From contig NZ_JABEQK010000005.1 of assembly GCF_014174275.1 (NCBI RefSeq), positions 1 through 64,000 on the forward strand: a stretch of DNA of 64,000 bases. Reading direction: 5' to 3'. Source of the stretch: Gluconacetobacter takamatsuzukensis. GTDB taxonomy: Bacteria; Pseudomonadota; Alphaproteobacteria; Acetobacterales; Acetobacteraceae. The first letter of the stretch is position 1. Each line of letters opens with the position of its first letter. The notes under the pieces were generated by a model. It did no database searches and was not told the DNA's origin. It was given only the letters and a program-made list of their open reading frames with translations. Below, piece after piece: positions 1 to 64,000 of this stretch. A program made the translations under genes and the position numbers.

Positions 1-232
1 CCCCGAAATGCTGCGTCACCGGGTTCCACGCCGTGCTCCACACGAAGCCCGGCCCGAACGCCGACCACGCCGAAATCCCGCCCCACGCCAGAACCGCGAT
101 CAACCCGCCCATGATCGCCAGGATCAGCCACCCGGACAGGCGGACGAACCCCGCAAACACAGGGTCCCCCACGCCTCCCGTCGCGCGCGGCTGGACAGGA
201 GAGGACGAAGAGGGCGGCGATGCGTGATCCAT
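1..232 (-). CDS. pstC: Phosphate ABC transporter permease PstC, N-terminal fragment
   Basis: The gene runs off the left edge; only the first 77 codons are present. The fragment has a Pro/Ser-rich cytoplasmic start, one hydrophobic segment at about residues 33-52, and then a FGPGF-VW-WNPVTQHFG stretch. That stretch is characteristic of the first periplasmic loop of PstC-type permeases. PstC forms the inner-membrane channel of the high-affinity PstSCAB phosphate transporter. The ATG is preceded by a CGGAGT ribosome-site-like stretch. pstS is not upstream here, and I see no Pho box in the 110 bases before the start. The identity rests on a short piece, but the motif is specific. Confidence 0.75.
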   Translation of the reverse strand, partial: MDHASPPSSSSPVQPRATGGVGDPVFAGFVRLSGWLILAIMGGLIAVLAWGGISAWSAFGPGFVWSTAWNPVTQHFG

Positions 233-344
233 GCGGACTCCGGACAGCAGGACGCCCCACATGGAAGCGACGTCAGGATCGGCCGCGCCCGACCGGCGCG
301 AACGCGCGACCATTACTGGAGCGCACCCCGGTCGGGCAACCTTC

Positions 345-362
345 CATCGCCGCCCGGCGATG
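345..362 (-). terminator. Hairpin after the nucleoside hydrolase gene
   Basis: A perfect 7-bp stem (CATCGCC / GGCGATG) with a 4-base loop sits 2 bases beyond the nucleoside hydrolase stop codon. It has no T-run on the transcribed side, so it may stabilise or pause the 3' end rather than act as a full intrinsic terminator. Confidence 0.4.
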
Positions 363-364
363 CT

Positions 365-1318
365 TTATGCCGATGCGATGCCGAAGCGCGACAGGCGCTC
401 GATCACCAGGTCGAAGTAACCGTCCGCGTCCAGCCGGTTGAGAACCAGGGCATTCGGGTGCTGCCCGGTCACGCTCCACCAGTCGATCACCGTCATGCCC
501 CGCGTCAGCGCGCCATGGCATTCGATCCCGACATGGGCCAGCCGCCCGCTGAACAGTTCCGGCCGCAACAGCGCCGCGATCACCGTCGGATCGTGCAGCG
601 GCCCGCCATCGGTGCCCCACTGGCGGGCGTTGAAGCGCTTGTTGAAGGTCAGCAGGTGATAGAACGCCTCGGCCAGCGGCGTGCCGATGGCGCGCAGCCG
701 CGCCATGCGCGCCGTCGTGGTCAGCGCCCGATGCGTGCAGTCCAGCGGGATCATCGTGATCGGCACGCCCGAATCGAACACCCGCGCCGCCGCCTCGGGG
801 TCGACATGGATATTATATTCCGCCGCCGGGGTGATGTTCCCGCCCTCGGTCCGTGCCCCGCCCATCAGCACGATCCCGTGCAGATGCCCGGCCAGGCGCG
901 GCTCGCGCGCCATCGCCAGGGCGATATTGGTCAGCGGCGCCAGGCAGCACAGCGTCACGCTGTCGCGCGGCCGCGCCATCACCAGCTCGACGATCCGGTC
1001 GGGGGCAAATCCCTCGGCTGCTTCCAGCGACGGCGGCGGCAGGTCGTAGCCGTCGAACCCGGTGGTGCCGTGCACATGCTCGGCGGTGCGCAGCGCCCCC
1101 ACCAGCGGCCCCGCCGCCCCGGCATAGACCGGCACATCCCCGCGCCCGGCCAGTTCCAGCGCCATCAGGGCGTTGCGCGTGGTCAGCGCCAGCGGCACGT
1201 TGCCCCCCACCGTCGTCAGCGCCAGCACCTCCAGCTCGTCGGGCGAGGCCAGCGCCATGAGGAAAGCGACCGCATCGTCGGGCGACGGGTCCGTGTCGAT
1301 GATGATGGCACGCGCCAC
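365..1318 (-). CDS. Inosine/uridine-preferring nucleoside hydrolase family protein
   Basis: Cleaves the N-glycosidic bond of ribonucleosides to ribose and a base, by family. The 317-residue protein has the usual length. The N-terminal calcium-binding motif DTDPSPDDA (residues 8-16) varies slightly from the common DTDPGxDDA. A late LHDP motif supplies the usual His and Asp near the nucleobase. The start is GTG, supported by an AAGGAG site 9 bases upstream. It is the last gene of a leftward operon, 14 bases after an ABC permease gene, so the base or nucleoside it handles may be the transported compound. Substrate specificity cannot be read from sequence. Confidence 0.88.
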   Translation of the reverse strand: MARAIIIDTDPSPDDAVAFLMALASPDELEVLALTTVGGNVPLALTTRNALMALELAGRGDVPVYAGAAGPLVGALRTAEHVHGTTGFDGYDLPPPSLEAAEGFAPDRIVELVMARPRDSVTLCCLAPLTNIALAMAREPRLAGHLHGIVLMGGARTEGGNITPAAEYNIHVDPEAAARVFDSGVPITMIPLDCTHRALTTTARMARLRAIGTPLAEAFYHLLTFNKRFNARQWGTDGGPLHDPTVIAALLRPELFSGRLAHVGIECHGALTRGMTVIDWWSVTGQHPNALVLNRLDADGYFDLVIERLSRFGIASA

Positions 1319-1332
1319 GATAGATCACTCCT

Positions 1333-2118
1333 TCAGTTGGGCTGGTCGTCGGGCACCCAGTACAGCATTCGCGCCAGCGCCCGGTCCACCCCCCACCAGA
1401 GCAGCACCGTCATCGTCGCCAGCACCAGCAGCGCCGCGAACATCAGGTCGGTCTCGAAGCGGGTATTGGCCGTCTGCATCAGGAAGCCCAGCCCCGACGA
1501 GGCCCCCACCCATTCCCCCACCACCGCGCCCAGCGGCGCGATGGCGGCGGCGACCCGCAGGCCGGAGGCAAGGGCCGGCAGCGCCGCCGGCAGCCGCAGC
1601 CGCAGCAGCACCAGCCCCGGCCGCGCATCCATGCTCCGCGCCAGGTCGAGCCAGCCCGGCGGCGTGCGGCGCAGCCCGTCGAAAAAGGACGAGGTGATGG
1701 GAAAGAAGATCACCAGCACCGCCATCACCACCTTGGAGGCGATGCCGAAGCCGAACCACAGCACCAGCAGCGGCGCCAGCGCAAAGACCGGCACCGCCTG
1801 GCTGAGCAGCACCAGCGGCATCATCCACCGCCGCACGGGGGCCGAGGCCATCATCAGCAGCGCCAGCGCGCCGCCGCCCATCGTGCCCAGCAGCAGCCCC
1901 AGCACGGTTTCCAGCAGGGTCGTCCCCGCTGCCCCGGCCAGCAGGCCGCGCTGCGCCCACAGGGCCCGCGCCACCGAGTCCGGCGGCGGCAGCAGATAGG
2001 ACGGCACCCCGCCCAGCCGCACGATCCCCCACCACAGCAGGCCCAGCCCGCACAGCGTGCCCAGCGGCCGGCCCAGCCGCGCCGCGATTCGCCCGGCCCT
2101 GATGGCTCCGGCGCTCAT
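1333..2118 (-). CDS. ABC transporter permease, SsuC/TauC/ThiX type
   Basis: A 261-residue inner-membrane permease of the binding-protein-dependent family with about six hydrophobic segments. It carries the EAA-type cytoplasmic loop region (LARSMDA followed by LRLRLPAALPALASGLR) near residues 155-185. The ATG overlaps the stop codon of the ATPase gene (ATGA), which implies translational coupling. With the ATPase it forms a small-molecule importer of the nitrate/taurine/thiamine-precursor class. No periplasmic binding protein is encoded alongside, so one must be supplied elsewhere. The nucleoside hydrolase downstream suggests a nucleoside, pyrimidine or thiamine-precursor substrate; this is inference. 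Confidence 0.85.
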   Translation of the reverse strand: MSAGAIRAGRIAARLGRPLGTLCGLGLLWWGIVRLGGVPSYLLPPPDSVARALWAQRGLLAGAAGTTLLETVLGLLLGTMGGGALALLMMASAPVRRWMMPLVLLSQAVPVFALAPLLVLWFGFGIASKVVMAVLVIFFPITSSFFDGLRRTPPGWLDLARSMDARPGLVLLRLRLPAALPALASGLRVAAAIAPLGAVVGEWVGASSGLGFLMQTANTRFETDLMFAALLVLATMTVLLWWGVDRALARMLYWVPDDQPN

Positions 2119-2852
2119 GGCCCCGCCGCATCCAGCATGCGGCGCAGCAGCACGCCCTGGGCATGCAGCACCGACTCGTCGTCCGCCGGCCGGGGCACGT
2201 CGCCCCCGGGCACCGTCATGCCGGCCACGCATACCGGGGCGCCCGCCATCAGCAGGATCGCCTGCCCCAGCCGGCAGGCCTCCAGCGGGTCATGGGTAAT
2301 CAGCACCACCGTCCGGCCATGCAGCGTCTCGGCCGCCAGATCCTGCATCCGCGCCCGCGTCACGCTGTCCAGCGCGGAAAAGGGCTCGTCCATCAGCACG
2401 ACCGGACGATCCTCGTACAGGGTCCGGGCCAGCGCCACACGCTGGCGCATGCCGCCCGACAGTTCGGCCGGCAGGGCCGCCAGCCGGTCGGCCAGCCCCA
2501 TGCGCCGCAGCAGCGCCGCCGCCCGGTCGCGATCGGGGCGGCGGCCGCGCAGCCGGTCGCCCAGCGTTACATTGTCGATCACCCGCGCCCAGGGTTGCAG
2601 CAGGTCGCGCTGGCCCATCCAGGCCATCCGGCCCGCCAGCGGCGCGCCGTCATCGGCCGCCACCGTGCCCGCCGCCGGGCGATCCAGCCCCGCGATCACG
2701 CGCAGCAGGCTGGTCTTGCCCACGCCGCTGGCGCCCAGCAGGACGGAAAACACCCCGGCCGGCAGCGTCAGGTCCAGTCCGGCGAACAGGTCCCGCCCGC
2801 CATGCGCCACCGCCAGCCCCCGCAGCAGCAATGCCGGTGCCGGCGCCGTCAC
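2115..2852 (-). CDS. ABC transporter ATP-binding protein, SsuB/TauB/ThiZ type
   Basis: A 245-residue ATPase with Walker [11 protein letters not shown]-loop region, signature LSGGMRQR, Walker [13 protein letters not shown] and H-loop ITHD, all in order. The chosen start is a GTG that overlaps the rnhA stop codon (GTGA). An upstream extension would run through the rnhA reading frame and has no similarity to this family. It energises the permease encoded next. Overlapping stops and starts on both sides place it in a tight operon from rnhA to the permease. Confidence 0.88.
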
Positions 2853-3388
2853 CGGCGGCGAACGGGATAGGCCAGCCCCAGCGCGTCGCGTGCCGCCGTG
2901 GCCAGCCGGTCGACCCGCTCGTTGTTCTCGTCGCCCGAATGGCCGCGCACCCAGCGCCATTCGACCTGATGGCGCTTGCTGATCTCCAGCAGCCGCCGCC
3001 ACAGATCCATGTTGGCCACCGGATCGCCCGAGGCATTGCGCCAGTTGCGGCGCACCCAGCCGGTATGCCAGCGGGTGATGCCGTTGCGCACATATTCGCT
3101 GTCGGTATGCAGCACCACCACGCAGGGACGCTTCAGCGCCTCCAGCGCCTCGGCCGCCGCCGTCAGTTCCATGCGGTTGTTGGTGGTCTCGGCCTCGCCG
3201 CCCGAAATCTCGCGCTCGGTACCGCGAAATTTCAGCAGGGCCGCCCAGCCGCCGGGGCCGGGATTGGGCTTGCAGCCCCCATCGGTCCAGATCTCGACCG
3301 GCGCGGACGCGTTCGGCGCTTCCAGTTCGAAGGCGGCATCGGCCTCGACCGGCCGCTCGGCGGAATCAGACGCCATAGACCGACGCAT
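2849..3388 (-). CDS. rnhA: Ribonuclease HI
   Basis: Degrades the RNA strand of RNA-DNA hybrids. The four catalytic carboxylates are visible in context: Asp in [14 protein letters not shown], Glu in NNRMELTAA, Asp in [12 protein letters not shown] and Asp in NNERVDRLA. The 179-residue form has a non-conserved acidic N-terminal extension of about 30 residues; a second ATG at 3376 gives a shorter start. The 5' end overlaps the last codons of thrB, and the stop overlaps the GTG of the ABC ATPase gene. Association of ispH, thrB and rnhA is known in several alphaproteobacteria. Confidence 0.95.
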
Positions 3389-4331
3389 CCCCCGCCGTCC
3401 GATGAAAACGCAGCCGCCGCAGGTAATCGAGCGGATCCTTGCGCGTCACCATCGCGCCCGGCGGCGTGTTCAGCCAGTCGTACAGCCGCGTCAGCAGAAA
3501 GCGCATCGCGGCCCCCGCGGCCAGCACCGGCATCGCCCGCCGCTCGGCCGCGTCGAGCGGCCGCACCGATTCATAGCCCGCGATCAGCGCCCGCGCCCGC
3601 TCGGGCACGAACACGCCATCGGCCTCGAAACACCAGGCATTCAGGCAGATCGCGATGTCGTAGGCCAGGAAATCGGTGCAGGCGAAATAGAAATCGATCA
3701 CCCCCGACACCGCACCGTCCAGAAAGAACACATTGTCGGGGAACAGATCGGCATGGATCTGCCCGCGCGGCAGGTCCCCCGCCCCCGGCCAGGCCGGCAG
3801 GATCGCGCCCAGGGCCGCATCCAGCTCCGCCCCCAGCCCCGGCGAGACCGAATCCGCATCCGCCCGGCACGAGTCCAGCAATGGCCCCCACGCGGCGGGC
3901 CCCAGCCCGTTCGCGCGCTCGGCCGTGTAGCCCTGTCCCGCGACATGCAGCGCCGCCAGCGCGGCACCTACCGGCGCGCAATGCGCCACCCGTACCTCGC
4001 GCGGCCATACGCCGGGCAGAAAGGTCGTGATCGCCGCCGGCCGGCCGGCCAGGCTGCGCAGGGCTTCGCCATCGCGCCCCGCGACCGGGCGCGGGCAGGA
4101 CAGGCCATGATCGGCCAGCGTCCCCATCAACCCCAGGAACCAGGGCAGGTCGGCGGGATTCACCCGCCGCTCGTACAAGGTCAGGATGAAATCGCCATCC
4201 GTGGTCCGCAGGACGAAATTGCTGTTCTCGACCCCTTCGGCAATGCCCCGATAGGCCGTGAGTTCACCGATTTCGTAGCTGGACAGGAACGCGCGCAGCG
4301 CCCCGTCCGACACATCCGTATAGACAGCCAT
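3366..4331 (-). CDS. thrB: Homoserine kinase, ThrB of the choline-kinase-like fold
   Basis: Phosphorylates L-homoserine in threonine synthesis. The 321-residue protein belongs to the aminoglycoside-phosphotransferase-fold homoserine kinases common in alphaproteobacteria, not the GHMP type of E. coli. It has [15 protein letters not shown] near residue 28, catalytic-loop [11 protein letters not shown] and metal-binding GVIDFYF. It starts 16 bases after the ispH stop and its own stop lies inside the rnhA start region, so the three are probably co-transcribed. Confidence 0.93.
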
Positions 4332-4347
4332 GCGAACCGGGCCTTGG

Positions 4348-5346
4348 TCAGCCCAGCGGCGCAGGCAGGCGGAAGGTCACGTTCTCTTCCTTGACCGTCC
4401 GTTCCTCGATTTCCAGCGTGAAATGCTTGGCCAGCGCCGTCACCATTTCCTGCACCAGCGCCTCGGGCGCCGAGGCCCCGGCGGTGATGCCCAGCGTGTT
4501 CACCCCGTCCAGCACCGACCAGTCCAGGTTGCTCAGGCGCGGCACCAGCAGCGCGCGCGGCGCGCCGGAGCGCTCCGCCACCTCGCGCAGGCGCTGCGAG
4601 TTGGAGGAATTGGGCGAGCCGATCACGATCACGAGGTCGCAGCCCGGCGCAATGGCCTTGACCGCTTCCTGCCGGTTGGTGGTGGCGTAGCAGATATCCT
4701 CGCGCTTCGGCCCCTCGATCAGCGGGAAGCGACGGCGCAGGATCTCGACGATCTCGGCCGTGTCGTCGACCGACAGCGTGGTCTGGGTAATGAAGGCCAG
4801 CCGCGTCGGGTCGGCCGGCTGGACGGTCCGTGCCTCTTCCGCGTCGTTGATCAGCGTCACCGCGCCGGCGGGCAGCTGGCCCATCGTGCCCACCACTTCC
4901 GGGTGGCCGGCATGGCCGATCATCAGGATGTGACGGCTCTCCGGCCCGCCATCGGCAAAATGGCGCTCGGCCTCGCGATGCACCTTGGACACCAGCGGGC
5001 AGGTCGCATCCAGGTACAGCAGGTTGCGGCGCTCGGCCTCGGCCGGCACCGTCTTGGGCACGCCATGGGCCGAGAACACGACATGCGCGTCGGCCGGCAC
5101 CTCGTCCAGTTCCTCGACGAAGATGGCGCCCTGGGCTTCCAGCTCCTCGACCACGGTACGGTTGTGCACGATTTCGTGCCGGACATAGACCGGCGCGCCG
5201 TAGCGGCGGATCGCTTCCTCGACCACCCGGATCGCGCGATCCACCCCGGCGCAGAAGCCGCGCGGCCCCGCCAGAAGAACCTTCAGCGACCGCATGGGTG
5301 CCTCGACGGGGGCGGAATCGGAGGTCTGAATCATCTGGTCGGGCAT
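4348..5346 (-). CDS. ispH: 4-hydroxy-3-methylbut-2-enyl diphosphate reductase IspH
   Basis: Last enzyme of the MEP isoprenoid pathway; an iron-sulfur enzyme that makes IPP and DMAPP. Three cluster-binding cysteines are visible in [23 protein letters not shown] and [10 protein letters not shown], together with SAHGVP and [11 protein letters not shown]. The chosen ATG at 5346 (MPDQMIQT) follows a GGGGAA stretch and gives 332 residues, slightly over the typical 310-320. It is the first gene of the leftward operon and is divergent from the lipoprotein gene at 5579, so 5347-5578 carries both promoters. Confidence 0.95.
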
Positions 5347-5578
5347 GGTGTTCCCCAAACGGCCGGCGAGCGGTATAGGATACGGGCCGGGGGCAGCGAC
5401 CGGCCGGCCGCGCATCCCGGTGCTGGTCCGGCCCTACGCAAACCGGGGCCGTGGCGCAAGCCATTTTCCTGTAACCCCGGTGCATTTGGACATAGCCGTC
5501 CAGCCGGAGCCACACAAGCAGCCCGTCCACATGGCGGCCCCCGCAACCATGACCGAGAACGAGACCCCGGAACCCCGC

Positions 5579-6166
5579 ATGACCATCGTCAGCCCGAGCG
5601 GCCTTCGCCGCTTTCGCCCCGCCCATCTCAGCGGCCTGGCGATCCTGCCGCTCGCCATGTCGCTGGCGGCATGCTCCCTGGACAATCCCGATGCCTTCGC
5701 GCCGTCCTGCCCGACCGTCGAGGTCCCCGGCGCCGCCGCCGACCAGGTGGCCTTCACCGGCCCGTCGCACGATATCGGGCACCTGGCCTCCCGCACCAGC
5801 GTCACGCGCGTCACGGGCCAGTGCCGCGCCGGCAAGGGGCGCCCGGCCTCCGTCGTCGCCGATATCAGCCTCGGCCTCGACGTCACGCGCGGCCCCGGCG
5901 CGGGGCGGACGCTCCAGGTCCCGTATTTCGTCGCCGTGGTCTATGGCGACGAGATCAAGAACAAGAAGCAGTTCGTCGAGACGGTGCAGTTCCCGGCCAA
6001 CGTCACGCAGATGCTGACGCACACCCGCATCGTGCCGATCACCCTGCCGGTGTCCAAGCGCGTCACGATCGACGGCTACCGGCTGGAAGTCGGCCTCCAG
6101 TTGACGAAAGAGCAGCTGGAGTACAACCAGACCCACCTGATCGCACCCAGCTTCCATCACATGTGA
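5579..6166 (+). CDS. Putative outer-membrane lipoprotein of unknown function
   Basis: From ATG 5579 the product is 195 residues with a lipoprotein signal: an Arg-rich start, a hydrophobic stretch, then the lipobox LAAC with the acylated Cys at about residue 32. The mature part is rich in beta-type alternation and ends with TKEQLEYNQTHLIAPSFHHM. I do not recognise a named domain, although similar short lipoproteins are common in acetic acid bacteria. In-frame starts at 5531 and 5549 exist but would lengthen the signal peptide unreasonably. Confidence 0.75.
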   Translation: MTIVSPSGLRRFRPAHLSGLAILPLAMSLAACSLDNPDAFAPSCPTVEVPGAAADQVAFTGPSHDIGHLASRTSVTRVTGQCRAGKGRPASVVADISLGLDVTRGPGAGRTLQVPYFVAVVYGDEIKNKKQFVETVQFPANVTQMLTHTRIVPITLPVSKRVTIDGYRLEVGLQLTKEQLEYNQTHLIAPSFHHM

Positions 6167-6265
6167 TCCGGTACCCGTGCCACACCGGCGCGCCGCCGCC
6201 CGGCGGTCCGGCGCGCCCGCGGCCTCCACCGACAGATCAAGCGACACAAGCGACATGAAGACGAC

Positions 6266-8218
6266 ATGACGGACACCGCCCTTTCCCAGACCGCACCCGC
6301 CGCCAGCCAGCGGGAAATGACCATACGCGGTCTTATCCTCGGTGCCCTGATCACCATCGTCTTCACCGCCTCCAACATCTATCTGGGGCTCAAGATCGGC
6401 CTGACGGTCGCCTCGTCGATTCCGGCGGCCGTGATCTCCATGTCCGTGCTGCGGGCGATGGGCGGGTCCACGATTCTCGAAAACAACATGGTCCAGACGC
6501 AGGCCTCGGCGGCGGGCACGCTGTCCTGCGTGTTCGTCTCGCTGCCCTGCATGGTCATGATCGGCTACTGGCAGCATTTCCCTTATTTCGAAACGACGCT
6601 GCTCACCCTCGCCGGCGGCATGACCGGCGTGCTGTTCACCGTCCCGCTGCGCCGGGCGATGGTCACGAACAGCGACCTGCCCTACCCCGAAGGCGTCGCG
6701 GCGGCCGAAATCCTCAAGGCCGGGTCCGAGAGCGGCAGCCCCGAGAGCCTGCGCGCGCTGCTGACGGGCGGCCTGCTGTCGGCGGTCGTCACCTTCGCCA
6801 CCGGCGGCCTGCGGCTGCTGGCCGACGGCGCGGCCGTCACCGCGACCTGGGGCGGCGCCATCTTCCGCGCCTCCACCGGCTTCTCGCTCGCACTCCTGGG
6901 TGCCGGCTACCTGGTCGGCATCGCCGGCGGCCTGGCCATGCTGATCGGCACCATCATTGCGTGGGACGTCGTGGTGCCGATCCTCAGCGTCCGCCTGCCC
7001 AACCCCGCCCATCTCGCCGCCGGCGATTTCGCGACGCAGATCTGGACGCAGAAGGTGCGCTTCCTGGGCGCGGGCACCATCGCCATCGCCGCCATCTGGA
7101 CACTGGCCCTGCTGGCCCGCCCGGTCGCGGCGGGCATCCGCGACATGCTGCACGCCCACGGTTCGGCCGACGAGGACGCCCGCATGCGCGACCTCTCGCC
7201 CCGCACCCTGCTGCTGCTGACCAGCCTGTGCCTGGCGATCCTGTTCGTGCTGTTCGTCACCTTCCAGTCCCCCTTCGCCCATGGCGGCGCCATCGTCTCG
7301 GCGGCGCTGGCGGCGGTCGCGTTCTGCGCGCTGTTCGGCTTCCTGGTCGCCGCCGCGTGCGGCTACATGGCCGGCATCGTCGGCTCATCCTCCTCGCCGC
7401 TTTCGGGCATCGCGATCATCGCCATCGTCCTGGTCGCGTCGTTCATGCTGCTGCTAGAGCCGCTGGGCCTGCTGCCCACCGAAATGTCGGCCAACGGGCG
7501 GCACCTCGCCGTGGCCTTCTCGCTCTACATCCTCTCGGCCATCGTCGCCTCCTCGGCCATTTCCAACGACAACCTGCAGGACCTCAAGACCGGCCAGCTG
7601 GTCGGCGCGTCGCCCTGGCGGCAGCAGGTGGCGCTGCTGGTCGGCTGCGTCAGCGGCGCCATCGTCATCCCGCCGGTGCTGGAACTGCTGTACCAGGCCT
7701 ACGGCTTCGTCGGCGCCATGCCCCATGCGGGCATGAACCCCGACCACGCCCTGCCCGCGCCGCAGCCCGCGCTGCTGACCACCATTGCCATCGGCATCTT
7801 CCAGCACCAGCTCGACTGGACCATGATCCTGATCGGCATCGCGCTGGGCATCGTGCTGATCGTCGCCGACATCCTGCTGCGCCGCGCGGGCGGCGCCATG
7901 CCGCCGCTGGCCGTCGGCATCGGCCTGTATCTTCCCCCGGCGGTCAGCGTCACGCTGGCCATCGGCGCCATCATCTGCTGGGTCTGCACCCGCGGCCCGC
8001 GCAAGACCGAGGGCGGCGTCGCCACCATGCTCGCCTCGGGCTTCATCGTGGGCGAGAGCCTGACCGGCGTGCTTCTGGCCGGCGTCGCCGGCGCCACCGG
8101 CCGCGACGACACGCTGGCCCTCCTGCCCGCCGACGCCACCATGCTGCCCTCGGCACTGGGAACCCTGGTTTTTGTCGCCATATGTCTATGGTTCGGCCAC
8201 CGCATCCGCGGTGCCTGA
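6266..8218 (+). CDS. OPT family oligopeptide/metal-chelate transporter
   Basis: A 650-residue polytopic membrane protein of the oligopeptide transporter family. Typical features are the TASNIYLGLKIGLTVASSIPAAV stretch near residues 35-57, NNMVQTQASAAGTLS, and SDLPYPEGVAAAEILKAG. Fourteen or more hydrophobic segments can be counted. Family members are proton-coupled importers of peptides or metal complexes; the substrate here is unknown. The 3' end of the gene, including the stop codon, forms the left arm of repeat copy A. Confidence 0.92.
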   Translation: MTDTALSQTAPAASQREMTIRGLILGALITIVFTASNIYLGLKIGLTVASSIPAAVISMSVLRAMGGSTILENNMVQTQASAAGTLSCVFVSLPCMVMIGYWQHFPYFETTLLTLAGGMTGVLFTVPLRRAMVTNSDLPYPEGVAAAEILKAGSESGSPESLRALLTGGLLSAVVTFATGGLRLLADGAAVTATWGGAIFRASTGFSLALLGAGYLVGIAGGLAMLIGTIIAWDVVVPILSVRLPNPAHLAAGDFATQIWTQKVRFLGAGTIAIAAIWTLALLARPVAAGIRDMLHAHGSADEDARMRDLSPRTLLLLTSLCLAILFVLFVTFQSPFAHGGAIVSAALAAVAFCALFGFLVAAACGYMAGIVGSSSSPLSGIAIIAIVLVASFMLLLEPLGLLPTEMSANGRHLAVAFSLYILSAIVASSAISNDNLQDLKTGQLVGASPWRQQVALLVGCVSGAIVIPPVLELLYQAYGFVGAMPHAGMNPDHALPAPQPALLTTIAIGIFQHQLDWTMILIGIALGIVLIVADILLRRAGGAMPPLAVGIGLYLPPAVSVTLAIGAIICWVCTRGPRKTEGGVATMLASGFIVGESLTGVLLAGVAGATGRDDTLALLPADATMLPSALGTLVFVAICLWFGHRIRGA

Positions 8219-8373
8219 CGGGAAATGTGGTCTGGCGGCGATCCGACGCGCGTTTCCTGTGCTTCGGTGCTCACGGCCATCAAGGCCGCTCCGCTCCGAT
8301 GCTCGGAAACACACGACGGGCGCGCCGTTTTGCGGCGCTCTCGCTCGCCAGCCCGCATTCCCCGCCAGGCACC
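8210..8373 (+). repeat. Structured 3'-end repeat, copy A (full length)
   Basis: A 164-bp imperfect palindrome. Its outer arms are GGTGCCTG (8210-8217) and CAGGCACC (8366-8373); the left arm overlaps the OPT stop codon. Inside are a middle stem GTTTCC / GGAAAC, a small hairpin CGGCC-atcaa-GGCCG, and a terminal hairpin GCGCCG-ttttg-CGGCGC (8322-8338). The core between the middle arms matches copies B, C and D closely. It lies on the same strand and directly behind the OPT gene. Confidence 0.9.
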
Positions 8374-8424
8374 AAGACCAGGTACTGAGACCGGTCACGT
8401 GGACGGCAAAAGGAGTTTCGGACT

Positions 8425-9423
8425 TTGATTCCCTTCTCGGTTCTCGACCTGTCCCTGATCGTTCGCGGCAGCGATGCCGGCACCGCTTTCCGCAACAGCC
8501 TGGACCTCGCCCGCCATGCCGAGGCGCTGGGCTTTCACCGCTACTGGGTGGCCGAGCATCATGCCATGCCGGCCATCGCGTCGGCCGCGACCGCCATCCT
8601 GATCGGCCATCTGGCGGCGGGCACGCGGCAGATCCGCGTCGGCGCCGGCGGCATCATGCTGCCCAACCATGCCCCGCTGATGGTGGCCGAGCAGTTCGGC
8701 ACGCTTGAAAGCCTGTTCCCCGGCCGGATCGACCTCGGGCTGGGCCGCGCCCCGGGCTCGGACCAGGAAACGATGCGCGCCCTGCGCCGCGACCCGGCCA
8801 GCGCCGACCGCTTTCCGCAGGATGTGGTCGAGCTGCTGCATTATTTCGCCCCGGCCCAGCCCGGCCAGACCGTGCAGGCGGTGCCCGGCGCGGGGCTGGA
8901 GATTCCGGTCTGGCTGCTCGGCTCGTCGCTGTTCTCGGCCCATCTGGCGGCCCATCTGGGCCTGCCCTTCGCCTTCGCATCGCATTTCGCGCCGGACATG
9001 ATGGAAGAGGCCGTGGCGCTCTACCGCCAGCGCTTCACCCCCTCCGCCCGGCTGGCGCAGCCCTATGTCATGCTGGGGCTGAACGTGGTGGCCGCCGACA
9101 CCGATGCGCAGGCCCACTTCCTGTTCACCTCGCACCAGCAGCAGTTCGTGGCCCTGCGCCGGGGCCGCCCCGGCCAGTTCCCGCCTCCCGTCGCCGAGAC
9201 CGAGGGATTATGGACCCCGGCCGAGCAGGCCGGTATCGACCGCGCCCTGGCCTGCGCCGTCGTGGGCGGCCCCGACACCGTGCGCGCCGGGCTGGCCCGC
9301 TTCATTGACCGCCACCGGCCCGACGAGCTGATGCTGGTGGGCGCGATCCACGATCACGCCGCCCGCCTGCACTCATTCGCCCTCGCGGCCGCAGCCCGGC
9401 AGGCCCTGGCCGGCGCCGCCTGA
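8425..9423 (+). CDS. Luciferase-like (LLM class) flavin-dependent oxidoreductase
   Basis: A 332-residue bacterial-luciferase-fold protein of the YhbW-like group. Diagnostic stretches are [12 protein letters not shown] near residue 40, [16 protein letters not shown], and [16 protein letters not shown]. Such proteins use reduced flavin; the substrate is unknown. The start is TTG at 8425, supported by an AAAAGGAG site 9 bases upstream. No ATG fits the conserved N-terminus. It stands alone between repeat copy A and the M3 peptidase gene, 48 bases upstream of the latter. Confidence 0.9.
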
Positions 9424-9471
9424 CCGCACAGGACCGTGGACGGCCGGCCCGGCGAATGCGATGATCGGGCC

Positions 9472-11151
9472 ATGTCCACCATCCCCTTTGCCGACCTCAC
9501 GTTCCCCACGCCCACCGCCGAAAGCCTGGATGCGGGCTTCGGCGCCGTGTCCGCCCTGCTCGATGCCGGCGACCGCCCGCAGGCCCTCGCCCGCTTCGAT
9601 GCCGAACGCCGGGCCTATGACAGCTGGGCCTCGATGGTCGCCCTGCGCTTCTCGCAGGACACGACCAGCCAACAGGCCCGCACCGACCGCGACCTGGCCG
9701 ACCGCCTGACCCCGCACGTGACCGAGCTGGAGGTCGCCATCAAGCGCCGCCTGCTCGACGACCCCGACCGCGCCGGCCTGGTCACCGCCGTCGGCACCCA
9801 CACCGTCCGCCTGTGGGAAACCGACATCACGACCTTCGACCCGCGCATCCGCGAGGCGCTGGAGGAGGAAGCCCGGCTGGGCGCCGACTACACCGCCCTG
9901 CTGGCCGCGGCCCGCGTGACGGTGCAGGGCCAGACGGTCAACCTGTCGGGCCTCGCCCCCTTCGCCGAACATCCCGACCGCGCGGTGCGCCACGAGGCCG
10001 AGAAGGCACGGTGGGATTTCTTCGCCGCCCACGGGGCCGAGCTGGACCGGATCTACGACCAGCTGGTCCAGGTCCGCCACGGCATGGCGCGCACGCTGGG
10101 CTACGAAACCTACACCCCGCTGGGCTACCGGCGGATGCGCCGCGTCGATTACGGCCCCGAGGACGTCGCGCGCTTCCGCGAGGACGTGCTGGCCCATGTC
10201 GTGCCGCTGGTCGGCGCCATCGTGGAAAATCGCCGCCTGACCATGAACTGGGACCGGGTGCATTTCTGGGACGAATCGCTGATCGACCCGCTGGGCAACC
10301 CCAGGCCGGCCGGCGGGCACGACCTGCTGCTGGAACGGGCGCAGACAATGTTCGACCGCATGGGCGGCGACCTGGGCGCGTTCTACCGCCAGATGGTCGA
10401 GGGCGGCTTCCTGGACCTGCGCAACCGCGAGGGCAAGGCCGGCGGCGGCTTCTGCACCGCCTTCCCCAGTGTCGGGATGCCGTTCATCTTCGCCAATTTC
10501 AACGGCACCCAGCACGACATCACCGTCTTCACGCACGAGATGGGCCACGCGTACCAGAACTGGAAAAGCCGCGACCTGCCGGGCATCGACCTGCTGTGGC
10601 CGACTATGGACGCCGCCGAGATCCATTCGATGGCGCTGGAATTCCTGACCTGGCCGCAGATCGACCTGATGGTCGAGGACGGGCTGGCCGACCGCTTCCG
10701 CCGCATGCACCTGATCGGCTCGCTCAGCTTCCTGCCCTACGGCGTCTGCGTCGACCATTTCCAGCACGAGGTCTACGCCAACCCCGACATGACGGCCGCC
10801 GAACGGCACGAGACCTGGCAGCGGCTGGAAAAACTCTATCTGCCCTGGCGCGATTACGGCGACCTGTCCCACCCCGCCGGCGGCGGCCGCTGGCAGGCCC
10901 AGGGCCATATCTACCGCTCGCCCTTCTATTACATCGACTACACGCTGGCCCTGTGCTGCGCGATGCAGTTCTGGCTGCACAGCCGGGCCGACCAGGCCGG
11001 CGCGATGGCGGTCTATGCCGATCTGTGCGCTCTGGGCGGCTCGCAGCCCTTCACCGGCCTGGTCGAGGCCGCCGGCCTGATCAGCCCCTTCAAGCCCGGC
11101 ACCCTGGCCGACATCGTGCAGGAGGCCGATCGCTTCCTGCACATGCGCTAG
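9472..11151 (+). CDS. M3 family oligoendopeptidase
   Basis: A 559-residue zinc metallopeptidase of the M3B (oligoendopeptidase F) group. The HEMGH zinc motif lies at about residue 355 in VFTHEMGHAYQ, with the downstream Glu in DAAEIHSMALEFL. No signal peptide is present, so it is cytosolic and probably clears short peptides. ATG 9472 (MSTIPF) is preferred over an upstream in-frame ATG at 9436, whose extra residues are unlike the family. It ends at a strong bidirectional terminator. Confidence 0.92.
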   Translation: MSTIPFADLTFPTPTAESLDAGFGAVSALLDAGDRPQALARFDAERRAYDSWASMVALRFSQDTTSQQARTDRDLADRLTPHVTELEVAIKRRLLDDPDRAGLVTAVGTHTVRLWETDITTFDPRIREALEEEARLGADYTALLAAARVTVQGQTVNLSGLAPFAEHPDRAVRHEAEKARWDFFAAHGAELDRIYDQLVQVRHGMARTLGYETYTPLGYRRMRRVDYGPEDVARFREDVLAHVVPLVGAIVENRRLTMNWDRVHFWDESLIDPLGNPRPAGGHDLLLERAQTMFDRMGGDLGAFYRQMVEGGFLDLRNREGKAGGGFCTAFPSVGMPFIFANFNGTQHDITVFTHEMGHAYQNWKSRDLPGIDLLWPTMDAAEIHSMALEFLTWPQIDLMVEDGLADRFRRMHLIGSLSFLPYGVCVDHFQHEVYANPDMTAAERHETWQRLEKLYLPWRDYGDLSHPAGGGRWQAQGHIYRSPFYYIDYTLALCCAMQFWLHSRADQAGAMAVYADLCALGGSQPFTGLVEAAGLISPFKPGTLADIVQEADRFLHMR

Positions 11152-11164
11152 GAAGCGTTCGGAC

Positions 11165-11203
11165 AAAAAAAGGGCGGGGGAACACCCCCGCCCTTCCCTT
11201 TTT
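11165..11203. terminator. Bidirectional intrinsic terminator
   Basis: An 11-bp perfect GC-rich stem (11170-11180 paired with 11185-11195, loop AACA) has an A-run on its left and a T-run on its right. It therefore works for both the M3 peptidase gene and the converging thioredoxin-like gene. Confidence 0.9.
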
Positions 11204-11715
11204 CAGGCCCCGCGGCCGTTCCAGCCGGCCAGCAGATCGACCACCGCCTGGGCGGACATGCGGCGCGCGTCGCCCAGCGCCAGCGTGCCGTCCGGGTTCA
11301 GCAGCCGGCCCTGCGGCGTCACGATCAGCACCGTCGGCACCGCCTTGATCGTCACGCCGTAATGCTGCGCGATATCGAGGTTGGTGTTGATCCGCCCGAC
11401 ATTGACCGGCACGGTGACGAAATGCGCCGCCACCCAGGGCGCGACCGACGGCAGTTCCAGCACCCCCGCCAGCATGCGGCAGTCCGGGCACCAATTGCCG
11501 CCGAAATCGATCAGCACGTTGCGGCCGGTGGCCTTGGCGGTCTTGAAGGCGGCATCGACCTGCGCCTGCGCGCCTTCGGTCGGCCCATAGGGGGCGGCGA
11601 CCGGCTTCGGCGTCTCCTGCCCCACCTGGGGCACGGGCGGCAGTTCGGCCAGGGCCGGCGTGGCGGCCAGACCGGCCATCAGGACGGTCAGGGGAAGGAG
11701 GCGGCGCAGAAGCAT
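11203..11715 (-). CDS. Exported thioredoxin-like protein
   Basis: A 170-residue protein with a clear Sec signal peptide (Arg-Arg start, hydrophobic core, cleavage after ATPALA near residue 23). It has a thioredoxin fold with active site WCPDC in FGGNWCPDCRML. The last part has the cis-Pro region VKAVPTVLIVTPQG. The WCPDC centre resembles DsbD-gamma/thiol-reductase-like proteins, so a role in periplasmic thiol reduction or protection is likely but unproven. It converges on the M3 peptidase gene and shares the terminator. Confidence 0.87.
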   Translation of the reverse strand: MLLRRLLPLTVLMAGLAATPALAELPPVPQVGQETPKPVAAPYGPTEGAQAQVDAAFKTAKATGRNVLIDFGGNWCPDCRMLAGVLELPSVAPWVAAHFVTVPVNVGRINTNLDIAQHYGVTIKAVPTVLIVTPQGRLLNPDGTLALGDARRMSAQAVVDLLAGWNGRGA

Positions 11716-11828
11716 GAAATTCGGTCCATGAAGCCAGGGATGAACGAGGCACGATATCGGGTTAGGATGGATCCCATGCGTCGAAACCCATACAGACCCG
11801 CCACGATGATAAAAGGATCTTCTCCCGG

Positions 11829-12140
11829 ATGACAGAGGTCGCGCAACCCGGCATCGCCCGCACCCTGATCAAGACCGCCGCGATGGTCGCGCTGACGGTC
11901 GGCCTGATGGCCACCCTGCGCTATAGCGCCCATGTCGCCTATCTGGTCGATCACATTGCCGGGACCCGGCTGTGGAGCACACTCTACAGCGTCACCGGCG
12001 CCTCGGACGCCGAGGCGCGCGAGCGGGTGATCGTGATAGGGGTCGCGGTCGCCTGCTTCCTGCTGGCTCTGCCGATCGTACAGGTCGGCGAATGGGCCAT
12101 CGACCGGCTGCGCGCGCGCCGGGCCTCAGCCGGGCGGTAG
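11829..12140 (+). CDS. Small membrane protein of unknown function
   Basis: A 103-residue protein with two predicted membrane segments (about residues 12-34 and 68-88) and a basic C-terminus (DRLRARRASAGR). A long GASDAEARERV loop connects the segments. I do not recognise a family. It is divergent from the thioredoxin-like gene, and its last 15 bases overlap the end of rlmM on the other strand. Confidence 0.65.
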   Translation: MTEVAQPGIARTLIKTAAMVALTVGLMATLRYSAHVAYLVDHIAGTRLWSTLYSVTGASDAEARERVIVIGVAVACFLLALPIVQVGEWAIDRLRARRASAGR

Positions 12141-13118
12141 CGGGCCGGGTGCGGCCGCCGCGTCGCGGTCCCACAGGAATGTCAGCTCATGCTTGTTGTG
12201 CCACAGATGCAGCACCCGCCCGCCCGGAATGGCGGCGAAGGCGGCGGCGGTCTCGTGGTCGGTGGTGCCCTGGAACTTGATGGTCATCACGATGCGCCGC
12301 GCCGTGCCGCCCGCGATCCAGCGCCGGGCCAGCGCCAGCAGGCGCGCGGGATAGGCGATGATGTCCGAGAACATCCAGTCCACTGGCCCCAGCTCGGCGG
12401 GCTCGATCCCGAACGCGCTCTCGCGGCGCAGCGTCACGCCGGGCATGGCAGCGACCTGGGGGGCGAGGTCGGCCCGATCCACCGCCACCACTTCCGCCCC
12501 GCATTGCGCGATGGCCCAGGTCCACCCGCCGGGCGACGCCCCCAGATCGACGCAGCGTTCGCCCGCCACCGGCCAGGCGCCCAGCCGGGCGCAGGCCTCC
12601 CATAATTTCAGATAGGCGCGCGAGGGCGGCCCCACCCGATCCTCGACGAACGGCACCGCCCCGTTCACGAAGGGCGAGGATTTGCGCGTCGACAGCAGCA
12701 GCGTATCCGGCGCCAGTAGCGTCCACCCGCCCAGATGCCCGGTGGGGGCGGCGGCGGGAAAGACCAGCGGCCGGGCGGCGACCGGCGGCAGGCGCTCGGC
12801 AATCAGCGCCGCGCGACGATGATGGCGCACGGCGTGGCAGGCCCAGTTGCGCTGGCGCCCGCGCAGCAGCGATGCCGCGGCGCCGATCGAGCCGATGGCA
12901 TGGATCTCGGGCTCCAGCCAGATATCCAGTGCCCATGCCGCCGCAACCGGCGCGCTGGCCGACAGCGCCAGCCGCCCGTGCCACGCCATGATGTCCGCGC
13001 CATGCCGCTCCAGTTCCTCGGCCAGCGCGTCCTCGAACCCTTCGGCCGCCAGATAGGCCGCGCGCACCGGGTGCGGCAGAACGATCGGCGCCTCGTCGCC
13101 CTGGGCGACGGTGTTCAT
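12126..13118 (-). CDS. rlmM: 23S rRNA 2'-O-methyltransferase, RlmM-like
   Basis: A FtsJ-type SAM-dependent ribose methyltransferase with an N-terminal THUMP-like region; in E. coli RlmM modifies C2498 of 23S rRNA. The SAM motif CVDLGASPGGWTWA is present, as are the K-D-K-E catalytic residues in RAYLKLWEA, VDWMFSDII, VMTIKFQG and NKHELTFLW. ATG 13118 gives 330 residues and overlaps the stop codon of the DUF423 gene (ATGA). The same partner pair occurs in E. coli (rlmM and ygdD), which supports the assignment. Confidence 0.88.
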   Translation of the reverse strand: MNTVAQGDEAPIVLPHPVRAAYLAAEGFEDALAEELERHGADIMAWHGRLALSASAPVAAAWALDIWLEPEIHAIGSIGAAASLLRGRQRNWACHAVRHHRRAALIAERLPPVAARPLVFPAAAPTGHLGGWTLLAPDTLLLSTRKSSPFVNGAVPFVEDRVGPPSRAYLKLWEACARLGAWPVAGERCVDLGASPGGWTWAIAQCGAEVVAVDRADLAPQVAAMPGVTLRRESAFGIEPAELGPVDWMFSDIIAYPARLLALARRWIAGGTARRIVMTIKFQGTTDHETAAAFAAIPGGRVLHLWHNKHELTFLWDRDAAAAPGPLPPG

Positions 13119-13525
13119 CGGCGCACCCCATCCACCAGCATCAGCAGCCAGCCCAGCATCAGCAGGCTCCCGCCGCTGGGCGCGACCGGGCCCAGATGCC
13201 GGCCCGTCACCCCCGTCCAGCCGACGGCACCGCCGAACAGCACCACCCCCAGCGCGAAGGCGGCCCCGGCCAACAGCAGCGGCACCCGCCGCCCCCGCAC
13301 GCATAGCAGGGTGCCGACCGCCAGCAGCGCGGGCGCATGCCACATGCCCATCTCCACCGCCTCGCGCGCCAGCACGCGGCCCGAGGGCGCGGCGAACATC
13401 GCATCGGGCAGATGGGCGGCCAGCGCGCCGCCGGCCACCGACAGCAGCCCCAGCAGGCCGCCCAAGGACAGGAAAAGCCGGGCCGCGCGCGGCACAGGCG
13501 AAAAGGAAGCAGGCAAAGTCATCAC
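13115..13525 (-). CDS. DUF423 family inner-membrane protein (YgdD-like)
   Basis: A 136-residue protein with four hydrophobic segments and the family hallmarks GALAAHLPD near residue 33, WTGVTGRHLGPVAPSGG near 105, and a C-terminal hydrophobic helix. The molecular role of DUF423 proteins is unknown. Translational coupling to rlmM is implied by the 4-base overlap. The first two codons are both ATG; either could start translation. Confidence 0.88.
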   Translation of the reverse strand: MMTLPASFSPVPRAARLFLSLGGLLGLLSVAGGALAAHLPDAMFAAPSGRVLAREAVEMGMWHAPALLAVGTLLCVRGRRVPLLLAGAAFALGVVLFGGAVGWTGVTGRHLGPVAPSGGSLLMLGWLLMLVDGVRR

Positions 13526-13570
13526 GCGCGGCAGTCTAGCCGGGCGCCCCGGTTGCCGTATAGTCGCCCC

Positions 13571-14518
13571 ATGTCACGCCACGACCTGTTTCCGGACATC
13601 GCGCCTTACGAAAGCGGCTACCTGCCTGTCGGCGACGGGCACGAGATCTATTGGGAACAGGCGGGCAATCCGTCCGGCCGGCCGGTCCTGTTCCTGCATG
13701 GCGGCCCCGGCGCCGGCAGCGGGGCGGTCCATCGCCGCTTCTTCGACCCCACGCACTGGCGAATCGTGCTGTTCGACCAGCGCGGCGCGGGCCGGTCGCG
13801 CCCGCACGCCTCGGTCGCCGCCAACACCACGCCGCACCTGGTGCAGGATATCGAAACCCTGCGCACGGCGCTGGGCATCGCGGACTGGCTCCTGTTCGGC
13901 GGCTCGTGGGGCTCCACGCTGGCACTGTCCTATGCCCAGGCCCACCCCGACCGGGTGCGCGCGATGATCCTGCGCGGCATCTTCCTGGGCCGGCCCAGCG
14001 AACTGGACTGGTTCTTCCACGGCCTGGCCCATGTCTTCCCCGATGCCCATGCGGCCTTCCTGGCGCACCTGCCGCAGGCCGAACGCCACGATCCGCTGGC
14101 CGCCTATTGCCGGCTGCTGTTCGATCCCGACCCCGCGATCCACCTGCCGGCGGCGCGGGCATGGTCCAGCTACGAGGGCACGTGCTCCACCCTGATCCCG
14201 GCCCCCACCGCGGTCGCCGGCTTCGCCCGCGACCGCGCGGTGATCGGCCTGGCGCGGATCGAGGCCCATTATTTCCGCCACGCCCTGTTCCTGCCGCCCG
14301 GCGGCCTGCTGGCCCATATGGAGCGGATCGCCCATATCCCCGGCACCATCGTCCAGGGCCGCTACGACATGATCTGCCCCTGTATCTCGGCCTGGGACCT
14401 GGCCCATGCCTGGCCCGCCGCCACGCTCAGCCTGGTGCCCGATGCCGGGCATTCGGCGCTGGAACCGGGGGTCCGCCGGCGGCTGGTCACCTGCGTCGAA
14501 GAGCTGCGCGACCTCTAG
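13571..14518 (+). CDS. pip: Prolyl aminopeptidase (proline iminopeptidase)
   Basis: A 315-residue alpha/beta hydrolase that removes N-terminal proline from peptides. It has the oxyanion motif LFLHGGPGAGSG, DQRGAGRS, nucleophile elbow GGSWGS (about residue 113), the acid in GRYDMICP and the catalytic His in DAGHSALEPG. ATG 13571 gives the standard N-terminus; longer in-frame openings run through the DUF423 region and are rejected. It is divergent from the DUF423 gene with 45 bases between them. Confidence 0.93.
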   Translation: MSRHDLFPDIAPYESGYLPVGDGHEIYWEQAGNPSGRPVLFLHGGPGAGSGAVHRRFFDPTHWRIVLFDQRGAGRSRPHASVAANTTPHLVQDIETLRTALGIADWLLFGGSWGSTLALSYAQAHPDRVRAMILRGIFLGRPSELDWFFHGLAHVFPDAHAAFLAHLPQAERHDPLAAYCRLLFDPDPAIHLPAARAWSSYEGTCSTLIPAPTAVAGFARDRAVIGLARIEAHYFRHALFLPPGGLLAHMERIAHIPGTIVQGRYDMICPCISAWDLAHAWPAATLSLVPDAGHSALEPGVRRRLVTCVEELRDL

Positions 14519-14608
14519 CCGCCCCGATATTCCGCCACCGTACCAGAACCCGAGCGGCGCCGATGCGTTAGGGCGATATCCGTCGCGCCGGAAAGGATTC
14601 AGGGATCG

Positions 14609-15166
14609 ATGACGACACATTGCCGCCGGCTGCTCTTCGCGGCATTGCTCCCCCTGGCCGCCTGCGCCAACGCACCGAAGCCCGCGTCCCCGCCCGCATC
14701 GCAGCCGCCGGCCCTGAGCGACGCGGACACCGTCTTTCTCGAGAAAGCCGCCCGCAGCAACGATTTCATCATGGCGACGGCCAGGCTGGCCGATACCCGC
14801 TCCCGCAATCCGCGGATCAGGACCTTCGCCGCGCGCCTGGTCTCCGACCATGCCGCCAGCCAGGACCGGCTGAAGACGATCGCCGACCAGCACGGCACGA
14901 CCCTGCCCGACGCGCTGGATACCGACGAGGAACATGTTCTGGACAGCCTGACCGCCGAAAAAGGACGTAATTTCGACCGCGACTTCACGTCGTTGCAGGT
15001 CGCCAGCCACGAAAACGCCGCCCCGCTGTTCCAGGCCGAAGCCACCGGCGGCACCGACCCGGCCCTGAAAACCTACGCTGCCGACATGCAGGCCGCCATC
15101 CGGTCCCATCTGGACATGGCGAAGGCATTGGGCCAACACAGGCCCCATCACCGACCGCATCACTGA
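14609..15166 (+). CDS. DUF4142 lipoprotein
   Basis: A 185-residue protein with lipobox LAAC at residues 16-19 and a helical ferritin-like DUF4142 domain (about residues 38-175). The domain shows the ALSDADTVFLEKAARSND start and repeated His/Glu positions. The C-terminus is His-rich (HRPHHRPHH), which could bind metal. DUF4142 proteins are often stress-induced and periplasmic; the role is unknown. It is followed after 12 bases by the adenosyltransferase gene. Confidence 0.85.
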   Translation: MTTHCRRLLFAALLPLAACANAPKPASPPASQPPALSDADTVFLEKAARSNDFIMATARLADTRSRNPRIRTFAARLVSDHAASQDRLKTIADQHGTTLPDALDTDEEHVLDSLTAEKGRNFDRDFTSLQVASHENAAPLFQAEATGGTDPALKTYAADMQAAIRSHLDMAKALGQHRPHHRPHH

Positions 15167-15178
15167 CCGGAACGCCGC

Positions 15179-15754
15179 ATGAGCATCCGCATCGACCGCA
15201 TCGTCACCCGGGGAGGCGATGCCGGACAGACATCGCTGGGCGACGGTACACGCGTCGACAAATCCTGCGCCCGGATCGAAGCTCTGGGCGCGGTGGACGA
15301 GGCCAACGCCACGATCGGCGTCCTGCGCCTGCATGTGCCCGCCATGTCTCCCGATGCCGCCTGCCTGGCGCGCATCCAGTCCCTTCTGTTCGATATCGGC
15401 GGAATCCTGTGCGTTCCGGAATCCGGGCCGGAAGGGGTCGACAATTTTCGCGGCGGCGATGCGGCGGTGGCGTTTCTGGAACAGGCGACGGAACGGCTGC
15501 GCGACCGCCAGGCACCCCTGCGCAGCTTCGTGCTGCCGGCCGGCACGCCGGGCGCCGCCCACGCCCATCTGGCCCGGACCGTGGCGCGCCGGGCAGAGCG
15601 CCAGGTCGTGACCCTGTGCCGCGCCGAACCCGTCAGCGCCTCCGTCCTGCGCTGCCTGAACCGACTGTCCGATTACCTGTTCGTGCTGGCCCGGCACCTG
15701 AACAATGACGGACAGGACGATGTGCTGTGGCATCCGGGCGGCCAGGAAAGCTGA
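15179..15754 (+). CDS. Cob(I)yrinic acid a,c-diamide adenosyltransferase, PduO type
   Basis: A 191-residue ATP:corrinoid adenosyltransferase. The ATP-binding N-terminal motif TRGGDAGQTSLGDG (residues 9-22) and the late CLNRLSDYLFVLAR motif are both intact. It makes adenosylcobalamin, the cofactor of B12-dependent enzymes such as methylmalonyl-CoA mutase or class II ribonucleotide reductase. None of these is in the window. It is the last gene before an AT-rich gene-poor stretch. Confidence 0.93.
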   Translation: MSIRIDRIVTRGGDAGQTSLGDGTRVDKSCARIEALGAVDEANATIGVLRLHVPAMSPDAACLARIQSLLFDIGGILCVPESGPEGVDNFRGGDAAVAFLEQATERLRDRQAPLRSFVLPAGTPGAAHAHLARTVARRAERQVVTLCRAEPVSASVLRCLNRLSDYLFVLARHLNNDGQDDVLWHPGGQES

Positions 15755-16476
15755 CAACGGCGTATATTCACGCCCATTTCTTCTTCATGTTTTCGAACCA
15801 TGACCACCCGCCCGGCCTCATTCCGACCGTGGGATACGGGAACGGGCTGGACATCACGCAAACGTGATGTCTATTATTCCACCAGTTCCAGAACCCGGAT
15901 CGGGGCACAGACCCGCCCCTCATCTCCTGCGAACCATGGTCATCAAACAGGAAACACCCGTTTTTTTTTGAAAGATCCGTAATTACATAAGTAAACAGCG
16001 ATATTTAAATCATTACTTCTCCAAAAATAAAAACAAACCAGGGATATTCCCTGAAATCTTCAAAGAAGATGCCCGGCAAAAATGGATATAAAGTATAATC
16101 CATCCACTAAATATTACAATATTCGTTATTATTTACGTCAATTTAATGCTTAGTGTTTCGAAATCGTTAATTTTCACACATGCGGTATCGATTTGCGACA
16201 AAGCACAGCAAGAACTTGCGCGCGGTATGGCCTTGCATTTTCTTCGCGGAAGAGAGTATATGAAACTTATTGGATTAAATTCTCTTATCCATAAAGCGCT
16301 GCGCACCAACCGGTTGCCCGCCTCACATCGGCATCGGGTCACATCAGCGCGGCGCAACACCAAGAACCGTTCCCGTTTCGTCCGGAATGCAATGAAAAAA
16401 ATAGAAAAGATGCCCCCACATCAGCATGTTTTCAAACATTCCCCACGATTTTCATCTCCTCTTTGAGAGACGCCTC
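15755..16476. other. AT-rich, gene-poor island
   Basis: About 720 bases without a convincing gene. From roughly 15,950 to 16,480 the base composition is strongly AT, unlike anything else in the window. Besides the hairpin at 15850-15871, short perfect stems occur in series: CAGGGA-tat-TCCCTG near 16038, ATCTTC-aaa-GAAGAT near 16057, and TGGAT/ATCCA near 16083. One 106-codon open frame (16146-16466) begins here, but its product is basic, of no recognisable family and lacks a ribosome site. The island probably holds the promoter of the 16477 gene; transferred or relic DNA is possible. Confidence 0.6.
15850..15871. promoter_or_regulatory. Perfect 9-bp inverted repeat
   Basis: GACATCACG and CGTGATGTC flank a 4-base CAAA loop. 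It lies 95 bases after the adenosyltransferase stop codon. There is no T-run, so it could be an operator or an inefficient terminator. Confidence 0.45.
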
Positions 16477-17151
16477 ATGTCCGCATCCTATAATGATTCC
16501 TTCCCCTTTTCCGACGACACCGAACAGACCGACATCGACAATCGCGATGAGGTCAACGAACAGGCCTTGCGTCTCGCCCTGTCCCGTCTCGGTTCCAAAC
16601 ACTCTTCCTCCGCTTCTCCCGCCCAATCGCCGGCGCGCCCCGGCGCCCGCCCCTTCGACGCGGCGCAGCGGCGGCGGAAATTCGTGCAGGATGGCGATGT
16701 CCGGGTCGAACATCACGTCCTGAACCGCCCCACGGCCCGCGCGATGCACGCGCCGCAGGACGATGGCGGGGAAATCGAGCGCCTGCGCCAGCAGGTAAAG
16801 CTGATCCAGAAGCAGCGTGACGACGCCGACCGCGCCTGCCACGACGCCCAGGCCAGCCTGCGCACCATGGAAACCCGCATCGGCCATGCCGATATCGTCC
16901 TGGCCGAAGCCCAGGCCGGACTGGCCAGCCGCGACGAGGAAATCCTGACCCTCCGCTCCAGCCTGTCGGCCGCCCGTGCCGAAATCGCCCGCCTGACCGA
17001 AGAGCTTTCCCATCCCCGGACACGCGCGGCCGCCCCGGCACCCCAGCCGCCCAAGCCCGCCCTGGCCCCCCGTCCCCGCCGCGCCCCGGCCCCCGCCGAA
17101 ATGGTCGAGGACGAACCCGAGCCCGTGAAATGGTGGATCCGGAAGAAATAA
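16477..17151 (+). CDS. Coiled-coil protein of unknown function
   Basis: A 224-residue soluble protein. The first 90 residues are polar and low in complexity. Residues 105-190 form a long coiled coil (GEIERLRQQVKLIQKQRDDA onward). A Pro/Ala-rich linker follows, and the protein ends in a short acidic-then-basic tail (VKWWIRKK). No family is recognised. ATG 16477 follows a GAGAG site. The layout resembles structural or scaffold proteins more than enzymes. Confidence 0.7.
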   Translation: MSASYNDSFPFSDDTEQTDIDNRDEVNEQALRLALSRLGSKHSSSASPAQSPARPGARPFDAAQRRRKFVQDGDVRVEHHVLNRPTARAMHAPQDDGGEIERLRQQVKLIQKQRDDADRACHDAQASLRTMETRIGHADIVLAEAQAGLASRDEEILTLRSSLSAARAEIARLTEELSHPRTRAAAPAPQPPKPALAPRPRRAPAPAEMVEDEPEPVKWWIRKK

Positions 17152-17215
17152 ACACCATTCCCCGCACAATACAGTCCCTCCGCGCGGACAGGCGCGCCGG
17201 CCCTTGATCCGCGAC

Positions 17216-17692
17216 ATGCGGAACACAGCCCGCCTTTGCATCCTGCTCGACCGGCTCGCCATCGTTCTGGTCGTCACCAGCATGGGTGGGGCGAGCGCGA
17301 TCCTGATGATGGCGCCGCTCGTCAACGGGCTCTTCCTGCTGCTGCGCGATATTTTCGGCATTCTGTTCCTGCCGTTCTCCTTCCTGTTCGGCATGGCCGG
17401 GCAGACGGACCATGCGCGCATCATGGGCAATCTCGTCGGCGGAATGGGGACCGACCTGCTTTCTCACCCGCTGCGCACACTGGTTGCCGCGATGGCCGGC
17501 GCCGGCAGTGCCGTGCTGTTCGTCCTGGGGCTCGGCCCAGCCGGGCGCGGCGCCATGGCCGCGTCACTCGCCGCCGGGCTGCTGGCCTTCTGGCTGGGCG
17601 GCATGGCAACCGGCATGATCCTGCTGCCCGGCCTTGCAATCGAAGCCCTGTACCTGCTGCGCTCCCGCAACCCGTCGGGGCATGCGGAGTAA
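17216..17692 (+). CDS. Integral membrane protein of unknown function
   Basis: 158 residues from ATG 17216 (a TTG at 17204 is an alternative), with three or four hydrophobic segments rich in Gly and Leu. The N-terminal part up to LFGMAGQTDHAR carries two segments, followed by a Gly-rich pair near the C-terminus. No known family is recognised. It follows the coiled-coil gene by 64 bases on the same strand and converges with the acyl-CoA synthetase gene, leaving only 9 bases between stops. Confidence 0.65.
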   Translation: MRNTARLCILLDRLAIVLVVTSMGGASAILMMAPLVNGLFLLLRDIFGILFLPFSFLFGMAGQTDHARIMGNLVGGMGTDLLSHPLRTLVAAMAGAGSAVLFVLGLGPAGRGAMAASLAAGLLAFWLGGMATGMILLPGLAIEALYLLRSRNPSGHAE

Positions 17693-17701
17693 ATCCACGC
17701 G

Positions 17702-19483
17702 TCAGGCCGTCGCCAGCGTCCGGCGCATGATCTTGCCCGATACCGTCGTCGGAAGCTGTTTCACGAACAGCACGTCCTTCAGGCCCACCCACCGGCCCAG
17801 CCCGCGCCCGACCCGCTCGACGATCTCGCCCGCGCATTCCGCCCGCACCGGCCACGCGGCCGGCACGACGTAGGCCACCGGCCGCTGCCCCCGCAGCCCG
17901 TCGGAGACGGACACGACGGCACAGGCATGGACATCCCCATGCCCGGCAACGATCTTCTCGATCTGCACGCCCGACACCCGGCGCCCCGCCACCTTGATGA
18001 CGTCGTCGGATCGCCCGAGCATATGCACCGACCCGTCATCGGCGATCAGCCCCTCGTCGAAAGTGCGATACCAGGCGCCGTCGCCCGTCAGATACGCGCT
18101 CGGGGGCCGCAGCGCGCCCTCCTTCCAGATTCCGGCCAGGCAGCCCGGCGGCAGCGGCAGCGCGAGCAGGATCTCGCCGCTGCCGCCCCCTTCCGCCGGC
18201 GGACGCACCATGGGCGAAAAGCCGGGAGCCGGCCGGCCGATATCGTTCGGCATCCCCGCAGGCCCGGCCTCGGGCAACCCGAAGAAGTGCGCGGTGATGC
18301 TCCAGCCGGTCTCGGTCTGCCACCAATGGTTCACCACCGGACGATGGAAATGGCGCCGCGCCCAGTCGAGCAAGGTCGGGTCGGCATATTCCCCGGCCAC
18401 GAAAACCCGCTTCAGCGCCGGCAGGTCGCAGCCGGCCGCATCCGCGCCCCCCTGGCGCATCACCCGCAGCTGCGTCGGCGTGGTGAACAGGCATGTCACG
18501 TCATGCGCGGCACACAGCCGCCCGACCACCTGCGCGGACGGGCACCCTTCCACGATCACGCTGGTCCCCCCACCCAGCAGGGGCGCATAGACACCATAGG
18601 AATGCCCCACCACCCAGCCGAGATCCGAGGTGGTGAAGAAACAATCGCCCGGCCCGCAATCGTAGATCAGTTCCATGGACAGGCTCAGCGCCACCGCATG
18701 GCCGCCATTGTCGCGGACAATGCCCTTAGGCGCGCCCGTCGTCCCGGACGTATGGAGGATATAGAGCGGGTCCTCGGCCCGCACCGGCACCGGCGCCACC
18801 GGGGGCGACTGTTCCAGCGCATGGAAATCATGAAAATCCTGTGCCCGGCCGGGCGCGGCCGGCATCGGGCAGGCCGCGCGCTGCACGATGACGCAGCCCT
18901 CCGGCACATGCGCGGCCGCGGCCAGCGCCCCCTCCAGCGTCTCCCGCATGGGCACCGCCGTGCGCCCCTGGAAGCGGCAACTGGCCACGACCAGTATCTT
19001 CGGCGTCACGTCGTCGATCCGCCGCGCCAGTTCCGCTGCCGCATAGCCGGCGAAGACCACGACATGCACCGCCCCGATCCGCGCGCAGGCCAGCATGGCA
19101 ATCGCGGTTTCCACCATGCAGGGCGCCGCGATCAGCACCCGGTCCCCCTTGCCGACCCCAAGCGCGCGCAGCCCGCCGGCAAACCCCGCCACCCGGCGCT
19201 GGAGCGCGGCATAGGACAGGCGCGTCGTCTCCTGCGTGGCGCAGGAATGCCAGACCAGGGCCGGCTGTTCGCCGCGCCCGGCCGCGACATGCCGGTCCAC
19301 CGCGTTATGGCAGCTATTCAGCGTGCCGCCGGCAAACCAGTCATGCCACCCGTCCGCCCGCGCCCGGCATGCGGCCACGGGCGCCTGCTCCCAGGCGATG
19401 CGCCGCGCCGCCGCCAGCCAGAACTCCTCGGGGTCGGTCGCGACCGCCTGACGCATGGCGTCGTATGTCTTCCACGGCAGCAT
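17702..19483 (-). CDS. Acetyl/propionyl-CoA synthetase-like AMP-forming ligase
   Basis: A 593-residue ANL-superfamily enzyme that activates a carboxylate as acyl-AMP and then acyl-CoA. An ACAS-type N-terminal segment precedes the P-loop YILHTSGTTGAPKG, the substrate region WWQTETGWS, the hinge motif GRSDDVIKVAGRRVS and the catalytic Lys in TVSGKIMRR. It resembles PrpE/AcsA in length and motifs. It is the last gene of the Nit1C-type operon, 15 bases after the flavoprotein gene. That position suggests it acts on a product of the pathway, but its substrate is unknown and it is not a usual member of such clusters. Confidence 0.85.
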   Translation of the reverse strand: MLPWKTYDAMRQAVATDPEEFWLAAARRIAWEQAPVAACRARADGWHDWFAGGTLNSCHNAVDRHVAAGRGEQPALVWHSCATQETTRLSYAALQRRVAGFAGGLRALGVGKGDRVLIAAPCMVETAIAMLACARIGAVHVVVFAGYAAAELARRIDDVTPKILVVASCRFQGRTAVPMRETLEGALAAAAHVPEGCVIVQRAACPMPAAPGRAQDFHDFHALEQSPPVAPVPVRAEDPLYILHTSGTTGAPKGIVRDNGGHAVALSLSMELIYDCGPGDCFFTTSDLGWVVGHSYGVYAPLLGGGTSVIVEGCPSAQVVGRLCAAHDVTCLFTTPTQLRVMRQGGADAAGCDLPALKRVFVAGEYADPTLLDWARRHFHRPVVNHWWQTETGWSITAHFFGLPEAGPAGMPNDIGRPAPGFSPMVRPPAEGGGSGEILLALPLPPGCLAGIWKEGALRPPSAYLTGDGAWYRTFDEGLIADDGSVHMLGRSDDVIKVAGRRVSGVQIEKIVAGHGDVHACAVVSVSDGLRGQRPVAYVVPAAWPVRAECAGEIVERVGRGLGRWVGLKDVLFVKQLPTTVSGKIMRRTLATA

Positions 19484-19498
19484 GGCGCCTCCCCCCGT

Positions 19499-20746
19499 TC
19501 AGGCGACCGGGATCTCTTTCCCGGTGATCTGCCCGGCAATCCAGGCCGCGTCGCGCGAAACGCCGGAAAACCGGCCCGACCCCCAGGTGTGCAGCCACGG
19601 CAGGCCCAGGAAATAGAAGCCCGGCGCCCCGGTCACGCCCCGATCCCATACCGGCTTTGTGGCCCCGTTGAAGACCGGCACGTCGATCCAGCGATAATCG
19701 GGCCGGAAGCCGATGCACCACAGGATGGAAGTAATCCCCGCCGCCTTCAGGTCCAGCGGCGCGTTCGCGCCATCCGGTTCCCAGACCGGCACATACGGCG
19801 CCTCGACGGGCGCCGCGATCCCCGCCCGGGCGATATGGGCGTCGATCGAGGCCTTGATGTCTTCATTGGTCCTGTCGGCATCGTCCAGATTCTCCTTCAG
19901 GTCGGGCAGGAACAGCGCCACCTCGTCGCGGATGGTCTCCAGCGTGCCGTGCAGGCCCACCCCTTCCTTCGCGAACTGCCGCAGGTCGAGATCGTGCCCG
20001 CCATTGCGGCCGGTGACATAATGGTTGGTCTTGTCGCGCGCCCCGTCCCGCAGCGGATGCCGGTCCACCGTCAGGTCGTAGAAGTGCATGTCCGCCAGCC
20101 AGTCCACCACATCCCGCCCGCGATAGAAGCGCGAGACACGCGGCGCGGTGCCGACGCACAGATGCACCTTGCGGCCCTCCAGATGCAGGTCCTCGGCGAT
20201 CTGCGCCCCCGACTGCCCGCTGCCCACCACCAGCACCGCCCCTTCGGGAAGCTGCGCCGCATTGCGGTAATCCTGCGAATGGATCTGGACAATCGCGGGA
20301 TCGATCGCACCGGCATAACCGGGGATCACGGCATCATGATACGCGCCGGAGGCAATGACGACATGCCGCGCATGCCAGACTTCGTCATTGGCAACCACGC
20401 GATAGCCGCCATCCTCATGCCGCGTGACGGACGTGACCCGTGTATGCTCGCGCAGCGGCGGCGCGAAGGAATCCCGAAAGGACCTTACGTAGTCGATGAT
20501 CTCGTTCTTCACCATGAACCCGTGCGGATCGTCCCCCGCATAGGCATGCCCCGGCAACCGGCACTGCCAGTTCGGGGTGACGAGGCAGAAATTGTCCCAC
20601 CTTTCATCATCCCAGGAATGGCAGGCCGTTTCCGCCTCCAGCACCACATGCGCGACGCCCTCGCGGCAGAGATACCAGCTCAGGGAAAGCCCTGCCTGCC
20701 CGCCGCCGACGATGACGACGGGAATGGTTTTTTCGTTCTGTGACAT
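19499..20746 (-). CDS. Flavin-dependent oxidoreductase of the MSMEG_0569 (Nit1C) family
   Basis: A 415-residue flavoprotein monooxygenase-like enzyme. The FAD motif GGGQAGLSLS lies near residue 12, and a second nucleotide-binding motif, GSGQSGAQIAEDL, lies near the middle. These are typical of class B flavin monooxygenases that use NADPH. The partner genes identify it as the NitH-type oxidoreductase of Nit1C clusters; its reaction is not established. ATG 20746 is chosen because a GGA site precedes it by 8 bases; in-frame starts at 20752 and 20761 (TTG) exist. Confidence 0.85.
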   Translation of the reverse strand: MSQNEKTIPVVIVGGGQAGLSLSWYLCREGVAHVVLEAETACHSWDDERWDNFCLVTPNWQCRLPGHAYAGDDPHGFMVKNEIIDYVRSFRDSFAPPLREHTRVTSVTRHEDGGYRVVANDEVWHARHVVIASGAYHDAVIPGYAGAIDPAIVQIHSQDYRNAAQLPEGAVLVVGSGQSGAQIAEDLHLEGRKVHLCVGTAPRVSRFYRGRDVVDWLADMHFYDLTVDRHPLRDGARDKTNHYVTGRNGGHDLDLRQFAKEGVGLHGTLETIRDEVALFLPDLKENLDDADRTNEDIKASIDAHIARAGIAAPVEAPYVPVWEPDGANAPLDLKAAGITSILWCIGFRPDYRWIDVPVFNGATKPVWDRGVTGAPGFYFLGLPWLHTWGSGRFSGVSRDAAWIAGQITGKEIPVA

Positions 20747-20778
20747 CAGCATATTCCGCAATGGGATTTAACGGGATT

Positions 20779-21063
20779 TCAGTGGAACGAGACGACACGC
20801 ACCCGCGCGGCCCCGTCGGCGGCAAAGCGCCCGCAGGTCTCGCGAATGGCCTGCAACTGGCCCAGCGCCCGGCGGCACGGAAAACCGTACCGGGCCTGAA
20901 CCCGCACGCTGGCCTCCGTGAGCGCCGCCTCCGCGCGGGCCAGAAACGCCGTGACCGGATAATCGGTGCCGGGCACCAGATGATCGCGAACGACCAGCGA
21001 CGGCGAATAACAGTCGCTCTCCGCCCCGTCGGGCCAGCGGACACGAAAGATCATTTCAGGCAT
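20779..21063 (-). CDS. Small MSMEG_0570-type protein of the Nit1C cluster
   Basis: A 94-residue protein (MPEMIFRVRWPDGAESDCYSP...) of a short family that occurs almost only in Nit1C clusters and is annotated as nitrogen-starvation response. A Cys sits at about residue 18 and a second in RYGFPCRRALGQ. The start overlaps the end of the glycosyltransferase gene by 8 bases. A longer frame exists upstream but is only a shadow of the glycosyltransferase gene. Function unknown. Confidence 0.8.
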   Translation of the reverse strand: MPEMIFRVRWPDGAESDCYSPSLVVRDHLVPGTDYPVTAFLARAEAALTEASVRVQARYGFPCRRALGQLQAIRETCGRFAADGAARVRVVSFH

Positions 21064-22225
21064 TCTTCGCATACTCCTGAAGCCCGCCGGCACGGGGCAA
21101 CGCCGCCAGCCGCCGGTAGGCAGGGATGTGCCGCGCGGCGACGCCGTGCCAGCAGAAGCGGCGCGCGACCGCGGGCCCGACGACCCCGAAATGCGCGCGA
21201 CTGGCCGGACGGAGCGCGTCATGCAGCGCATGGAGAAGGGTGTCGGGTCGATGCGGCACGCACCACAGGGCCTCGTCGCCGCGCAGATGTTCGGTAAAGG
21301 GCGCGGCCTCGGGCACGATGACCGGGGTGCCGCAGGCCAGGGCCTCGACCGGGCACAGGCCGAACCCCTCGCTGAGCGACGGATAGGCCAGCACCGCCGC
21401 CTGGCGGTAGAAGGCCGCCATGTCGGCCTCCGCGACCGGCCCCGTCACCGTCACGGCATCCGACTGCCCGCTGGCCGCCAGACGCTCGGCAAAATCCGCG
21501 CGACAGGCGGAATGGTCCAGCAGCGACGCACCCCCGGCAATCACCAGATGCACATCCGGCCGCACCGCGCGCAGGCGCACGAACGCCTCCAGCAGGCCCA
21601 GCGTGTTCTTCCGCCGCTCGACCCCGCCGACCGACAGGATCAGCTTCCGGTCCGCCGGCAGCCCATGGCGCGACCGCAGCGACCCGTCTCGCTCCCCGGC
21701 AAGGGGCGAAAACCGCGCGGGATCGACCCCATTGCCCACGACCGGCGCCGCGCGCCCCCACTCCGCCAGCAGGGTACGCTCCCACAGCGCGCTGACGGTA
21801 AACAGCGCCGTCGCCGCCCGCACCCCCCGCGCCTGACGGAACGCGAGACCGGGATCGGAAAAACTGTCGAGATGATGAACGGTCCGCGCAAACCCGGACA
21901 CGTCCCCTTCCGCCACCAGATCGGCCAGCGCGTTGGCACCGATCGGGTCCTGCGCATGCAGCACGTCATACCGCGCGCCCCGCAGAGCCTCGCGAATGGC
22001 CGCGACATGACATTCGACCCGCGCGGCCAGGTCGCCCATCTCCGGCACCGGAATGCAGCGCACGGCACAGCGCGGCTGGCGAAAGAAGCCGCCCCCGCCG
22101 GTATCGGGCGCGATCAGCGTCGCCTCGTGCCCGGCATCGCACAGTGCCTCGGCCAGCGCCATGCCGTGCACCACGCCGCCGCGCGGATTGGTCGAATGGG
22201 TCAGGATGGCAATGGACAGCGTCAT
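21056..22225 (-). CDS. Glycosyltransferase family 4, MSMEG_0565 (Nit1C) type
   Basis: A 389-residue GT-B glycosyltransferase. The N-terminal domain starts with SIAILTHSTNPRGGVVHGMALAEAL. The C-terminal nucleotide-sugar domain holds LSVGGVERRKN and the donor-binding YPSLSEGFGLCPVEALACGTPVI. The ATG overlaps the stop of the AIR-synthase-like gene (ATGA). A glycosyltransferase beside a nitrilase is a hallmark of Nit1C clusters, but donor and acceptor are unknown. Confidence 0.87.
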   Translation of the reverse strand: MTLSIAILTHSTNPRGGVVHGMALAEALCDAGHEATLIAPDTGGGGFFRQPRCAVRCIPVPEMGDLAARVECHVAAIREALRGARYDVLHAQDPIGANALADLVAEGDVSGFARTVHHLDSFSDPGLAFRQARGVRAATALFTVSALWERTLLAEWGRAAPVVGNGVDPARFSPLAGERDGSLRSRHGLPADRKLILSVGGVERRKNTLGLLEAFVRLRAVRPDVHLVIAGGASLLDHSACRADFAERLAASGQSDAVTVTGPVAEADMAAFYRQAAVLAYPSLSEGFGLCPVEALACGTPVIVPEAAPFTEHLRGDEALWCVPHRPDTLLHALHDALRPASRAHFGVVGPAVARRFCWHGVAARHIPAYRRLAALPRAGGLQEYAKNA

Positions 22226-23196
22226 GGCGCACAGCCGATCAGGGGCCCCTGCCCCAGGTCCCAGAACGTCCCGCGCGCCCCGCCGAGCCGCACATCCAGC
22301 TTGCGCGACCCATCGCACGCCCCGATGACGGCGGCCGCAATCCCCCGGGTTCGGAAACGCCCAAGAATCGCCTCCGCATCCTCCGGGCGCGCGGCCAGAA
22401 GATAGCCATAGCTGGGAAACGCCCCCAGCCAGCGTTCCATCGGTGCCCCGTCGGGGCGCGGGATCGCCTCCAGGTCGATCGCGATCCCGATCCGCGAACA
22501 TTCCGCCAGCATCAGGGCGGTCCCGAGAATCCCCGCCATGCTGATATCCTTGGCCGCCCGGCAGAGCCCCGCCTCCGCGATTTCCGGCAGCACCTCAAGG
22601 TCCCCCCGCAGCCGCGCGGTGTCCCCGCCCGCAACCAGCCCGGAACTGGCATCCCAGAACGGATGCGGATCGTGCCACTTCCCTCGCAGGTCGATGGCGG
22701 CCACCAGCACCTCGCCCGGCCGGGCATCGAAACTGGTCAGCAGCCGCCGCGCGCGGCCGAGAATGGCAACCGACAGCGAGCAATGCGCGCTGCCCAGATT
22801 GGTATGCCCCCCGACGACCGGAATGCCATAGGCCCGCGTCCCGTCGCGCAGCCCATGCAGGATCGGCGCGGCATTTTCGGCGCTCTCGCCCCACAGCGTA
22901 TCGACGACCGCGATCGGCCGCCCGCCCATGGCGGCGATATCGCCGGCATTGACCATGACCCCGCAATAGCCGGCGAACCAGGGCATGGCGCGCACGAACC
23001 CGTCCTGAAATCCCTCGGCGGCAAAAAGAAGATACCCGTCGCCATCCGGAATCGCCGCGCAATCGTCCCCCAGCGGAATCGCCTCCGCGCCCCCGTAACC
23101 CAGCGCCGCGACGGCGCCGGCAATGTCGCGCTTGGCGGACAGCGCGCGGCTGCCGCGCAGGCGATCCAGCATTTCGGCAAGGGCGCGCGCCATCAC
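22222..23196 (-). CDS. AIR-synthase-like (PurM fold) protein, sll0787 type
   Basis: A 324-residue ATP-binding protein of the PurM/SelD/ThiL/HypE superfamily. It shows GGAEAIPLGDDCAAI near residue 35, NAGDIAAMGGRPIAVVDTLW near 83-102, and GGHTNLG. It belongs to the Nit1C-specific subgroup (NitF-like), not purine biosynthesis. Two adjacent starts, GTG 23196 and ATG 23193, overlap the stop of the GNAT gene, so translation is coupled. Its ATP-dependent reaction is unknown. Confidence 0.85.
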   Translation of the reverse strand: MMARALAEMLDRLRGSRALSAKRDIAGAVAALGYGGAEAIPLGDDCAAIPDGDGYLLFAAEGFQDGFVRAMPWFAGYCGVMVNAGDIAAMGGRPIAVVDTLWGESAENAAPILHGLRDGTRAYGIPVVGGHTNLGSAHCSLSVAILGRARRLLTSFDARPGEVLVAAIDLRGKWHDPHPFWDASSGLVAGGDTARLRGDLEVLPEIAEAGLCRAAKDISMAGILGTALMLAECSRIGIAIDLEAIPRPDGAPMERWLGAFPSYGYLLAARPEDAEAILGRFRTRGIAAAVIGACDGSRKLDVRLGGARGTFWDLGQGPLIGCAP

Positions 23197-23744
23197 GCGC
23201 TCCGCCGCAGCACGGGCTGGGGACGCAGCAACCAGGTCTGCGCCCGCCCATGCGCCGGATAACGGGACAGGTCGGCCTCCATCTCATGATGCGGCAACCC
23301 GTGCAGGGTGATGGTGCCCAGGCTCGTCCAGTGCAGGCGCCGGAAGAACGGCACGTTCTGTTCCTGCACCTGTGCGAGAAAACGCCGCGCCCCCAGCCCA
23401 TGCGCGGTGCAGACCGCCATGCGGATCAGCTCCGCCCCGATCCGCCCCAACCGGCGATGATCCGCATGCACCGCCAGCCGCGAACCGCGCCACAGCCCCG
23501 GTTCGGCTTCGTGAATGCGCACGGCGCCGACAATCCGGTCCGGCATCCCGGCCACGCAGCAGGAGGCGATGATGGGCGTGGCATCCGCATCGATCGCATC
23601 GCGGTCGTCATCCTCGAAAACCCCCTGCTCCCGGCAGAAGATCTCGCGCCGCAGGGCATGGTGTCCGGCCCGCTCCCATTTCGAGCGCGCCAGACGCACG
23701 ACATATTCCATCGGAACGAACGGCCGATCCTCGACATCATCCAT
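23193..23744 (-). CDS. GNAT-type acetyltransferase of the Nit1C cluster
   Basis: A 183-residue protein of the MSMEG_0567/sll0787-type N-acyltransferase family. The GNAT core includes VGAVRIHE, LAVHADHRRLGRIGAELIRMA (acetyl-CoA-binding region) and RRFLAQVQEQNVPFFRRLHW. Met and Pro near the start precede VVRLARSKWERAGHHALRREIFCREQ, typical of this subgroup. The gene lies 9 bases after the radical SAM gene. Acceptor unknown. Confidence 0.85.
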   Translation of the reverse strand: MDDVEDRPFVPMEYVVRLARSKWERAGHHALRREIFCREQGVFEDDDRDAIDADATPIIASCCVAGMPDRIVGAVRIHEAEPGLWRGSRLAVHADHRRLGRIGAELIRMAVCTAHGLGARRFLAQVQEQNVPFFRRLHWTSLGTITLHGLPHHEMEADLSRYPAHGRAQTWLLRPQPVLRRSA

Positions 23745-23753
23745 GGCCGTGCC

Positions 23754-24863
23754 TCAATGCTCATACGCCGACAGCGACGAACAGGCGCCGCAGCGGCCGC
23801 AACCCGCGCGAATATCGGTCGATTTCATGTTCGCCGCCCGCAGCATCCCCCCCAGAGGGGCCAGAACCGATTTCATGAAATCGGACGATGGCGGCGCATG
23901 ATTTTCCAGCGGCGTGCCCGAAATCGGCACGAACGGCACCACGAACGGATAAACTCCCAGCGCAATCAGCCGCTGCGCCAGCGCCAGTATCTCCTCCGCC
24001 GTATCGCCCAGCCCGGCGAGCAGATAGGTATTCACCTGCCCCCGCCCGAACACCGGAACCGCATGGGCAAACGCGTCCAGATAGCGATCGACGCTGACCG
24101 TCGCCTTGCCGGGCATGATCCGTTCCCGAACCACCTGCGTCGCGCCTTCCAGATGCATGCCCAGACTGTCCGCCCCGGCCTCGCGCAGCCGCCCGAACCA
24201 GGCCGGGTCGCGCGGCGGCTCGCACTGCACCTGCAACGGCAGGTCAACGGCCGCCCTGATGGCACGGGCGGAGTCCGCCAGCACGGCGGCCCCCCGGTCC
24301 ACGATATTGGGCGTGCCGGTCGTCAGCACCATGTCGCGCACATGGTCCAGTTCCACCGCCGCCTTCGCGACCTCGGCCAGTTGCGCCGGCGTCTTGTAGG
24401 CAATGGTGCGGCCGGCCTCCAGCGACTGGCCGATGGCGCAGAACTGGCAGGATGTCCGCCGGTCGGCATAGCGGATGCAGGTCTGGTGCACGGTGGTCGC
24501 CAGCGTGTCGCGCCCATGCAGCAGCGCGATCTTCCAGTACGGAATCCCGTCCGCCGTCTCCAGCCCGTAAAAGCGCGGCGGCGCGGGGAAGCGGATCGCG
24601 CCCACGGCCTGCCCGTCGCGCACCAGCATGCTGGTGCCGTCGGCGGCGGGCGCGCTGGCCTGAAAGGGCGAACGCCGCGCATCGGCGGTATAGACCGGCA
24701 CCATCACCGTCTGCCCGGCAATGGTGATCGCCTTGTGGTCCGAGGGCCCGGCGCCCCCCTTGCGCGCCACGCCCCCACCCTGGCCGCCGATCTGCAACCC
24801 GAACGATTGCAGGTCGGTGATCAATTGCCGTCCGGCGAGGGTGCCGATTGTCGGAACCGTCAT
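23754..24863 (-). CDS. Radical SAM protein of the Nit1C cluster, MSMEG_0568 type
   Basis: A 369-residue protein whose order and neighbours match the NitD-type radical SAM proteins. The probable cluster cysteines are C129, C139 and C142 ([14 protein letters not shown]), a CX9CX2C spacing rather than the common CX3CX2C. A Cys-rich tail, CGRCGAC, near the C-terminus could hold an auxiliary iron-sulfur site. The middle shows [12 protein letters not shown] and [12 protein letters not shown] as in other radical SAM barrels. The ATG overlaps the nitrilase stop (ATGA). The reaction is unknown. Confidence 0.85.
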
Positions 24864-25828
24864 GACAGCACCTCCACCCCACCGGCCTCCGCAACCGCGC
24901 CATACTCATGGACGGTGCGGGCCGGACGGCGGTCGATCAGCAGGCTGAGCAGTTCGGGCCGCGCATAATGGCCGACCGAATCCATCATCCGCTTGCGCTT
25001 GGTGATCAGCGCGAAATCCAGGTCGGCGATCACCATCCCCTCGCCCTCGGTCAGCGGCGTGCCGAGCAGTTTTCCTTCCGGCGAGACGATCGCGGTAAAA
25101 CACCCGCCCCGCAGCGGGCCTTCCAGTGCCGGATCGCCGGCAATCTGTCCGATCTGCTCATCGGTCAGCCAGCCGGTGGCATTGACGACGAAACACCCCG
25201 ATTCCAGCGCATGATGCCGGATCGTGACCTCCATCTGCTCGGCAAAGATCGGCCCGACCAGCGAACCGGGAAACTGCGCGCAGTGGATTTCCTCATACTG
25301 CGTCATCAGCGCGTAGCGGGCCAGCGGGTTGTAATGCTCCCAGCAGGCCAGCGCCCCGATCCGCCCGGCCGCACTGTCCACCACCTTCAGCCCGGCAGCG
25401 TCGCCCTGCCCCCAGACCATCCGCTCGTGATAGGTGGGCGTGATCTTGCGGCGCTTCAGCAGGATCTCGCCCGTGGCATCGAAGACGATCTGCGTATTGT
25501 AGAGCGTGCCGTGATCGCGCTCGTTCACCCCCAACACGACCACCGTCCCGGTCTCGCGCGCGGCCTCGGCCACCATGCCGGTCACCGGACCGGGAACGAC
25601 GACCGCGCGTTCGTACAGCGCCAGATGCTCGCCCCCGAAGCGAAAGGCGGGCTGGATGAACGAGAAATACGGATAATAAGGCAGGAGCGTTTCGGGAAAG
25701 ACCGCCAGCTTCACGCCCTGTTCCGCGGCGTCGCGAATGCTCTGGCAGACTTTCCGCGCGGTTCCCGATCCGTCATCGCCCAGGACGGGCGAAATCTGGA
25801 TGGCCGCGGCGCGAACGATGCGTGACAT
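24860..25828 (-). CDS. Nit6803-type nitrilase
   Basis: A 322-residue nitrilase-superfamily enzyme with the catalytic triad Glu46 ([14 protein letters not shown]), Lys128 ([13 protein letters not shown]) and Cys162 ([14 protein letters not shown]). Family members hydrolyse nitriles to acids and ammonia. Nit1C nitrilases are required for cyanide assimilation in Pseudomonas pseudoalcaligenes and P. fluorescens (established). Here the true substrate would be an organic nitrile formed from cyanide or a natural nitrile (inference). The gene starts 27 bases after the Sll0783-like gene and overlaps the radical SAM gene. Confidence 0.92.
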
Positions 25829-25855
25829 GCCGGTGGTCCTTCCCGCAATCGATGC

Positions 25856-26338
25856 TCAGAGCGTCCAGGTATCCAGGATGAAGGCGTTGTCCCGCCGGTG
25901 CAGCAACACCAGGTCCAGCACGTCCTGCGGATTGATGGGCGTAATCCCCGGTATCAGCGACGGCTCGCCATGCCCGTACAGCGCCTGCAGCGCGAACCGG
26001 CAGGCATAGACCTTGCCGCCTTCCTCGATGATTTTCGCAATCTGTCTGTTGCAGTTCATATGCCCCGGAAAGGCTTCGTCCCCCAGCCGCGGAAAGCCGC
26101 GCTGGATCCCCAGCGTCACGCCCGGCCCATAAAGCAGCACGGAGGTTTCAAACCCCTTCCGGATCAGCCGTGTCGCCTGCAACAGGTTCACGAACCCGAT
26201 CGAGCCTTCGAACGCAACGGTATGGAACGTCACCAGCGCCTTCTCGCCCGGCTCGGCTTTGACATCCTCGAAAACCTTGTTTTCGTAATCGACGAAGATA
26301 TCGCCATCCTTGTGGGGCGCGTGTTCGACTTTCGGCAT
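25856..26338 (-). CDS. Sll0783/MSMEG_0572-type nitrogen starvation response protein
   Basis: A 160-residue DsrE-like small protein and first gene of the Nit1C-type operon, equivalent in position to NitB. The fold is suggested by [39 protein letters not shown]. Sll0783 of Synechocystis is induced by nitrogen starvation (established); its biochemical role is unknown. ATG 26338 follows a GGGAG site by 8 bases; an upstream in-frame start at 26374 lacks one. Confidence 0.85.
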
Positions 26339-26431
26339 GATGGATCTCCCGTATGGATCGGTCGCCGGCGGCACAAGGCAGGCCGCCCTGACGGGAGATG
26401 TCGTGACACGGGATCAGGCAAGCGCCAAATC

Positions 26432-26532
26432 TTGTATGCAGCGCTATATCAATACAATGAAGACAATAACCCCGACGCGCTGCATGGCGCCGGATTCAAA
26501 ACCATACAATAGGTCCATAGACCAGGTACAAT
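26432..26532 (-). promoter_or_regulatory. Cluster of ATACAAT motifs upstream of the Nit1C operon
   Basis: Within 100 bases lie TTGTAT (26432-26437), ATACAAT (26452-26458), ATACAAT (26504-26510) and TACAAT (26527-26532). The first two form an inverted repeat. The same ATACAAT word recurs as a perfect inverted repeat in the promoter of the neighbouring MocR-type regulator. GabR-type regulators bind short repeats of this kind, so these are candidate operators for the regulator at 26791, 94-194 bases upstream of the operon's first ATG. Confidence 0.55.
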
Positions 26533-26576
26533 AAGCACCCCACCCCACAACCCACTGTTATACCACGCCTTATAAA

Positions 26577-26590
26577 TCACGAATTCGTGA
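26577..26590. promoter_or_regulatory. 14-bp perfect palindrome
   Basis: TCACGAATTCGTGA is self-complementary and stands alone in the region between the Nit1C operon and repeat copy D. It could be a dimeric regulator site; no second copy was seen nearby. Confidence 0.4.
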
Positions 26591-26627
26591 ACAAACCGCG
26601 CATTTATATCTCCCCGAATAGCCGCGA

Positions 26628-26791
26628 AGAGCCTGACCGGAAATGTGGGCTGGTGAGCGAGAGTGCCGCGCAGCGGCACGGCCGGCGTGTGTCCGCGAGC
26701 ACCGGAGCGGAGCGGCTTTGATGGCCGTGAGCACCGGAGCACAGCGGACACGCGTCGGATCGCCACCAGCGCGCATTTACGGTCAGGCTCT
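26628..26791 (-). repeat. Structured 3'-end repeat, copy D (full length)
   Basis: 164 bp on the minus strand. Outer arms AGAGCCTGACCG and CGGTCAGGCTCT pair perfectly. The middle stem is GTGTCCGC / GCGGACAC, replacing the GTTTCC / GGAAAC of copies A and C with pairing kept. The terminal hairpin is GTGCCGC-tgc-GCGGCAC. One end coincides with the stop codon of the MocR-type gene, and the copy is co-oriented with that gene. Confidence 0.9.
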
Positions 26792-28194
26792 CAGACGATG
26801 TCGGTGAAGCCGGGCGACCGCTTATGCTGAAGCACCGAGACGACACCGCGCAGCGAGTCCTCCAGGCTCGCTGCATCCGGCGCGCTGCCCAGCGCGACGC
26901 GGGCCCGCTGCGGCGGCTCGCCGCTGATCGTAAAGACCGTACTGGGCACCAGCGCCAGGCCCCGCCGGCGCGCATAGGCCACGAAATCCGTACTGCCCCA
27001 CCAGTCCGGCAGTTTCAGCCACACATGCGGCCCATCGGGATTCATGCAGTGCCCGTCACCCAGAATCCGGCGGGCGATGGATTGCCGCAGCCGCAGCTCG
27101 TTGCGGATCGCATGCAGGATCTGGTCCGCCTCCCCCGTCTGCATCCAGCGCGCGGTCAGCGCACTCAGCAGCCCGGCATTGGTCAGCGCGATCGCGCGGA
27201 TCGCGGCGGTCACGCGGCGCGTCATGTCCGTGCCCGGCAGTGCGACATACGCCGTGCGCAGGCCGGGGCTGAGCGTCTTGGCCAGGGTCGCGACATAGAA
27301 GACGCGCCCATGGTCCAGCGCCGCCAGCGCGGGCGGCGGATTGTCCATCAGCAGGCTGTACGGATCGTCCTCCACCACATGCAGATGATGCGACTGGGCC
27401 ACCGCCAGAATATCGCGCCGCCGTTGCAGCGACATGGTCGCCGTCGTCGGGTTGTGAATGGTGGGAATGCAGTAGAGCACACGCGGATGATGCTGCGCGC
27501 ACACCCGGTCCAGATGCTCCGGCATCATCCCCTCCGCATCGCTGTCCACCCCCGCCAGGATCAGCCCGAACTGCGCGGCGATGGTGCGGATGCCCGGATA
27601 GGCGATCCGGTCCGTCACGATCACGTCGCCAGGCTGGGTCAGCGTAGTGACGATGGCCGCCAGCGCGCTCTGCGCACCGGGCGCCACCAGCACCTCGTCC
27701 ACCCGGCGCGGCCCGACCATGGGCGCGATCCATTTCGTCCCAAGCTGGCGCTCCTCCATCGTGCCGCCCGTCACGCGGTACGACATCAGGCTGTTCAGGT
27801 CCTGCTGCTTCAGCAGGGCGGCGATATCGGCCTGGATCATCTTCTGAAGCGGCGGGTCCTGCGGCACCGGCGGCAGGTTCATGGTCAGGTCGATCACCGC
27901 CGGCCCGGTATGCCGCCAGTGGCTCTCGCCCGCGCCGACGCGGATAAACGTCCCCCGCCCCACCGTGGCATCGATCAGCCCCCGCCGCCGGGCCTCGGTA
28001 AAGGCGCGGGTCACGGTGGTCAGGTTGGTGCCCAGATACTCCGCGATCGTCCGTTGCGGCGGCAGCCGGTCCCCTTCCCGCAGGTCTCCCTTACGGATCG
28101 ACAGCGCCAGCGCATCGACCAGCGTCAGATAGATCGCCCCCGCATTGCGCTCGACCTGCTCTTTCCAGTGCGCGAGATAGGGCCGGTTCGACAT
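26791..28194 (-). CDS. MocR-type transcriptional regulator (GntR domain fused to aminotransferase fold)
   Basis: A 467-residue PLP-binding regulator. The N-terminal winged helix (about residues 15-85) includes LREGDRLPPQRTIAEYLGTNLTTVTRAFTEARRRGLI. The C-terminal class I aminotransferase-like domain includes IPTIHNPTTATMS, VVEDDPYSLLM and the PLP-lysine region ATLAKTLSPGLR. ATG 28194 fits the family; longer in-frame starts are unlike it. It lies upstream of the Nit1C-type operon on the same strand and is divergent from mtnK, with an ATACAAT inverted repeat between. It is the likely regulator of the operon (inference). Confidence 0.88.
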   Translation of the reverse strand: MSNRPYLAHWKEQVERNAGAIYLTLVDALALSIRKGDLREGDRLPPQRTIAEYLGTNLTTVTRAFTEARRRGLIDATVGRGTFIRVGAGESHWRHTGPAVIDLTMNLPPVPQDPPLQKMIQADIAALLKQQDLNSLMSYRVTGGTMEERQLGTKWIAPMVGPRRVDEVLVAPGAQSALAAIVTTLTQPGDVIVTDRIAYPGIRTIAAQFGLILAGVDSDAEGMMPEHLDRVCAQHHPRVLYCIPTIHNPTTATMSLQRRRDILAVAQSHHLHVVEDDPYSLLMDNPPPALAALDHGRVFYVATLAKTLSPGLRTAYVALPGTDMTRRVTAAIRAIALTNAGLLSALTARWMQTGEADQILHAIRNELRLRQSIARRILGDGHCMNPDGPHVWLKLPDWWGSTDFVAYARRRGLALVPSTVFTISGEPPQRARVALGSAPDAASLEDSLRGVVSVLQHKRSPGFTDIV

Positions 28195-28238
28195 CGGGCG
28201 GGGACTTTCACAGGACACAGGTTGCAGCCGCACACCTC

Positions 28239-28274
28239 CATACAATACCCGCCCTTCCGCCGCGACATTGTATG
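28239..28274. promoter_or_regulatory. ATACAAT inverted repeat in the mocR-mtnK intergenic region
   Basis: CATACAAT (28239-28246) and ATTGTATG (28267-28274) form a perfect 8-bp inverted repeat with 28 bases centre to centre, between the two divergent starts. It shares its word with the motifs before the Nit1C operon, so it is a candidate autoregulatory site. Confidence 0.55.
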
Positions 28275-28365
28275 CGTCGCCCCGCGACAAGACCCCCCGC
28301 GCCGTTCCGCGCCCGGCATGCTATGCTCCCGCCAGACCCGACGCCCCGGCCACGAGACCCAGAGC

Positions 28366-29616
28366 ATGACCCGCCCCACATCCCCCACCGCCTACCGCAC
28401 GCTGGACCCGGCCGGCATCCGCGCCTTTCTCGCCGCCCAACCCGCCCTCGCGGCGCGCCTGGGCGGCCGGCCGGACGAATGGCGGGTGCGCGAGGTCAGC
28501 GACGGCAACCTGAACAATGTGTTCCTGATCCACGGTCCGGCCGGCGGCGTGTGCTTCAAACAGTCCCTGCCCCATGTCCGGGTCGATCCCGACTGGAAGA
28601 TGCCGCTGGACCGCACGGCGTTCGAAGCCGCGTATCTGCGCGCCGTCCGCCCCCATGTCGGCGCCCTGACGACCGAATTGCTGCATTTCGACCCCGATCT
28701 GTTCGCATTGGTGATCGAATGCCTGGACGCGCATGTGGTGCTGCGCCAGGGCCTGATGCAGGGCGGCGACTGGCCCGAGGCCGCCGCCGCCATCGGCCGT
28801 TTCGTGGCCCGTGCGACCTTTCGCACCTCGCCGCTGGCCCTGAAATTCGAGGACGCATCGACCCTTCTGGCCCCCTTCGCCCGCAACCACACGCTCACCC
28901 GCATCACCGTCGACCTGGTGCTGACCGACCCGTACCACGCCCACCCGCGCAATCACTGGCTCAGCCCCGAACTCGACACCACGGTGGCCGCATTCCGCGC
29001 CGACCCGAACGTGCGCCGGCGCGTAGGGCAGATGCAGGCCCGTTTCCTGACCTGCCAGCAGGCCCTGCTGCATGGCGACCTGCACACCGGCTCGGTGATG
29101 GTCGCGGCGCACGATACCCGCGTGATCGACGGCGAATTCGCCCTCCCCGGCCCGATCGGCTTCGATTGCGGCCTGTTCGTCGGCAACCTGCTGATGCACC
29201 TGTTCGCCACCCCCACGCCCCAGGGCCGCACCCGGGCGCTGCGCGACATCGGCCAGTTCTGGACCCATTTCCGGCAGGATTTCACCACCCAGTGGACCGA
29301 TGCGGTGGCGCGCGACCAGGCCGGCGACGCCTACGCCGCCCCCCTGTTCCGCGACGATCCCGCCTCGCTGCATCAGGTGCAGGCCCGGTTCCTCGACGAG
29401 GTCGAAACCGACACCATCGCCTTCGCCGCGCTGGAGATCATCCGCCGCATCACCGGCTACGCCCATATCGCCGATTTCGACGTCATCACCGACCGCGCGG
29501 CCCGCGCCGCCCGCCAGCAGGCCGCCCTCCATCTGGCCCGCGACCTGCTGGCGGAACCCGCGCGCATCCCCACGATCGCGGCCCTGCTCGCGCTCGCCGC
29601 CGACCGCGCCGGATGA
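28366..29616 (+). CDS. mtnK: S-methyl-5-thioribose kinase
   Basis: A 416-residue kinase of the methionine salvage pathway, phosphorylating methylthioribose to methylthioribose-1-phosphate. MtnK hallmarks are SDGNLNNVFLI near residue 45, the catalytic loop HGDLHTGSVMV and VIDGEFALPGPIGFDCG. The last has Gly where most homologues have Pro. The isomerase MtnA and later salvage genes are not adjacent. ATG 28366 fits the conserved N-terminus. The next gene overlaps by 4 bases. Confidence 0.9.
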   Translation: MTRPTSPTAYRTLDPAGIRAFLAAQPALAARLGGRPDEWRVREVSDGNLNNVFLIHGPAGGVCFKQSLPHVRVDPDWKMPLDRTAFEAAYLRAVRPHVGALTTELLHFDPDLFALVIECLDAHVVLRQGLMQGGDWPEAAAAIGRFVARATFRTSPLALKFEDASTLLAPFARNHTLTRITVDLVLTDPYHAHPRNHWLSPELDTTVAAFRADPNVRRRVGQMQARFLTCQQALLHGDLHTGSVMVAAHDTRVIDGEFALPGPIGFDCGLFVGNLLMHLFATPTPQGRTRALRDIGQFWTHFRQDFTTQWTDAVARDQAGDAYAAPLFRDDPASLHQVQARFLDEVETDTIAFAALEIIRRITGYAHIADFDVITDRAARAARQQAALHLARDLLAEPARIPTIAALLALAADRAG

Positions 29617-30209
29617 CAACCGGCCTGTCCACGACCATCCGCCGCGCCGCACGCATCGTCACGACACCCGGCCCCGAACATAGTCTCTTCGGGGACGCAC
29701 CACCCGCCGGGCAGCAGAAGACGAAGAGGACGATATTCTATTCCCTCGCCGTCAGGATGGCGGTCATCGATTTTCTGCTCAGCCTGCCCCTCATCCTCGC
29801 GCTGGCACCGGCGGACGACGTGGACAGCGCCAATTTCACCCCAGCCGGCATCGCCAGATTGGTCTTCAATGCCATCATCGCGGCGCCGCTGATGGAAACA
29901 TCCCTCTTCCATTTCGCGTACAAAGCCATCTTCTCCCTGCTTCGAAACCGCACGGAGCGAACGAAACTCTTCTCCTACATCGCGTTTTCGGATGTCATCT
30001 TCTTCATCCTGCATCTTCCCAAAAAGACAGACGGCATCTTCATCCACCATTCCGTCGTCTCGGCCCTCGTCATCGGCACGGTATCCGGCAGCATCTTCTG
30101 CCTCACCTACGCACGGTCCGCCCATACCGACCGCGTCCGCCCCTACCTCACCACCTCCCTCTGCCACGCGCTGTATAACGGGCTAATGATGGCCGTCATG
30201 TTCCTGTAG
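29613..30209 (+). CDS. CPBP-like intramembrane protein with a degenerate protease motif
   Basis: A 198-residue membrane protein starting at an ATG that overlaps the mtnK stop codon (ATGA). Four hydrophobic segments follow an N-terminal soluble part. The arrangement resembles the CPBP/Abi family: APLMETSLFHF stands where the EE-containing motif 1 lies, FFILHL matches motif 2 (Phe and His) and CHALYNG motif 3 (His and Asn). Motif 1 has only one acidic residue, so protease activity is doubtful. Codon usage is a little less GC-extreme than in its neighbours. Confidence 0.6.
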   Translation: MTTGLSTTIRRAARIVTTPGPEHSLFGDAPPAGQQKTKRTIFYSLAVRMAVIDFLLSLPLILALAPADDVDSANFTPAGIARLVFNAIIAAPLMETSLFHFAYKAIFSLLRNRTERTKLFSYIAFSDVIFFILHLPKKTDGIFIHHSVVSALVIGTVSGSIFCLTYARSAHTDRVRPYLTTSLCHALYNGLMMAVMFL

Positions 30210-30245
30210 AAGGCCGCCTCAAAAGCCCCGCCGGCGGTTTACGGC
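30210..30245 (+). repeat. Possible remnant of the structured repeat (copy G)
   Basis: Directly after the stop codon at 30209, a stretch of about 35 bases (GGCCGCC-TCAAAAGCCCCG-CCGGCGG) resembles the left arm of copies B and F read in the canonical direction. The rest of the element is absent. It follows the placement rule of the complete copies, but the similarity is short. Confidence 0.35.
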
Positions 30246-30310
30246 ACGCAAGGGCTGCGCGATAAGGGCGCTCCCGTCCCGCCCCCTCCCCTTTCGGCAT
30301 CTGAGGCCCC

Positions 30311-31933
30311 ATGATCCGTCTCGACACCATCAGCAAGCATAACGGCCAGCGCGTCATCTTCATCGAGGCGTCGGCCGCGCTCCAGAAGGGCGAGAAGATC
30401 GGGCTGGTCGGGCCGAACGGCGCGGGCAAGACCACCCTGTTCCGGCTGATCACCGGCCAGGAAGAGCCCGACGAAGGCCAGGTCCTGACCGATCGCGGGA
30501 TCACGGTCGGCTTCTTCAACCAGGATGTGGGCGAAATGGCGGGCCGCAGCGCGGTGGCCGAGGTCATGAACGGGGCCGGCCCGGTGGCCGAGATCGGGGC
30601 GGAACTGGCCGAGCTGGAAACCGCGATGGCCGACCCGGAGCGGTTCGACGAGCTGGACGCCATCCTCGAACGGTTCGGCGAGGTCCAGGCCCGGTTCGAG
30701 GAACTGGGCGGCTACGCGCTGGACGGCCGCGCGCGCGAGGTCCTGCACGGGCTGGGCTTCAGCCAGGAGATGATGGACGGCGATGTCGGCCGCCTGTCCG
30801 GCGGGTGGAAGATGCGCGTGGCGCTGGCCCGCATCCTGCTGATGAAGCCCGACGTCATGCTGCTCGACGAACCCAGCAACCATCTCGACCTGGAAAGCCT
30901 GATCTGGCTGGAACAGTTCCTGGCCGGCTATGACGGCGCCCTGCTGATGACCTCGCACGACCGCGCCTTCATGAACCGCATCATCAACAAGGTGATCGAG
31001 ATCGACGGCGGCGTGCTGACCAGCTTCTCGGGCGATTACGAGTTCTACGAACAGCAACGCGCGATGAACGAAAAGCAGCAGCAGGCGCAGTTCGACCGCC
31101 AGCAGGCGATGCTGGCCAAGGAAGTCGCCTTCATCGAACGCTTCAAGGCCCGCGCCTCCCACGCCGCACAGGTGCAGAGCCGGGTGAAGAAGCTGGACAA
31201 GATCGACCGTGTCGAGCCGCCGAAGCGCCGCCAGGCCCTCTCCTTCACCTTCCCGCAGGCCCAGCGCTCGGGCGATGCGGTCGTCAACCTGCGCGGCGTG
31301 GACAAGACATATGGCAGCCGCGTCATCTACCAGGGCCTGGACCTGCTGATCCGCCGGCAGGAACGCTGCTGCGTGCTGGGCGTCAACGGCGCCGGCAAGT
31401 CGACCCTGCTGAAACTGGTCACGGGCACCACCGCGCCCGATGCCGGCACGGTTACGCTCGGCGGCAGCGTCAAGATGGGCTATTTCGCCCAGCACGCCAT
31501 GGACCTGCTGGACGGCGACCGGACGGTGTTCGAAACCCTCAACGACGCCTTCCCCCTGGCCGCGCAGGGGTCGTTGCGCGCACTGGCCGGCGGCTTCGGC
31601 TTTTCCGGCGACGATGTCGACAAACTCTGCCGCGTGCTCTCCGGCGGCGAAAAGGCGCGGCTGGTGATGGCACTGATGCTGTACGACCCGCCGAACTTCC
31701 TGGTGCTCGACGAACCGACCAACCATCTCGACATCGCGACCAAGGAAATGCTGATCGCCGCCCTAGCCGATTACGACGGCACGATGCTGTTCGTCTCGCA
31801 CGACCGGCATTTCCTCGCCGCCCTCTCCAACCGCGTGCTGGAACTGACGCCGGACGGGCTTCACCGCTACGATGGCGGATATACCGAATATGTGGCCCGC
31901 ACCGGCCGCGAGGCGCCGGGGCTGCACGCCTGA
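30311..31933 (+). CDS. ABC-F family ATPase
   Basis: A 540-residue soluble protein with two ABC domains and no membrane segments. Walker A motifs are GPNGAGKTT (near 34) and GVNGAGKST; signatures are LSGGWKMR and LSGGEKAR; Walker B motifs are MLLDEPSNHLD and LVLDEPTNHLD. Between the domains lies a charged, Gln-rich linker (about residues 245-300) like the P-site tRNA-interaction motif. ABC-F proteins act on stalled or initiating ribosomes; the subgroup looks YbiT-like. Single gene. Confidence 0.93.
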   Translation: MIRLDTISKHNGQRVIFIEASAALQKGEKIGLVGPNGAGKTTLFRLITGQEEPDEGQVLTDRGITVGFFNQDVGEMAGRSAVAEVMNGAGPVAEIGAELAELETAMADPERFDELDAILERFGEVQARFEELGGYALDGRAREVLHGLGFSQEMMDGDVGRLSGGWKMRVALARILLMKPDVMLLDEPSNHLDLESLIWLEQFLAGYDGALLMTSHDRAFMNRIINKVIEIDGGVLTSFSGDYEFYEQQRAMNEKQQQAQFDRQQAMLAKEVAFIERFKARASHAAQVQSRVKKLDKIDRVEPPKRRQALSFTFPQAQRSGDAVVNLRGVDKTYGSRVIYQGLDLLIRRQERCCVLGVNGAGKSTLLKLVTGTTAPDAGTVTLGGSVKMGYFAQHAMDLLDGDRTVFETLNDAFPLAAQGSLRALAGGFGFSGDDVDKLCRVLSGGEKARLVMALMLYDPPNFLVLDEPTNHLDIATKEMLIAALADYDGTMLFVSHDRHFLAALSNRVLELTPDGLHRYDGGYTEYVARTGREAPGLHA

Positions 31934-31942
31934 GGGGGCAGG

Positions 31943-31959
31943 CAAGGGCTTTGCCCTTG
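31943..31959. terminator. Hairpin between two convergent genes
   Basis: CAAGGGC-ttt-GCCCTTG, a perfect 7-bp stem, lies 10 bases beyond the ABC-F stop and 60 bases beyond the TPR gene stop. It has no T-run but is well placed to end both transcripts. Confidence 0.5.
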
Positions 31960-32018
31960 TCCCACCAAAGGGCGATCCCCTCTGTTGGTTATCAAATCGT
32001 CTGGAATGCCGGCGCCGG

Positions 32019-33395
32019 TCAGTGGGCGGCCAGTTTCTGGAGATCGGCGCACACTCTGCGGATCGGGTCGCTCCAGTCGAAGGGCGTCGCCTGCCGGTAG
32101 ATACGCAGCGTGTCGTACCACGGCGAATCCGCGCGGCGGGAAAGCCAGCGCCAGCACTGGTCGAAACGCGAAAGCATCAGGGTCGGCTTTCCCAGCCCCG
32201 CCGCCAGATGGGCCGTGGACGTATCCACGGCCACGATCACATCCAGCGCGCTGACCAGCGCCGCCGTATCGTCGAAATCCCGCAGCAGCGCGGTATGGTC
32301 GATCACCCGCATCCCGCCGGGCGGCGTCCGCGCCTGCTCCGCCCGTTCGCCGATCTGCAAACTGTAGACCAGCGCATCGGGCACCGCCTCCGCAAGCGGC
32401 GCAAAGCTTGCCAGATCGGTCGAGCGGCGCTGGTCGGCCAGCGCGACCCCGGGCACGTCCCGATGCGGAGCCCCCGCCCATACCAGCCCGATCCGCAGCG
32501 GCGTGCGACCCTGCCCCGCCACCGGGGGCGCATCGAGGGCAATCCTCTCCCGCCAGGTCGCCACCTTGCCGGCATCGGCGCGCAGATACCCCGCCGCATG
32601 GGGCAGCGTCTCCAGCGTGGCCCCTACCGCATAGGCCAGGCTCATGGCCGGACATTGCAGATCGTGCGCGGGAACGGGCTCGTCTTCCGAAACGAAGAGC
32701 GTGTCGGGGAAAGACCGCCGCAGCAACGCCAGCAGGTCCCGCTTCACCCGCACGATCGTCCGGCCGCAACGCCGCTGCACCTCAGGCACGAAACGGACGA
32801 ATTGCAGCATGTCGCCAAACCCGCCATCTCCATGGATCAGCACGGTACGGCCGGGCACCGCCTTCCCCGTCCATTGCGGCTGGGCCATGAGCGCATTCCG
32901 GCTCTCGGGCGGCACCCAGCGCCACTCATATTCCCTGAACCCGTTCAGGTAATCCCCGCCCGACAGCAGGGACACCGCATTGTTCATCCGGGTCTGCACA
33001 TTGTCCGGATCGAGCCTGACGGCAGCCTGATGGAATTTCTGCGCAAGAGCGTTTTCGCCACAATAATCCAGCGCAAGGCCGAGATTGCTCAGGGCCCGCG
33101 CATCGGTGGGCGAAATCCGAAGACAGTTCCGGTAGGCAGCAATCGCATCGTTGTAGCGCTGAAGCTTCAGGAAGCAGTTCCCAAGATTGCACCACCCGTC
33201 GGCAAAGGACGGATCGATCGTGACGGCACGCTGTAGCGGCGCCCGCGCCTCCTCGAATTTGCCGAGGCTGCACAGCAGACCGCCGTAATTGCTCAGCACC
33301 GGCGCGTCGTCCGGCGCCTCCCGAAGTGCCTCGCGATAGGCGTGCGCGGCCTCGTGCAGATGTCCGGACAGATGAAGAGCCAGAGCCTGTTCCAA
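32019..33395 (-). CDS. TPR protein with a glycosyltransferase family 9-like C-terminal region
   Basis: A 458-residue protein. The first 150 residues contain about four tetratricopeptide repeats (HLHEAAHAYREALREAPDDAP, FEEARAPLQRAVTIDPSFADG and so on). The C-terminal 280 residues resemble the GT9/TPR fusion proteins seen near flagellar or capsule genes: GDGGFGDMLQFVRFVP, IGLVWAGAPHRD, and VDTSTAHLAAGLGKPTLML. The start is TTG at 33395. The acceptor is unknown, and no polysaccharide cluster is next to it. Confidence 0.8.
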   Translation of the reverse strand: MEQALALHLSGHLHEAAHAYREALREAPDDAPVLSNYGGLLCSLGKFEEARAPLQRAVTIDPSFADGWCNLGNCFLKLQRYNDAIAAYRNCLRISPTDARALSNLGLALDYCGENALAQKFHQAAVRLDPDNVQTRMNNAVSLLSGGDYLNGFREYEWRWVPPESRNALMAQPQWTGKAVPGRTVLIHGDGGFGDMLQFVRFVPEVQRRCGRTIVRVKRDLLALLRRSFPDTLFVSEDEPVPAHDLQCPAMSLAYAVGATLETLPHAAGYLRADAGKVATWRERIALDAPPVAGQGRTPLRIGLVWAGAPHRDVPGVALADQRRSTDLASFAPLAEAVPDALVYSLQIGERAEQARTPPGGMRVIDHTALLRDFDDTAALVSALDVIVAVDTSTAHLAAGLGKPTLMLSRFDQCWRWLSRRADSPWYDTLRIYRQATPFDWSDPIRRVCADLQKLAAH

Positions 33396-33623
33396 AAATC
33401 GATTCCCACGCCACTACGATCGGGACCGCCCCGGCCGCCCCGGCATTCTTCGCCCCGGGATCGGCCGAAACCGACGCGGCCAAACTACGCAGCCATCGGA
33501 ACCAGGTCCATAAGCAGCCCTGAATGGCTGCCCCGCCTCCCCCTTTCGCGTCAACCGCGCCCTGTCGCGCGGTCGCGGTTTTCCATCTTGTCGTCACCCT
33601 TTCGTAACGGGCATGATCGCCCG

Positions 33624-34511
33624 ATGCGCCGCATCCTCCCGATCCTCGCCCTGCTGCTGCCAACTGCCGCAACCGCGGCATCCGCTGCCGGCCCCAATGC
33701 CACCCCGTCCGAAATCGTGGCCCATGCGCCCGACACCGCGTGGGCCGACGTGCCGGTCGACCGGCTGCTGGTCATGACGCTGGCCAACGGCGCCCGGATC
33801 ACGATCGAACTCGCCCCCCAGTTCGCGCCGGTCCACACCGACAATATCGCGGCCCTGGCGCGCGCGCATTGGTGGGATGGCGGGGCGATCATCCGCGTGC
33901 AGGAGAATTACGTCGTGCAATGGGCCCCGCGCGACGAAAAGGCCAGGCCGCCCGCCGGCTTCGTCGCCCACCCGCCGGCGGAATACGACCGCCCGCGTCA
34001 CGATATCGCCATTCGCCCGCTCGGCTTTCCCGATCCCTATGCCCCCTCCGCCGGCTTCGCCGCCGGATGGCCGGTGGCGGCGGACGAAGACCGCGTGTGG
34101 CTGCCCCATTGCTACGGCATGGTCGGCGTCGGCCGCGACATGCCGCCCGACACCGGCGATGGGCAGGAGCTGTACGCCGTCAACAGCGAGGCCCCCCGCC
34201 AGCTCGACCGCAATCTCGCCGTCGTGGGCCGGGTCCTGACCGGCATGGATACGTTCGGCGCCCTGCCACGCGGCACGGCGGCACTCGGCTTTTACGCCAG
34301 CAAGGCGCAGAACGTCGCAATCCGCAGCGTCTCGCTCGCCGCCGACCTGCCCCCCGCCCGGCAGCCGCACCTCCAGGTCATGCGCACCGACGGCCCGACA
34401 TTCACCGCCTACCTGAACGCCCGCGCCAACCGCACGGACCCGTTCTTCATCCGCCCCGCCCACGGCGTCGCCCTGTGCAACGTACCCGTGCCAGTCCGCG
34501 AAAAACCGTAA
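33624..34511 (+). CDS. Exported cyclophilin-type peptidyl-prolyl isomerase
   Basis: A 295-residue protein with a Sec signal peptide (MRRILPILALLLPTAATAASA) and a cyclophilin domain: ITIELAPQFAPVHTDNIAALA near residue 60, then IIRVQENYVVQWA, where classical enzymes have FHRVIPNFMIQGG. The substitutions around the active-site Phe make catalysis less certain. It probably assists folding in the periplasm. The TAA stop is followed without a gap by repeat copy B. Confidence 0.83.
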   Translation: MRRILPILALLLPTAATAASAAGPNATPSEIVAHAPDTAWADVPVDRLLVMTLANGARITIELAPQFAPVHTDNIAALARAHWWDGGAIIRVQENYVVQWAPRDEKARPPAGFVAHPPAEYDRPRHDIAIRPLGFPDPYAPSAGFAAGWPVAADEDRVWLPHCYGMVGVGRDMPPDTGDGQELYAVNSEAPRQLDRNLAVVGRVLTGMDTFGALPRGTAALGFYASKAQNVAIRSVSLAADLPPARQPHLQVMRTDGPTFTAYLNARANRTDPFFIRPAHGVALCNVPVPVREKP

Positions 34512-34673
34512 GAGGCGGTCTGCAAAGTCATCCTGCCGGCGATCCGACGCGCATTTTCTGTGCTTCGGTGCTCACGGCCCTCAAGGCCGCTCCGCTCCGA
34601 TGCTCGAAAATACACGCCGGCCGTGCCGCTGCGCGGCACTCTCGCTCGGCAGGCCGACTTTTCAGACCGCCTC
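34512..34673 (+). repeat. Structured 3'-end repeat, copy B (full length)
   Basis: 162 bp starting one base after the stop codon of the cyclophilin gene and on the same strand. Outer arms GAGGCGGTCTG and CAGACCGCCTC differ completely from those of the other copies but pair perfectly over 11 bp. The middle stem is ATTTTC / GAAAAT and the terminal hairpin GTGCCGC-tgc-GCGGCAC. The central core (TGCTTCGGTGCTCACGGCC and the following CTCCGCTCCGATGCTC) is shared with the other copies. Confidence 0.9.
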
Positions 34674-34680
34674 CCGGACC

Positions 34681-34810
34681 GTCTTCGTTCTTTTTTTGGA
34701 AAAAGAACCAAAAAACTTCTGATTTGTTCAGGAACCTTGTGCTGGGAACACGCAACGCTCCTGAACGGATAAACGTCTTTTTGCTTCTTTTTCGTAAGAC
34801 AAAAGAAGAC
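34681..34810. repeat. 130-bp AT-rich imperfect palindrome
   Basis: Directly behind repeat copy B. GTCTTC at the left end pairs with GAAGAC at the right end. Towards the centre GTTCAGGA (34726-34733) pairs with TCCTGAAC (34759-34766); all arms share a centre near 34746. Each half also folds into its own hairpin (GTTCTTTTT / AAAAAGAAC and CTTCTTTT / AAAAGAAG). It lies just beyond the stop of the leftward aminotransferase gene and is unrelated in sequence to the 164-bp family. Confidence 0.7.
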
Positions 34811-34830
34811 TTCCCTTCAAGCAGCAGGCG

Positions 34831-36060
34831 CTACCGCAGCCCACCCACAAAATCGGCGATCCGCGCACAGGCCTCGCCCAGCACGTCGTCGCTGGTGGCA
34901 CAGGACAGGCGCAGATACGGTCCCAGCCCGAAGGCGCTGCCATGGACGCAGGCCACATGCTGCTCGTCCAGCAGCGCGCGGGCGAAATCCTCGTCGGTCC
35001 GGATCGCCTGCCCGCCCCGGCTGGTCCGCCCCAGGCAACCGGCAATGCCCGGATAGGCGTAGAACGCGCCTTCCGGCATGGCGCAGGTCACGCCGGGGAT
35101 GGCGCGCAGGGCATCGACCACCATCGTGCGGCGCCGCGCATAGGTATCGCGCATTTCAGCGATCAGCGAGGCCGGCCCGTCCAGCGCGGCGGCGGCGGCG
35201 GCCTGCGCGATGGAACAAATGCCCGAGGTCGCATTGCCCTGAATCCGCGTCATCATGCGGATCAGCCGCTCCGGGCCGCCCGCATAACCCACGCGCCAGC
35301 CGGTCATGGCATAGGATTTCGACACCCCGTTCACGGTCAGGATGCGCGACGCCAGATCGGGCGCCACGGCGGCGAGGGAATGATGCCGCGCCCCGTCGAA
35401 AACCAGATGTTCGTAGATCTCGTCGGACAGAATCCACGCCTGCGGGTAACGGCGCAGCACTTCGGCCACGGCTTCCAGATCCGCCAGCCCCATCACGGCG
35501 CCGGTCGGGTTGCTGGGGAAGTTCAGCACCACCCAGCGGGTGCGCGCCGACATCGCGGCTTCCAGCGCCGGCGCGGTCAGGCGAAACCCGTCTTCCTCCC
35601 GGCAGGCGGCGGCCACCGGCACGCCGCCGAACAGCCGCGCCGCCAGCGGGTAGCTGACCCAGTAGGGTGCGGGGATCACCACCTCGTCCCCGGCATCGAT
35701 CGTCGCCATGAAGGCGTTGAAGATCACCTGCTTGCCGCCGTTGGAGACCATGATCTCCGATAGCGCATAGTCCAGCCCGTTCTCGCGCGCGAACTTGCGC
35801 GCGATCGCGGTCTTCAGCGCCGGGGTGCCGTCGACGGGCGGATATTTCGTCTGCCCGTCCAGCGCCGCCCGATGCGCGGCCTCGATCACCGCGCGCGGGG
35901 TGGCGAAATCCGGCTCCCCGAGCGCAAGCGACAGTACCTGGTGCCCCTCGGCCCGCAGCGCCCGTGCCCGCACCGCCATGGCGATGGTGGCAGGCGATTC
36001 CAGCCGCCCGGTGCGGGTGGCGAAGCCGGGCTCCACCGCCCCGGCGGCAGACGTTGTCAT
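34831..36060 (-). CDS. Class I pyridoxal-phosphate aminotransferase (aspartate aminotransferase-like), copy 2
   Basis: A 409-residue fold type I enzyme of the alpha-proteobacterial AatA group. It has SLALGEPDFATP near residue 45, LNFPSNPTGAV, ILSDEIYEHLVF and the PLP-lysine motif NGVSKSYAMTGWRVGY. It transfers amino groups between aspartate or a related amino acid and 2-oxoglutarate. It follows a paralogue by 11 bases and shares about half of its residues by eye, so the pair is a tandem duplication with likely diverged specificity. Confidence 0.9.
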   Translation of the reverse strand: MTTSAAGAVEPGFATRTGRLESPATIAMAVRARALRAEGHQVLSLALGEPDFATPRAVIEAAHRAALDGQTKYPPVDGTPALKTAIARKFARENGLDYALSEIMVSNGGKQVIFNAFMATIDAGDEVVIPAPYWVSYPLAARLFGGVPVAAACREEDGFRLTAPALEAAMSARTRWVVLNFPSNPTGAVMGLADLEAVAEVLRRYPQAWILSDEIYEHLVFDGARHHSLAAVAPDLASRILTVNGVSKSYAMTGWRVGYAGGPERLIRMMTRIQGNATSGICSIAQAAAAAALDGPASLIAEMRDTYARRRTMVVDALRAIPGVTCAMPEGAFYAYPGIAGCLGRTSRGGQAIRTDEDFARALLDEQHVACVHGSAFGLGPYLRLSCATSDDVLGEACARIADFVGGLR

Positions 36061-36071
36061 CGGGCCGTCCC

Positions 36072-38307
<2,236 letters not shown>

Positions 38308-38460
38308 GATTCCGCGCCCTCTCCCTCGCCGCCCCGCCGCCGGACCGGGGCAAATGCCCCGGCCTCCCTTGCGGAAACGCCGAATATTTGCGATATAGAT
38401 TGAAGGTTCTCAACGGCGCATATCATTCGGCGTTCGGATTTTGAGTAACAACGCCCGGTG

Positions 38461-39054
38461 ATGGTGTGGCGGCATCGCGAAAGGATGCGCCCCTTGCTTG
38501 CTGGCAGTCCACATTATCCGGCCTTGGTCCTGAACGCCGATTTCAGGCCGCTTTCGTATTTCCCGCTCTCGCTCTGGTCGTGGCAGGATGCCATCAAGGC
38601 CGTGTTCCTCGACCGGGTCTCGGTCCTCAGCGAATATGACGAGGAAGTCCGCTCTCCCAGCCGGTCGCTGCGACTACCCAGCGTCATCGCGCTGAAGGAT
38701 TACATCCAGACGGCGCGCCGACCGGCCTTCACCCGCTTCAACGTCTTCCTGCGCGACAATTTTTCCTGCCAATACTGCCTGGACCGCCTGCCGACCCACG
38801 ACCTGACGTTCGATCACGTCATTCCGCGCTGCAAGGGTGGCCGCACCACGTGGGAAAATGTCGTCACCGCCTGTAGCCCCTGCAATCTGATGAAGGGCTC
38901 GCGGATGCCGCATGAACTCCACATGTATCCGCGCCGCACCCCCGCCCAGCCCTCAACCTGGGAATTGCAGGAAAACGGGCGCTCCTTCCCGCCGAACTAC
39001 CTGCATGAAAGCTGGCGGGATTATCTGTACTGGGACAGCGAACTGGATACCTGA
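38461..39054 (+). CDS. HNH endonuclease family protein
   Basis: A 197-residue protein with the conserved N-terminus PALVLNADFRPLSYFPLSLWSWQDAIKAVF and a C-terminal HNH nuclease domain. The domain has CQYCLDRLPTHDLTFDHVIPRCKGG (with the zinc-type Cys pair) and ACSPCNLMKGSRMP. Orthologues occur as a single chromosomal gene throughout alphaproteobacteria and are not linked to phages; their role is unknown. The exact start is uncertain (GTG 38458, ATG 38461 or ATG 38485). Repeat copy F follows. Confidence 0.9.
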   Translation: MVWRHRERMRPLLAGSPHYPALVLNADFRPLSYFPLSLWSWQDAIKAVFLDRVSVLSEYDEEVRSPSRSLRLPSVIALKDYIQTARRPAFTRFNVFLRDNFSCQYCLDRLPTHDLTFDHVIPRCKGGRTTWENVVTACSPCNLMKGSRMPHELHMYPRRTPAQPSTWELQENGRSFPPNYLHESWRDYLYWDSELDT

Positions 39055-39074
39055 CCCGTCGCGCCCGGCACCCC

Positions 39075-39217
39075 CAGGCTGTTTCAAAAACCCCGATAGC
39101 AGGCGGAAACATGGCGCGCGCCATGTGCCTGGCCATGGTTTTCGAGCATCGGAGCGGAGCGCCATCAGGCGCAGGAAACCCCGCCGCCAAGCCACCGCCA
39201 GCGGGGCTTTTGCAGCC
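39075..39217 (-). repeat. Structured 3'-end repeat, copy F (diverged)
   Basis: About 143 bp whose minus strand reads in the canonical direction, 17 bases behind the stop of the leftward chemoreceptor gene. Outer arms GGCTG / CAGCC and CCCCG / CGGGG pair. The middle stem GGTTT / AAACC and the core word CGCTCCGCTCCGATGCTC are recognisable. The terminal hairpin is replaced by an 18-bp perfect palindrome, ACATGGCGCGCGCCATGT. Sequence is diverged but the architecture is kept. Confidence 0.75.
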
Positions 39218-39233
39218 GCCTTTCAGCCAGCTT

Positions 39234-41090
39234 TCAGCCGGACAGCAGCGCCGGCGCCATTTCAGGCTTGCGGGCCGCGACATCCTTCCGGGGCGCAGCC
39301 GCCCTCGGCAGGCGGAATTTCTCCACCAGGCCGTTGAGCCGCCGCCCCTCGGTGGCCAGCCGCCGCGAAGTTCCGTTGAACGTCTCGGCAACATGGGTGT
39401 TCTGCTGCGTCGTCTGGTCCAGCGAACCGATGGCGGCATTGATCTCCGACAGGCTGGACGATTGCTCCTTCGCCGCCACGGCGATGGCATCCAGATGCTG
39501 CCCCATCTGGCCGATGAAGTCCGAGATCGTCCGCAGCGTCCCGCTGCAATCCTTGACCCGGGTCGATCCCTCCTTCACGTCGGCGGCGGTCGCGCGGATC
39601 ACGCTTCGCACATCCCGGGCCGCGTCGGCGCATTTCTGCGCCAGCGAGCGCACTTCGCTGGCCACCACGGTAAAGCCCCTTCCCGCATCCCCGGCCCTGG
39701 CGGCCTCGACGCTGGCATTCAGCGCCAGGATATTGGTCTGGAAGGCAATGCTGTCGATCATGTCCACGATCGCGGCGATCTTTTCCGATCCCCGCTCGAT
39801 CCGGCTCATCGCCTCTTCCGTCTGGAGCGTGATCGTGCTCGACGCCGCCGCCGACTGGCGCGCCCGCGCCCCGATCTGGCGGGCATTCTCCGACCGTTCC
39901 GCCGTATCCGCCACGGTCCTGACGATCCCCGACACCGCCGCGTTCGTCTGTTCCAGCGCGGCGGCCTGGTGCTCGGTCCGGCGCGCCAGGTTCTCGGCCC
40001 CGGCCGCCAGTTCGTGGGTCCCGTCGCTGATCACGCGCACCGCGCCCGACATCTGGCCGAACGCCGCGCCAAGCTGGGCCAGCGACTGGTTGAAGTCCCG
40101 CCGCAGCGATTCGAATGCCGCCGAGAACGGGGTGGTGATCTGGAACGACAGGTCCCCGCCCGCCATCCGCTTCAGCCCGTCCGCCAGCGCGCTGGTGGCC
40201 TGGAGCAGCCATTCCCGCGCCTCGGCCTCGGCCCGTTCCTGAATGGCGATCCGCTCGGCCTCCGCGCGCCGGCGCTGGCTCTCGGCATCCCGCTCCAGTT
40301 CCTGCTTCGCGATGGCCGCCACCCGAAAGATTTCCAGCGAGCGCGAAATCGCCCCGATCTCGTCGGTCCTGCCCGCCATCGGAAATGTCAGGTCCGTCTC
40401 GCCGGCCGCCAGCCGGGTGATGGAGCCATTGATCCGCTGGAGCGGCCGCAGGATCGTGTACAGAACGACCAGAACCGCCGCCAGCATCACCACGAACAGC
40501 ACGGCATACGCCGCATAGACCTGGCGGATCGTGGTCTTGTACACGGCCTCCGACTGCACGCCGTACAGCGCCGCATCCCTGATGCTGCCATCGAGGAACG
40601 AGGTCAGCGTTTCCGAAACCGTCTCCTCCGCATCGACCAGGTCCTGGCCCGCGGTCGCCACAGCCTGCGCGTGGTCCTGGGCTGCCGACCAGTTCTTGAA
40701 GGTATCGTCGTGCAGGTCCTTGTACTGGAACCACTGTTCCTGGATATTATGGAACAGCGCCTGCTCGCGGTCGGTGGTGATGAACGGCACATACTGGTCG
40801 ATCGCATGGGCGATCTTGTCCGACGCCGCATCGCTGGCACCCGCCAGGGCCTTGAAATCACCCTGCGACGACGCGGTAAGCTGCTTGATCTCGATGCCCC
40901 GGAAATTCTGGATCTCGGTGCGCAGGGTCGACAGCGCCCTGATGCTCGCCAGCGAGCGGTTGGCAATGTCCTCGACCCGTCCATTGACGTAGGTCAGCCC
41001 CCGTATCGAAAACAATCCCGAGAAAATACAGGACAGGGCAATCAGGAACAGAACGATACTCAACGACCCTTTGATGCCAGGCGATCGCAC
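39234..41090 (-). CDS. Methyl-accepting chemotaxis protein
   Basis: A 618-residue transmembrane chemoreceptor. TM1 is at about residues 8-30 and TM2 at about 190-215, bracketing a periplasmic four-helix-bundle sensor. Two HAMP-type segments follow (from ILRPLQRINGSITRLAAGE and near residue 315). The signalling tip is IAFQTNILALNASVEAARAG. The C-terminus lacks a CheR-docking pentapeptide. No che or flagellar genes are in the window. The ligand is unknown; the periplasmic domain has no recognisable pocket motif. Confidence 0.92.
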   Translation of the reverse strand: MRSPGIKGSLSIVLFLIALSCIFSGLFSIRGLTYVNGRVEDIANRSLASIRALSTLRTEIQNFRGIEIKQLTASSQGDFKALAGASDAASDKIAHAIDQYVPFITTDREQALFHNIQEQWFQYKDLHDDTFKNWSAAQDHAQAVATAGQDLVDAEETVSETLTSFLDGSIRDAALYGVQSEAVYKTTIRQVYAAYAVLFVVMLAAVLVVLYTILRPLQRINGSITRLAAGETDLTFPMAGRTDEIGAISRSLEIFRVAAIAKQELERDAESQRRRAEAERIAIQERAEAEAREWLLQATSALADGLKRMAGGDLSFQITTPFSAAFESLRRDFNQSLAQLGAAFGQMSGAVRVISDGTHELAAGAENLARRTEHQAAALEQTNAAVSGIVRTVADTAERSENARQIGARARQSAAASSTITLQTEEAMSRIERGSEKIAAIVDMIDSIAFQTNILALNASVEAARAGDAGRGFTVVASEVRSLAQKCADAARDVRSVIRATAADVKEGSTRVKDCSGTLRTISDFIGQMGQHLDAIAVAAKEQSSSLSEINAAIGSLDQTTQQNTHVAETFNGTSRRLATEGRRLNGLVEKFRLPRAAAPRKDVAARKPEMAPALLSG

Positions 41091-41280
41091 ATTCCATCCT
41101 TTCGCACGCCGCCCACGGCCGGAATGGCCGGGCCAGACGGGCGCAACCTACAATCGATCGGCCGGCCGGATTGTGAAGTTTATATTTACTTTGCAGTCCC
41201 ACCCGCCGCCGGCGCGTTCCCTGCGGACGCCCCTTCCCGCCCCCCCTCCCGGCCCTTGACCCAGATCATGGAATCCCGGG

Positions 41281-41306
41281 CGGCGTGCTCATCATAGTGC
41301 ACGCCG
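41281..41306 (+). promoter_or_regulatory. 8-bp inverted repeat upstream of an SDR gene
   Basis: CGGCGTGC and GCACGCCG, perfectly complementary with 10 bases between, lie 22-48 bases before the SDR start and just before its AAGGAG site. It could be an operator or a leader hairpin. Confidence 0.45.
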
Positions 41307-41328
41307 TTTCTGACCAAGGAGCTTCGTC

Positions 41329-42096
41329 ATGGCACGTGTTTCCGGCAAAGTCGCGATCGTCACCGGGGCCTCCCTCGGCATCGGCAAGGCCACCGCCCTG
41401 ATGCTGGCCCGCGAAGGCGCGAAAGTCGCCGTCGCCGACCTGAAACAGGAGGAAGGGCAGGCCGTCGTCGCCGAAATCGAGGCCGCGGGCGGCGAAGCCC
41501 TGTTCATCCCCCTCGATGTCAGCCGCGAAGAGGACTGGGCCCGGGCCATCGCCGCCGTCCTGGCCCGCTTCGGGCGGCTGGACATCGCGGTCAACAATGC
41601 CGGCATCGCCTATGCCGGCACGGTCGAGAGCACCAGCCTGCACGACTGGCACCGCGTGCAGTCGATCAATCTCGACGGCGTGTTCCTGGGCACGAAGGCC
41701 GCCATCGCGGCGATGAAGGGCCATGGCGGCTCGATCGTCAACCTGTCCTCGATCGAGGGGCTGATCGGCGACCCCACCCTGGCCGCCTACAATGCCAGCA
41801 AGGGCGGCGTGCGCCTGTTCACCAAGTCGGCGGCATTGCACTGCGCCCAGTCCGGCTACCGGATCCGCGTCAATTCCGTCCATCCCGGCTATATCTGGAC
41901 CCCGATGGTCCAGGGCCTGACGGGCGAGACGCCGGACCAGCTCGCCGCCCGCAAACGGCTCGAGGCCCTGCACCCGCTGGGCCATCTGGGCGAGGCCGAC
42001 GACATCGCCTTCGGTATCCTCTACCTGGCGTCCGACGAATCGAAATTCATGACCGGCAGCGAACTGGTCATCGATGGCGGCTATACCGCTCAATAG
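41329..42096 (+). CDS. Short-chain dehydrogenase/reductase
   Basis: A 255-residue classical SDR. The cofactor motif TGASLGIG lies at residues 12-19, with NNAG, catalytic Ser in NLSSIEG and YNASKGG for Tyr and Lys. Asp in VAVADLK (end of beta 2) favours NAD(H). The C-terminus DGGYTAQ is typical of the 3-oxoacyl/glucose-dehydrogenase-like group; the substrate cannot be assigned. A good AAGGAG site precedes the ATG by 8 bases. A hairpin with a T-run follows. Confidence 0.88.
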   Translation: MARVSGKVAIVTGASLGIGKATALMLAREGAKVAVADLKQEEGQAVVAEIEAAGGEALFIPLDVSREEDWARAIAAVLARFGRLDIAVNNAGIAYAGTVESTSLHDWHRVQSINLDGVFLGTKAAIAAMKGHGGSIVNLSSIEGLIGDPTLAAYNASKGGVRLFTKSAALHCAQSGYRIRVNSVHPGYIWTPMVQGLTGETPDQLAARKRLEALHPLGHLGEADDIAFGILYLASDESKFMTGSELVIDGGYTAQ

Positions 42097-42118
42097 GCAC
42101 CGTTTTTACAGGATGAAG

Positions 42119-42138
42119 AGCTGCCGCGGGCGGCTTTT
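42119..42138 (+). terminator. Intrinsic terminator after the SDR gene
   Basis: AGCTGCC-gcg-GGCGGCT (one G-T pair) is followed directly by TTTTCG, 23 bases beyond the SDR stop codon. Confidence 0.65.
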
Positions 42139-42257
42139 CGTCCACACATGCCCGAAAAGACAGTATTTCAGGCACATTTCGTTACGATGGGGTTAGACAT
42201 TTTTCCGGTCCCGCTGCTACCGTCCCGACATCTTTAACCATTGGGACACGCTCCTCC

Positions 42258-42527
42258 ATGAGCAAGGCTTTCATCGCCGCCGTTCTTCAGGATTCTCTTA
42301 ACTGCACGGGCGTTGCCGCCGGCAAGGCCGCCAACGACCTGATCGATGCGATCGTGGCCACGTTGCACCAGGAAGGCGGCTTTACCCTGCCCTCCTTCGG
42401 AACGTTCACCGTGCACAAGACGAAGGCCCGCAAGGCACTCAATCCCCGCACCGGCGAGTCGGTAAAGGTCAAGGCCGGCAAGACCGTCCGCTTCAAGGCC
42501 AGCCCGAACCTGAAAAAGGCGGTCTGA
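42258..42527 (+). CDS. hup: HU family DNA-binding protein
   Basis: An 89-residue nucleoid protein. The family motif is slightly modified: FGTFTVHKTKARKALNPRTGESVKVKA covers the DNA-binding arm, with the usual Pro at its tip in NPRTG. The N-terminal helix pair starts MSKAFIAAVLQDSLN. A single-gene unit with its own promoter region (42139-42257) and a strong hairpin behind it. Confidence 0.95.
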   Translation: MSKAFIAAVLQDSLNCTGVAAGKAANDLIDAIVATLHQEGGFTLPSFGTFTVHKTKARKALNPRTGESVKVKAGKTVRFKASPNLKKAV

Positions 42528-42535
42528 CCGGGCCC

Positions 42536-42568
42536 GCATGGGGGCACGGTCCATCGCCGCCCCCATGC
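42536..42568 (+). terminator. Hairpin after the HU gene
   Basis: GCATGGGGGC and GCCCCCATGC form a perfect 10-bp stem with a 13-base loop, starting 8 bases after the stop codon. No T-run follows. Confidence 0.55.
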
Positions 42569-42649
42569 ATCCCGCCCCGGCCCCGCCGCGTTTCTCCCCC
42601 AGCCGGCCGAAACCCGCCGCGCCTCCAGCCGTGGAGAGATCGCGCCCCC

Positions 42650-42934
42650 ATGCCCACCCAGCACCCGCGCCTGACGATCCGCTATTGCGTCCGCTGCAAC
42701 TGGCTGCTGCGCGCGGCCTGGATGGCGCAGGAACTCCTCTCGACCTTCGGCGACACGCTGGGCGAGGTCGCGCTGATCCCCGACAGCAGCGGCGGCCGCT
42801 TCGAGATCACGCTCGACGACCGGCTGCTGTGGGAACGCACGCGCGACGGCGGCTTCCCCGGACCGAAAGACCTGAAGCAGAGAGTGCGCGACGTCCTGGA
42901 CCCCGAGCGGTCCCTCGGCCACACCGACCGCTGA
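42650..42934 (+). CDS. SelT/SelW/SelH (Rdx) family redox protein
   Basis: A 94-residue thioredoxin-like protein with the motif CVRC at residues 13-16 (RYCVRCNWLLRAAWMAQELLS); selenoprotein homologues have Sec in place of the second Cys. FEITLDDRLLWERTRDGGFPGPKDLKQRVRD matches the family C-terminus. A thiol redox role is likely; partners are unknown. The TGA stop codon is the first part of repeat copy C. Confidence 0.88.
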   Translation: MPTQHPRLTIRYCVRCNWLLRAAWMAQELLSTFGDTLGEVALIPDSSGGRFEITLDDRLLWERTRDGGFPGPKDLKQRVRDVLDPERSLGHTDR

Positions 42935-43097
42935 AAGCCTGCCCGGAAATGCGGGCTGGTGGCGATCCGACGCGCGTTTCCTGTGCTCCGATGCTCACGG
43001 CCATCAAGGCCGCTCCGCTTCGGTGCTCGGAAACACACGACGGGCGCGGCCCTTCGGGCCGCTCTCGCTCGCCAGCCCACATTTCCGGGCAGGCTTT
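42934..43097 (+). repeat. Structured 3'-end repeat, copy C (full length, most symmetric)
   Basis: 164 bp beginning at the last base of the SelW-like stop codon. Outer arms AAAGCCTGCCCGGAAAT and its exact complement (43081-43097) form a perfect 17-bp stem, extended by GGGCTGG / CCAGCCC. The middle stem is GTTTCC / GGAAAC. The terminal hairpin GCGGCCC-ttc-GGGCCGC differs in sequence from those of A, B and D but is fully paired. It is the reference copy for the family. Confidence 0.93.
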
Positions 43098-43203
43098 CCC
43101 TCCGCGCGAATCCTCTTGGTCTCGGTTCGCGGGCTGGCTTTCCTCCGACATTCCACTTCATCGCGCTTCGCAGTATGACGGCGGGACGTTCGACGACCGG
43201 AGC

Positions 43204-43686
43204 ATGTCCATGACCACCCAGCCTGCCGACCAACGCGTCACGCCCGACGACCTGCTGGACAGTGTCGCGGCGATCCTGGCCGGGGAACCGGACCTGATCG
43301 CCAACGCGGCCAACGTCGCCGCCCTGCTGTTCGAGGCCCTGCCCCGCATCAACTGGGCCGGATTCTATTTCCTGCGCGACGACCAGCTGGTGCTGGGGCC
43401 GTTCCAGGGCCGGGTCGCCTGCACCCGCATCCCGCTGGGCAAGGGCGTCTGCGGCACCGCCGCGACGAAGCGCGAGACCATCGTGGTGCCCGATGTCCAC
43501 GCCTTTCCCGGCCATATCGCCTGCGACGCGGCCTCGGCGTCCGAAATCGTGGTGCCCCTTATCGCCGGCGACCGGCTGATCGGCGTGCTGGATATCGACA
43601 GCCCGATCCCCGACCGTTTCACACCGCAGGACCGGCAGCTCGTGGAAGCTGTGGCAGCCCTGCTGGTCCGCACTGTCCCGGCATGA
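43204..43686 (+). CDS. msrC: Free methionine-(R)-sulfoxide reductase
   Basis: A 160-residue GAF-domain enzyme (YebR/fRMsr type). The active-site cysteines appear in GRVACTRIPLGKGVCGTAA and GHIACDAASASEIVVPL, as in the E. coli enzyme. It reduces free Met-R-sulfoxide, an oxidative-damage product. ATG 43204 or ATG 43210 may start it. The last 68 bases overlap, on the opposite strand, the 3' end of the diguanylate cyclase gene. Confidence 0.93.
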   Translation: MSMTTQPADQRVTPDDLLDSVAAILAGEPDLIANAANVAALLFEALPRINWAGFYFLRDDQLVLGPFQGRVACTRIPLGKGVCGTAATKRETIVVPDVHAFPGHIACDAASASEIVVPLIAGDRLIGVLDIDSPIPDRFTPQDRQLVEAVAALLVRTVPA

Positions 43687-45247
43687 CCCCGCCGCCCAGG
43701 GGGGCCGTATCGCGCGGCAGGTCGGCGTAGAAGGCCGCCCGGTTCCGGCCCGATGCCTTGGCGTGATACATCGCATGGTCCGCGCACCACAGCAGATGCG
43801 CCGATGTATCGGCATCGCCCGGCACCGCCGCCACCCCGATGCTGGCGGTGACGGGATAGGATACGGCATCCACCCGAAACCCGCCGCGAAACTTCAGCAG
43901 AAACGCATCGATCAGCGCCGTGATCACCGCACCGCGCGGATCGGCCAGGATCAGCGCGGTGAATTCGTCCCCCGACAGCCGCGCCGCGATCCCCATCGCC
44001 TCGGTGCCGTCCTCGGTCGCATCGCGCACCGTGGCGCTCAGCGCATTCGCCACCGCCCCCAGCAGCGCATCGCCGGTGCGGTGGCCATGCACGTCGTTGA
44101 CCTGCTTGAAATTATCCAGGTCGATGAACAGCATCGTCAGCGGCCGGCCCGTCGTGGTGCTGAGGTGAAAGAACTGGTCCAGCCGGTCATTGAAATAGAT
44201 CCGGTTGCCGATCCCCGTCACCGAATCCGTCTCGTACAACTGCCGGATCTGCCGCAGCGACCGCGTCAGCTGCCCATGCAGCATCCGTACGTTCGCCGCC
44301 AGCCGCCCGACCTCGCCCATGTCGGGCACGTCGATATCCTTGCGCCGGTTTTCCGTGATCGCCGTCACCTGCCGGTCCAGCTCCTCGACCGGCGCGATGA
44401 TATAACGGCGCACCAGCAGCATCAGGATTCCGACCGAAATCACGCTGAAGCCAATGACGAACACGCCGGTCACGGCGGCAAAGCGCGTCAGCGGCCCCCG
44501 CAGATAGGTCGCCGAGGGCGTCTCCTGCGCATACAGGCCCGGCGCAAGCTGGATACTGGCGGACAATCCCCCGCGCGATACCGGCGCGGTGGCCACCAGC
44601 TTGACCGGCGCGCCGTAATCGTGGGCCATGGTACGCCGGATCATCTCGAAGCGCAGGGGCCGCACCCCCACCTGCATGACCAGCGACTGGTCCGGCTGCG
44701 GCCCGCCGATCCCCACGCCGCCGGTGCGCGCCTGCACCTTCGCGGCCATCACCAGATAGGTCGCGTCATCCCCCTCGGTGATCAATCCAGTGCGCGAGCC
44801 CACATCGTCGTTCAGCACTCCCTGCGCAAACGCCGCCTGGCGCGGCCCCAGCGCCTGGAACGGGTCGGCCCCGTTGTCGAAATAGAAGATCTGCCGCCCG
44901 TCGGACTGGAAGATGCTGCACGACACGCTCGTCCCGTCATTGGGCACCAGCGATTGCAGACTGTCCTGGACACCGATCCCCAGGACCCGGGTCCGGTATT
45001 CGGCATCGCTTTCGTCGACGAAGGTCAGGAAGGCGGAACTGTTGCGCACCACATACAGCAATTGCGAATCCAGCGACGCGTATTTGGCATAGGCGTTCTG
45101 GAGCTGCGACAGGTTCTGCTGGAGCCTAGCCACGTTCTGCGCGATCAGCGCATGGCGATAGCCCAGATACGCCGCCCCGCCCGCCAGGATATGCCCAAGC
45201 AGGACGATGGGGAACAGAACCGCGAAGGCGCGTCTATTGAGCGTCAT
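43619..45247 (-). CDS. Membrane diguanylate cyclase with periplasmic sensor
   Basis: A 542-residue protein. TM1 lies at about residues 8-30, a periplasmic sensor of about 230 residues follows, TM2 at about 268-292, a HAMP-like linker (RRYIIAPVEELDRQVTAITENRRKDI), and then a GGDEF domain. The domain has DSVTGIGNR, DLDNFKQVNDVHGH and active-site SGDEF, a variant that is active in other cyclases. It should make cyclic di-GMP in response to a periplasmic cue. The start overlaps the end of a PotD-like binding protein gene by 14 bases, which suggests the two act together. The C-terminal 22 codons overlap msrC. Confidence 0.9.
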   Translation of the reverse strand: MTLNRRAFAVLFPIVLLGHILAGGAAYLGYRHALIAQNVARLQQNLSQLQNAYAKYASLDSQLLYVVRNSSAFLTFVDESDAEYRTRVLGIGVQDSLQSLVPNDGTSVSCSIFQSDGRQIFYFDNGADPFQALGPRQAAFAQGVLNDDVGSRTGLITEGDDATYLVMAAKVQARTGGVGIGGPQPDQSLVMQVGVRPLRFEMIRRTMAHDYGAPVKLVATAPVSRGGLSASIQLAPGLYAQETPSATYLRGPLTRFAAVTGVFVIGFSVISVGILMLLVRRYIIAPVEELDRQVTAITENRRKDIDVPDMGEVGRLAANVRMLHGQLTRSLRQIRQLYETDSVTGIGNRIYFNDRLDQFFHLSTTTGRPLTMLFIDLDNFKQVNDVHGHRTGDALLGAVANALSATVRDATEDGTEAMGIAARLSGDEFTALILADPRGAVITALIDAFLLKFRGGFRVDAVSYPVTASIGVAAVPGDADTSAHLLWCADHAMYHAKASGRNRAAFYADLPRDTAPLGGGVMPGQCGPAGLPQLPRAAGPAV

Positions 45248-46301
45248 GGAGGGCCAGCAGGGCACTGAGGATGCGCCGCCGCAGCGGCAGGCTCTCGGTC
45301 GGAAAGGGCCCGCGATAGATGATGGGATAGCCCGGCGGCGGATAGATCTGCGGATCGTCGCGCATCGTGGCCGGCAGCAGCGCGGCCGCATGCGGGTTGG
45401 GCGGCGGCTGGCGCAGGAACACGGCATTCGTCGCCCCGTTGTCCGGCTGCGCCAGAAACGCGACGAACCGCTCCGCCAGGCCCGGATTGCGCGTGCGCTT
45501 GGGCACGACCAGGCAGTCGACCCACACCATCGCCCCCTCGCGCGGGGTCACGAAGCGCCAATTCTCCTTTCCGGCGCCGGCCATGTTCAGCGTCTTCTCG
45601 TCTCCCGTCCCGCCCAGGCCGATCAGGATCTGCCCGCCCACGCCGCGCTTCTGCTGCGCGGTGGTGGGCAGGCCATAGGTCAGCACGGCGGGCACCTGCG
45701 CGCGCAGCAGCTCGAAGGCCCGGCGCAGATCCCCCGGGTCGCCGCTGTTCATCGGGCGGCCCATGAAGTTCAGGGCGGCGGCCAGCAATTCCTCCTGGTC
45801 GTCGGTCATGGCGATATGCCCCACCAGGGCAGGAGCCGGCTTCAGCAGGTCGCCCCACGATTGCGGGGCCTCCGCCAGGCGGTCGGCGCGGTAGACGATC
45901 CCGGTATTCCCCCAGCTATAGGGCACGCCGTAGCGCCCGCACATGCCGCGCCACCGCGCCTCGGCGCGCGAGGTCTCGGGCAGCGGCAGGCCGGACTGGT
46001 CCAGCAGCAACCCCCGGTCGCCGAACGCCTGGACATGGGCACTGTCGATCACGGCCAAGTCGATCGGCGCATTGGGGTTCGCAATCAGCAGGTCGCGCCG
46101 GTCCCCGTTGTCGAAGACGATCTGGTTGATCTCGACCCCGGTCATCGCCGTCCATGCCCGGACCACGTCGGGACTGATCCCCCATTCCCAGACCAGGACG
46201 TTCAGGGCATTCGCCCGCGCCGCACCGGGCACCAGCGCCGAAAGGGCCAGGACGAAGACCATCGCCCCGGCCGGCAGAGACCGCCCGCCGGTCCGGCACA
46301 C
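45234..46301 (-). CDS. PotD-like periplasmic substrate-binding protein
   Basis: From GTG 46301 (GAGGGGG site 10 bases upstream) the product is 355 residues with a signal peptide ending near GAARA. An ATG at 46262 would drop the positively charged n-region. The mature protein starts LNVLVWEWGISPDVV and shows VPYSWGNTGIVYR, as in spermidine/putrescine-type binding proteins. No transporter permease or ATPase is encoded nearby. It overlaps a sensor diguanylate cyclase gene, so it may be a ligand-sensing partner rather than a transport component. Confidence 0.82.
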   Translation of the reverse strand: MCRTGGRSLPAGAMVFVLALSALVPGAARANALNVLVWEWGISPDVVRAWTAMTGVEINQIVFDNGDRRDLLIANPNAPIDLAVIDSAHVQAFGDRGLLLDQSGLPLPETSRAEARWRGMCGRYGVPYSWGNTGIVYRADRLAEAPQSWGDLLKPAPALVGHIAMTDDQEELLAAALNFMGRPMNSGDPGDLRRAFELLRAQVPAVLTYGLPTTAQQKRGVGGQILIGLGGTGDEKTLNMAGAGKENWRFVTPREGAMVWVDCLVVPKRTRNPGLAERFVAFLAQPDNGATNAVFLRQPPPNPHAAALLPATMRDDPQIYPPPGYPIIYRGPFPTESLPLRRRILSALLALHDAQ

Positions 46302-46830
46302 ATTTCCGTGCCCCCTCGCCGGAACAGGATTCGTGCCCCGCGCGAGGCCCGCCGCCGGGCGCCTCCCCCGCCGGTGCGCCCGCCCGGCGGATCGCCTGTT
46401 CAAACCACCTCTCAGACAGGCTCGCACCCTACCCCAATCCGTCGAAAATGGCCTTGTACGGCACCGTTTATCCGCATACCCGCGCCGCCCGAGTTTCCAC
46501 GGCCGCATCGGTCGGCACCAAGGGAAAAGACACGCAACAGAACGTATATCCTGCCGCCACCGGCATTGCCGACGTGCTATTACGCATTTCGCTCCCGCAA
46601 TCAACTCTTCAGACGCGACGCAGCGGGCGGCAGGCGCAATCCCCCGAACACCTTCGAATTCCTAACACAATCGCCCGTACCGACGACAGATATTTGTTGC
46701 GATCACGAATTAATCACTCTTGCGAACCACGCCATCGCGGGCATGGCCGCACCCCTTCCCCGCACTGGCCGCGCTTCCCCGCCCCGACCGGTTTGGATAC
46801 TCTGCCCGCCTGTCCAGCGAAGGCCCGCAC
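46302..46830. other. Intergenic region between divergent PotD-like and P450 genes
   Basis: About 530 bases without a convincing gene. It must carry both promoters. A 9-bp inverted repeat, CCTGCCGCC (46550-46558) and GGCGGCAGG (46626-46634), brackets its middle, and the right part (46660-46720) is AT-richer. Open frames through it are shadows with no ribosome site or family. Confidence 0.5.
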
Positions 46831-48183
46831 GTGCTCGACTCCTCCCCCCTCGTTCCACCGATGCCGCCCCTTCTGTCGGAACGCGCAGGGGGCCTGCGCG
46901 TTCTCGCGGCCCTGCGGCGCAACGGCTACTCGGCCTTTCCGCCCCGCTGCCTCACCGATCCGGTCGTCAGCCTGCGCGCGCTGGGCCGCCCGCTGGTGCT
47001 GGCCGCCGGGCCGGACGCCATGCAGGCCATCCTGACGGCGGATGCCGGGCATTATCGCCGCATGCGCGTGGGCCAGCGCGTCCTCAGCCCCATCGTCGGG
47101 CGCGGCCTGCTGGTCAGCGAGGGCGATACGTGGCGGCGGCAGCGCCGCGCCATGGCCCCGGCCTTCACCCCGCGCACGGTGCCGGTGCTGGCCGGCCATA
47201 TCGCCGCCTGCGCCGAGCGCGGCTGCCGCGACCTCGATCCCGACCGGCCGGTCGACCTGTTCTCCGCCATGCGCCGCCTGGCGCTGGACGTCGCGTCCGT
47301 GTCCATGTTCTCGCTGGAGATCGGGGCGTTCGACCGGCCGCTGCGCGATTCCGTCACCCGGTTCATGACCGGTATCGGCACACCCCGCCCGTCCGATTTC
47401 CTGCTCCCGCCCGGCACGCCGACCCTGCTGGGCTGGCGGCGCGCGCGCTTCCGCCGCCGCTGGGTGGCCCTGATCGGCCAAATCATCGCCGCCCGCCATG
47501 CTCTGGGCCCCGCCGAGGCCCCGCGCGACCTGTTCGACCTGATGCAGAAAGCCTTCGGCGACGAGGGCGGCGGCACCACCGCCGAACTGATCGACGAAGT
47601 CGCCACCATGATCGTCGCCGGGCACGAGACCACGGCATCGGTCCTGTTCTGGGCCTGCCTGCTGCTGGCCCAGTCACCCCGCTGGCAGGACGAAATCGCG
47701 CAGGAAGTACGGGACAAGGACCTGACACCGGACGGCGCGGCCACGTCGCTGCCTGCCCTGCACAGGACCACCGCCGTGGTGCGCGAAACCCTGCGCCTCT
47801 ATCCCCCCGCCTTCATGAGCGGGCGGGAAACGGCAGGCGAAACCGAATTGTGCGGGCACGCGCTGCCCGACAATGCGATGGTCCTGCTGCCGTTCTGGAT
47901 GCTGCACCGCAATCCCGCCCTGTGGCACGCCCCCGCGCAGTTCGATCCCCGGCGCTTCCTGGACCGCGCCGATCCGCCGCGCTTCACCTTCCTGCCGTTC
48001 GGCGCCGGGCCGCATGTCTGCATCGGCGCGCAACTGGCGATGACCGAGGCGGTACTGGTGCTGGCCCGCCTGCTCCAGGATTTCTCGCTTACCCTTGCCG
48101 ACACCAGGCCGGTGCTGCCGGTCGGGGTGCTGTCGACACGGCCCAGCCATGCCCCCGCCTTCCGGCTCCGCCGCCGAGGCTGA
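46831..48183 (+). CDS. Cytochrome P450
   Basis: A 450-residue soluble P450. It has the I-helix oxygen-binding motif AGHETTA, the K-helix ExxR in RETLRLYPPA and the heme loop FLPFGAGPHVCIG with the Cys thiolate ligand. It resembles CYP fatty-acid or terpene hydroxylases of the class with a long C-terminal region; no ferredoxin or reductase gene is adjacent. The start is GTG 46831, 8 bases after a GAAGG site; an upstream ATG at 46720 gives a poor N-terminus. The substrate is unknown. Confidence 0.9.
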   Translation: MLDSSPLVPPMPPLLSERAGGLRVLAALRRNGYSAFPPRCLTDPVVSLRALGRPLVLAAGPDAMQAILTADAGHYRRMRVGQRVLSPIVGRGLLVSEGDTWRRQRRAMAPAFTPRTVPVLAGHIAACAERGCRDLDPDRPVDLFSAMRRLALDVASVSMFSLEIGAFDRPLRDSVTRFMTGIGTPRPSDFLLPPGTPTLLGWRRARFRRRWVALIGQIIAARHALGPAEAPRDLFDLMQKAFGDEGGGTTAELIDEVATMIVAGHETTASVLFWACLLLAQSPRWQDEIAQEVRDKDLTPDGAATSLPALHRTTAVVRETLRLYPPAFMSGRETAGETELCGHALPDNAMVLLPFWMLHRNPALWHAPAQFDPRRFLDRADPPRFTFLPFGAGPHVCIGAQLAMTEAVLVLARLLQDFSLTLADTRPVLPVGVLSTRPSHAPAFRLRRRG

Positions 48184-48203
48184 CGGGGCCGGAGGCGCGG
48201 CAA

Positions 48204-48983
48204 TCAGCGATAGACCAGCCCGCCATCGATCAGGACCGACTGGCCCGTCATGTAATCGGAATCAGGGCCCGAAAGGTAGGAGACCAGGCCCGCCACATCC
48301 TCGGGCGTCTGCGCCCGGCCCAGGGCGATGCCATCGACATATTTTCGGAAGGTGGCCCCCTTCTCCGCCCCCGTGATCTCGGAGAAGAGCTGGTCGATCT
48401 CCACCCACATGCTGGTCCCCACGACGCCGGGGCAATAGGCGTTCACGGTGATGCCCTTGCTGGCATATTCCTTCGCCGCCGCCTGGGTCAGCGCCCGCAC
48501 GGCGAATTTCGTCGCGGAATACACGCCCAGCAGCGCAAACCCGTCATGCCCCGCGATCGAGCAGGCATTGATGACCTTGCCCTTCCGCCCGTCGGCGATA
48601 AAGCGGTCCGCCGCCGCCTGGATGCCCCACAGCACGCCGTGCACATTGATCCGGAAGATCCGCTCGACATCCTCGGGCATCACCGATGCCAGCGCCTTGA
48701 CCTGCGCGATGCCGGCATTGTTGACCATGATGTCGAAACCGCCCAGTTCCCGCGCGGCATGGTCGACCGCCGCGCGCACCTGTTCACGGTCGCCCACATC
48801 GGCCACGAAGATCGTGGCCTTGCGCCCCAGGGCCGCGATTTCGGCCGCCACGGCCGTCAGCGCCTCGGCCTTGAGATCGACCAGCGCCACATCGGCGCCG
48901 TCCTGTGCCAGGCGCAGGGCGATGCCCCGGCCGATTCCCTGGGCCGCACCCGTGACCAGCGCGACCTTTCCTGCGATTGCCAT
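48204..48983 (-). CDS. Acetoin reductase / butanediol dehydrogenase-like SDR
   Basis: A 259-residue classical SDR with [12 protein letters not shown], Ser in [11 protein letters not shown] and [32 protein letters not shown]. That last stretch is typical of BudC/meso-butanediol dehydrogenases. Asp in ALVDLK indicates NAD(H). It would interconvert diacetyl, acetoin and butanediol, consistent with an acetolactate synthase gene 4 kb away. ATG 48983 follows GGGAG by 8 bases. It converges on the P450 gene. Confidence 0.85.
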
Positions 48984-49106
48984 GCAATCCACTCCCGTTC
49001 AGCCAGGCGAAAAGCCGGCTACGGGCACCAGATCGCCACAGGCCGATGCGGCGCGGAAGCATCCGCCACCATGCTCTCGCGCCCTCGTGACAGGCCCATG
49101 CAGCAC

Positions 49107-49126
49107 CTGTCGCGGACCTGCGACAG
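49107..49126 (-). promoter_or_regulatory. Inverted repeat upstream of the acetoin reductase gene
   Basis: CTGTCGC and GCGACAG, perfectly complementary over 7 bases with a 6-base spacer, lie about 125 bases upstream of the SDR start. The form suits a dimeric repressor such as a TetR-type protein. Confidence 0.4.
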
Positions 49127-49144
49127 TGGCGGACCGGGCGGTCG

Positions 49145-49169
49145 GCGCGCCCCTGCTACAGGGACGCGC
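49145..49169 (-). terminator. Hairpin behind dps
   Basis: An 11-bp stem with one mismatch (GCGCGCCCCTG / CAGGGACGCGC, loop CTA) starts 12 bases after the dps stop codon. No T-run is visible. Confidence 0.5.
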
Positions 49170-49180
49170 GCAGGTCGCTG

Positions 49181-49726
49181 TCAGTCGTTGCCGCCGAAGG
49201 CCGGGCGCGTCGATTCGAACAGGAACCAGGTCCGGCGCTCGGTTTCGTCGATCCAGTTTTCCAGCAGGCTCGCGGTGGCCACGTCGCCGCCATCGTCGCA
49301 GATCGCATGCACCGCGCGCAGCCGGCCCGTCAGCGCCAGATTATCCTCGCGCAGCTCGGCCAGCATGTCTTCCGGCGTGACATAGAGCGCATCGTTATCG
49401 GCAACCTTGGTCAGCCGGCTGATCTCGCCGATCGAATGCAGGGTCGTGCCCCCCAGCTTCCGCGCGCGCTCGGCCAGCGGATCGGTCATGGCGAAGATCT
49501 GGTCGCTCTGCTCGTCCAGCAGCACATGGAAATCGCGAAAATGGCGACCGCTCATGTGCCAGTGGAAATTCTTGGTCTTGATATACAGCGCGAAGACATC
49601 GGCCAGAACCGTCCGCAAGCCGGCGGAAATCGATTCGACGGCCTCTTTCTTCAGGTCGGTCGGTGTCCCGAGATAGGTGTGAACATGGGCTTCACCAGCG
49701 GTCAAACCCTTGGTCTTGTTCGACAT
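49181..49726 (-). CDS. dps: Dps-family ferritin-like DNA-protecting protein
   Basis: A 181-residue Dps/ferritin-like protein. The interface ferroxidase residues are in NFHWHMSGRHFRDFHVLLDEQSDQIFA. Dps oxidises iron with peroxide and protects DNA under stress. ATG 49726 follows a GGAGA site; longer in-frame starts run into the untranslated leader. A Fur-box-like sequence lies about 190 bases upstream, suggesting iron control. Confidence 0.92.
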   Translation of the reverse strand: MSNKTKGLTAGEAHVHTYLGTPTDLKKEAVESISAGLRTVLADVFALYIKTKNFHWHMSGRHFRDFHVLLDEQSDQIFAMTDPLAERARKLGGTTLHSIGEISRLTKVADNDALYVTPEDMLAELREDNLALTGRLRAVHAICDDGGDVATASLLENWIDETERRTWFLFESTRPAFGGND

Positions 49727-49912
49727 TGTCTTCTCCATGAACATGACGTTCGTCAGGCCATGTGGGGAGCACCGGCCCCATCGGCAACCCCGCCGTCCCG
49801 CCGTCATCGAACAATCATATCGGACATGCACCCGCGTCCCGGCTCTGGAATCCCGGCATTTCCGAGCCATCCATCCAGCCGGAGCGGCGCGAGACCCTTC
49901 TTTTATATTGCA

Positions 49913-49931
49913 ATTGATATTCATTCTCATT
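49913..49931 (-). promoter_or_regulatory. Fur-box-like site upstream of dps
   Basis: ATTGATATTCATTCTCATT; read on the minus strand its 15-base core TGAGAATGAATATCA matches the TGATAATGATTATCA Fur consensus at 13 of 15 positions. The flanks are AT-rich as expected for a promoter. It leaves a leader of about 185 bases before dps. Confidence 0.6.
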
Positions 49932-50006
49932 ATTGAGAAGAAACTCACGGCGTCACGACAGTTTCCCAACCGTCGATTTCCCAACCCTCGCGCCGTGAAA
50001 CCTGCG

Positions 50007-50036
50007 CGGCATCGCCATCCCCCGATGGCGGTGCCG
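50007..50036. terminator. 12-bp hairpin downstream of the old yellow enzyme gene
   Basis: CGGCATCGCCAT and ATGGCGGTGCCG form a 12-bp stem with one G-T pair and a 6-base loop, 28 bases beyond the stop codon of the leftward gene. The T-rich tract (TCTTTTC) is on the opposite side, so its direction is unclear. Confidence 0.45.
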
Positions 50037-50063
50037 TCTTTTCATGCCGGCCGCCGCCACCCG

Positions 50064-51164
50064 TCAGACCGCGAACAGGTCCCGATACCGCGAGGGCTGG
50101 CACCGCAGATACTGGTCCGGCGCTTTCACCCGCGCCCCCAGATGCGCCGCCGCATGCCACGGCCAGCGCGGGTCGTACAGGATGGTCCGCGCCAGCCCGA
50201 CCATGTCGGCATCCCCGGTGGCGACGATCCCCTCCGCCTGGTCGAAATCGGTGATCAGCCCCACCGCCACCACCGGCATGTTCACCTGCTGCCGCACGGC
50301 CCGGGCCAGCGGAACCTGATAGCTGGGCGAGACCGGAATCTCCTGCAACGGGCTCAACCCGGCGCTGGAGACGTGGATGGCATCGCACCCATGCTCCTCC
50401 AGGCGCTGCGCGAAGGCCACGGTCTCGTCGATCGTCCAGCCGCCCTCCACCCAGTCGGTGCCCGAAACGCGAACCGAGACAGGCCTGTCGGGAAAGGACT
50501 GGCGCACGGCATCGAACACTTCCAGCGGAAAGCGCAGCCGGTTTTCCAGCGTGCCGCCATATTCGTCCTCCCGCAGGTTGGACAGCGGCGACAGAAACTG
50601 GTGCAGCAGATACCCATGCGCGGCATGAAGCTGCACCAGGTCCAGCCCCAGCCGCGCCGCCCGCTTCGCCGATGCCGCAAAGGCCTCGCGCACCTGCCGC
50701 AACCCCGCGCGATCCAGGGCGGCCGGCGCGTGCGTATCGGGGGTATAGGCCAGGGCCGAGGGCGCCACCGTCTGCCATCCGTTCGCGGCATCGGGCGCGA
50801 TCTGGTGGCCGCCCTTCCACGGCACCTCGCACGACGCCTTGCGCCCGGCATGGGCAAGCTGGATCCCGACCGGCATGTCCGACCACGCCCGCACACCGTC
50901 CAGCACGCGGCGCAGCGCGCCCTCCGTCCCGTCGTCCCACAGCCCGACATCGCCATAGGTGATCCGGCCCTCGGGCAGGACCGACGTCGCCTCGATGGTC
51001 AGCAGCCCGGCGCCCGACAGCGCCAGGCCGCCCAGATGGATCAGATGCCAGTCCGTCATATGGCCCTCGACGGCCGAATACTGGCACATCGGGGCAATGA
51101 CGATCCGGTTGGCCAGCGTCAGCCCGCCAATCCCGACCGGTTGAAACAGCCGCGATCTGGTCAT
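50064..51164 (-). CDS. NADH:flavin oxidoreductase, old yellow enzyme YqjM type
   Basis: A 366-residue FMN enzyme of the thermophilic-like (YqjM/XenA) OYE class. Marks are PMCQYSAVEGHMTDWHLIH near the start, QLAHAGRKAS, LHAAHGYLLHQFLSPLSN and YGGTLENRLRFPLEV. It reduces activated C=C bonds. The second of two ATGs (51164) is 6 bases from a strong AAGGAGG and is chosen. A LysR-type gene lies upstream on the same strand (46 bases), so the regulator may control it. Confidence 0.92.
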   Translation of the reverse strand: MTRSRLFQPVGIGGLTLANRIVIAPMCQYSAVEGHMTDWHLIHLGGLALSGAGLLTIEATSVLPEGRITYGDVGLWDDGTEGALRRVLDGVRAWSDMPVGIQLAHAGRKASCEVPWKGGHQIAPDAANGWQTVAPSALAYTPDTHAPAALDRAGLRQVREAFAASAKRAARLGLDLVQLHAAHGYLLHQFLSPLSNLREDEYGGTLENRLRFPLEVFDAVRQSFPDRPVSVRVSGTDWVEGGWTIDETVAFAQRLEEHGCDAIHVSSAGLSPLQEIPVSPSYQVPLARAVRQQVNMPVVAVGLITDFDQAEGIVATGDADMVGLARTILYDPRWPWHAAAHLGARVKAPDQYLRCQPSRYRDLFAV

Positions 51165-51210
51165 GGACATCCTCCTTCGTATGTTCGCCACGCCGTCCGC
51201 GCCCGGGCCC

Positions 51211-52137
51211 TCACGCGGCCCGGTAGGAAAACCCGCCGCAGCGTCTGAGATATGCGCGCAATTCGCGCAGGAACACATCCACATTCGCCCGCGCCCCCTG
51301 CCGGTGGGGCCGCAGGGCATAGAAATCGATCCCCTCCCCCGAAAGTTCCGGCAGCACATGCACCAGCTTGCCCGATTTCAGGTCGTCATGAACGTCGCAC
51401 ATCAGCTTGTAGGCGATCCCCTGTCCCGACAGCGCCCAGTCATGGATCACCTCGCAGCTCGTCGAGGACAGGCGCGGCTGCACCGTGACCACCTCCCTGT
51501 TCTCCTCGTCCCCGAACGCCCAGCGATTGACGAGCGTCATGGATTTGCTACGCCGCAGGCACAGGCAATCGTGCTCCGCCAGGTCCCGGAGCGTCGCGGG
51601 AGCCGGCACCCGCGCCAGATAGGCCGGCGAGGCGCAGAGAATGCGCGTGGTCGAAGCCAGATGCGTCACGATGGCGGTCGGCATGTCGGGCATGCCCAGC
51701 CGTACGATCAGGTCCAGGCAGTCGCCGAATTCGTGCCGCCCCTCGCTGACCAGCGCCAGCCCGATCTTCAGCTCCGGGTAGCGTTCGTTGAAGGATTCGA
51801 CAAAGGGCGCGATCAGCCGGCGCCCCAGCTCCAGCGGCGCGCCGACATTCAGGCTGCCCTGCGGCATCCGCTCGGCCGAGGAAATCTCGGCTTCCAGGTC
51901 GGTGATATCGGTCACGATCCGCAGCGCGCGCTCGTACAGGATCTGCCCGGTCTCGCTCAGCTTGAAGCGCCGCGTGCTCCGGTTCACCAGGCAACTGCCC
52001 AGCCGGCCCTCCAGCCGCGCCAGCCGGCGCGAGATCACGGCAGGCGACGTGCCCATCCCGCGCGCCGCCTTGGTCATGCTCTGCGCCTCGGCCAGCATCA
52101 CGAAGAACCTCAGGTCGCCTACTTCATCGTAGATCAT
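51211..52137 (-). CDS. LysR-type transcriptional regulator
   Basis: A 308-residue regulator with an N-terminal winged helix (FFVMLAEAQSMTKAARGMGTSPAVISRRLARLEGRLGSCLVNRSTRRFKLSETG) and a C-terminal periplasmic-binding-like effector domain (from GSLNVGAPLELGRRLIAPF). It is transcribed with, or just before, the old yellow enzyme gene and divergently from the lipocalin-like gene. A palindrome with LysR spacing lies in the shared AT-rich intergenic region. Confidence 0.92.
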   Translation of the reverse strand: MIYDEVGDLRFFVMLAEAQSMTKAARGMGTSPAVISRRLARLEGRLGSCLVNRSTRRFKLSETGQILYERALRIVTDITDLEAEISSAERMPQGSLNVGAPLELGRRLIAPFVESFNERYPELKIGLALVSEGRHEFGDCLDLIVRLGMPDMPTAIVTHLASTTRILCASPAYLARVPAPATLRDLAEHDCLCLRRSKSMTLVNRWAFGDEENREVVTVQPRLSSTSCEVIHDWALSGQGIAYKLMCDVHDDLKSGKLVHVLPELSGEGIDFYALRPHRQGARANVDVFLRELRAYLRRCGGFSYRAA

Positions 52138-52229
52138 TTTTGGCGGCTCCTATTTTTGTTGATTCAGCATAAATCTTTTGTCCCATTTTTGATAGAAAAA
52201 AACGATCAAATCCCCTACATTCCCCTCAC

Positions 52230-52245
52230 ATACATGAATATGTAT
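52230..52245. promoter_or_regulatory. Candidate LysR operator
   Basis: ATACAT-GAAT-ATGTAT, a perfect inverted repeat with a 4-base spacer, contains the T-N11-A pattern favoured by LysR proteins. It sits between the LysR gene and the divergent lipocalin-like gene, about 95-105 bases from each start. Confidence 0.5.
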
Positions 52246-52352
52246 TCACGAAACACCCCATGTAGCAGTCAAAACAAGAATAACAAAAATACTGCCCGAA
52301 GCAAAAAAGCTTCCCTTACTTGGTTCTTGTTTCAAAAGGAGTCATTCCACAA

Positions 52353-52802
52353 GTGACGCAGTTAAAACACGCGCATTCCGGCGATCTGGCACAGCAACTG
52401 ATCGGCACCTGGGAGCTTGTGTCCTATCGGGTCGAGGACAAGAAAAGCGGCGAGATGATCGAGGCCATGGGCGATTGCCCGCGCGGACGGGTCATTTTCA
52501 CCCCCGACGGCTGGGTCGCCTTCAACCTCGAAGGCAGCGACCGCCAGCCCGCCGTGACCGACTGGGACCGCGCGCAGCTCATGAAGACCCTCGTCGCCTA
52601 TATCGGCCGCTACCGGATCGAGCACGACCAGTGGATCACGCGCGTCGAGACGGCCTGGGCCCCCGAATGGGTCGGCACGGAACAACGCCGCACCGTCACC
52701 GTCGACGGCAACCACGCCACCGTCACCACCCCCTGGCGCGAAATGCCCAACTGGGCCGATCGCGGCCCGTCGCGCAGCCTCATCCGCTTCAAACGCGCCT
52801 GA
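52353..52802 (+). CDS. Lipocalin-like domain protein
   Basis: 149 residues from GTG 52353, which follows an AAAAGGAG site. The lipocalin_5-type beta-barrel motif GTWELVSYRVEDKKSGEMIEAMGDCPRGRVIFTPDGWVAF opens the domain; a YIGRYRIEHDQWITRVETAWAPEWVGTEQRR stretch continues it. No signal peptide. Such proteins bind small ligands; the role is unknown. Being divergent from a LysR gene, it is a likely regulated target. Its stop codon overlaps the start of repeat copy E. Confidence 0.82.
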   Translation: MTQLKHAHSGDLAQQLIGTWELVSYRVEDKKSGEMIEAMGDCPRGRVIFTPDGWVAFNLEGSDRQPAVTDWDRAQLMKTLVAYIGRYRIEHDQWITRVETAWAPEWVGTEQRRTVTVDGNHATVTTPWREMPNWADRGPSRSLIRFKRA

Positions 52803-52857
52803 GCCTGGGCGTGAATGCGCGCTGGCGGCGATCCGGCGCGCGTTTCCGGTCACGCTC
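52801..52857 (+). repeat. Structured 3'-end repeat, copy E (internally deleted)
   Basis: Only about 57 bp. The left third (GAATGCGCGCTGGCGGCGATCC and on to GTTTCC) matches the other copies and then jumps to the right terminal arm (TTTCCGGTCACGCTC). The jump occurs at a TTTCC word present both in the middle stem and in the outer arm, as expected for a deletion between short direct repeats. It begins in the stop codon of the lipocalin-like gene. Confidence 0.75.
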
Positions 52858-53042
52858 TGAACGGACCGTGATGGTGCATGCGTATTGCGGGAAGCAGCAG
52901 GCTGCGAATTGCCGATTGAGCCCACGCCGCGAATCTGTTCCGATGGGGCCCATCCGGACGGATTTCACCGCGGGGAACGTCCTCACATCGTGATGGACCT
53001 GATCGTGACTTGAACAGTCCCAGGCCTTTCTTCCCTGTTCTT

Positions 53043-53081
53043 TCCGGACAACGATGCATGACAGGCTCGGATCTGTCCGGA
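53043..53081 (+). promoter_or_regulatory. Inverted repeat overlapping the acetolactate synthase ribosome site
   Basis: TCCGGACA (53043-53050) and TGTCCGGA (53074-53081) are perfectly complementary. The right arm runs into the GGAGAGG ribosome site 7 bases before the ATG. In RNA it could mask the site; in DNA it could be an operator. Confidence 0.5.
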
Positions 53082-53091
53082 GAGGATCATC

Positions 53092-54729
53092 ATGACAAAA
53101 GCATCAGACCTCCTCGTCGCGGCCCTGGAAAATGAGGGCGTCGATCGGATTTTCGGCATTCCCGGCGAAGAGAATCTCGATATCGTCGAGTCCCTCCGCA
53201 CCTCGTCGATCAAGCTCACGATCACCCGGCACGAACAGGCGGCGGCCTTCATGGCCGCAACCCATGGCCGCCTGACCGGCAAGCCGGGCGTGTGCCTGGC
53301 AACGCTCGGCCCGGGCGCGCTCAACCTCGCCACCGGCGCCGCCTACGCCCATCTGGGCGCGATGCCGATGGTGATGCTGACAGGGCAGAAGGCCATCCTG
53401 TCCGAACGCCAGGCCCGCTTCCAGATCGTCGACGTCGTGGCGACGATGCGCCCGCTGACCAAGATGGCCCGGCAGATCGTCTCCCCCCACATGATCCCGA
53501 CCCTGATCCGCGACGCCTTCCGCGTGGCGGCGGAAGAACGCCCCGGCCCCGTCCATCTGGAACTGCCCGAAGACATCGCGCGCGAGGAATGCGGCAACCT
53601 GTCGGTCATCCGCCCCCACCCGATCGACGCCCCGCTGGCCGGGGACGAGGCCATCCGCATCGCGGCCAACCTGCTGCTGTCGGCCAGGCGCCCGCTGGTC
53701 ATGCTGGGCGCCGCGGCCTCCCGCCCGCGCCTGGCCGGCAAATTGTACGAATTCTTCTCGCGCACCCGCCTGCCCTATTTCACCACCCAGATGGGCAAGG
53801 GCGCGGTGGGCGGATGCAGCGAGCTGTACATGGGCACGGCGGCCCTGACCGAGCGCGACTATGTCCACGAAGCCATCGAGCGCGCGGACCTGATCCTGTC
53901 GATCGGCCACGACACCGCCGAAAAACCACCCTTCATCATGGGCCCCAACGGGCCGGACGTCGTGCATTTCGGCTACGAGCCCGCACATGTCGAGCAGGTG
54001 TATTTCCCGCAGGCCGAAGTCATCGGCGATATCGGCGTCTCCCTGTCCCGCCTGGCCGACCAGGTCGAAGGCCGCCTCGCCCATGCCGACGCCCTGCTCG
54101 GCCTGCGCGACGGCATCCTGGCGCACATCCTCGAAGGCTCCACCGACGATCGCTGGACCCCCCAGCGGGTCGTCGCCGACATCCGCAAGGTGATGCCGCA
54201 GGACGGCATCGTGGCGCTGGATAACGGGATGTACAAGATCTGGTTCGCACGAAACTACCGCACCAGCGTCGCCAACACCCTGCTGCTGGACAACGCGCTG
54301 GCCACCATGGGCGCGGGCCTGCCCTCGGCCATCGCGGCCGCCATCCTCTACCCCGAGCGGCGGGTTCTGGCCGTCTCGGGCGATGGCGGCTTCATGATGA
54401 ACAGCCAGGAACTCGAAACCGCGGTGCGCCTCAAGCTCAACCTCGTGTCCCTGATCATCGATGACGGCGCCTTCGGCATGATCCGCTGGAAACAGGCGGT
54501 CGATCATTTCCCCGATTACGGCATGACCTTCGGCAACCCCGATTTCGTCAAATATGCCGAATCCTACGGCGCCAAGGGCCATTTCGTCGAAAAGATCGAG
54601 GATTTCGAAGCCGTTCTCGAACGCGCCTTCGTCGAGGGCGGCGTACAGGTCATCGCCATCCCCATCGATTATTCCGACAATATCCGCGTGCTGATCGACG
54701 AACTCGCCAAGCGGATCCCCGTCGCCTGA
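53092..54729 (+). CDS. alsS: Acetolactate synthase, catabolic AlsS type
   Basis: A 545-residue thiamine-diphosphate enzyme condensing two pyruvates to acetolactate. The catalytic Glu is in TRHEQAAAFMAATHGRLTG; the TPP motif is SGDGGFMMNSQELETAVRL. AlsS-type signs are the RFQIVDVV and GMIRWKQ stretches and the absence of a small-subunit gene next to it. No alsD decarboxylase gene is in the window. The acetoin-type reductase at 48204 may act downstream. Stand-alone gene with an unusual leader. Confidence 0.9.
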   Translation: MTKASDLLVAALENEGVDRIFGIPGEENLDIVESLRTSSIKLTITRHEQAAAFMAATHGRLTGKPGVCLATLGPGALNLATGAAYAHLGAMPMVMLTGQKAILSERQARFQIVDVVATMRPLTKMARQIVSPHMIPTLIRDAFRVAAEERPGPVHLELPEDIAREECGNLSVIRPHPIDAPLAGDEAIRIAANLLLSARRPLVMLGAAASRPRLAGKLYEFFSRTRLPYFTTQMGKGAVGGCSELYMGTAALTERDYVHEAIERADLILSIGHDTAEKPPFIMGPNGPDVVHFGYEPAHVEQVYFPQAEVIGDIGVSLSRLADQVEGRLAHADALLGLRDGILAHILEGSTDDRWTPQRVVADIRKVMPQDGIVALDNGMYKIWFARNYRTSVANTLLLDNALATMGAGLPSAIAAAILYPERRVLAVSGDGGFMMNSQELETAVRLKLNLVSLIIDDGAFGMIRWKQAVDHFPDYGMTFGNPDFVKYAESYGAKGHFVEKIEDFEAVLERAFVEGGVQVIAIPIDYSDNIRVLIDELAKRIPVA

Positions 54730-54803
54730 CATCCCCTGGCACAGGCGGCAGGAACCATGCCGCCCCACCCGGCCGCCCCATATCCGGCGGGCTTGGCACG
54801 CGC

Positions 54804-54829
54804 CGATATATCCATTATTCCCGATATAT
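54804..54829 (+). promoter_or_regulatory. Candidate ArsR operator at the arsR start
   Basis: Two CGATATAT words (54804-54811 and 54822-54829) stand 18 bases apart, and ATCCAT / ATGGAT give partial dyad symmetry. The second overlaps the arsR ATG, as expected for an autoregulated ArsR site. Confidence 0.5.
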
Positions 54830-55187
54830 GGATTCGGAATCGATCATTCTCGCCCTGGGCGCCCTCGCCCAGCCGACGCGGCTCGACACGTTCCGCCTCC
54901 TGGTGCGTCACGAGCCCGAGGGCCTCGCCGCCGGCGAGATCGCGCGCCGGCTCGACGTACCGCAGAACACGCTGTCCGCGCATTTGGCGATCATGGCCCG
55001 CGCCGGGCTGGTCGCGGCCACCCGGCACGGTCGCTCGATCGTGTACCGCGCGGACCTCGCCACGTTCCGCGCGCTCACCTTCCACCTCGTCAGGGATTGC
55101 TGCGACGGCCGGCCCGAACTGTGCCCGCCCCTCTTCGAGGACCCGGCACCCTGCTGCCCCCCTACCCCCCAAGGATCGCGTCCGTGA
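54828..55187 (+). CDS. arsR: ArsR/SmtB-type arsenic-responsive repressor
   Basis: A 119-residue winged-helix repressor (LAAGEIARRLDVPQNTLSAHLAIMARAGLV). Cys91, Cys92 and Cys99 (RDCCDGRPELCPP) form a C-terminal cysteine triad like that of Acidithiobacillus ArsR (Cys95, 96 and 102), rather than the CxC in the DNA-binding helix of E. coli ArsR. It is the first gene of the ars operon; its stop overlaps the GTG of arsC. Confidence 0.92.
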   Translation: MDSESIILALGALAQPTRLDTFRLLVRHEPEGLAAGEIARRLDVPQNTLSAHLAIMARAGLVAATRHGRSIVYRADLATFRALTFHLVRDCCDGRPELCPPLFEDPAPCCPPTPQGSRP

Positions 55188-55594
55188 CCGACATTACCCT
55201 CTATCACAACCCCGCCTGCGGCACGTCGCGCAACGTGCTGGCCCTGATCCGCAATGCGGGGATCGAGCCGCACATCGTCGAATATCTCAAGACGCCCCCC
55301 TCCCGCCCGCAACTGGTCCAGCTCATCCGGCGCGCGGGCCTGACCCCGCGCCAGCTGCTGCGGGAAAAGGGCACCCCCTACGCCGAACTGGGGCTGGACG
55401 ACCAGCAGCTCAGCGACGATGCCCTGATCGATGCAATGATGGCGGACCCGATCCTGATCAACCGGCCGCTGGTCGTCTCCCCCTTCGGCGTGGCCCTGTG
55501 CCGCCCGTCGGAGACGGTGCTGGCCCTGCTGCCCTCGCCGCAGGGCGCGCCCGCCGGGGAAGACAGCCAGCCCGCCGGCAAGCCCGAGGCATGA
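55184..55594 (+). CDS. arsC: Arsenate reductase, glutaredoxin-dependent ArsC type
   Basis: 136 residues from GTG 55184, overlapping the arsR stop (GTGA). The catalytic Cys is in YHNPACGTSRN; the Arg of RPLVVSPFGVALCRPSE stabilises the intermediate. It reduces arsenate to arsenite for export by the ACR3 protein encoded 7 bases downstream. The C-terminal 20 residues are low in complexity. Confidence 0.93.
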   Translation: MTDITLYHNPACGTSRNVLALIRNAGIEPHIVEYLKTPPSRPQLVQLIRRAGLTPRQLLREKGTPYAELGLDDQQLSDDALIDAMMADPILINRPLVVSPFGVALCRPSETVLALLPSPQGAPAGEDSQPAGKPEA

Positions 55595-55601
55595 CGCACG
55601 C

Positions 55602-56675
55602 ATGACGACACCCCCCACCGCCGCCGCACCGGCGCGCCCCGGCATCGGCGTCTTCGAACGCTATCTCAGCCTGTGGGTCGCGCTCTGCATCCTCGCCGGC
55701 ATCGCGGCGGGCCATGCGCTGCCCGGCCTGTTCGCCACCATCGCCTCGGCCCAGATCGCCCATGTCAATCTGGTGGTCGCGGCGCTGATCTGGCTGATGA
55801 TCGTGCCGATGCTGCTCAAGATCGATTTCGGCGCGCTGGGGTCGGTACGCCGGCACTGGCGGGGAGTGGGCGTCACCCTGTTCGTCAACTGGGCGGTCAA
55901 GCCGTTCTCGATGGCGCTACTGGGCACGCTCTTCATCGGCTGGCTGTTCGCGCCGCTGCTGCCGGCGGGCCAGGGCCCGTCCTATGTCGCCGGGCTGATC
56001 CTGCTGGCGGCGGCCCCCTGCACCGCCATGGTGTTCGTCTGGTCGAACCTGTGCGACGGCGATGCCACCTACACGCTCAGCCAGGTCGCCCTCAACGACG
56101 TGATCATGGTGTTCCTGTTCGCGCCGCTGGTCGGGCTGCTGCTGGGCGTCGCGGCGGTGAGCGTGCCGTGGGATACGCTGCTGCTGTCGGTCGGGCTCTA
56201 TATCGTGGTGCCGGTGATCGTCGCGCAAGGCGTGCGGCGCTGCGTGCTGGCGGCGGGCGGCCCGGCGGCGCTCGACCGGCTGCTGGGCCGCCTCGGCCCG
56301 GTTTCGCTGGCGGCCCTGCTGGCGACGCTGGTGCTGCTGTTCGGCTTCCAGGGCGATGCGATCCTGGCCCAGCCACTGGTGATCGCGCTGCTGGCGGTGC
56401 CCATCCTGATCCAGGTCTATTTCAACGCCGGGCTGGCCTACTGGCTCAGCCGCCGGCTGGGCGTGGCATGGTGCGTCGCCGCCCCGGCCGCGCTGATCGG
56501 CGCATCCAATTTCTTCGAACTGGCGGTGGCGACGGCGATCTCGCTGTTCGGCCTCGCCTCCGGCGCGGCCCTCGCCACCGTGGTCGGGGTGCTGGTCGAA
56601 GTACCGGTGATGCTGTCCGTGGTCGCAATCGCAAAACGCACGCGCGGCTGGTACGAAGCCCCGCGAAAATCCTGA
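55602..56675 (+). CDS. arsB: ACR3-family arsenite efflux transporter
   Basis: A 357-residue membrane protein with ten predicted helices. The key Cys is in AAPCTAMVFVWSNLCDGDATYTLSQVALND and the Glu in GASNFFELAVATA. It extrudes arsenite using the membrane potential. It ends the three-gene ars operon; no arsH or arsA is present. Confidence 0.93.
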   Translation: MTTPPTAAAPARPGIGVFERYLSLWVALCILAGIAAGHALPGLFATIASAQIAHVNLVVAALIWLMIVPMLLKIDFGALGSVRRHWRGVGVTLFVNWAVKPFSMALLGTLFIGWLFAPLLPAGQGPSYVAGLILLAAAPCTAMVFVWSNLCDGDATYTLSQVALNDVIMVFLFAPLVGLLLGVAAVSVPWDTLLLSVGLYIVVPVIVAQGVRRCVLAAGGPAALDRLLGRLGPVSLAALLATLVLLFGFQGDAILAQPLVIALLAVPILIQVYFNAGLAYWLSRRLGVAWCVAAPAALIGASNFFELAVATAISLFGLASGAALATVVGVLVEVPVMLSVVAIAKRTRGWYEAPRKS

Positions 56676-56927
56676 GCGCCCCATCCGCAATCGCCCACCC
56701 CATTCCCCCGACGGCAGGAATTTTTCTTTGACGCCCCCACCCATCCATGACAACAGCATCGGGGGACTCACCCTCAGATCCGTGCCTGGCAATCGACCGC
56801 CGCACACCCCGCGCGTTGCGTAATACGCTGTAAACGCAACCGGAATCATTTTTCCAATCGGGCCGAGCCATCAGCCTGAACAGCCGCCGCCCACGGGCCC
56901 GGCCCATCAATCGGACCTCTCTGCCTC

Positions 56928-57623
56928 ATGACTCATGACGAGCCCGCCCCAAGCGATGCCTCGCCCCTTGCCTATATGCGCCAGAAGATGGGCCAGGCCG
57001 ACGCCGCCTTCAGGCGCGACCTGCAAGCCGCCACCGGAACGGCCGATCTCGTCCGCCTCGCCCGCAGCATCCTCGCCCTGTGCGACGAGGTCGCGGAGGC
57101 GCTGAAACGGCTCAGCCCCGCGGCACCGCTGGCCTGCCGGAAGGGCTGCGACACCTGCTGCCGCAACCTGGTCCAGGTCAATCCGCCCTTCGCGATCCTC
57201 GCCGTTCACGAGGCCCGACAGACCTTCCCGCCGGAGCGCCTCCAGGCGCTGAAGGATCGGGTGCAGGCGGGCGTGCCGTTCTGCCCGTTCCTCTTCGACG
57301 GAAGCTGCACGATCTATGCCGCCCGCCCCATGGTGTGCAGGGGCTATTACAGCCTGGATGTCGATCTGTGCCGGCAGGGAGAATATTGCGAGAAGGAACG
57401 CGGCTATCAGGGCGACCAGGCCCATGACGCCCACCAGCTCATGATTTTCCTGTTCGCACTGGAAAAGCGCCTGGAAAGCATCGAGACCGAACTCGGCCTG
57501 CGCAGCGATCCGGTCTTTCTCAACGACGCCGCAGGGACGCTGCTGACCGACGCCGACGCACCCGCACACTGGCTCGCCGGCAGCCCCCTCCTCGAAACCC
57601 CGCCCTCGCCGCCGGAGGCATAG
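56928..57623 (+). CDS. YkgJ-type cysteine cluster protein
   Basis: A 231-residue protein with a zinc/iron chelatase-type cysteine cluster: CRKGCDTCCRNLVQV near residue 70, CPFLFDGSCTIYAARPMVCRGYYS near 120-143 and CRQGEYCEKE. Cysteine spacing fits the YkgJ family, whose function is unknown. The rest is helical. A 7-bp inverted repeat (GTTGCGT / ACGCAAC, 56815-56840) lies upstream. Not part of the ars operon. Confidence 0.87.
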   Translation: MTHDEPAPSDASPLAYMRQKMGQADAAFRRDLQAATGTADLVRLARSILALCDEVAEALKRLSPAAPLACRKGCDTCCRNLVQVNPPFAILAVHEARQTFPPERLQALKDRVQAGVPFCPFLFDGSCTIYAARPMVCRGYYSLDVDLCRQGEYCEKERGYQGDQAHDAHQLMIFLFALEKRLESIETELGLRSDPVFLNDAAGTLLTDADAPAHWLAGSPLLETPPSPPEA

Positions 57624-58168
57624 CGGCAAGGCGGCGCCCGCCCGCGAACGACCCATGCCGGATCGCGGGCCGACCGTCCCGTCGGGAGACGCATCGAGAG
57701 GCACCGGAGCAGCCCGACCAGGGCCCCGCCCTCTTCCGCCCCGAACCCGCACCGCTCCCGCTTCGACAGCACAAGCGCGACCAGACGGCCGCGCCCGCCG
57801 GCAAGGTTGGACGACCGGCCGATCAGCCCGCCCCATGCACGCCAGAATCTGCGCCATCGACGACAGCCCGATCCCGGCATGCCCCGCCATCGCGCGGAAG
57901 ATGGCACACGCCCCCAAACCCCCGCGCCTTCATCCCACGCTCCCCCAGCCGCATGAAGGCCCGCGAGGCCGGAGGCCTCTCCCGCCCCTCACGCCACGCC
58001 CCAGCTTCGCGCCGCCCACGGCTCCTCAATTGTATCCAATATGGAGCTTCATAACTTATATTTGAGCATTAACCGGGCTTATTGACGTGGAATGTATCCA
58101 ATTTGGCGGTATCAAAACGGCATCATTCATCAGGCACCCCCGATCCGGTGCCGTTCAGGAGAGGCGTG
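57624..58168 (+). promoter_or_regulatory. Regulatory region of the 2-oxoacid dehydrogenase operon, with two TGTATCCAAT sites
   Basis: About 545 bases without a credible gene. The left 400 bases are GC-rich with only compositional open frames. From 58020 the sequence turns AT-rich and contains TGTATCCAAT twice in the same orientation (58031-58040 and 58093-58102), each continuing as a short palindrome (TCCA-ATA-TGGA and CCAA-T-TTGG). These are candidate operators for an unlinked regulator, 67-138 bases before the E1 start. Confidence 0.55.
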
Positions 58169-60331
58169 ATGCAGAGCATTCTGCTGGAGCCCAGGGCACC
58201 ATGGACCGAAATCCGGTCGACGCAGGAGGATTGGGACAGGATCGCGCCGGAAACCCTCGATACGATGCTGGTCCGGCTCGCGCTCATCCGGGCGTTCGAG
58301 GAAACCGTTCTCGATCTCGCAGGAAATGGCCTCGTTCATGGGCCGGCCCATTCGTCCATCGGCCAGGAAGGCGGCGCGGTCGGCAGCATTTTCCCGCTGC
58401 GGCCGGGGGACCAGGTCAACGGTTCCCACCGGGGGCATCATCAGTTCCTGGCGAAAGCACTGGGCTACGTCGCGGAATCCCGGCCGCTGACCACCGGCAC
58501 GGCGTTCGACGGCGCGATCCGTACCACGCTGCACGGCGCGCTCGCCGAAATCATGGGGCTGAAAGACGGATTCTGCCTTGGGCGAGGCGGTTCGATGCAT
58601 CTGCGCTGGGCCGATGCAGGCGTCACGGGCACCAATGCCATCGTCGGCGGCGGGGTTCCCCTGGCCGCCGGCTCCGCCTGGGCCGACCGCCATGCGGGAA
58701 CGGACAATGTCTCCGTAACCTGCTTCGGCGACGGCGCCGTCAATATCGGTTCGGTTCTGGAGACCATGAATCTCGCGGCTGCATGGAAGCTTCCGCTGAT
58801 TTTCTTCATAGAAAACAATCTATACGCAGTCTCGACCCATGTGGACGAAGTCACGGCCGAACCCCGGCTTTCGTCACGCGGGCTCTCCTTCGGCATTCCC
58901 TCCTGGCGCGTGGATGGCATGGACCCCGTCGCCACCTTGATGGCGATGGAGCAAGCGCTGGCCATTGCCCGCAACGGCCAGGGTCCGGCCATCATCGAGG
59001 CGACGGTCTACCGCTATTTCCACCAGAACGGGAAACTCCCGGGCAGCGCCTTCGGTTATCGGGACAAGCAGGAAGAGGCCGCATGGCGCGAGCGTGACCC
59101 GATCGCCCTGGTCGGTCGCGAGATGATCCGGCGCAACCTGGCAACGGAAGAACTGGTCCTCGACCTGCGCGAGCGCTGCCGGTCGGTCATGGAAGAAATT
59201 TCCGCCGAATTGACGGCAGTGGAAGGCAACCGCCGCGCGGTGCGGGCGGATCTGTGGCCCGCGCCCTCTTTCCGCGATGTCGGCATTCGCAGCGACCTGA
59301 ACGAAATCGCCGCCCTCCCCCGCATGGCCGGTACGGACAGCGGACAGGGATCGCCCAGAAAATTCGTCGATATCATCGCCGATCTCCTCAATCGCCGCAT
59401 GACGCAGGACCCGCGCATCGTCGTCATGGGAGAAGACGTCCATCGGCTCAAGGGCGGCACGAACGGGGCGACGCGCGACTTGGCGAGCCATTTCCCCGAC
59501 CGGGTGCTCGGCACGCCGATCAGCGAAAACGCCTTCATGGGCCTTGCCGGCGGCATCGCCATGGACGGACGGTTCAGGCCGATCGTCGAATTCATGTATC
59601 CCGATTTCATGTGGGTGGCGGCCGACCAGGTTTTCAACCAGGTCGGCAAGGCACGCCACATGTTCGGCGGCTCGATCGATGTCCCGCTCATATTGCGCAC
59701 CAAGGTCGCCATGGGAACGGGATACGGATCACAGCATTCGATGGACCCGGCGGGCATTTTCGCAACGGCGCCGGGCTGGCGCATCGTCGCCCCCTCCTGC
59801 CCCGCCGACTATGCGGGGCTGATGAACGCAGCACTTGCGATCAACGATCCGGTCCTGGTGATCGAGCATGTCGATCTCTACCAGGAAACCTTCCCCACCC
59901 CGGACGATCTGGACGGCATCATTCCGCCCGGGTCCGCGGCATTGCGCCGAACGGGCGACAAGGTGACGGTCATCACCTATCTCGCCATGGTCAAGCCGGT
60001 TCTCGACATCGTCGACGAGCTGGGCGGGGATGTGGATGTGATCGACCTGCGCTGGCTGGATCGCGCCAGCCTGGATTGGGAGACGATCGAAACCAGTATC
60101 CGCAAGACCAACCGGGTCCTGCTGGTCGAACAGGGCGCGCGCGGCACATCCTATGGCGGCTGGCTGGCCGACGAAATCCAGCGTCGCCTGTTCGACTGGC
60201 TGGACAGCCCCGTCATGCGCGTCACCGGCAGCGAGGCATCCCCCAGCATCTCCAAGGTTCTCGAACGCGCCGCCTGCGCCAGCCGCGAGGATATCGGCAC
60301 GGCGCTGAGCAGCCTTCTCGAACTGGCCTGA
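58169..60331 (+). CDS. Fused alpha-beta E1 of a 2-oxoacid dehydrogenase complex
   Basis: A 720-residue thiamine-diphosphate enzyme carrying both E1 subunits in one chain. Residues 1-345 are alpha-like: RGGSMHLRWADAGVTG and TPP motif GDGAVNIGSVLETMNLAA with ENNLYAVST. Residues 390-720 are beta-like: VVMGEDVHRLKGGTNGAT and GTPISENAFMGLAGGIAMDG. It decarboxylates a 2-oxoacid and acylates the E2 encoded downstream. ATG 58169 follows CAGGAG by 7 bases. The closest functional types by motif are acetoin and branched-chain dehydrogenases; the substrate is unknown. Confidence 0.88.
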   Translation: MQSILLEPRAPWTEIRSTQEDWDRIAPETLDTMLVRLALIRAFEETVLDLAGNGLVHGPAHSSIGQEGGAVGSIFPLRPGDQVNGSHRGHHQFLAKALGYVAESRPLTTGTAFDGAIRTTLHGALAEIMGLKDGFCLGRGGSMHLRWADAGVTGTNAIVGGGVPLAAGSAWADRHAGTDNVSVTCFGDGAVNIGSVLETMNLAAAWKLPLIFFIENNLYAVSTHVDEVTAEPRLSSRGLSFGIPSWRVDGMDPVATLMAMEQALAIARNGQGPAIIEATVYRYFHQNGKLPGSAFGYRDKQEEAAWRERDPIALVGREMIRRNLATEELVLDLRERCRSVMEEISAELTAVEGNRRAVRADLWPAPSFRDVGIRSDLNEIAALPRMAGTDSGQGSPRKFVDIIADLLNRRMTQDPRIVVMGEDVHRLKGGTNGATRDLASHFPDRVLGTPISENAFMGLAGGIAMDGRFRPIVEFMYPDFMWVAADQVFNQVGKARHMFGGSIDVPLILRTKVAMGTGYGSQHSMDPAGIFATAPGWRIVAPSCPADYAGLMNAALAINDPVLVIEHVDLYQETFPTPDDLDGIIPPGSAALRRTGDKVTVITYLAMVKPVLDIVDELGGDVDVIDLRWLDRASLDWETIETSIRKTNRVLLVEQGARGTSYGGWLADEIQRRLFDWLDSPVMRVTGSEASPSISKVLERAACASREDIGTALSSLLELA

Positions 60332-60341
60332 CACCCGGCCG

Positions 60342-60358
60342 GCTCGCGAAACGCGAGC
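60342..60358 (+). terminator. Hairpin with T-rich tail inside the operon
   Basis: GCTCGCG-aaa-CGCGAGC is followed by CTCTTCCTTTTTC, 10 bases beyond the E1 stop codon and 28 bases before the SDR start. It may reduce expression of the later genes relative to E1. Confidence 0.55.
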
Positions 60359-60386
60359 ACTCTTCCTTTTTCGAAAGGCAAAAAAA

Positions 60387-61127
60387 ATGCAGTCTTTCAA
60401 AGGACGCACCCTGCTTCTGACCGGTGCCGCCGGCGGCATCGGCCGGGAAATCGCCGCACTCTTCTTCGCACGCGAAGCCAATCTCGTCCTGGGCGACCTC
60501 GACGAAGACGCGGTGCGGGAGGTCGCCCGCACACTCGATCCGCAAGGTAGCCGCGTCGTCGCCATGCGCTACGACGCGGGCGCCGAAGGCGATGCCGCCG
60601 CGATCGTCGACAGTGCGACAAGACATTTCGGCGGTATCGATTTCCTGGTGCCGGGAGCTGGAATTTACCCCGAATCCTCGGTGGCCGAGACGAGTGCCGC
60701 CAACTGGCGCAAGGTCATCGACATCAATCTCGACAGCGTCTTCTATCTCTGCAAGGCGGCCCTCCCGGCCCTGCGCGATCGCAGTGCCCTCGTGACGCTC
60801 ACCTCGGTCGCGGCGCATCGGGGCAGCCAGAACCACGCGCATTATTCGGCGTCGAAAGGCGCGGTGCTGAGCCTGACACGATCCCTGGCACTGGAATTCG
60901 GGGAACGCACCCGCGCCAACGCGGTCTCGCCCGGCATTATCGACACCAGGATGACCCGCGACCTGCGCGGCCAGAAAGGGGATGCCCTGCTCGCCCAGAC
61001 CCCACTGAAACGCTTCGGCCATCCGCGCGAAGTCGCGTCGGTCGTGGCGTTCCTGTGCAGCGACGATGCCGGCTTCGTCAATGGCGAGGTCATCCACGTC
61101 AATGGCGGCCTCTATATCGCCGGATAA
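60387..61127 (+). CDS. Short-chain dehydrogenase/reductase of the operon (first)
   Basis: A 246-residue classical SDR: TGAAGGIG at residues 12-19, PGAG in place of the usual NNAG (LVPGAGIYP), Ser in TLTSVAAHRG and YSASKGAV. Asp in LVLGDLDED favours NAD(H). The NNAG replacement is unusual because the Asn normally helps position the catalytic triad. Its stop codon overlaps an in-frame ATG of the E2 gene. The substrate is unknown, presumably an alcohol or ketone of the same pathway. Confidence 0.87.
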   Translation: MQSFKGRTLLLTGAAGGIGREIAALFFAREANLVLGDLDEDAVREVARTLDPQGSRVVAMRYDAGAEGDAAAIVDSATRHFGGIDFLVPGAGIYPESSVAETSAANWRKVIDINLDSVFYLCKAALPALRDRSALVTLTSVAAHRGSQNHAHYSASKGAVLSLTRSLALEFGERTRANAVSPGIIDTRMTRDLRGQKGDALLAQTPLKRFGHPREVASVVAFLCSDDAGFVNGEVIHVNGGLYIAG

Positions 61128-61150
61128 TGGCGTCGGAAAAGGGAATTTTC

Positions 61151-62395
61151 ATGGCCGTCAATATCTGCATGCCCGGTCCGTCTTCGTCTCCCGCCCTGGC
61201 GACACTGGCTCGCTGGCTCAGGTCGGAAGGCGATCGGGTCATGGCCGGCGACGTCCTGGCCGAAATCGAGGCCGACAAGGCGACGATGGAGGTCGAAGCG
61301 CCCGCCGACGGAATCCTGGGGCGCATCCTCGTCCCCGAAGGCACACCGGATGTCGAGGCCGACCGGATTATCGGCATCGTCGTCAGGCCGGGCGAAGATC
61401 TTCCCGATATGGCCGGCACCGACAGCACGGCCACGGACGACAGCATCGGACAGGACGCCGCCGAAGCCCCGCCTCCGGAAAGACAGGCCACGCCATCCCC
61501 GCCCTCCACCCCGGCAATGGCGCGTCACCACCGGCTTTTCGCATCGCCTGTCGCGCGCCGGCTGGCGCGGGCACGCGGGCTCGACCTGTCACAGGTCACG
61601 GGCAGCGGCCCAGGCGGACGCATTCTCCGGCGCGACGTGGAAAGCGCGCTTCCTCCCGCCGCGCAGCCGGCACCCACGGAGCACAGGGACGAGAGCGAGG
61701 TCCGCAGCGTTCCGATATCCACGATGCGGCGCACGATCGCCCAGCGCCTGATGGCGGCAAAGCAGACAGTCCCGCATTTCTATGTCTCCGTGGACATCGA
61801 CGCCGATGCGCTGCTGGCCCTGCGGCAGGAGATCAACGGCATCGGCGCGGAAGAAGAATCACCCGACGCCTGTCGTCTTTCGGTCAACGACATGCTGATC
61901 CGCGCGGCGGCGCTGGCATCGAAAGCCCTGCCGGCCGTCAATACCTGCTGGAACGAAGACGCCATCCTTTTCTACCGGCAGATCGATATCGCCATCGCGG
62001 TTTCGGTACCCGATGGATTGCTGACACCGGTCCTGCGCGATGCAGGCGGCAAGTCCCTCGCCACGATCGGCCGTGAAAGCCGGGCGCTGATCGCCCGCGC
62101 CCGCACAGGCAAGCTGCGCCCCGAGGACATGCAGGGCGGCTGCTTCACGCTCTCCAACGCCGGCATGTTCGGCGTGGATTCCATGACCGCCATCATCAAT
62201 CCCCCCCATGCCGCAATCCTGGCCGTGGGGGCGATCGCACGCCGCCCCGTCATTCGGCAGGACCAAATCGCCATCGCCTCGGTCATGACCTGCACCCTTT
62301 CCGCCGATCATCGCGTTATCGATGGCGCACTGGCGGCACAATGGCTCGATACGTTCAGGAAATTGATCGAGCAGCCTGTCAGGCTGATGATCTGA
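61151..62395 (+). CDS. Lipoyl E2 acyltransferase of the 2-oxoacid dehydrogenase complex
   Basis: A 414-residue protein with an N-terminal lipoyl domain (lipoyl Lys in EADKATMEVEAPADG), a Pro/Ala-rich linker, a peripheral-subunit-binding domain (ASPVARRLARARGLDLSQVTGSGPGGRI, about residues 130-160) and a C-terminal catalytic domain with active-site SADHRVIDGA. It carries the acyl group to CoA. ATG 61151 follows AAAAGGGA; an earlier ATG (61127) overlaps the SDR stop. The E3 gene is not present up to the window edge. Confidence 0.9.
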   Translation: MAVNICMPGPSSSPALATLARWLRSEGDRVMAGDVLAEIEADKATMEVEAPADGILGRILVPEGTPDVEADRIIGIVVRPGEDLPDMAGTDSTATDDSIGQDAAEAPPPERQATPSPPSTPAMARHHRLFASPVARRLARARGLDLSQVTGSGPGGRILRRDVESALPPAAQPAPTEHRDESEVRSVPISTMRRTIAQRLMAAKQTVPHFYVSVDIDADALLALRQEINGIGAEEESPDACRLSVNDMLIRAAALASKALPAVNTCWNEDAILFYRQIDIAIAVSVPDGLLTPVLRDAGGKSLATIGRESRALIARARTGKLRPEDMQGGCFTLSNAGMFGVDSMTAIINPPHAAILAVGAIARRPVIRQDQIAIASVMTCTLSADHRVIDGALAAQWLDTFRKLIEQPVRLMI

Positions 62396-62446
62396 ACGAC
62401 GCTTTCCACAAACGGTCCGTATCAAAAAGAGACTGGGAAACCCATC

Positions 62447-63421
62447 ATGTCCAGGAACAAATTGCACTGCTACATGCCCGATCTCGGGCGCCTGCTCGAA
62501 CAGCTCCCCAAGAACTGGGGCCGCTGGGGCGAGAACGACGAAGTCGGCTCGCTGAACTTCCTGACGGCGGAAGAGGTCCTGCGCGGCGTCGCCTCCGTGC
62601 GACAGGGCCGGCCCTTCACGCTCGGCGTCCGCATCGCCGCCCCCGAGGGCGATCCGATCTGGCCCGGCCGCGCGACGGCGCAGCGCGTCAATGTCATGGA
62701 TCGCGGCCATTTCATGTGCGGCAAGGCCGAGCCCCTGTCGGGCGGCGGCGAATGGGCCGACGACATGGTCGTGATGTATCTGCAAGGTTCCAGCCAGTAC
62801 GACGCGCTCGGCCATGTCTGGTACGACGACCAGCTCTATAACGGCTACCCGGCGACGACCACCGTCGGCGCCATGACGAAAGCCAGCGTTCTTCCGATCG
62901 CCGAGCGCGGCGTGGTCGGGCGCGGCGTCCTGATCGATATGGCCCGCTTTCGCGGCAAGGAATGCCTGGATCGCGGCGAGACCTTCACTCACGAGGATCT
63001 GGAGGCGGCGGCCGCAAAACAGGGCGTCAGCATCGCGAAGCACGACATTCTTCTGGTCCGCACCGGCTGGATCGGAAAATTCTATCGCACGCCCAAAGAG
63101 GAATTCTACAAGGATTTCCTGGAACCCGGCCTGACCTACAGTCCGGAACTCGTGCGCTGGTTCCACGAGCGGGAAATCCCCAATCTCGTAACCGACACGA
63201 TAGCCAACGAAGTCACGGTCGATCCGCAAAGCGGCGTGACCCTGCCGCTGCATTGCGCCCTGATGCGCAATCTGGGCGTGACCTTTACCGAAATCATTGC
63301 CCTGGATGCGCTGGCGGCAGACTGCGCCGCCGATGGACAATGGACATTCCTCTACGTCGCGGCGCCGCTCAAAGTGGTCGGCGGCTCCGGCGCGCCGGTC
63401 AATCCGGTCGTGATAAAATAA
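62447..63421 (+). CDS. Cyclase-family protein (kynurenine formamidase/isatin hydrolase fold) with altered metal motif
   Basis: A 324-residue protein of the PF04199 type. Where true family hydrolases have HxGTHxDAPxH for manganese or zinc binding, this one reads LQGSSQYDALGHV (near residue 113), losing the first metal-binding His. Long relatives with this variant motif are common in catabolic clusters, and their reaction is unknown. The C-terminal half keeps LVRTGW and the late TEIIALDALAADC. Its position after E2 suggests ring opening or hydrolysis of a cyclic intermediate, but this is inference. Confidence 0.82.
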   Translation: MSRNKLHCYMPDLGRLLEQLPKNWGRWGENDEVGSLNFLTAEEVLRGVASVRQGRPFTLGVRIAAPEGDPIWPGRATAQRVNVMDRGHFMCGKAEPLSGGGEWADDMVVMYLQGSSQYDALGHVWYDDQLYNGYPATTTVGAMTKASVLPIAERGVVGRGVLIDMARFRGKECLDRGETFTHEDLEAAAAKQGVSIAKHDILLVRTGWIGKFYRTPKEEFYKDFLEPGLTYSPELVRWFHEREIPNLVTDTIANEVTVDPQSGVTLPLHCALMRNLGVTFTEIIALDALAADCAADGQWTFLYVAAPLKVVGGSGAPVNPVVIK

Positions 63422-63450
63422 AGACAGGTTCCTGAAAAAGGACATCCACG

Positions 63451-64000
63451 ATGAAGATACTTTCCGGACGCAAGGCCCTGGTGACCGGGGCCGGATCGGG
63501 CATCGGGCGGGAATGCGCGCTGGCGCTCGCCGGCGCGGGGGCCCTGGTGCTGGTCAACGATGTCTCCGAATCCGCCGCCCACGCCACCTGCACCGCCATT
63601 GCCGGAGCCGGCGGCACGGCACATGCCCATGTCGCCTCCGTCGCGGACCCCGATGCGGTCCACCGCCTGTTCGAGCAGTTCGATGCCGAAGGCAACGCGC
63701 CGGATATTCTGGTCAACAATGCCGGCGTCAGCGGAAACGGACCGACGCTCGACCTGGCCGATGCCAACTGGATGCGTGTCGTCGGCATCAATCTCAATGG
63801 CCCCTTTTATTGCAGCCGCGCGGCCGGGCTGCGCATGCGCGCCGCGGGCGGCGGCACGATCGTCAATATCGGCTCGATCTATTCCGTCGTGGCGGCCCCG
63901 CAGCGCCTCTCCTATTGCACGACAAAGGCCGCGATCGGGATGATGACGAAATGCCTGGCACTCGAATGGGCGGAATTCGGCATCCGCGTCAACTGCGTGG
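63451..64000 (+). CDS. Short-chain dehydrogenase/reductase of the operon (second), cut by the window edge
   Basis: The first 183 codons of a classical SDR. TGAGSGIG lies at residues 13-20, NNAG in LVNNAGVSG, Ser in NIGSIYSVVAAP and YCTTKAAIG for Tyr and Lys. It starts 29 bases after the cyclase-family gene. A second dehydrogenase in the operon implies at least two redox steps on the substrate. The C-terminus lies outside the window. Confidence 0.9.
   Translation, partial: MKILSGRKALVTGAGSGIGRECALALAGAGALVLVNDVSESAAHATCTAIAGAGGTAHAHVASVADPDAVHRLFEQFDAEGNAPDILVNNAGVSGNGPTLDLADANWMRVVGINLNGPFYCSRAAGLRMRAAGGGTIVNIGSIYSVVAAPQRLSYCTTKAAIGMMTKCLALEWAEFGIRVNCV

What the first reader, a model, noticed from the sequence alone, without database searches (positions are those of the whole stretch)
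8210..52857. A dispersed 164-bp structured element with stems that co-vary between copies
Copies A (8210-8373), B (34512-34673), C (42934-43097) and D (26628-26791) are near-identical in length (162-164 bp). They share a core but differ in their stems while keeping pairing. Outer arms: 17-bp AAAGCCTGCCCGGAAAT in C, GAGGCGGTCTG in B, AGAGCCTGACCG in D, GGTGCCTG in A, each with its exact complement at the other end. Middle stem: GTTTCC/GGAAAC in A and C, ATTTTC/GAAAAT in B, GTGTCCGC/GCGGACAC in D. Terminal hairpin: GCGCCG/CGGCGC in A, GTGCCGC/GCGGCAC in B and D, GCGGCCC/GGGCCGC in C. Three independent stems with compensatory changes point to selection on structure, as RNA or as a DNA cruciform. 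It recalls ERIC or REP elements in form, but the sequence is not one I recognise.
Basis: seen in the sequence. Interest (0 to 1): 0.88.

Follow-up and report, generated by a model that had tools for sequence, protein, structure and literature searches.

The report
Paired-arm hairpin element at stop codons
The four copies belong to a large family of mobile, hairpin-forming DNA elements in acetic-acid bacteria and their relatives that usually sit exactly at the stop codon of a gene, and whose two arms stay matched to each other although nearly every copy has its own arm sequence.

Summary
A, B, C and D (D on the minus strand) are four of at least 87 copies in this Gluconacetobacter-clade genome; a covariance model finds the family in 49 of 249 family genomes, 28 of 102 genera. 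Covariation is strong (29 of 61 pairs changed on both sides; 243 cells against 70 in shuffles). F is an internally deleted remnant; another diverged copy lies at 39074-39223.

Best reading: an IS5/IS1031-type MITE. Its arms match terminal repeats of IS5-family elements of the same genome and genus, filled and empty sites show a TGA duplication, and relatives lack B and D. Two features are unusual. Copies start at an in-frame stop codon in sense orientation (117 of 169 genus copies; 13 of 20 from other genera); IS copies with similar ends mostly do not (2 of 20, a weak control). Outer arms are locus-specific, nearly private to each copy, yet paired, while loop, P2 and P3 are exchanged between copies.

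Pairing looks DNA-level or antisense-strand: A.C mismatches exceed G.T on the sense strand, and the antisense strand folds better in nearly all copies. Terminator T-runs were rare; attC boxes, Rfam matches and a Y1 transposase were not found. Why pairing persists, and why stop codons, is open.

The parts
8210..8373 (+). Copy A, 164 nt. The gene 6266-8218 (+) ends with TGA 8216-8218 inside the left arm (offset +6).
   Evidence: full copy at the same site in G123, internally deleted remnant in G247
26628..26791 (-). Copy D, 164 nt, minus strand. Stop codon of the minus-strand gene 26791-28194 is at offset -2; site lacks the element in G123 and G174.
34511..34674 (+). Copy B, 164 nt (GAGGCGG-type arms). 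Gene 33624-34511 (+) ends with TAA 34509-34511; site lacks the element in G123 and G247.
39074..39223 (-).
42934..43097 (+). Copy C, 164 nt. Starts at the stop codon TGA 42932-42934 of gene 42650-42934 (+). G123 has a chimeric element and G247 a short hairpin at the same site.
52800..52858 (+). F: remnant with the middle deleted, starting at TGA 52800-52802 of gene 52353-52802 (+). Full 164-nt copy at this site in G123, 93-nt form in G247.
15752..15754 (+). Empty insertion site: stop codon TGA of gene 15179-15754. In G123 and G247 a full copy sits here between two TGA triplets.

Best explanation
The element is a non-autonomous IS5/IS1031-type transposon (MITE) of about 162 nt plus a TNA target duplication, presumably moved in trans by IS5-family DDE transposases. 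SHOWN: its ends resemble IS5 terminal repeats (consensus GAGCCTGNYYGNAAATG), some copies are flanked by TNA duplications, and sites are filled or empty in related species. SHOWN: it lies mostly at stop codons, which fit the TNA target, nearly always with its left end against the stop of the upstream gene, so the gene keeps a stop and the element becomes the start of the 3' untranslated region. SHOWN: many copies persist at orthologous sites; loop, P2 and P3 are exchanged between dispersed copies, while the outer arms stay with their site. INFERRED: the full-length three-way hairpin forms in DNA, more readily on the antisense strand, and pairing is restored either because the folded form is needed (for mobility or at the gene end) or because one arm templates repair of the other. 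INFERRED: the stop-codon bias comes mostly from retention at gene ends rather than from the transposase.
For: Arms match IS5 terminal repeats at the right register: mean 10.1 and 10.6 of 15 against 4.9 for random 15-mers, falling to 3.3-6.7 when shifted. The IS elements are in this genome (L139, L159), coding for proteins over the cut-off of NF033580, IS5 family transposase. Identical end triplets in 28 of 176 copies, 23 of them TNA, against 13.4 permuted, maximum 22 in 2000. A clean TGA duplication at one filled/empty site (S15) and a nearly clean one at a second. Sites B and D empty in relatives. A different copy at the same stop codon in front of an older copy in the L045 record titled G. 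tumulicola. Stop placement: 32 of 40, 117 of 169 against 4 antisense, 13 of 20 in other genera against 0. IS control 2 of 20. Site-bound arms against exchanged internal modules. Strand asymmetry.
Against: Most copies lack an intact duplication (148 of 176 have unlike triplets). The core was not found as part of the IS elements at 50 IS loci, so it is no simple internal deletion of those. G042 has copies but no PF13340 match. IS elements with similar ends do not share the stop bias, so the transposase alone does not explain it. Arms are far more diverse than a terminal repeat recognised by one transposase should be (43 of 45 distinct in G000). Shorter copies are less often at a sense stop (13 of 26). 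No transposition was observed.
Confidence: 0.62

Rival explanations
1. A domesticated gene-end module: the hairpin does a job at the 3' end (ending transcription, protecting mRNA, insulating against antisense transcription), and host selection keeps the structure and its position.
For: Placement at stop codons in sense orientation in the genus and in other genera; one copy begins at the 3' end of a tRNA-Gly gene; copies are rare where the next co-directional gene starts within 30 nt (4 of 55 against 21 of 41); paired double changes gain on single ones with divergence at orthologous sites, outer arms 20:21, 9:24, 1:10 single:double.
Against: A.C mismatches exceed G.T on the sense strand; 4 or more T after the hairpin in only 18 of 176; at little-changed sites 20 one-sided changes and 1 double; copies decay to remnants. 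Short gaps may be avoided only because the next ribosome-binding site would be hit.
Confidence: 0.22
2. The covariation is mainly mutational: arm-to-arm correction in the hairpin (quasi-palindrome template switching) plus gene conversion between copies, with no selection on the structure.
For: Partners are linked and neighbours are not (outer arms r 0.73, P2 strands 0.62, left outer arm with adjacent P2 strand 0.07); block changes at sites with flanks at most 6% diverged (55 double to 31 single at 10 sites); of 4 same-genome pairs with cores 0-3 of 112 apart, all in G123, one has identical arms and three (among the same three copies) differ by 2, 4 and 4 double and 0 single changes; one-arm chimera at site C in G123.
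Against: Mismatches at arm positions 7, 9 and 15 persist in many copies although correction should remove them. It does not explain stop-codon placement or orientation.
Confidence: 0.12
3. An attC-like site recognised as a folded bottom strand by a recombinase.
For: attC sites also lie behind gene stop codons (recalled), are recombined through the folded bottom strand and lack sequence conservation (starts of the abstracts of PMC2727003 and PMC6393395, seen in the listing).
Against: Neither R-box motif occurs in any of 176 copies (motifs recalled); no integron integrase over the cut-off in the genome; dispersed copies, with TNA duplications at some.
Confidence: 0.03
4. A dispersed functional RNA gene.
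For: Conserved three-way junction and core across genera.
Against: No Rfam match in the window; sense-strand mismatch pattern opposite to expectation; empty sites and target duplications.
Confidence: 0.03

Closest known systems
MITEs of IS5/IS1031-group insertion sequences (group name recalled)
   Same: GAGCCTG-type terminal repeats, TNA duplications, small size, many copies, related IS in the same genome.
   Different: Arms nearly private to each copy and paired; family found in 28 of 102 genera sampled; core not found in the IS loci examined; stop-codon placement in sense orientation.
ERIC, REP/BIME
   Same: Palindromic repeats between genes, many copies (recalled).
   Different: Different size and architecture (recalled); no Y1 transposase (PF01797) in the genome; GTAG near the left end in only 3 of 176.
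Integron attC sites (VCR type)
   Same: Behind gene stop codons (recalled), structure conserved more than sequence, bottom strand folds better.
   Different: No R boxes (0 of 176), no integron integrase over cut-off.
Correia/NEMIS, RUP and Caulobacter CIR repeats
   Same: Short bacterial MITE-like repeats (passages of PMC2229807).
   Different: The three stop-codon passages of that paper concern stop codons inside the repeats or their frames, not placement at gene stop codons.

Membership tests
MITE (IS5/IS1031 type) | Terminal inverted repeats like those of an autonomous IS | tested here: met
   10.1 and 10.6 of 15 matches against 4.9 random; register-specific
MITE (IS5/IS1031 type) | Target duplication of the IS type (TNA) | tested here: met
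   Clean TGA at S15, nearly clean at a second site, TAA on both sides of the L155 copy; identical triplets in 28 of 176, 23 of them TNA, above permutation; most copies lack it
MITE (IS5/IS1031 type) | Presence/absence between related genomes | tested here: met
   B absent in G123 and G247, D absent in G123 and G174; window empty where G123 and G247 are filled
MITE (IS5/IS1031 type) | Internal sequence derived from the parent IS | tested here: not met
   BLAST of copy C against 50 IS loci found a separate full copy (L155), an arm fragment (L239) and three short weak hits of 13-32 nt; some MITEs lack this feature too (recalled)
MITE (IS5/IS1031 type) | Mobilised by the IS transposase | not testable with these tools
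   Needs an assay
MITE (IS5/IS1031 type) | No coding capacity of its own | not tested
   Not examined as such
REP/RAYT | Y1 (RAYT) transposase in the genome | tested here: not met
   PF01797: 0 matches in G000
REP/RAYT | GTAG tag beside the hairpin | tested here: not met
   3 of 176
Integron attC | RYYYAAC and GTTRRRY boxes | tested here: not met
   0 of 176 in the first and last 40 nt; motifs recalled
Integron attC | Integron integrase | tested here: not met
   TIGR02249 best 77 bits, cut-off 265
Intrinsic terminator | T-run after the hairpin | tested here: not met
   4 or more T in a row in 18 of 176
Known RNA family | Rfam match over gathering score | tested here: not met
   0 matches in the window

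The most novel reading that the evidence does not exclude
A mobile DNA element addressed to gene ends: folded as a hairpin on the antisense strand, it is inserted or fixed chiefly where its left end completes or follows an in-frame stop codon (or a tRNA 3' end), in one orientation, across much of a bacterial family. Its arms are set site by site and kept complementary by the folded DNA itself, while its inner hairpins circulate between sites as exchangeable modules.
Probability: 0.3. Interest if true: 0.9.

Novelty: new variant of a known kind. Interest (0 to 1): 0.74.

Why it matters
Covariation is the usual proof of a selected RNA structure. Here strong covariation sits in a mobile DNA element, with a mismatch pattern that argues against sense-RNA selection and block changes that argue for exchange, so it is a natural test case for telling selection from templated correction. 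The stop-codon placement is a sharp, countable pattern seen in several genera; if retention explains it, these elements may be gene-end punctuation, and if targeting explains it, a link between insertion and gene ends would be new.

Tried and rejected
Rejected or disfavoured: sense-strand RNA element (mismatches; no Rfam match in the window); REP/RAYT; attC; intrinsic terminator; plasmid- or phage-borne element (copy C has no match in either collection); plain linear gene conversion as the only source of covariation (partners linked, neighbours not); simple deletion derivative of the IS elements examined. A terminator role was not settled by gene context: co-directional and convergent followers do not differ from the window (55:32 against 41:16, p 0.37).

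Results against my reading, or corrected: the 7-of-19 strand-energy count for other genera was made without turning minus-strand loci; one search turns them (20 of 20). The held-out energy means are invalid, I believe because L193 came out empty; one search uses the set without it. In one search the G.T count (51 to 45 A.C) included a conserved T.G column (37-117); one search leaves it out. In one search many rows called 'empty' are the same record's tandem neighbour or a remnant; I use only S15 and L267, and L267 is not perfectly clean. The IS control is weak: a gene end within 200 nt was called for only 4 of its 20 insertions, and one of the 20 (L133) has no TNA duplication. Among held-out copies of this genome 18 of 40 had the stop at -2 or -1 and 14 had no gene call. 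Four full copies are at an antisense stop only. G174 and G215 look like two assemblies of one strain (contig lengths recalled), so they are not independent. Copies in related species include orthologs, so the 117 of 169 are not independent events. The triplet TGC after many right ends is unexplained. The target null (51 stop triplets against 252 intergenic TNA) and all gene calls rest on my own rough codon-based caller. Flank divergences are those of the 300 nt upstream, mostly coding, so they understate neutral divergence. Nine literature searches were made; I saw nothing on this family in the listings, but only open-licence papers are held. Of PMC10969869 and PMC2229807 I saw passages, of the rest listings with the start of abstracts.
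Full report
WHAT IS THERE. All four are 164 nt by the covariance model. A further diverged copy lies at 39074-39223, and F is a 59-nt remnant. The genome (3.78 Mb, 35 contigs) has 45 BLAST matches to copy A, with 40 of 138 candidates scored; 44 distinct copies result. The model lists 110 matches at E up to 0.01, some of them the opposite strand of the same copy. My working set holds 87 copies from this genome and 202 in all from nine genomes or species of the genus. Pattern hits name Gluconacetobacter species and Endobacter. In the family, 49 of 249 genomes and 28 of 102 genera match at E up to 1e-5, own genome included (stricter filters, at most 11 candidates scored per genome).

STRUCTURE. 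The consensus is an outer stem closing a three-way junction with a long hairpin (P2) and a short one (P3). Of 61 pairs, 29 have both-side changes; 96.3% of cells pair; 243 cells are changed on both sides against 70.4 in shuffles, 0 of 500 reaching it (the structure came from this alignment, and shuffles ignore relatedness). Pairing in the arms fades at position 27 and is at chance from 28, and mismatches at positions 7, 9 and 15 are common. Over 176 full-length copies 1888 of 2112 outer-arm pairs are Watson-Crick.

WHICH STRAND. On the gene-sense strand A.C mismatches outnumber G.T, 45 to 21, in 39 of 44 copies (five one-arm or shifted copies dropped) and 60 of 61 pairs. Over 176 full-length copies the outer 12 pairs give 82 to 52. 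A.C on one strand is T.G on the other, so the wobbles lie on the antisense strand. The antisense strand has the lower fold energy in 44 of 44 main copies, in 83 of 87, 40 of 40, 37 of 37 and 19 of 20 copies of G000, G123, G247 and G215, 18 of 18 of the other genus members, and 20 of 20 copies from other genera. These copies share a core, so the counts are not independent.

PLACEMENT. Among the 44 copies, 4 are second members of tandem pairs. Of the other 40, 32 have the upstream gene's in-frame stop at offset -2 to +6, 1 elsewhere, and 7 had no gene call; one of those seven starts at the 3' end of a tRNA-Gly gene. For full-length copies of all genus members, after dropping tandem-second copies and one with a short flank, 117 of 169 are at a sense stop (-3 to +6) and 4 at an antisense stop only; of 26 shorter or longer copies, 13 and 2. 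In other genera 13 of 20 are at a sense stop and none at an antisense stop; these are one copy each from 20 of the 24 loci held, 4 with incomplete flanks dropped. In the window 51 of 303 stop-plus-intergenic TNA triplets are stops, half of that for one orientation. IS5-type copies with similar ends are the control: of 31 loci, 8 had no ends found and 3 were duplicates; of the remaining 20, 2 touch an in-frame stop, but a gene end within 200 nt was called for only 4.

MOBILITY. Two IS5-family elements of this genome have one end GAGCCTGTTTGGGAAATC or GAGCCTGTTTGAGAATGT, a similar other end, and TTA or TAA duplications; their 274-residue proteins match NF033580 and PF01609/PF13340. Element arms match such ends at 10.1 and 10.6 of 15 positions against 4.9 at random and 5.6 behind window stop codons. 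Identical end triplets occur in 28 of 176 copies, 23 of them TNA, against 13.4 permuted. Site S15 is empty in the window and filled between two TGA in G123 and G247; one G247 copy is likewise flanked by TGA against an empty G123 site, with a few bases unlike beside it. In the L045 record (G. tumulicola) a different copy sits at the same stop codon in front of the old one, where the upstream flank differs from G247 by 0.3%. G042 has copies without a PF13340 match.

HOW THE COVARIATION ARISES. Distances between modules correlate for pairing partners (outer arms 0.73, inner arms 0.60, P2 strands 0.62) but not for the left outer arm with the left P2 strand (0.07, 176 copies, modules cut at fixed positions). 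At 27 orthologous sites the element is more diverged than its upstream flank in 22 (the same without one misregistered pair, medians 0.104 and 0.037). With flanks at most 6% diverged, 10 little-changed sites have 20 single and 1 double change, while 10 changed sites have 31 single and 55 double (cut at 6.5%, pairs of 50% or more left out). Outer arms keep site identity (ortholog to non-ortholog distance 0.41 and 0.54 in the two divergence classes, 17 and 14 pairs, not all independent), loop and P2 less or not (0.85 and 1.14; 0.87 and 0.66), P3 in between (0.61 and 0.79). With growing flank divergence outer-arm changes shift from 20 single and 21 double (19 sites) to 9 and 24 (10 sites) and 1 and 10 (2 sites). 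Nearly every 164-nt copy has its own outer arms: 43 of 45, 20 of 21, 18 of 18, 15 of 15. At site C, G123 carries a left arm of another subfamily on a C-type body. I read this as exchange of inner modules between copies, plus arms that drift at their site through mismatch and later restoration. Whether restoration is selection or templated repair cannot be told from these data.

FUNCTION. Copies are rarely placed where the next co-directional gene follows within 30 nt (4 of 55 against 21 of 41 in the window), which fits either a gene-end role or protection of the next ribosome-binding site. T-runs after the hairpin are rare. A role at gene ends stays possible; the sense orientation shared by several genera is the best argument for it.

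VERDICT. A new variant of a known kind, an IS5-type MITE, with two features I did not see described in the held papers (nine searches, listed in Tried and rejected): stop-codon placement in one orientation, and private yet paired arms.

Noticed in passing
34513-34811: Copy B and about 137 nt to its right match as one block of about 300 nt at two other places in G123 (87% and 80%), so B may be part of a compound repeat.
   Followed up: no
49130-49156: G123 and G247 carry about 90-100 extra bases here that the window lacks and that the model does not match.
   Followed up: no
11149-11190: G123 and G247 have a 90-nt short form of the element behind the stop codon of the gene ending at 11151; the window does not.
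   Followed up: partly
L014, L029, L295: Tandem arrays in which later copies have a left arm that does not pair but much the same right arm, as if made by slippage from the flank into the core.
   Followed up: partly
L171, L174, L175, L177, L178, L179: A 132-nt form about 32 nt shorter; alignments of L177 place the gap in the P2 apex. Two of the six (L174, L175) have TGA on both sides.
   Followed up: no
right ends of many copies: The right-end triplet is TGC in 20 of 176 copies (TGA in 27), more than I can explain by decay of a TGA duplication.
   Followed up: no
L139 (G000 C1:23675) and L159 (G000 C10:44652): IS5-family elements of 883 and 897 bp with TTA and TAA duplications in the window's own genome.
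   Followed up: yes
L155 (G251 C10), 1924-2092: A full copy in reverse orientation directly behind the TAA that ends a 154-codon frame with a PF13340 match, with TAA on its other side too: an element sitting at a stop codon within an IS5-type gene region.
   Followed up: partly
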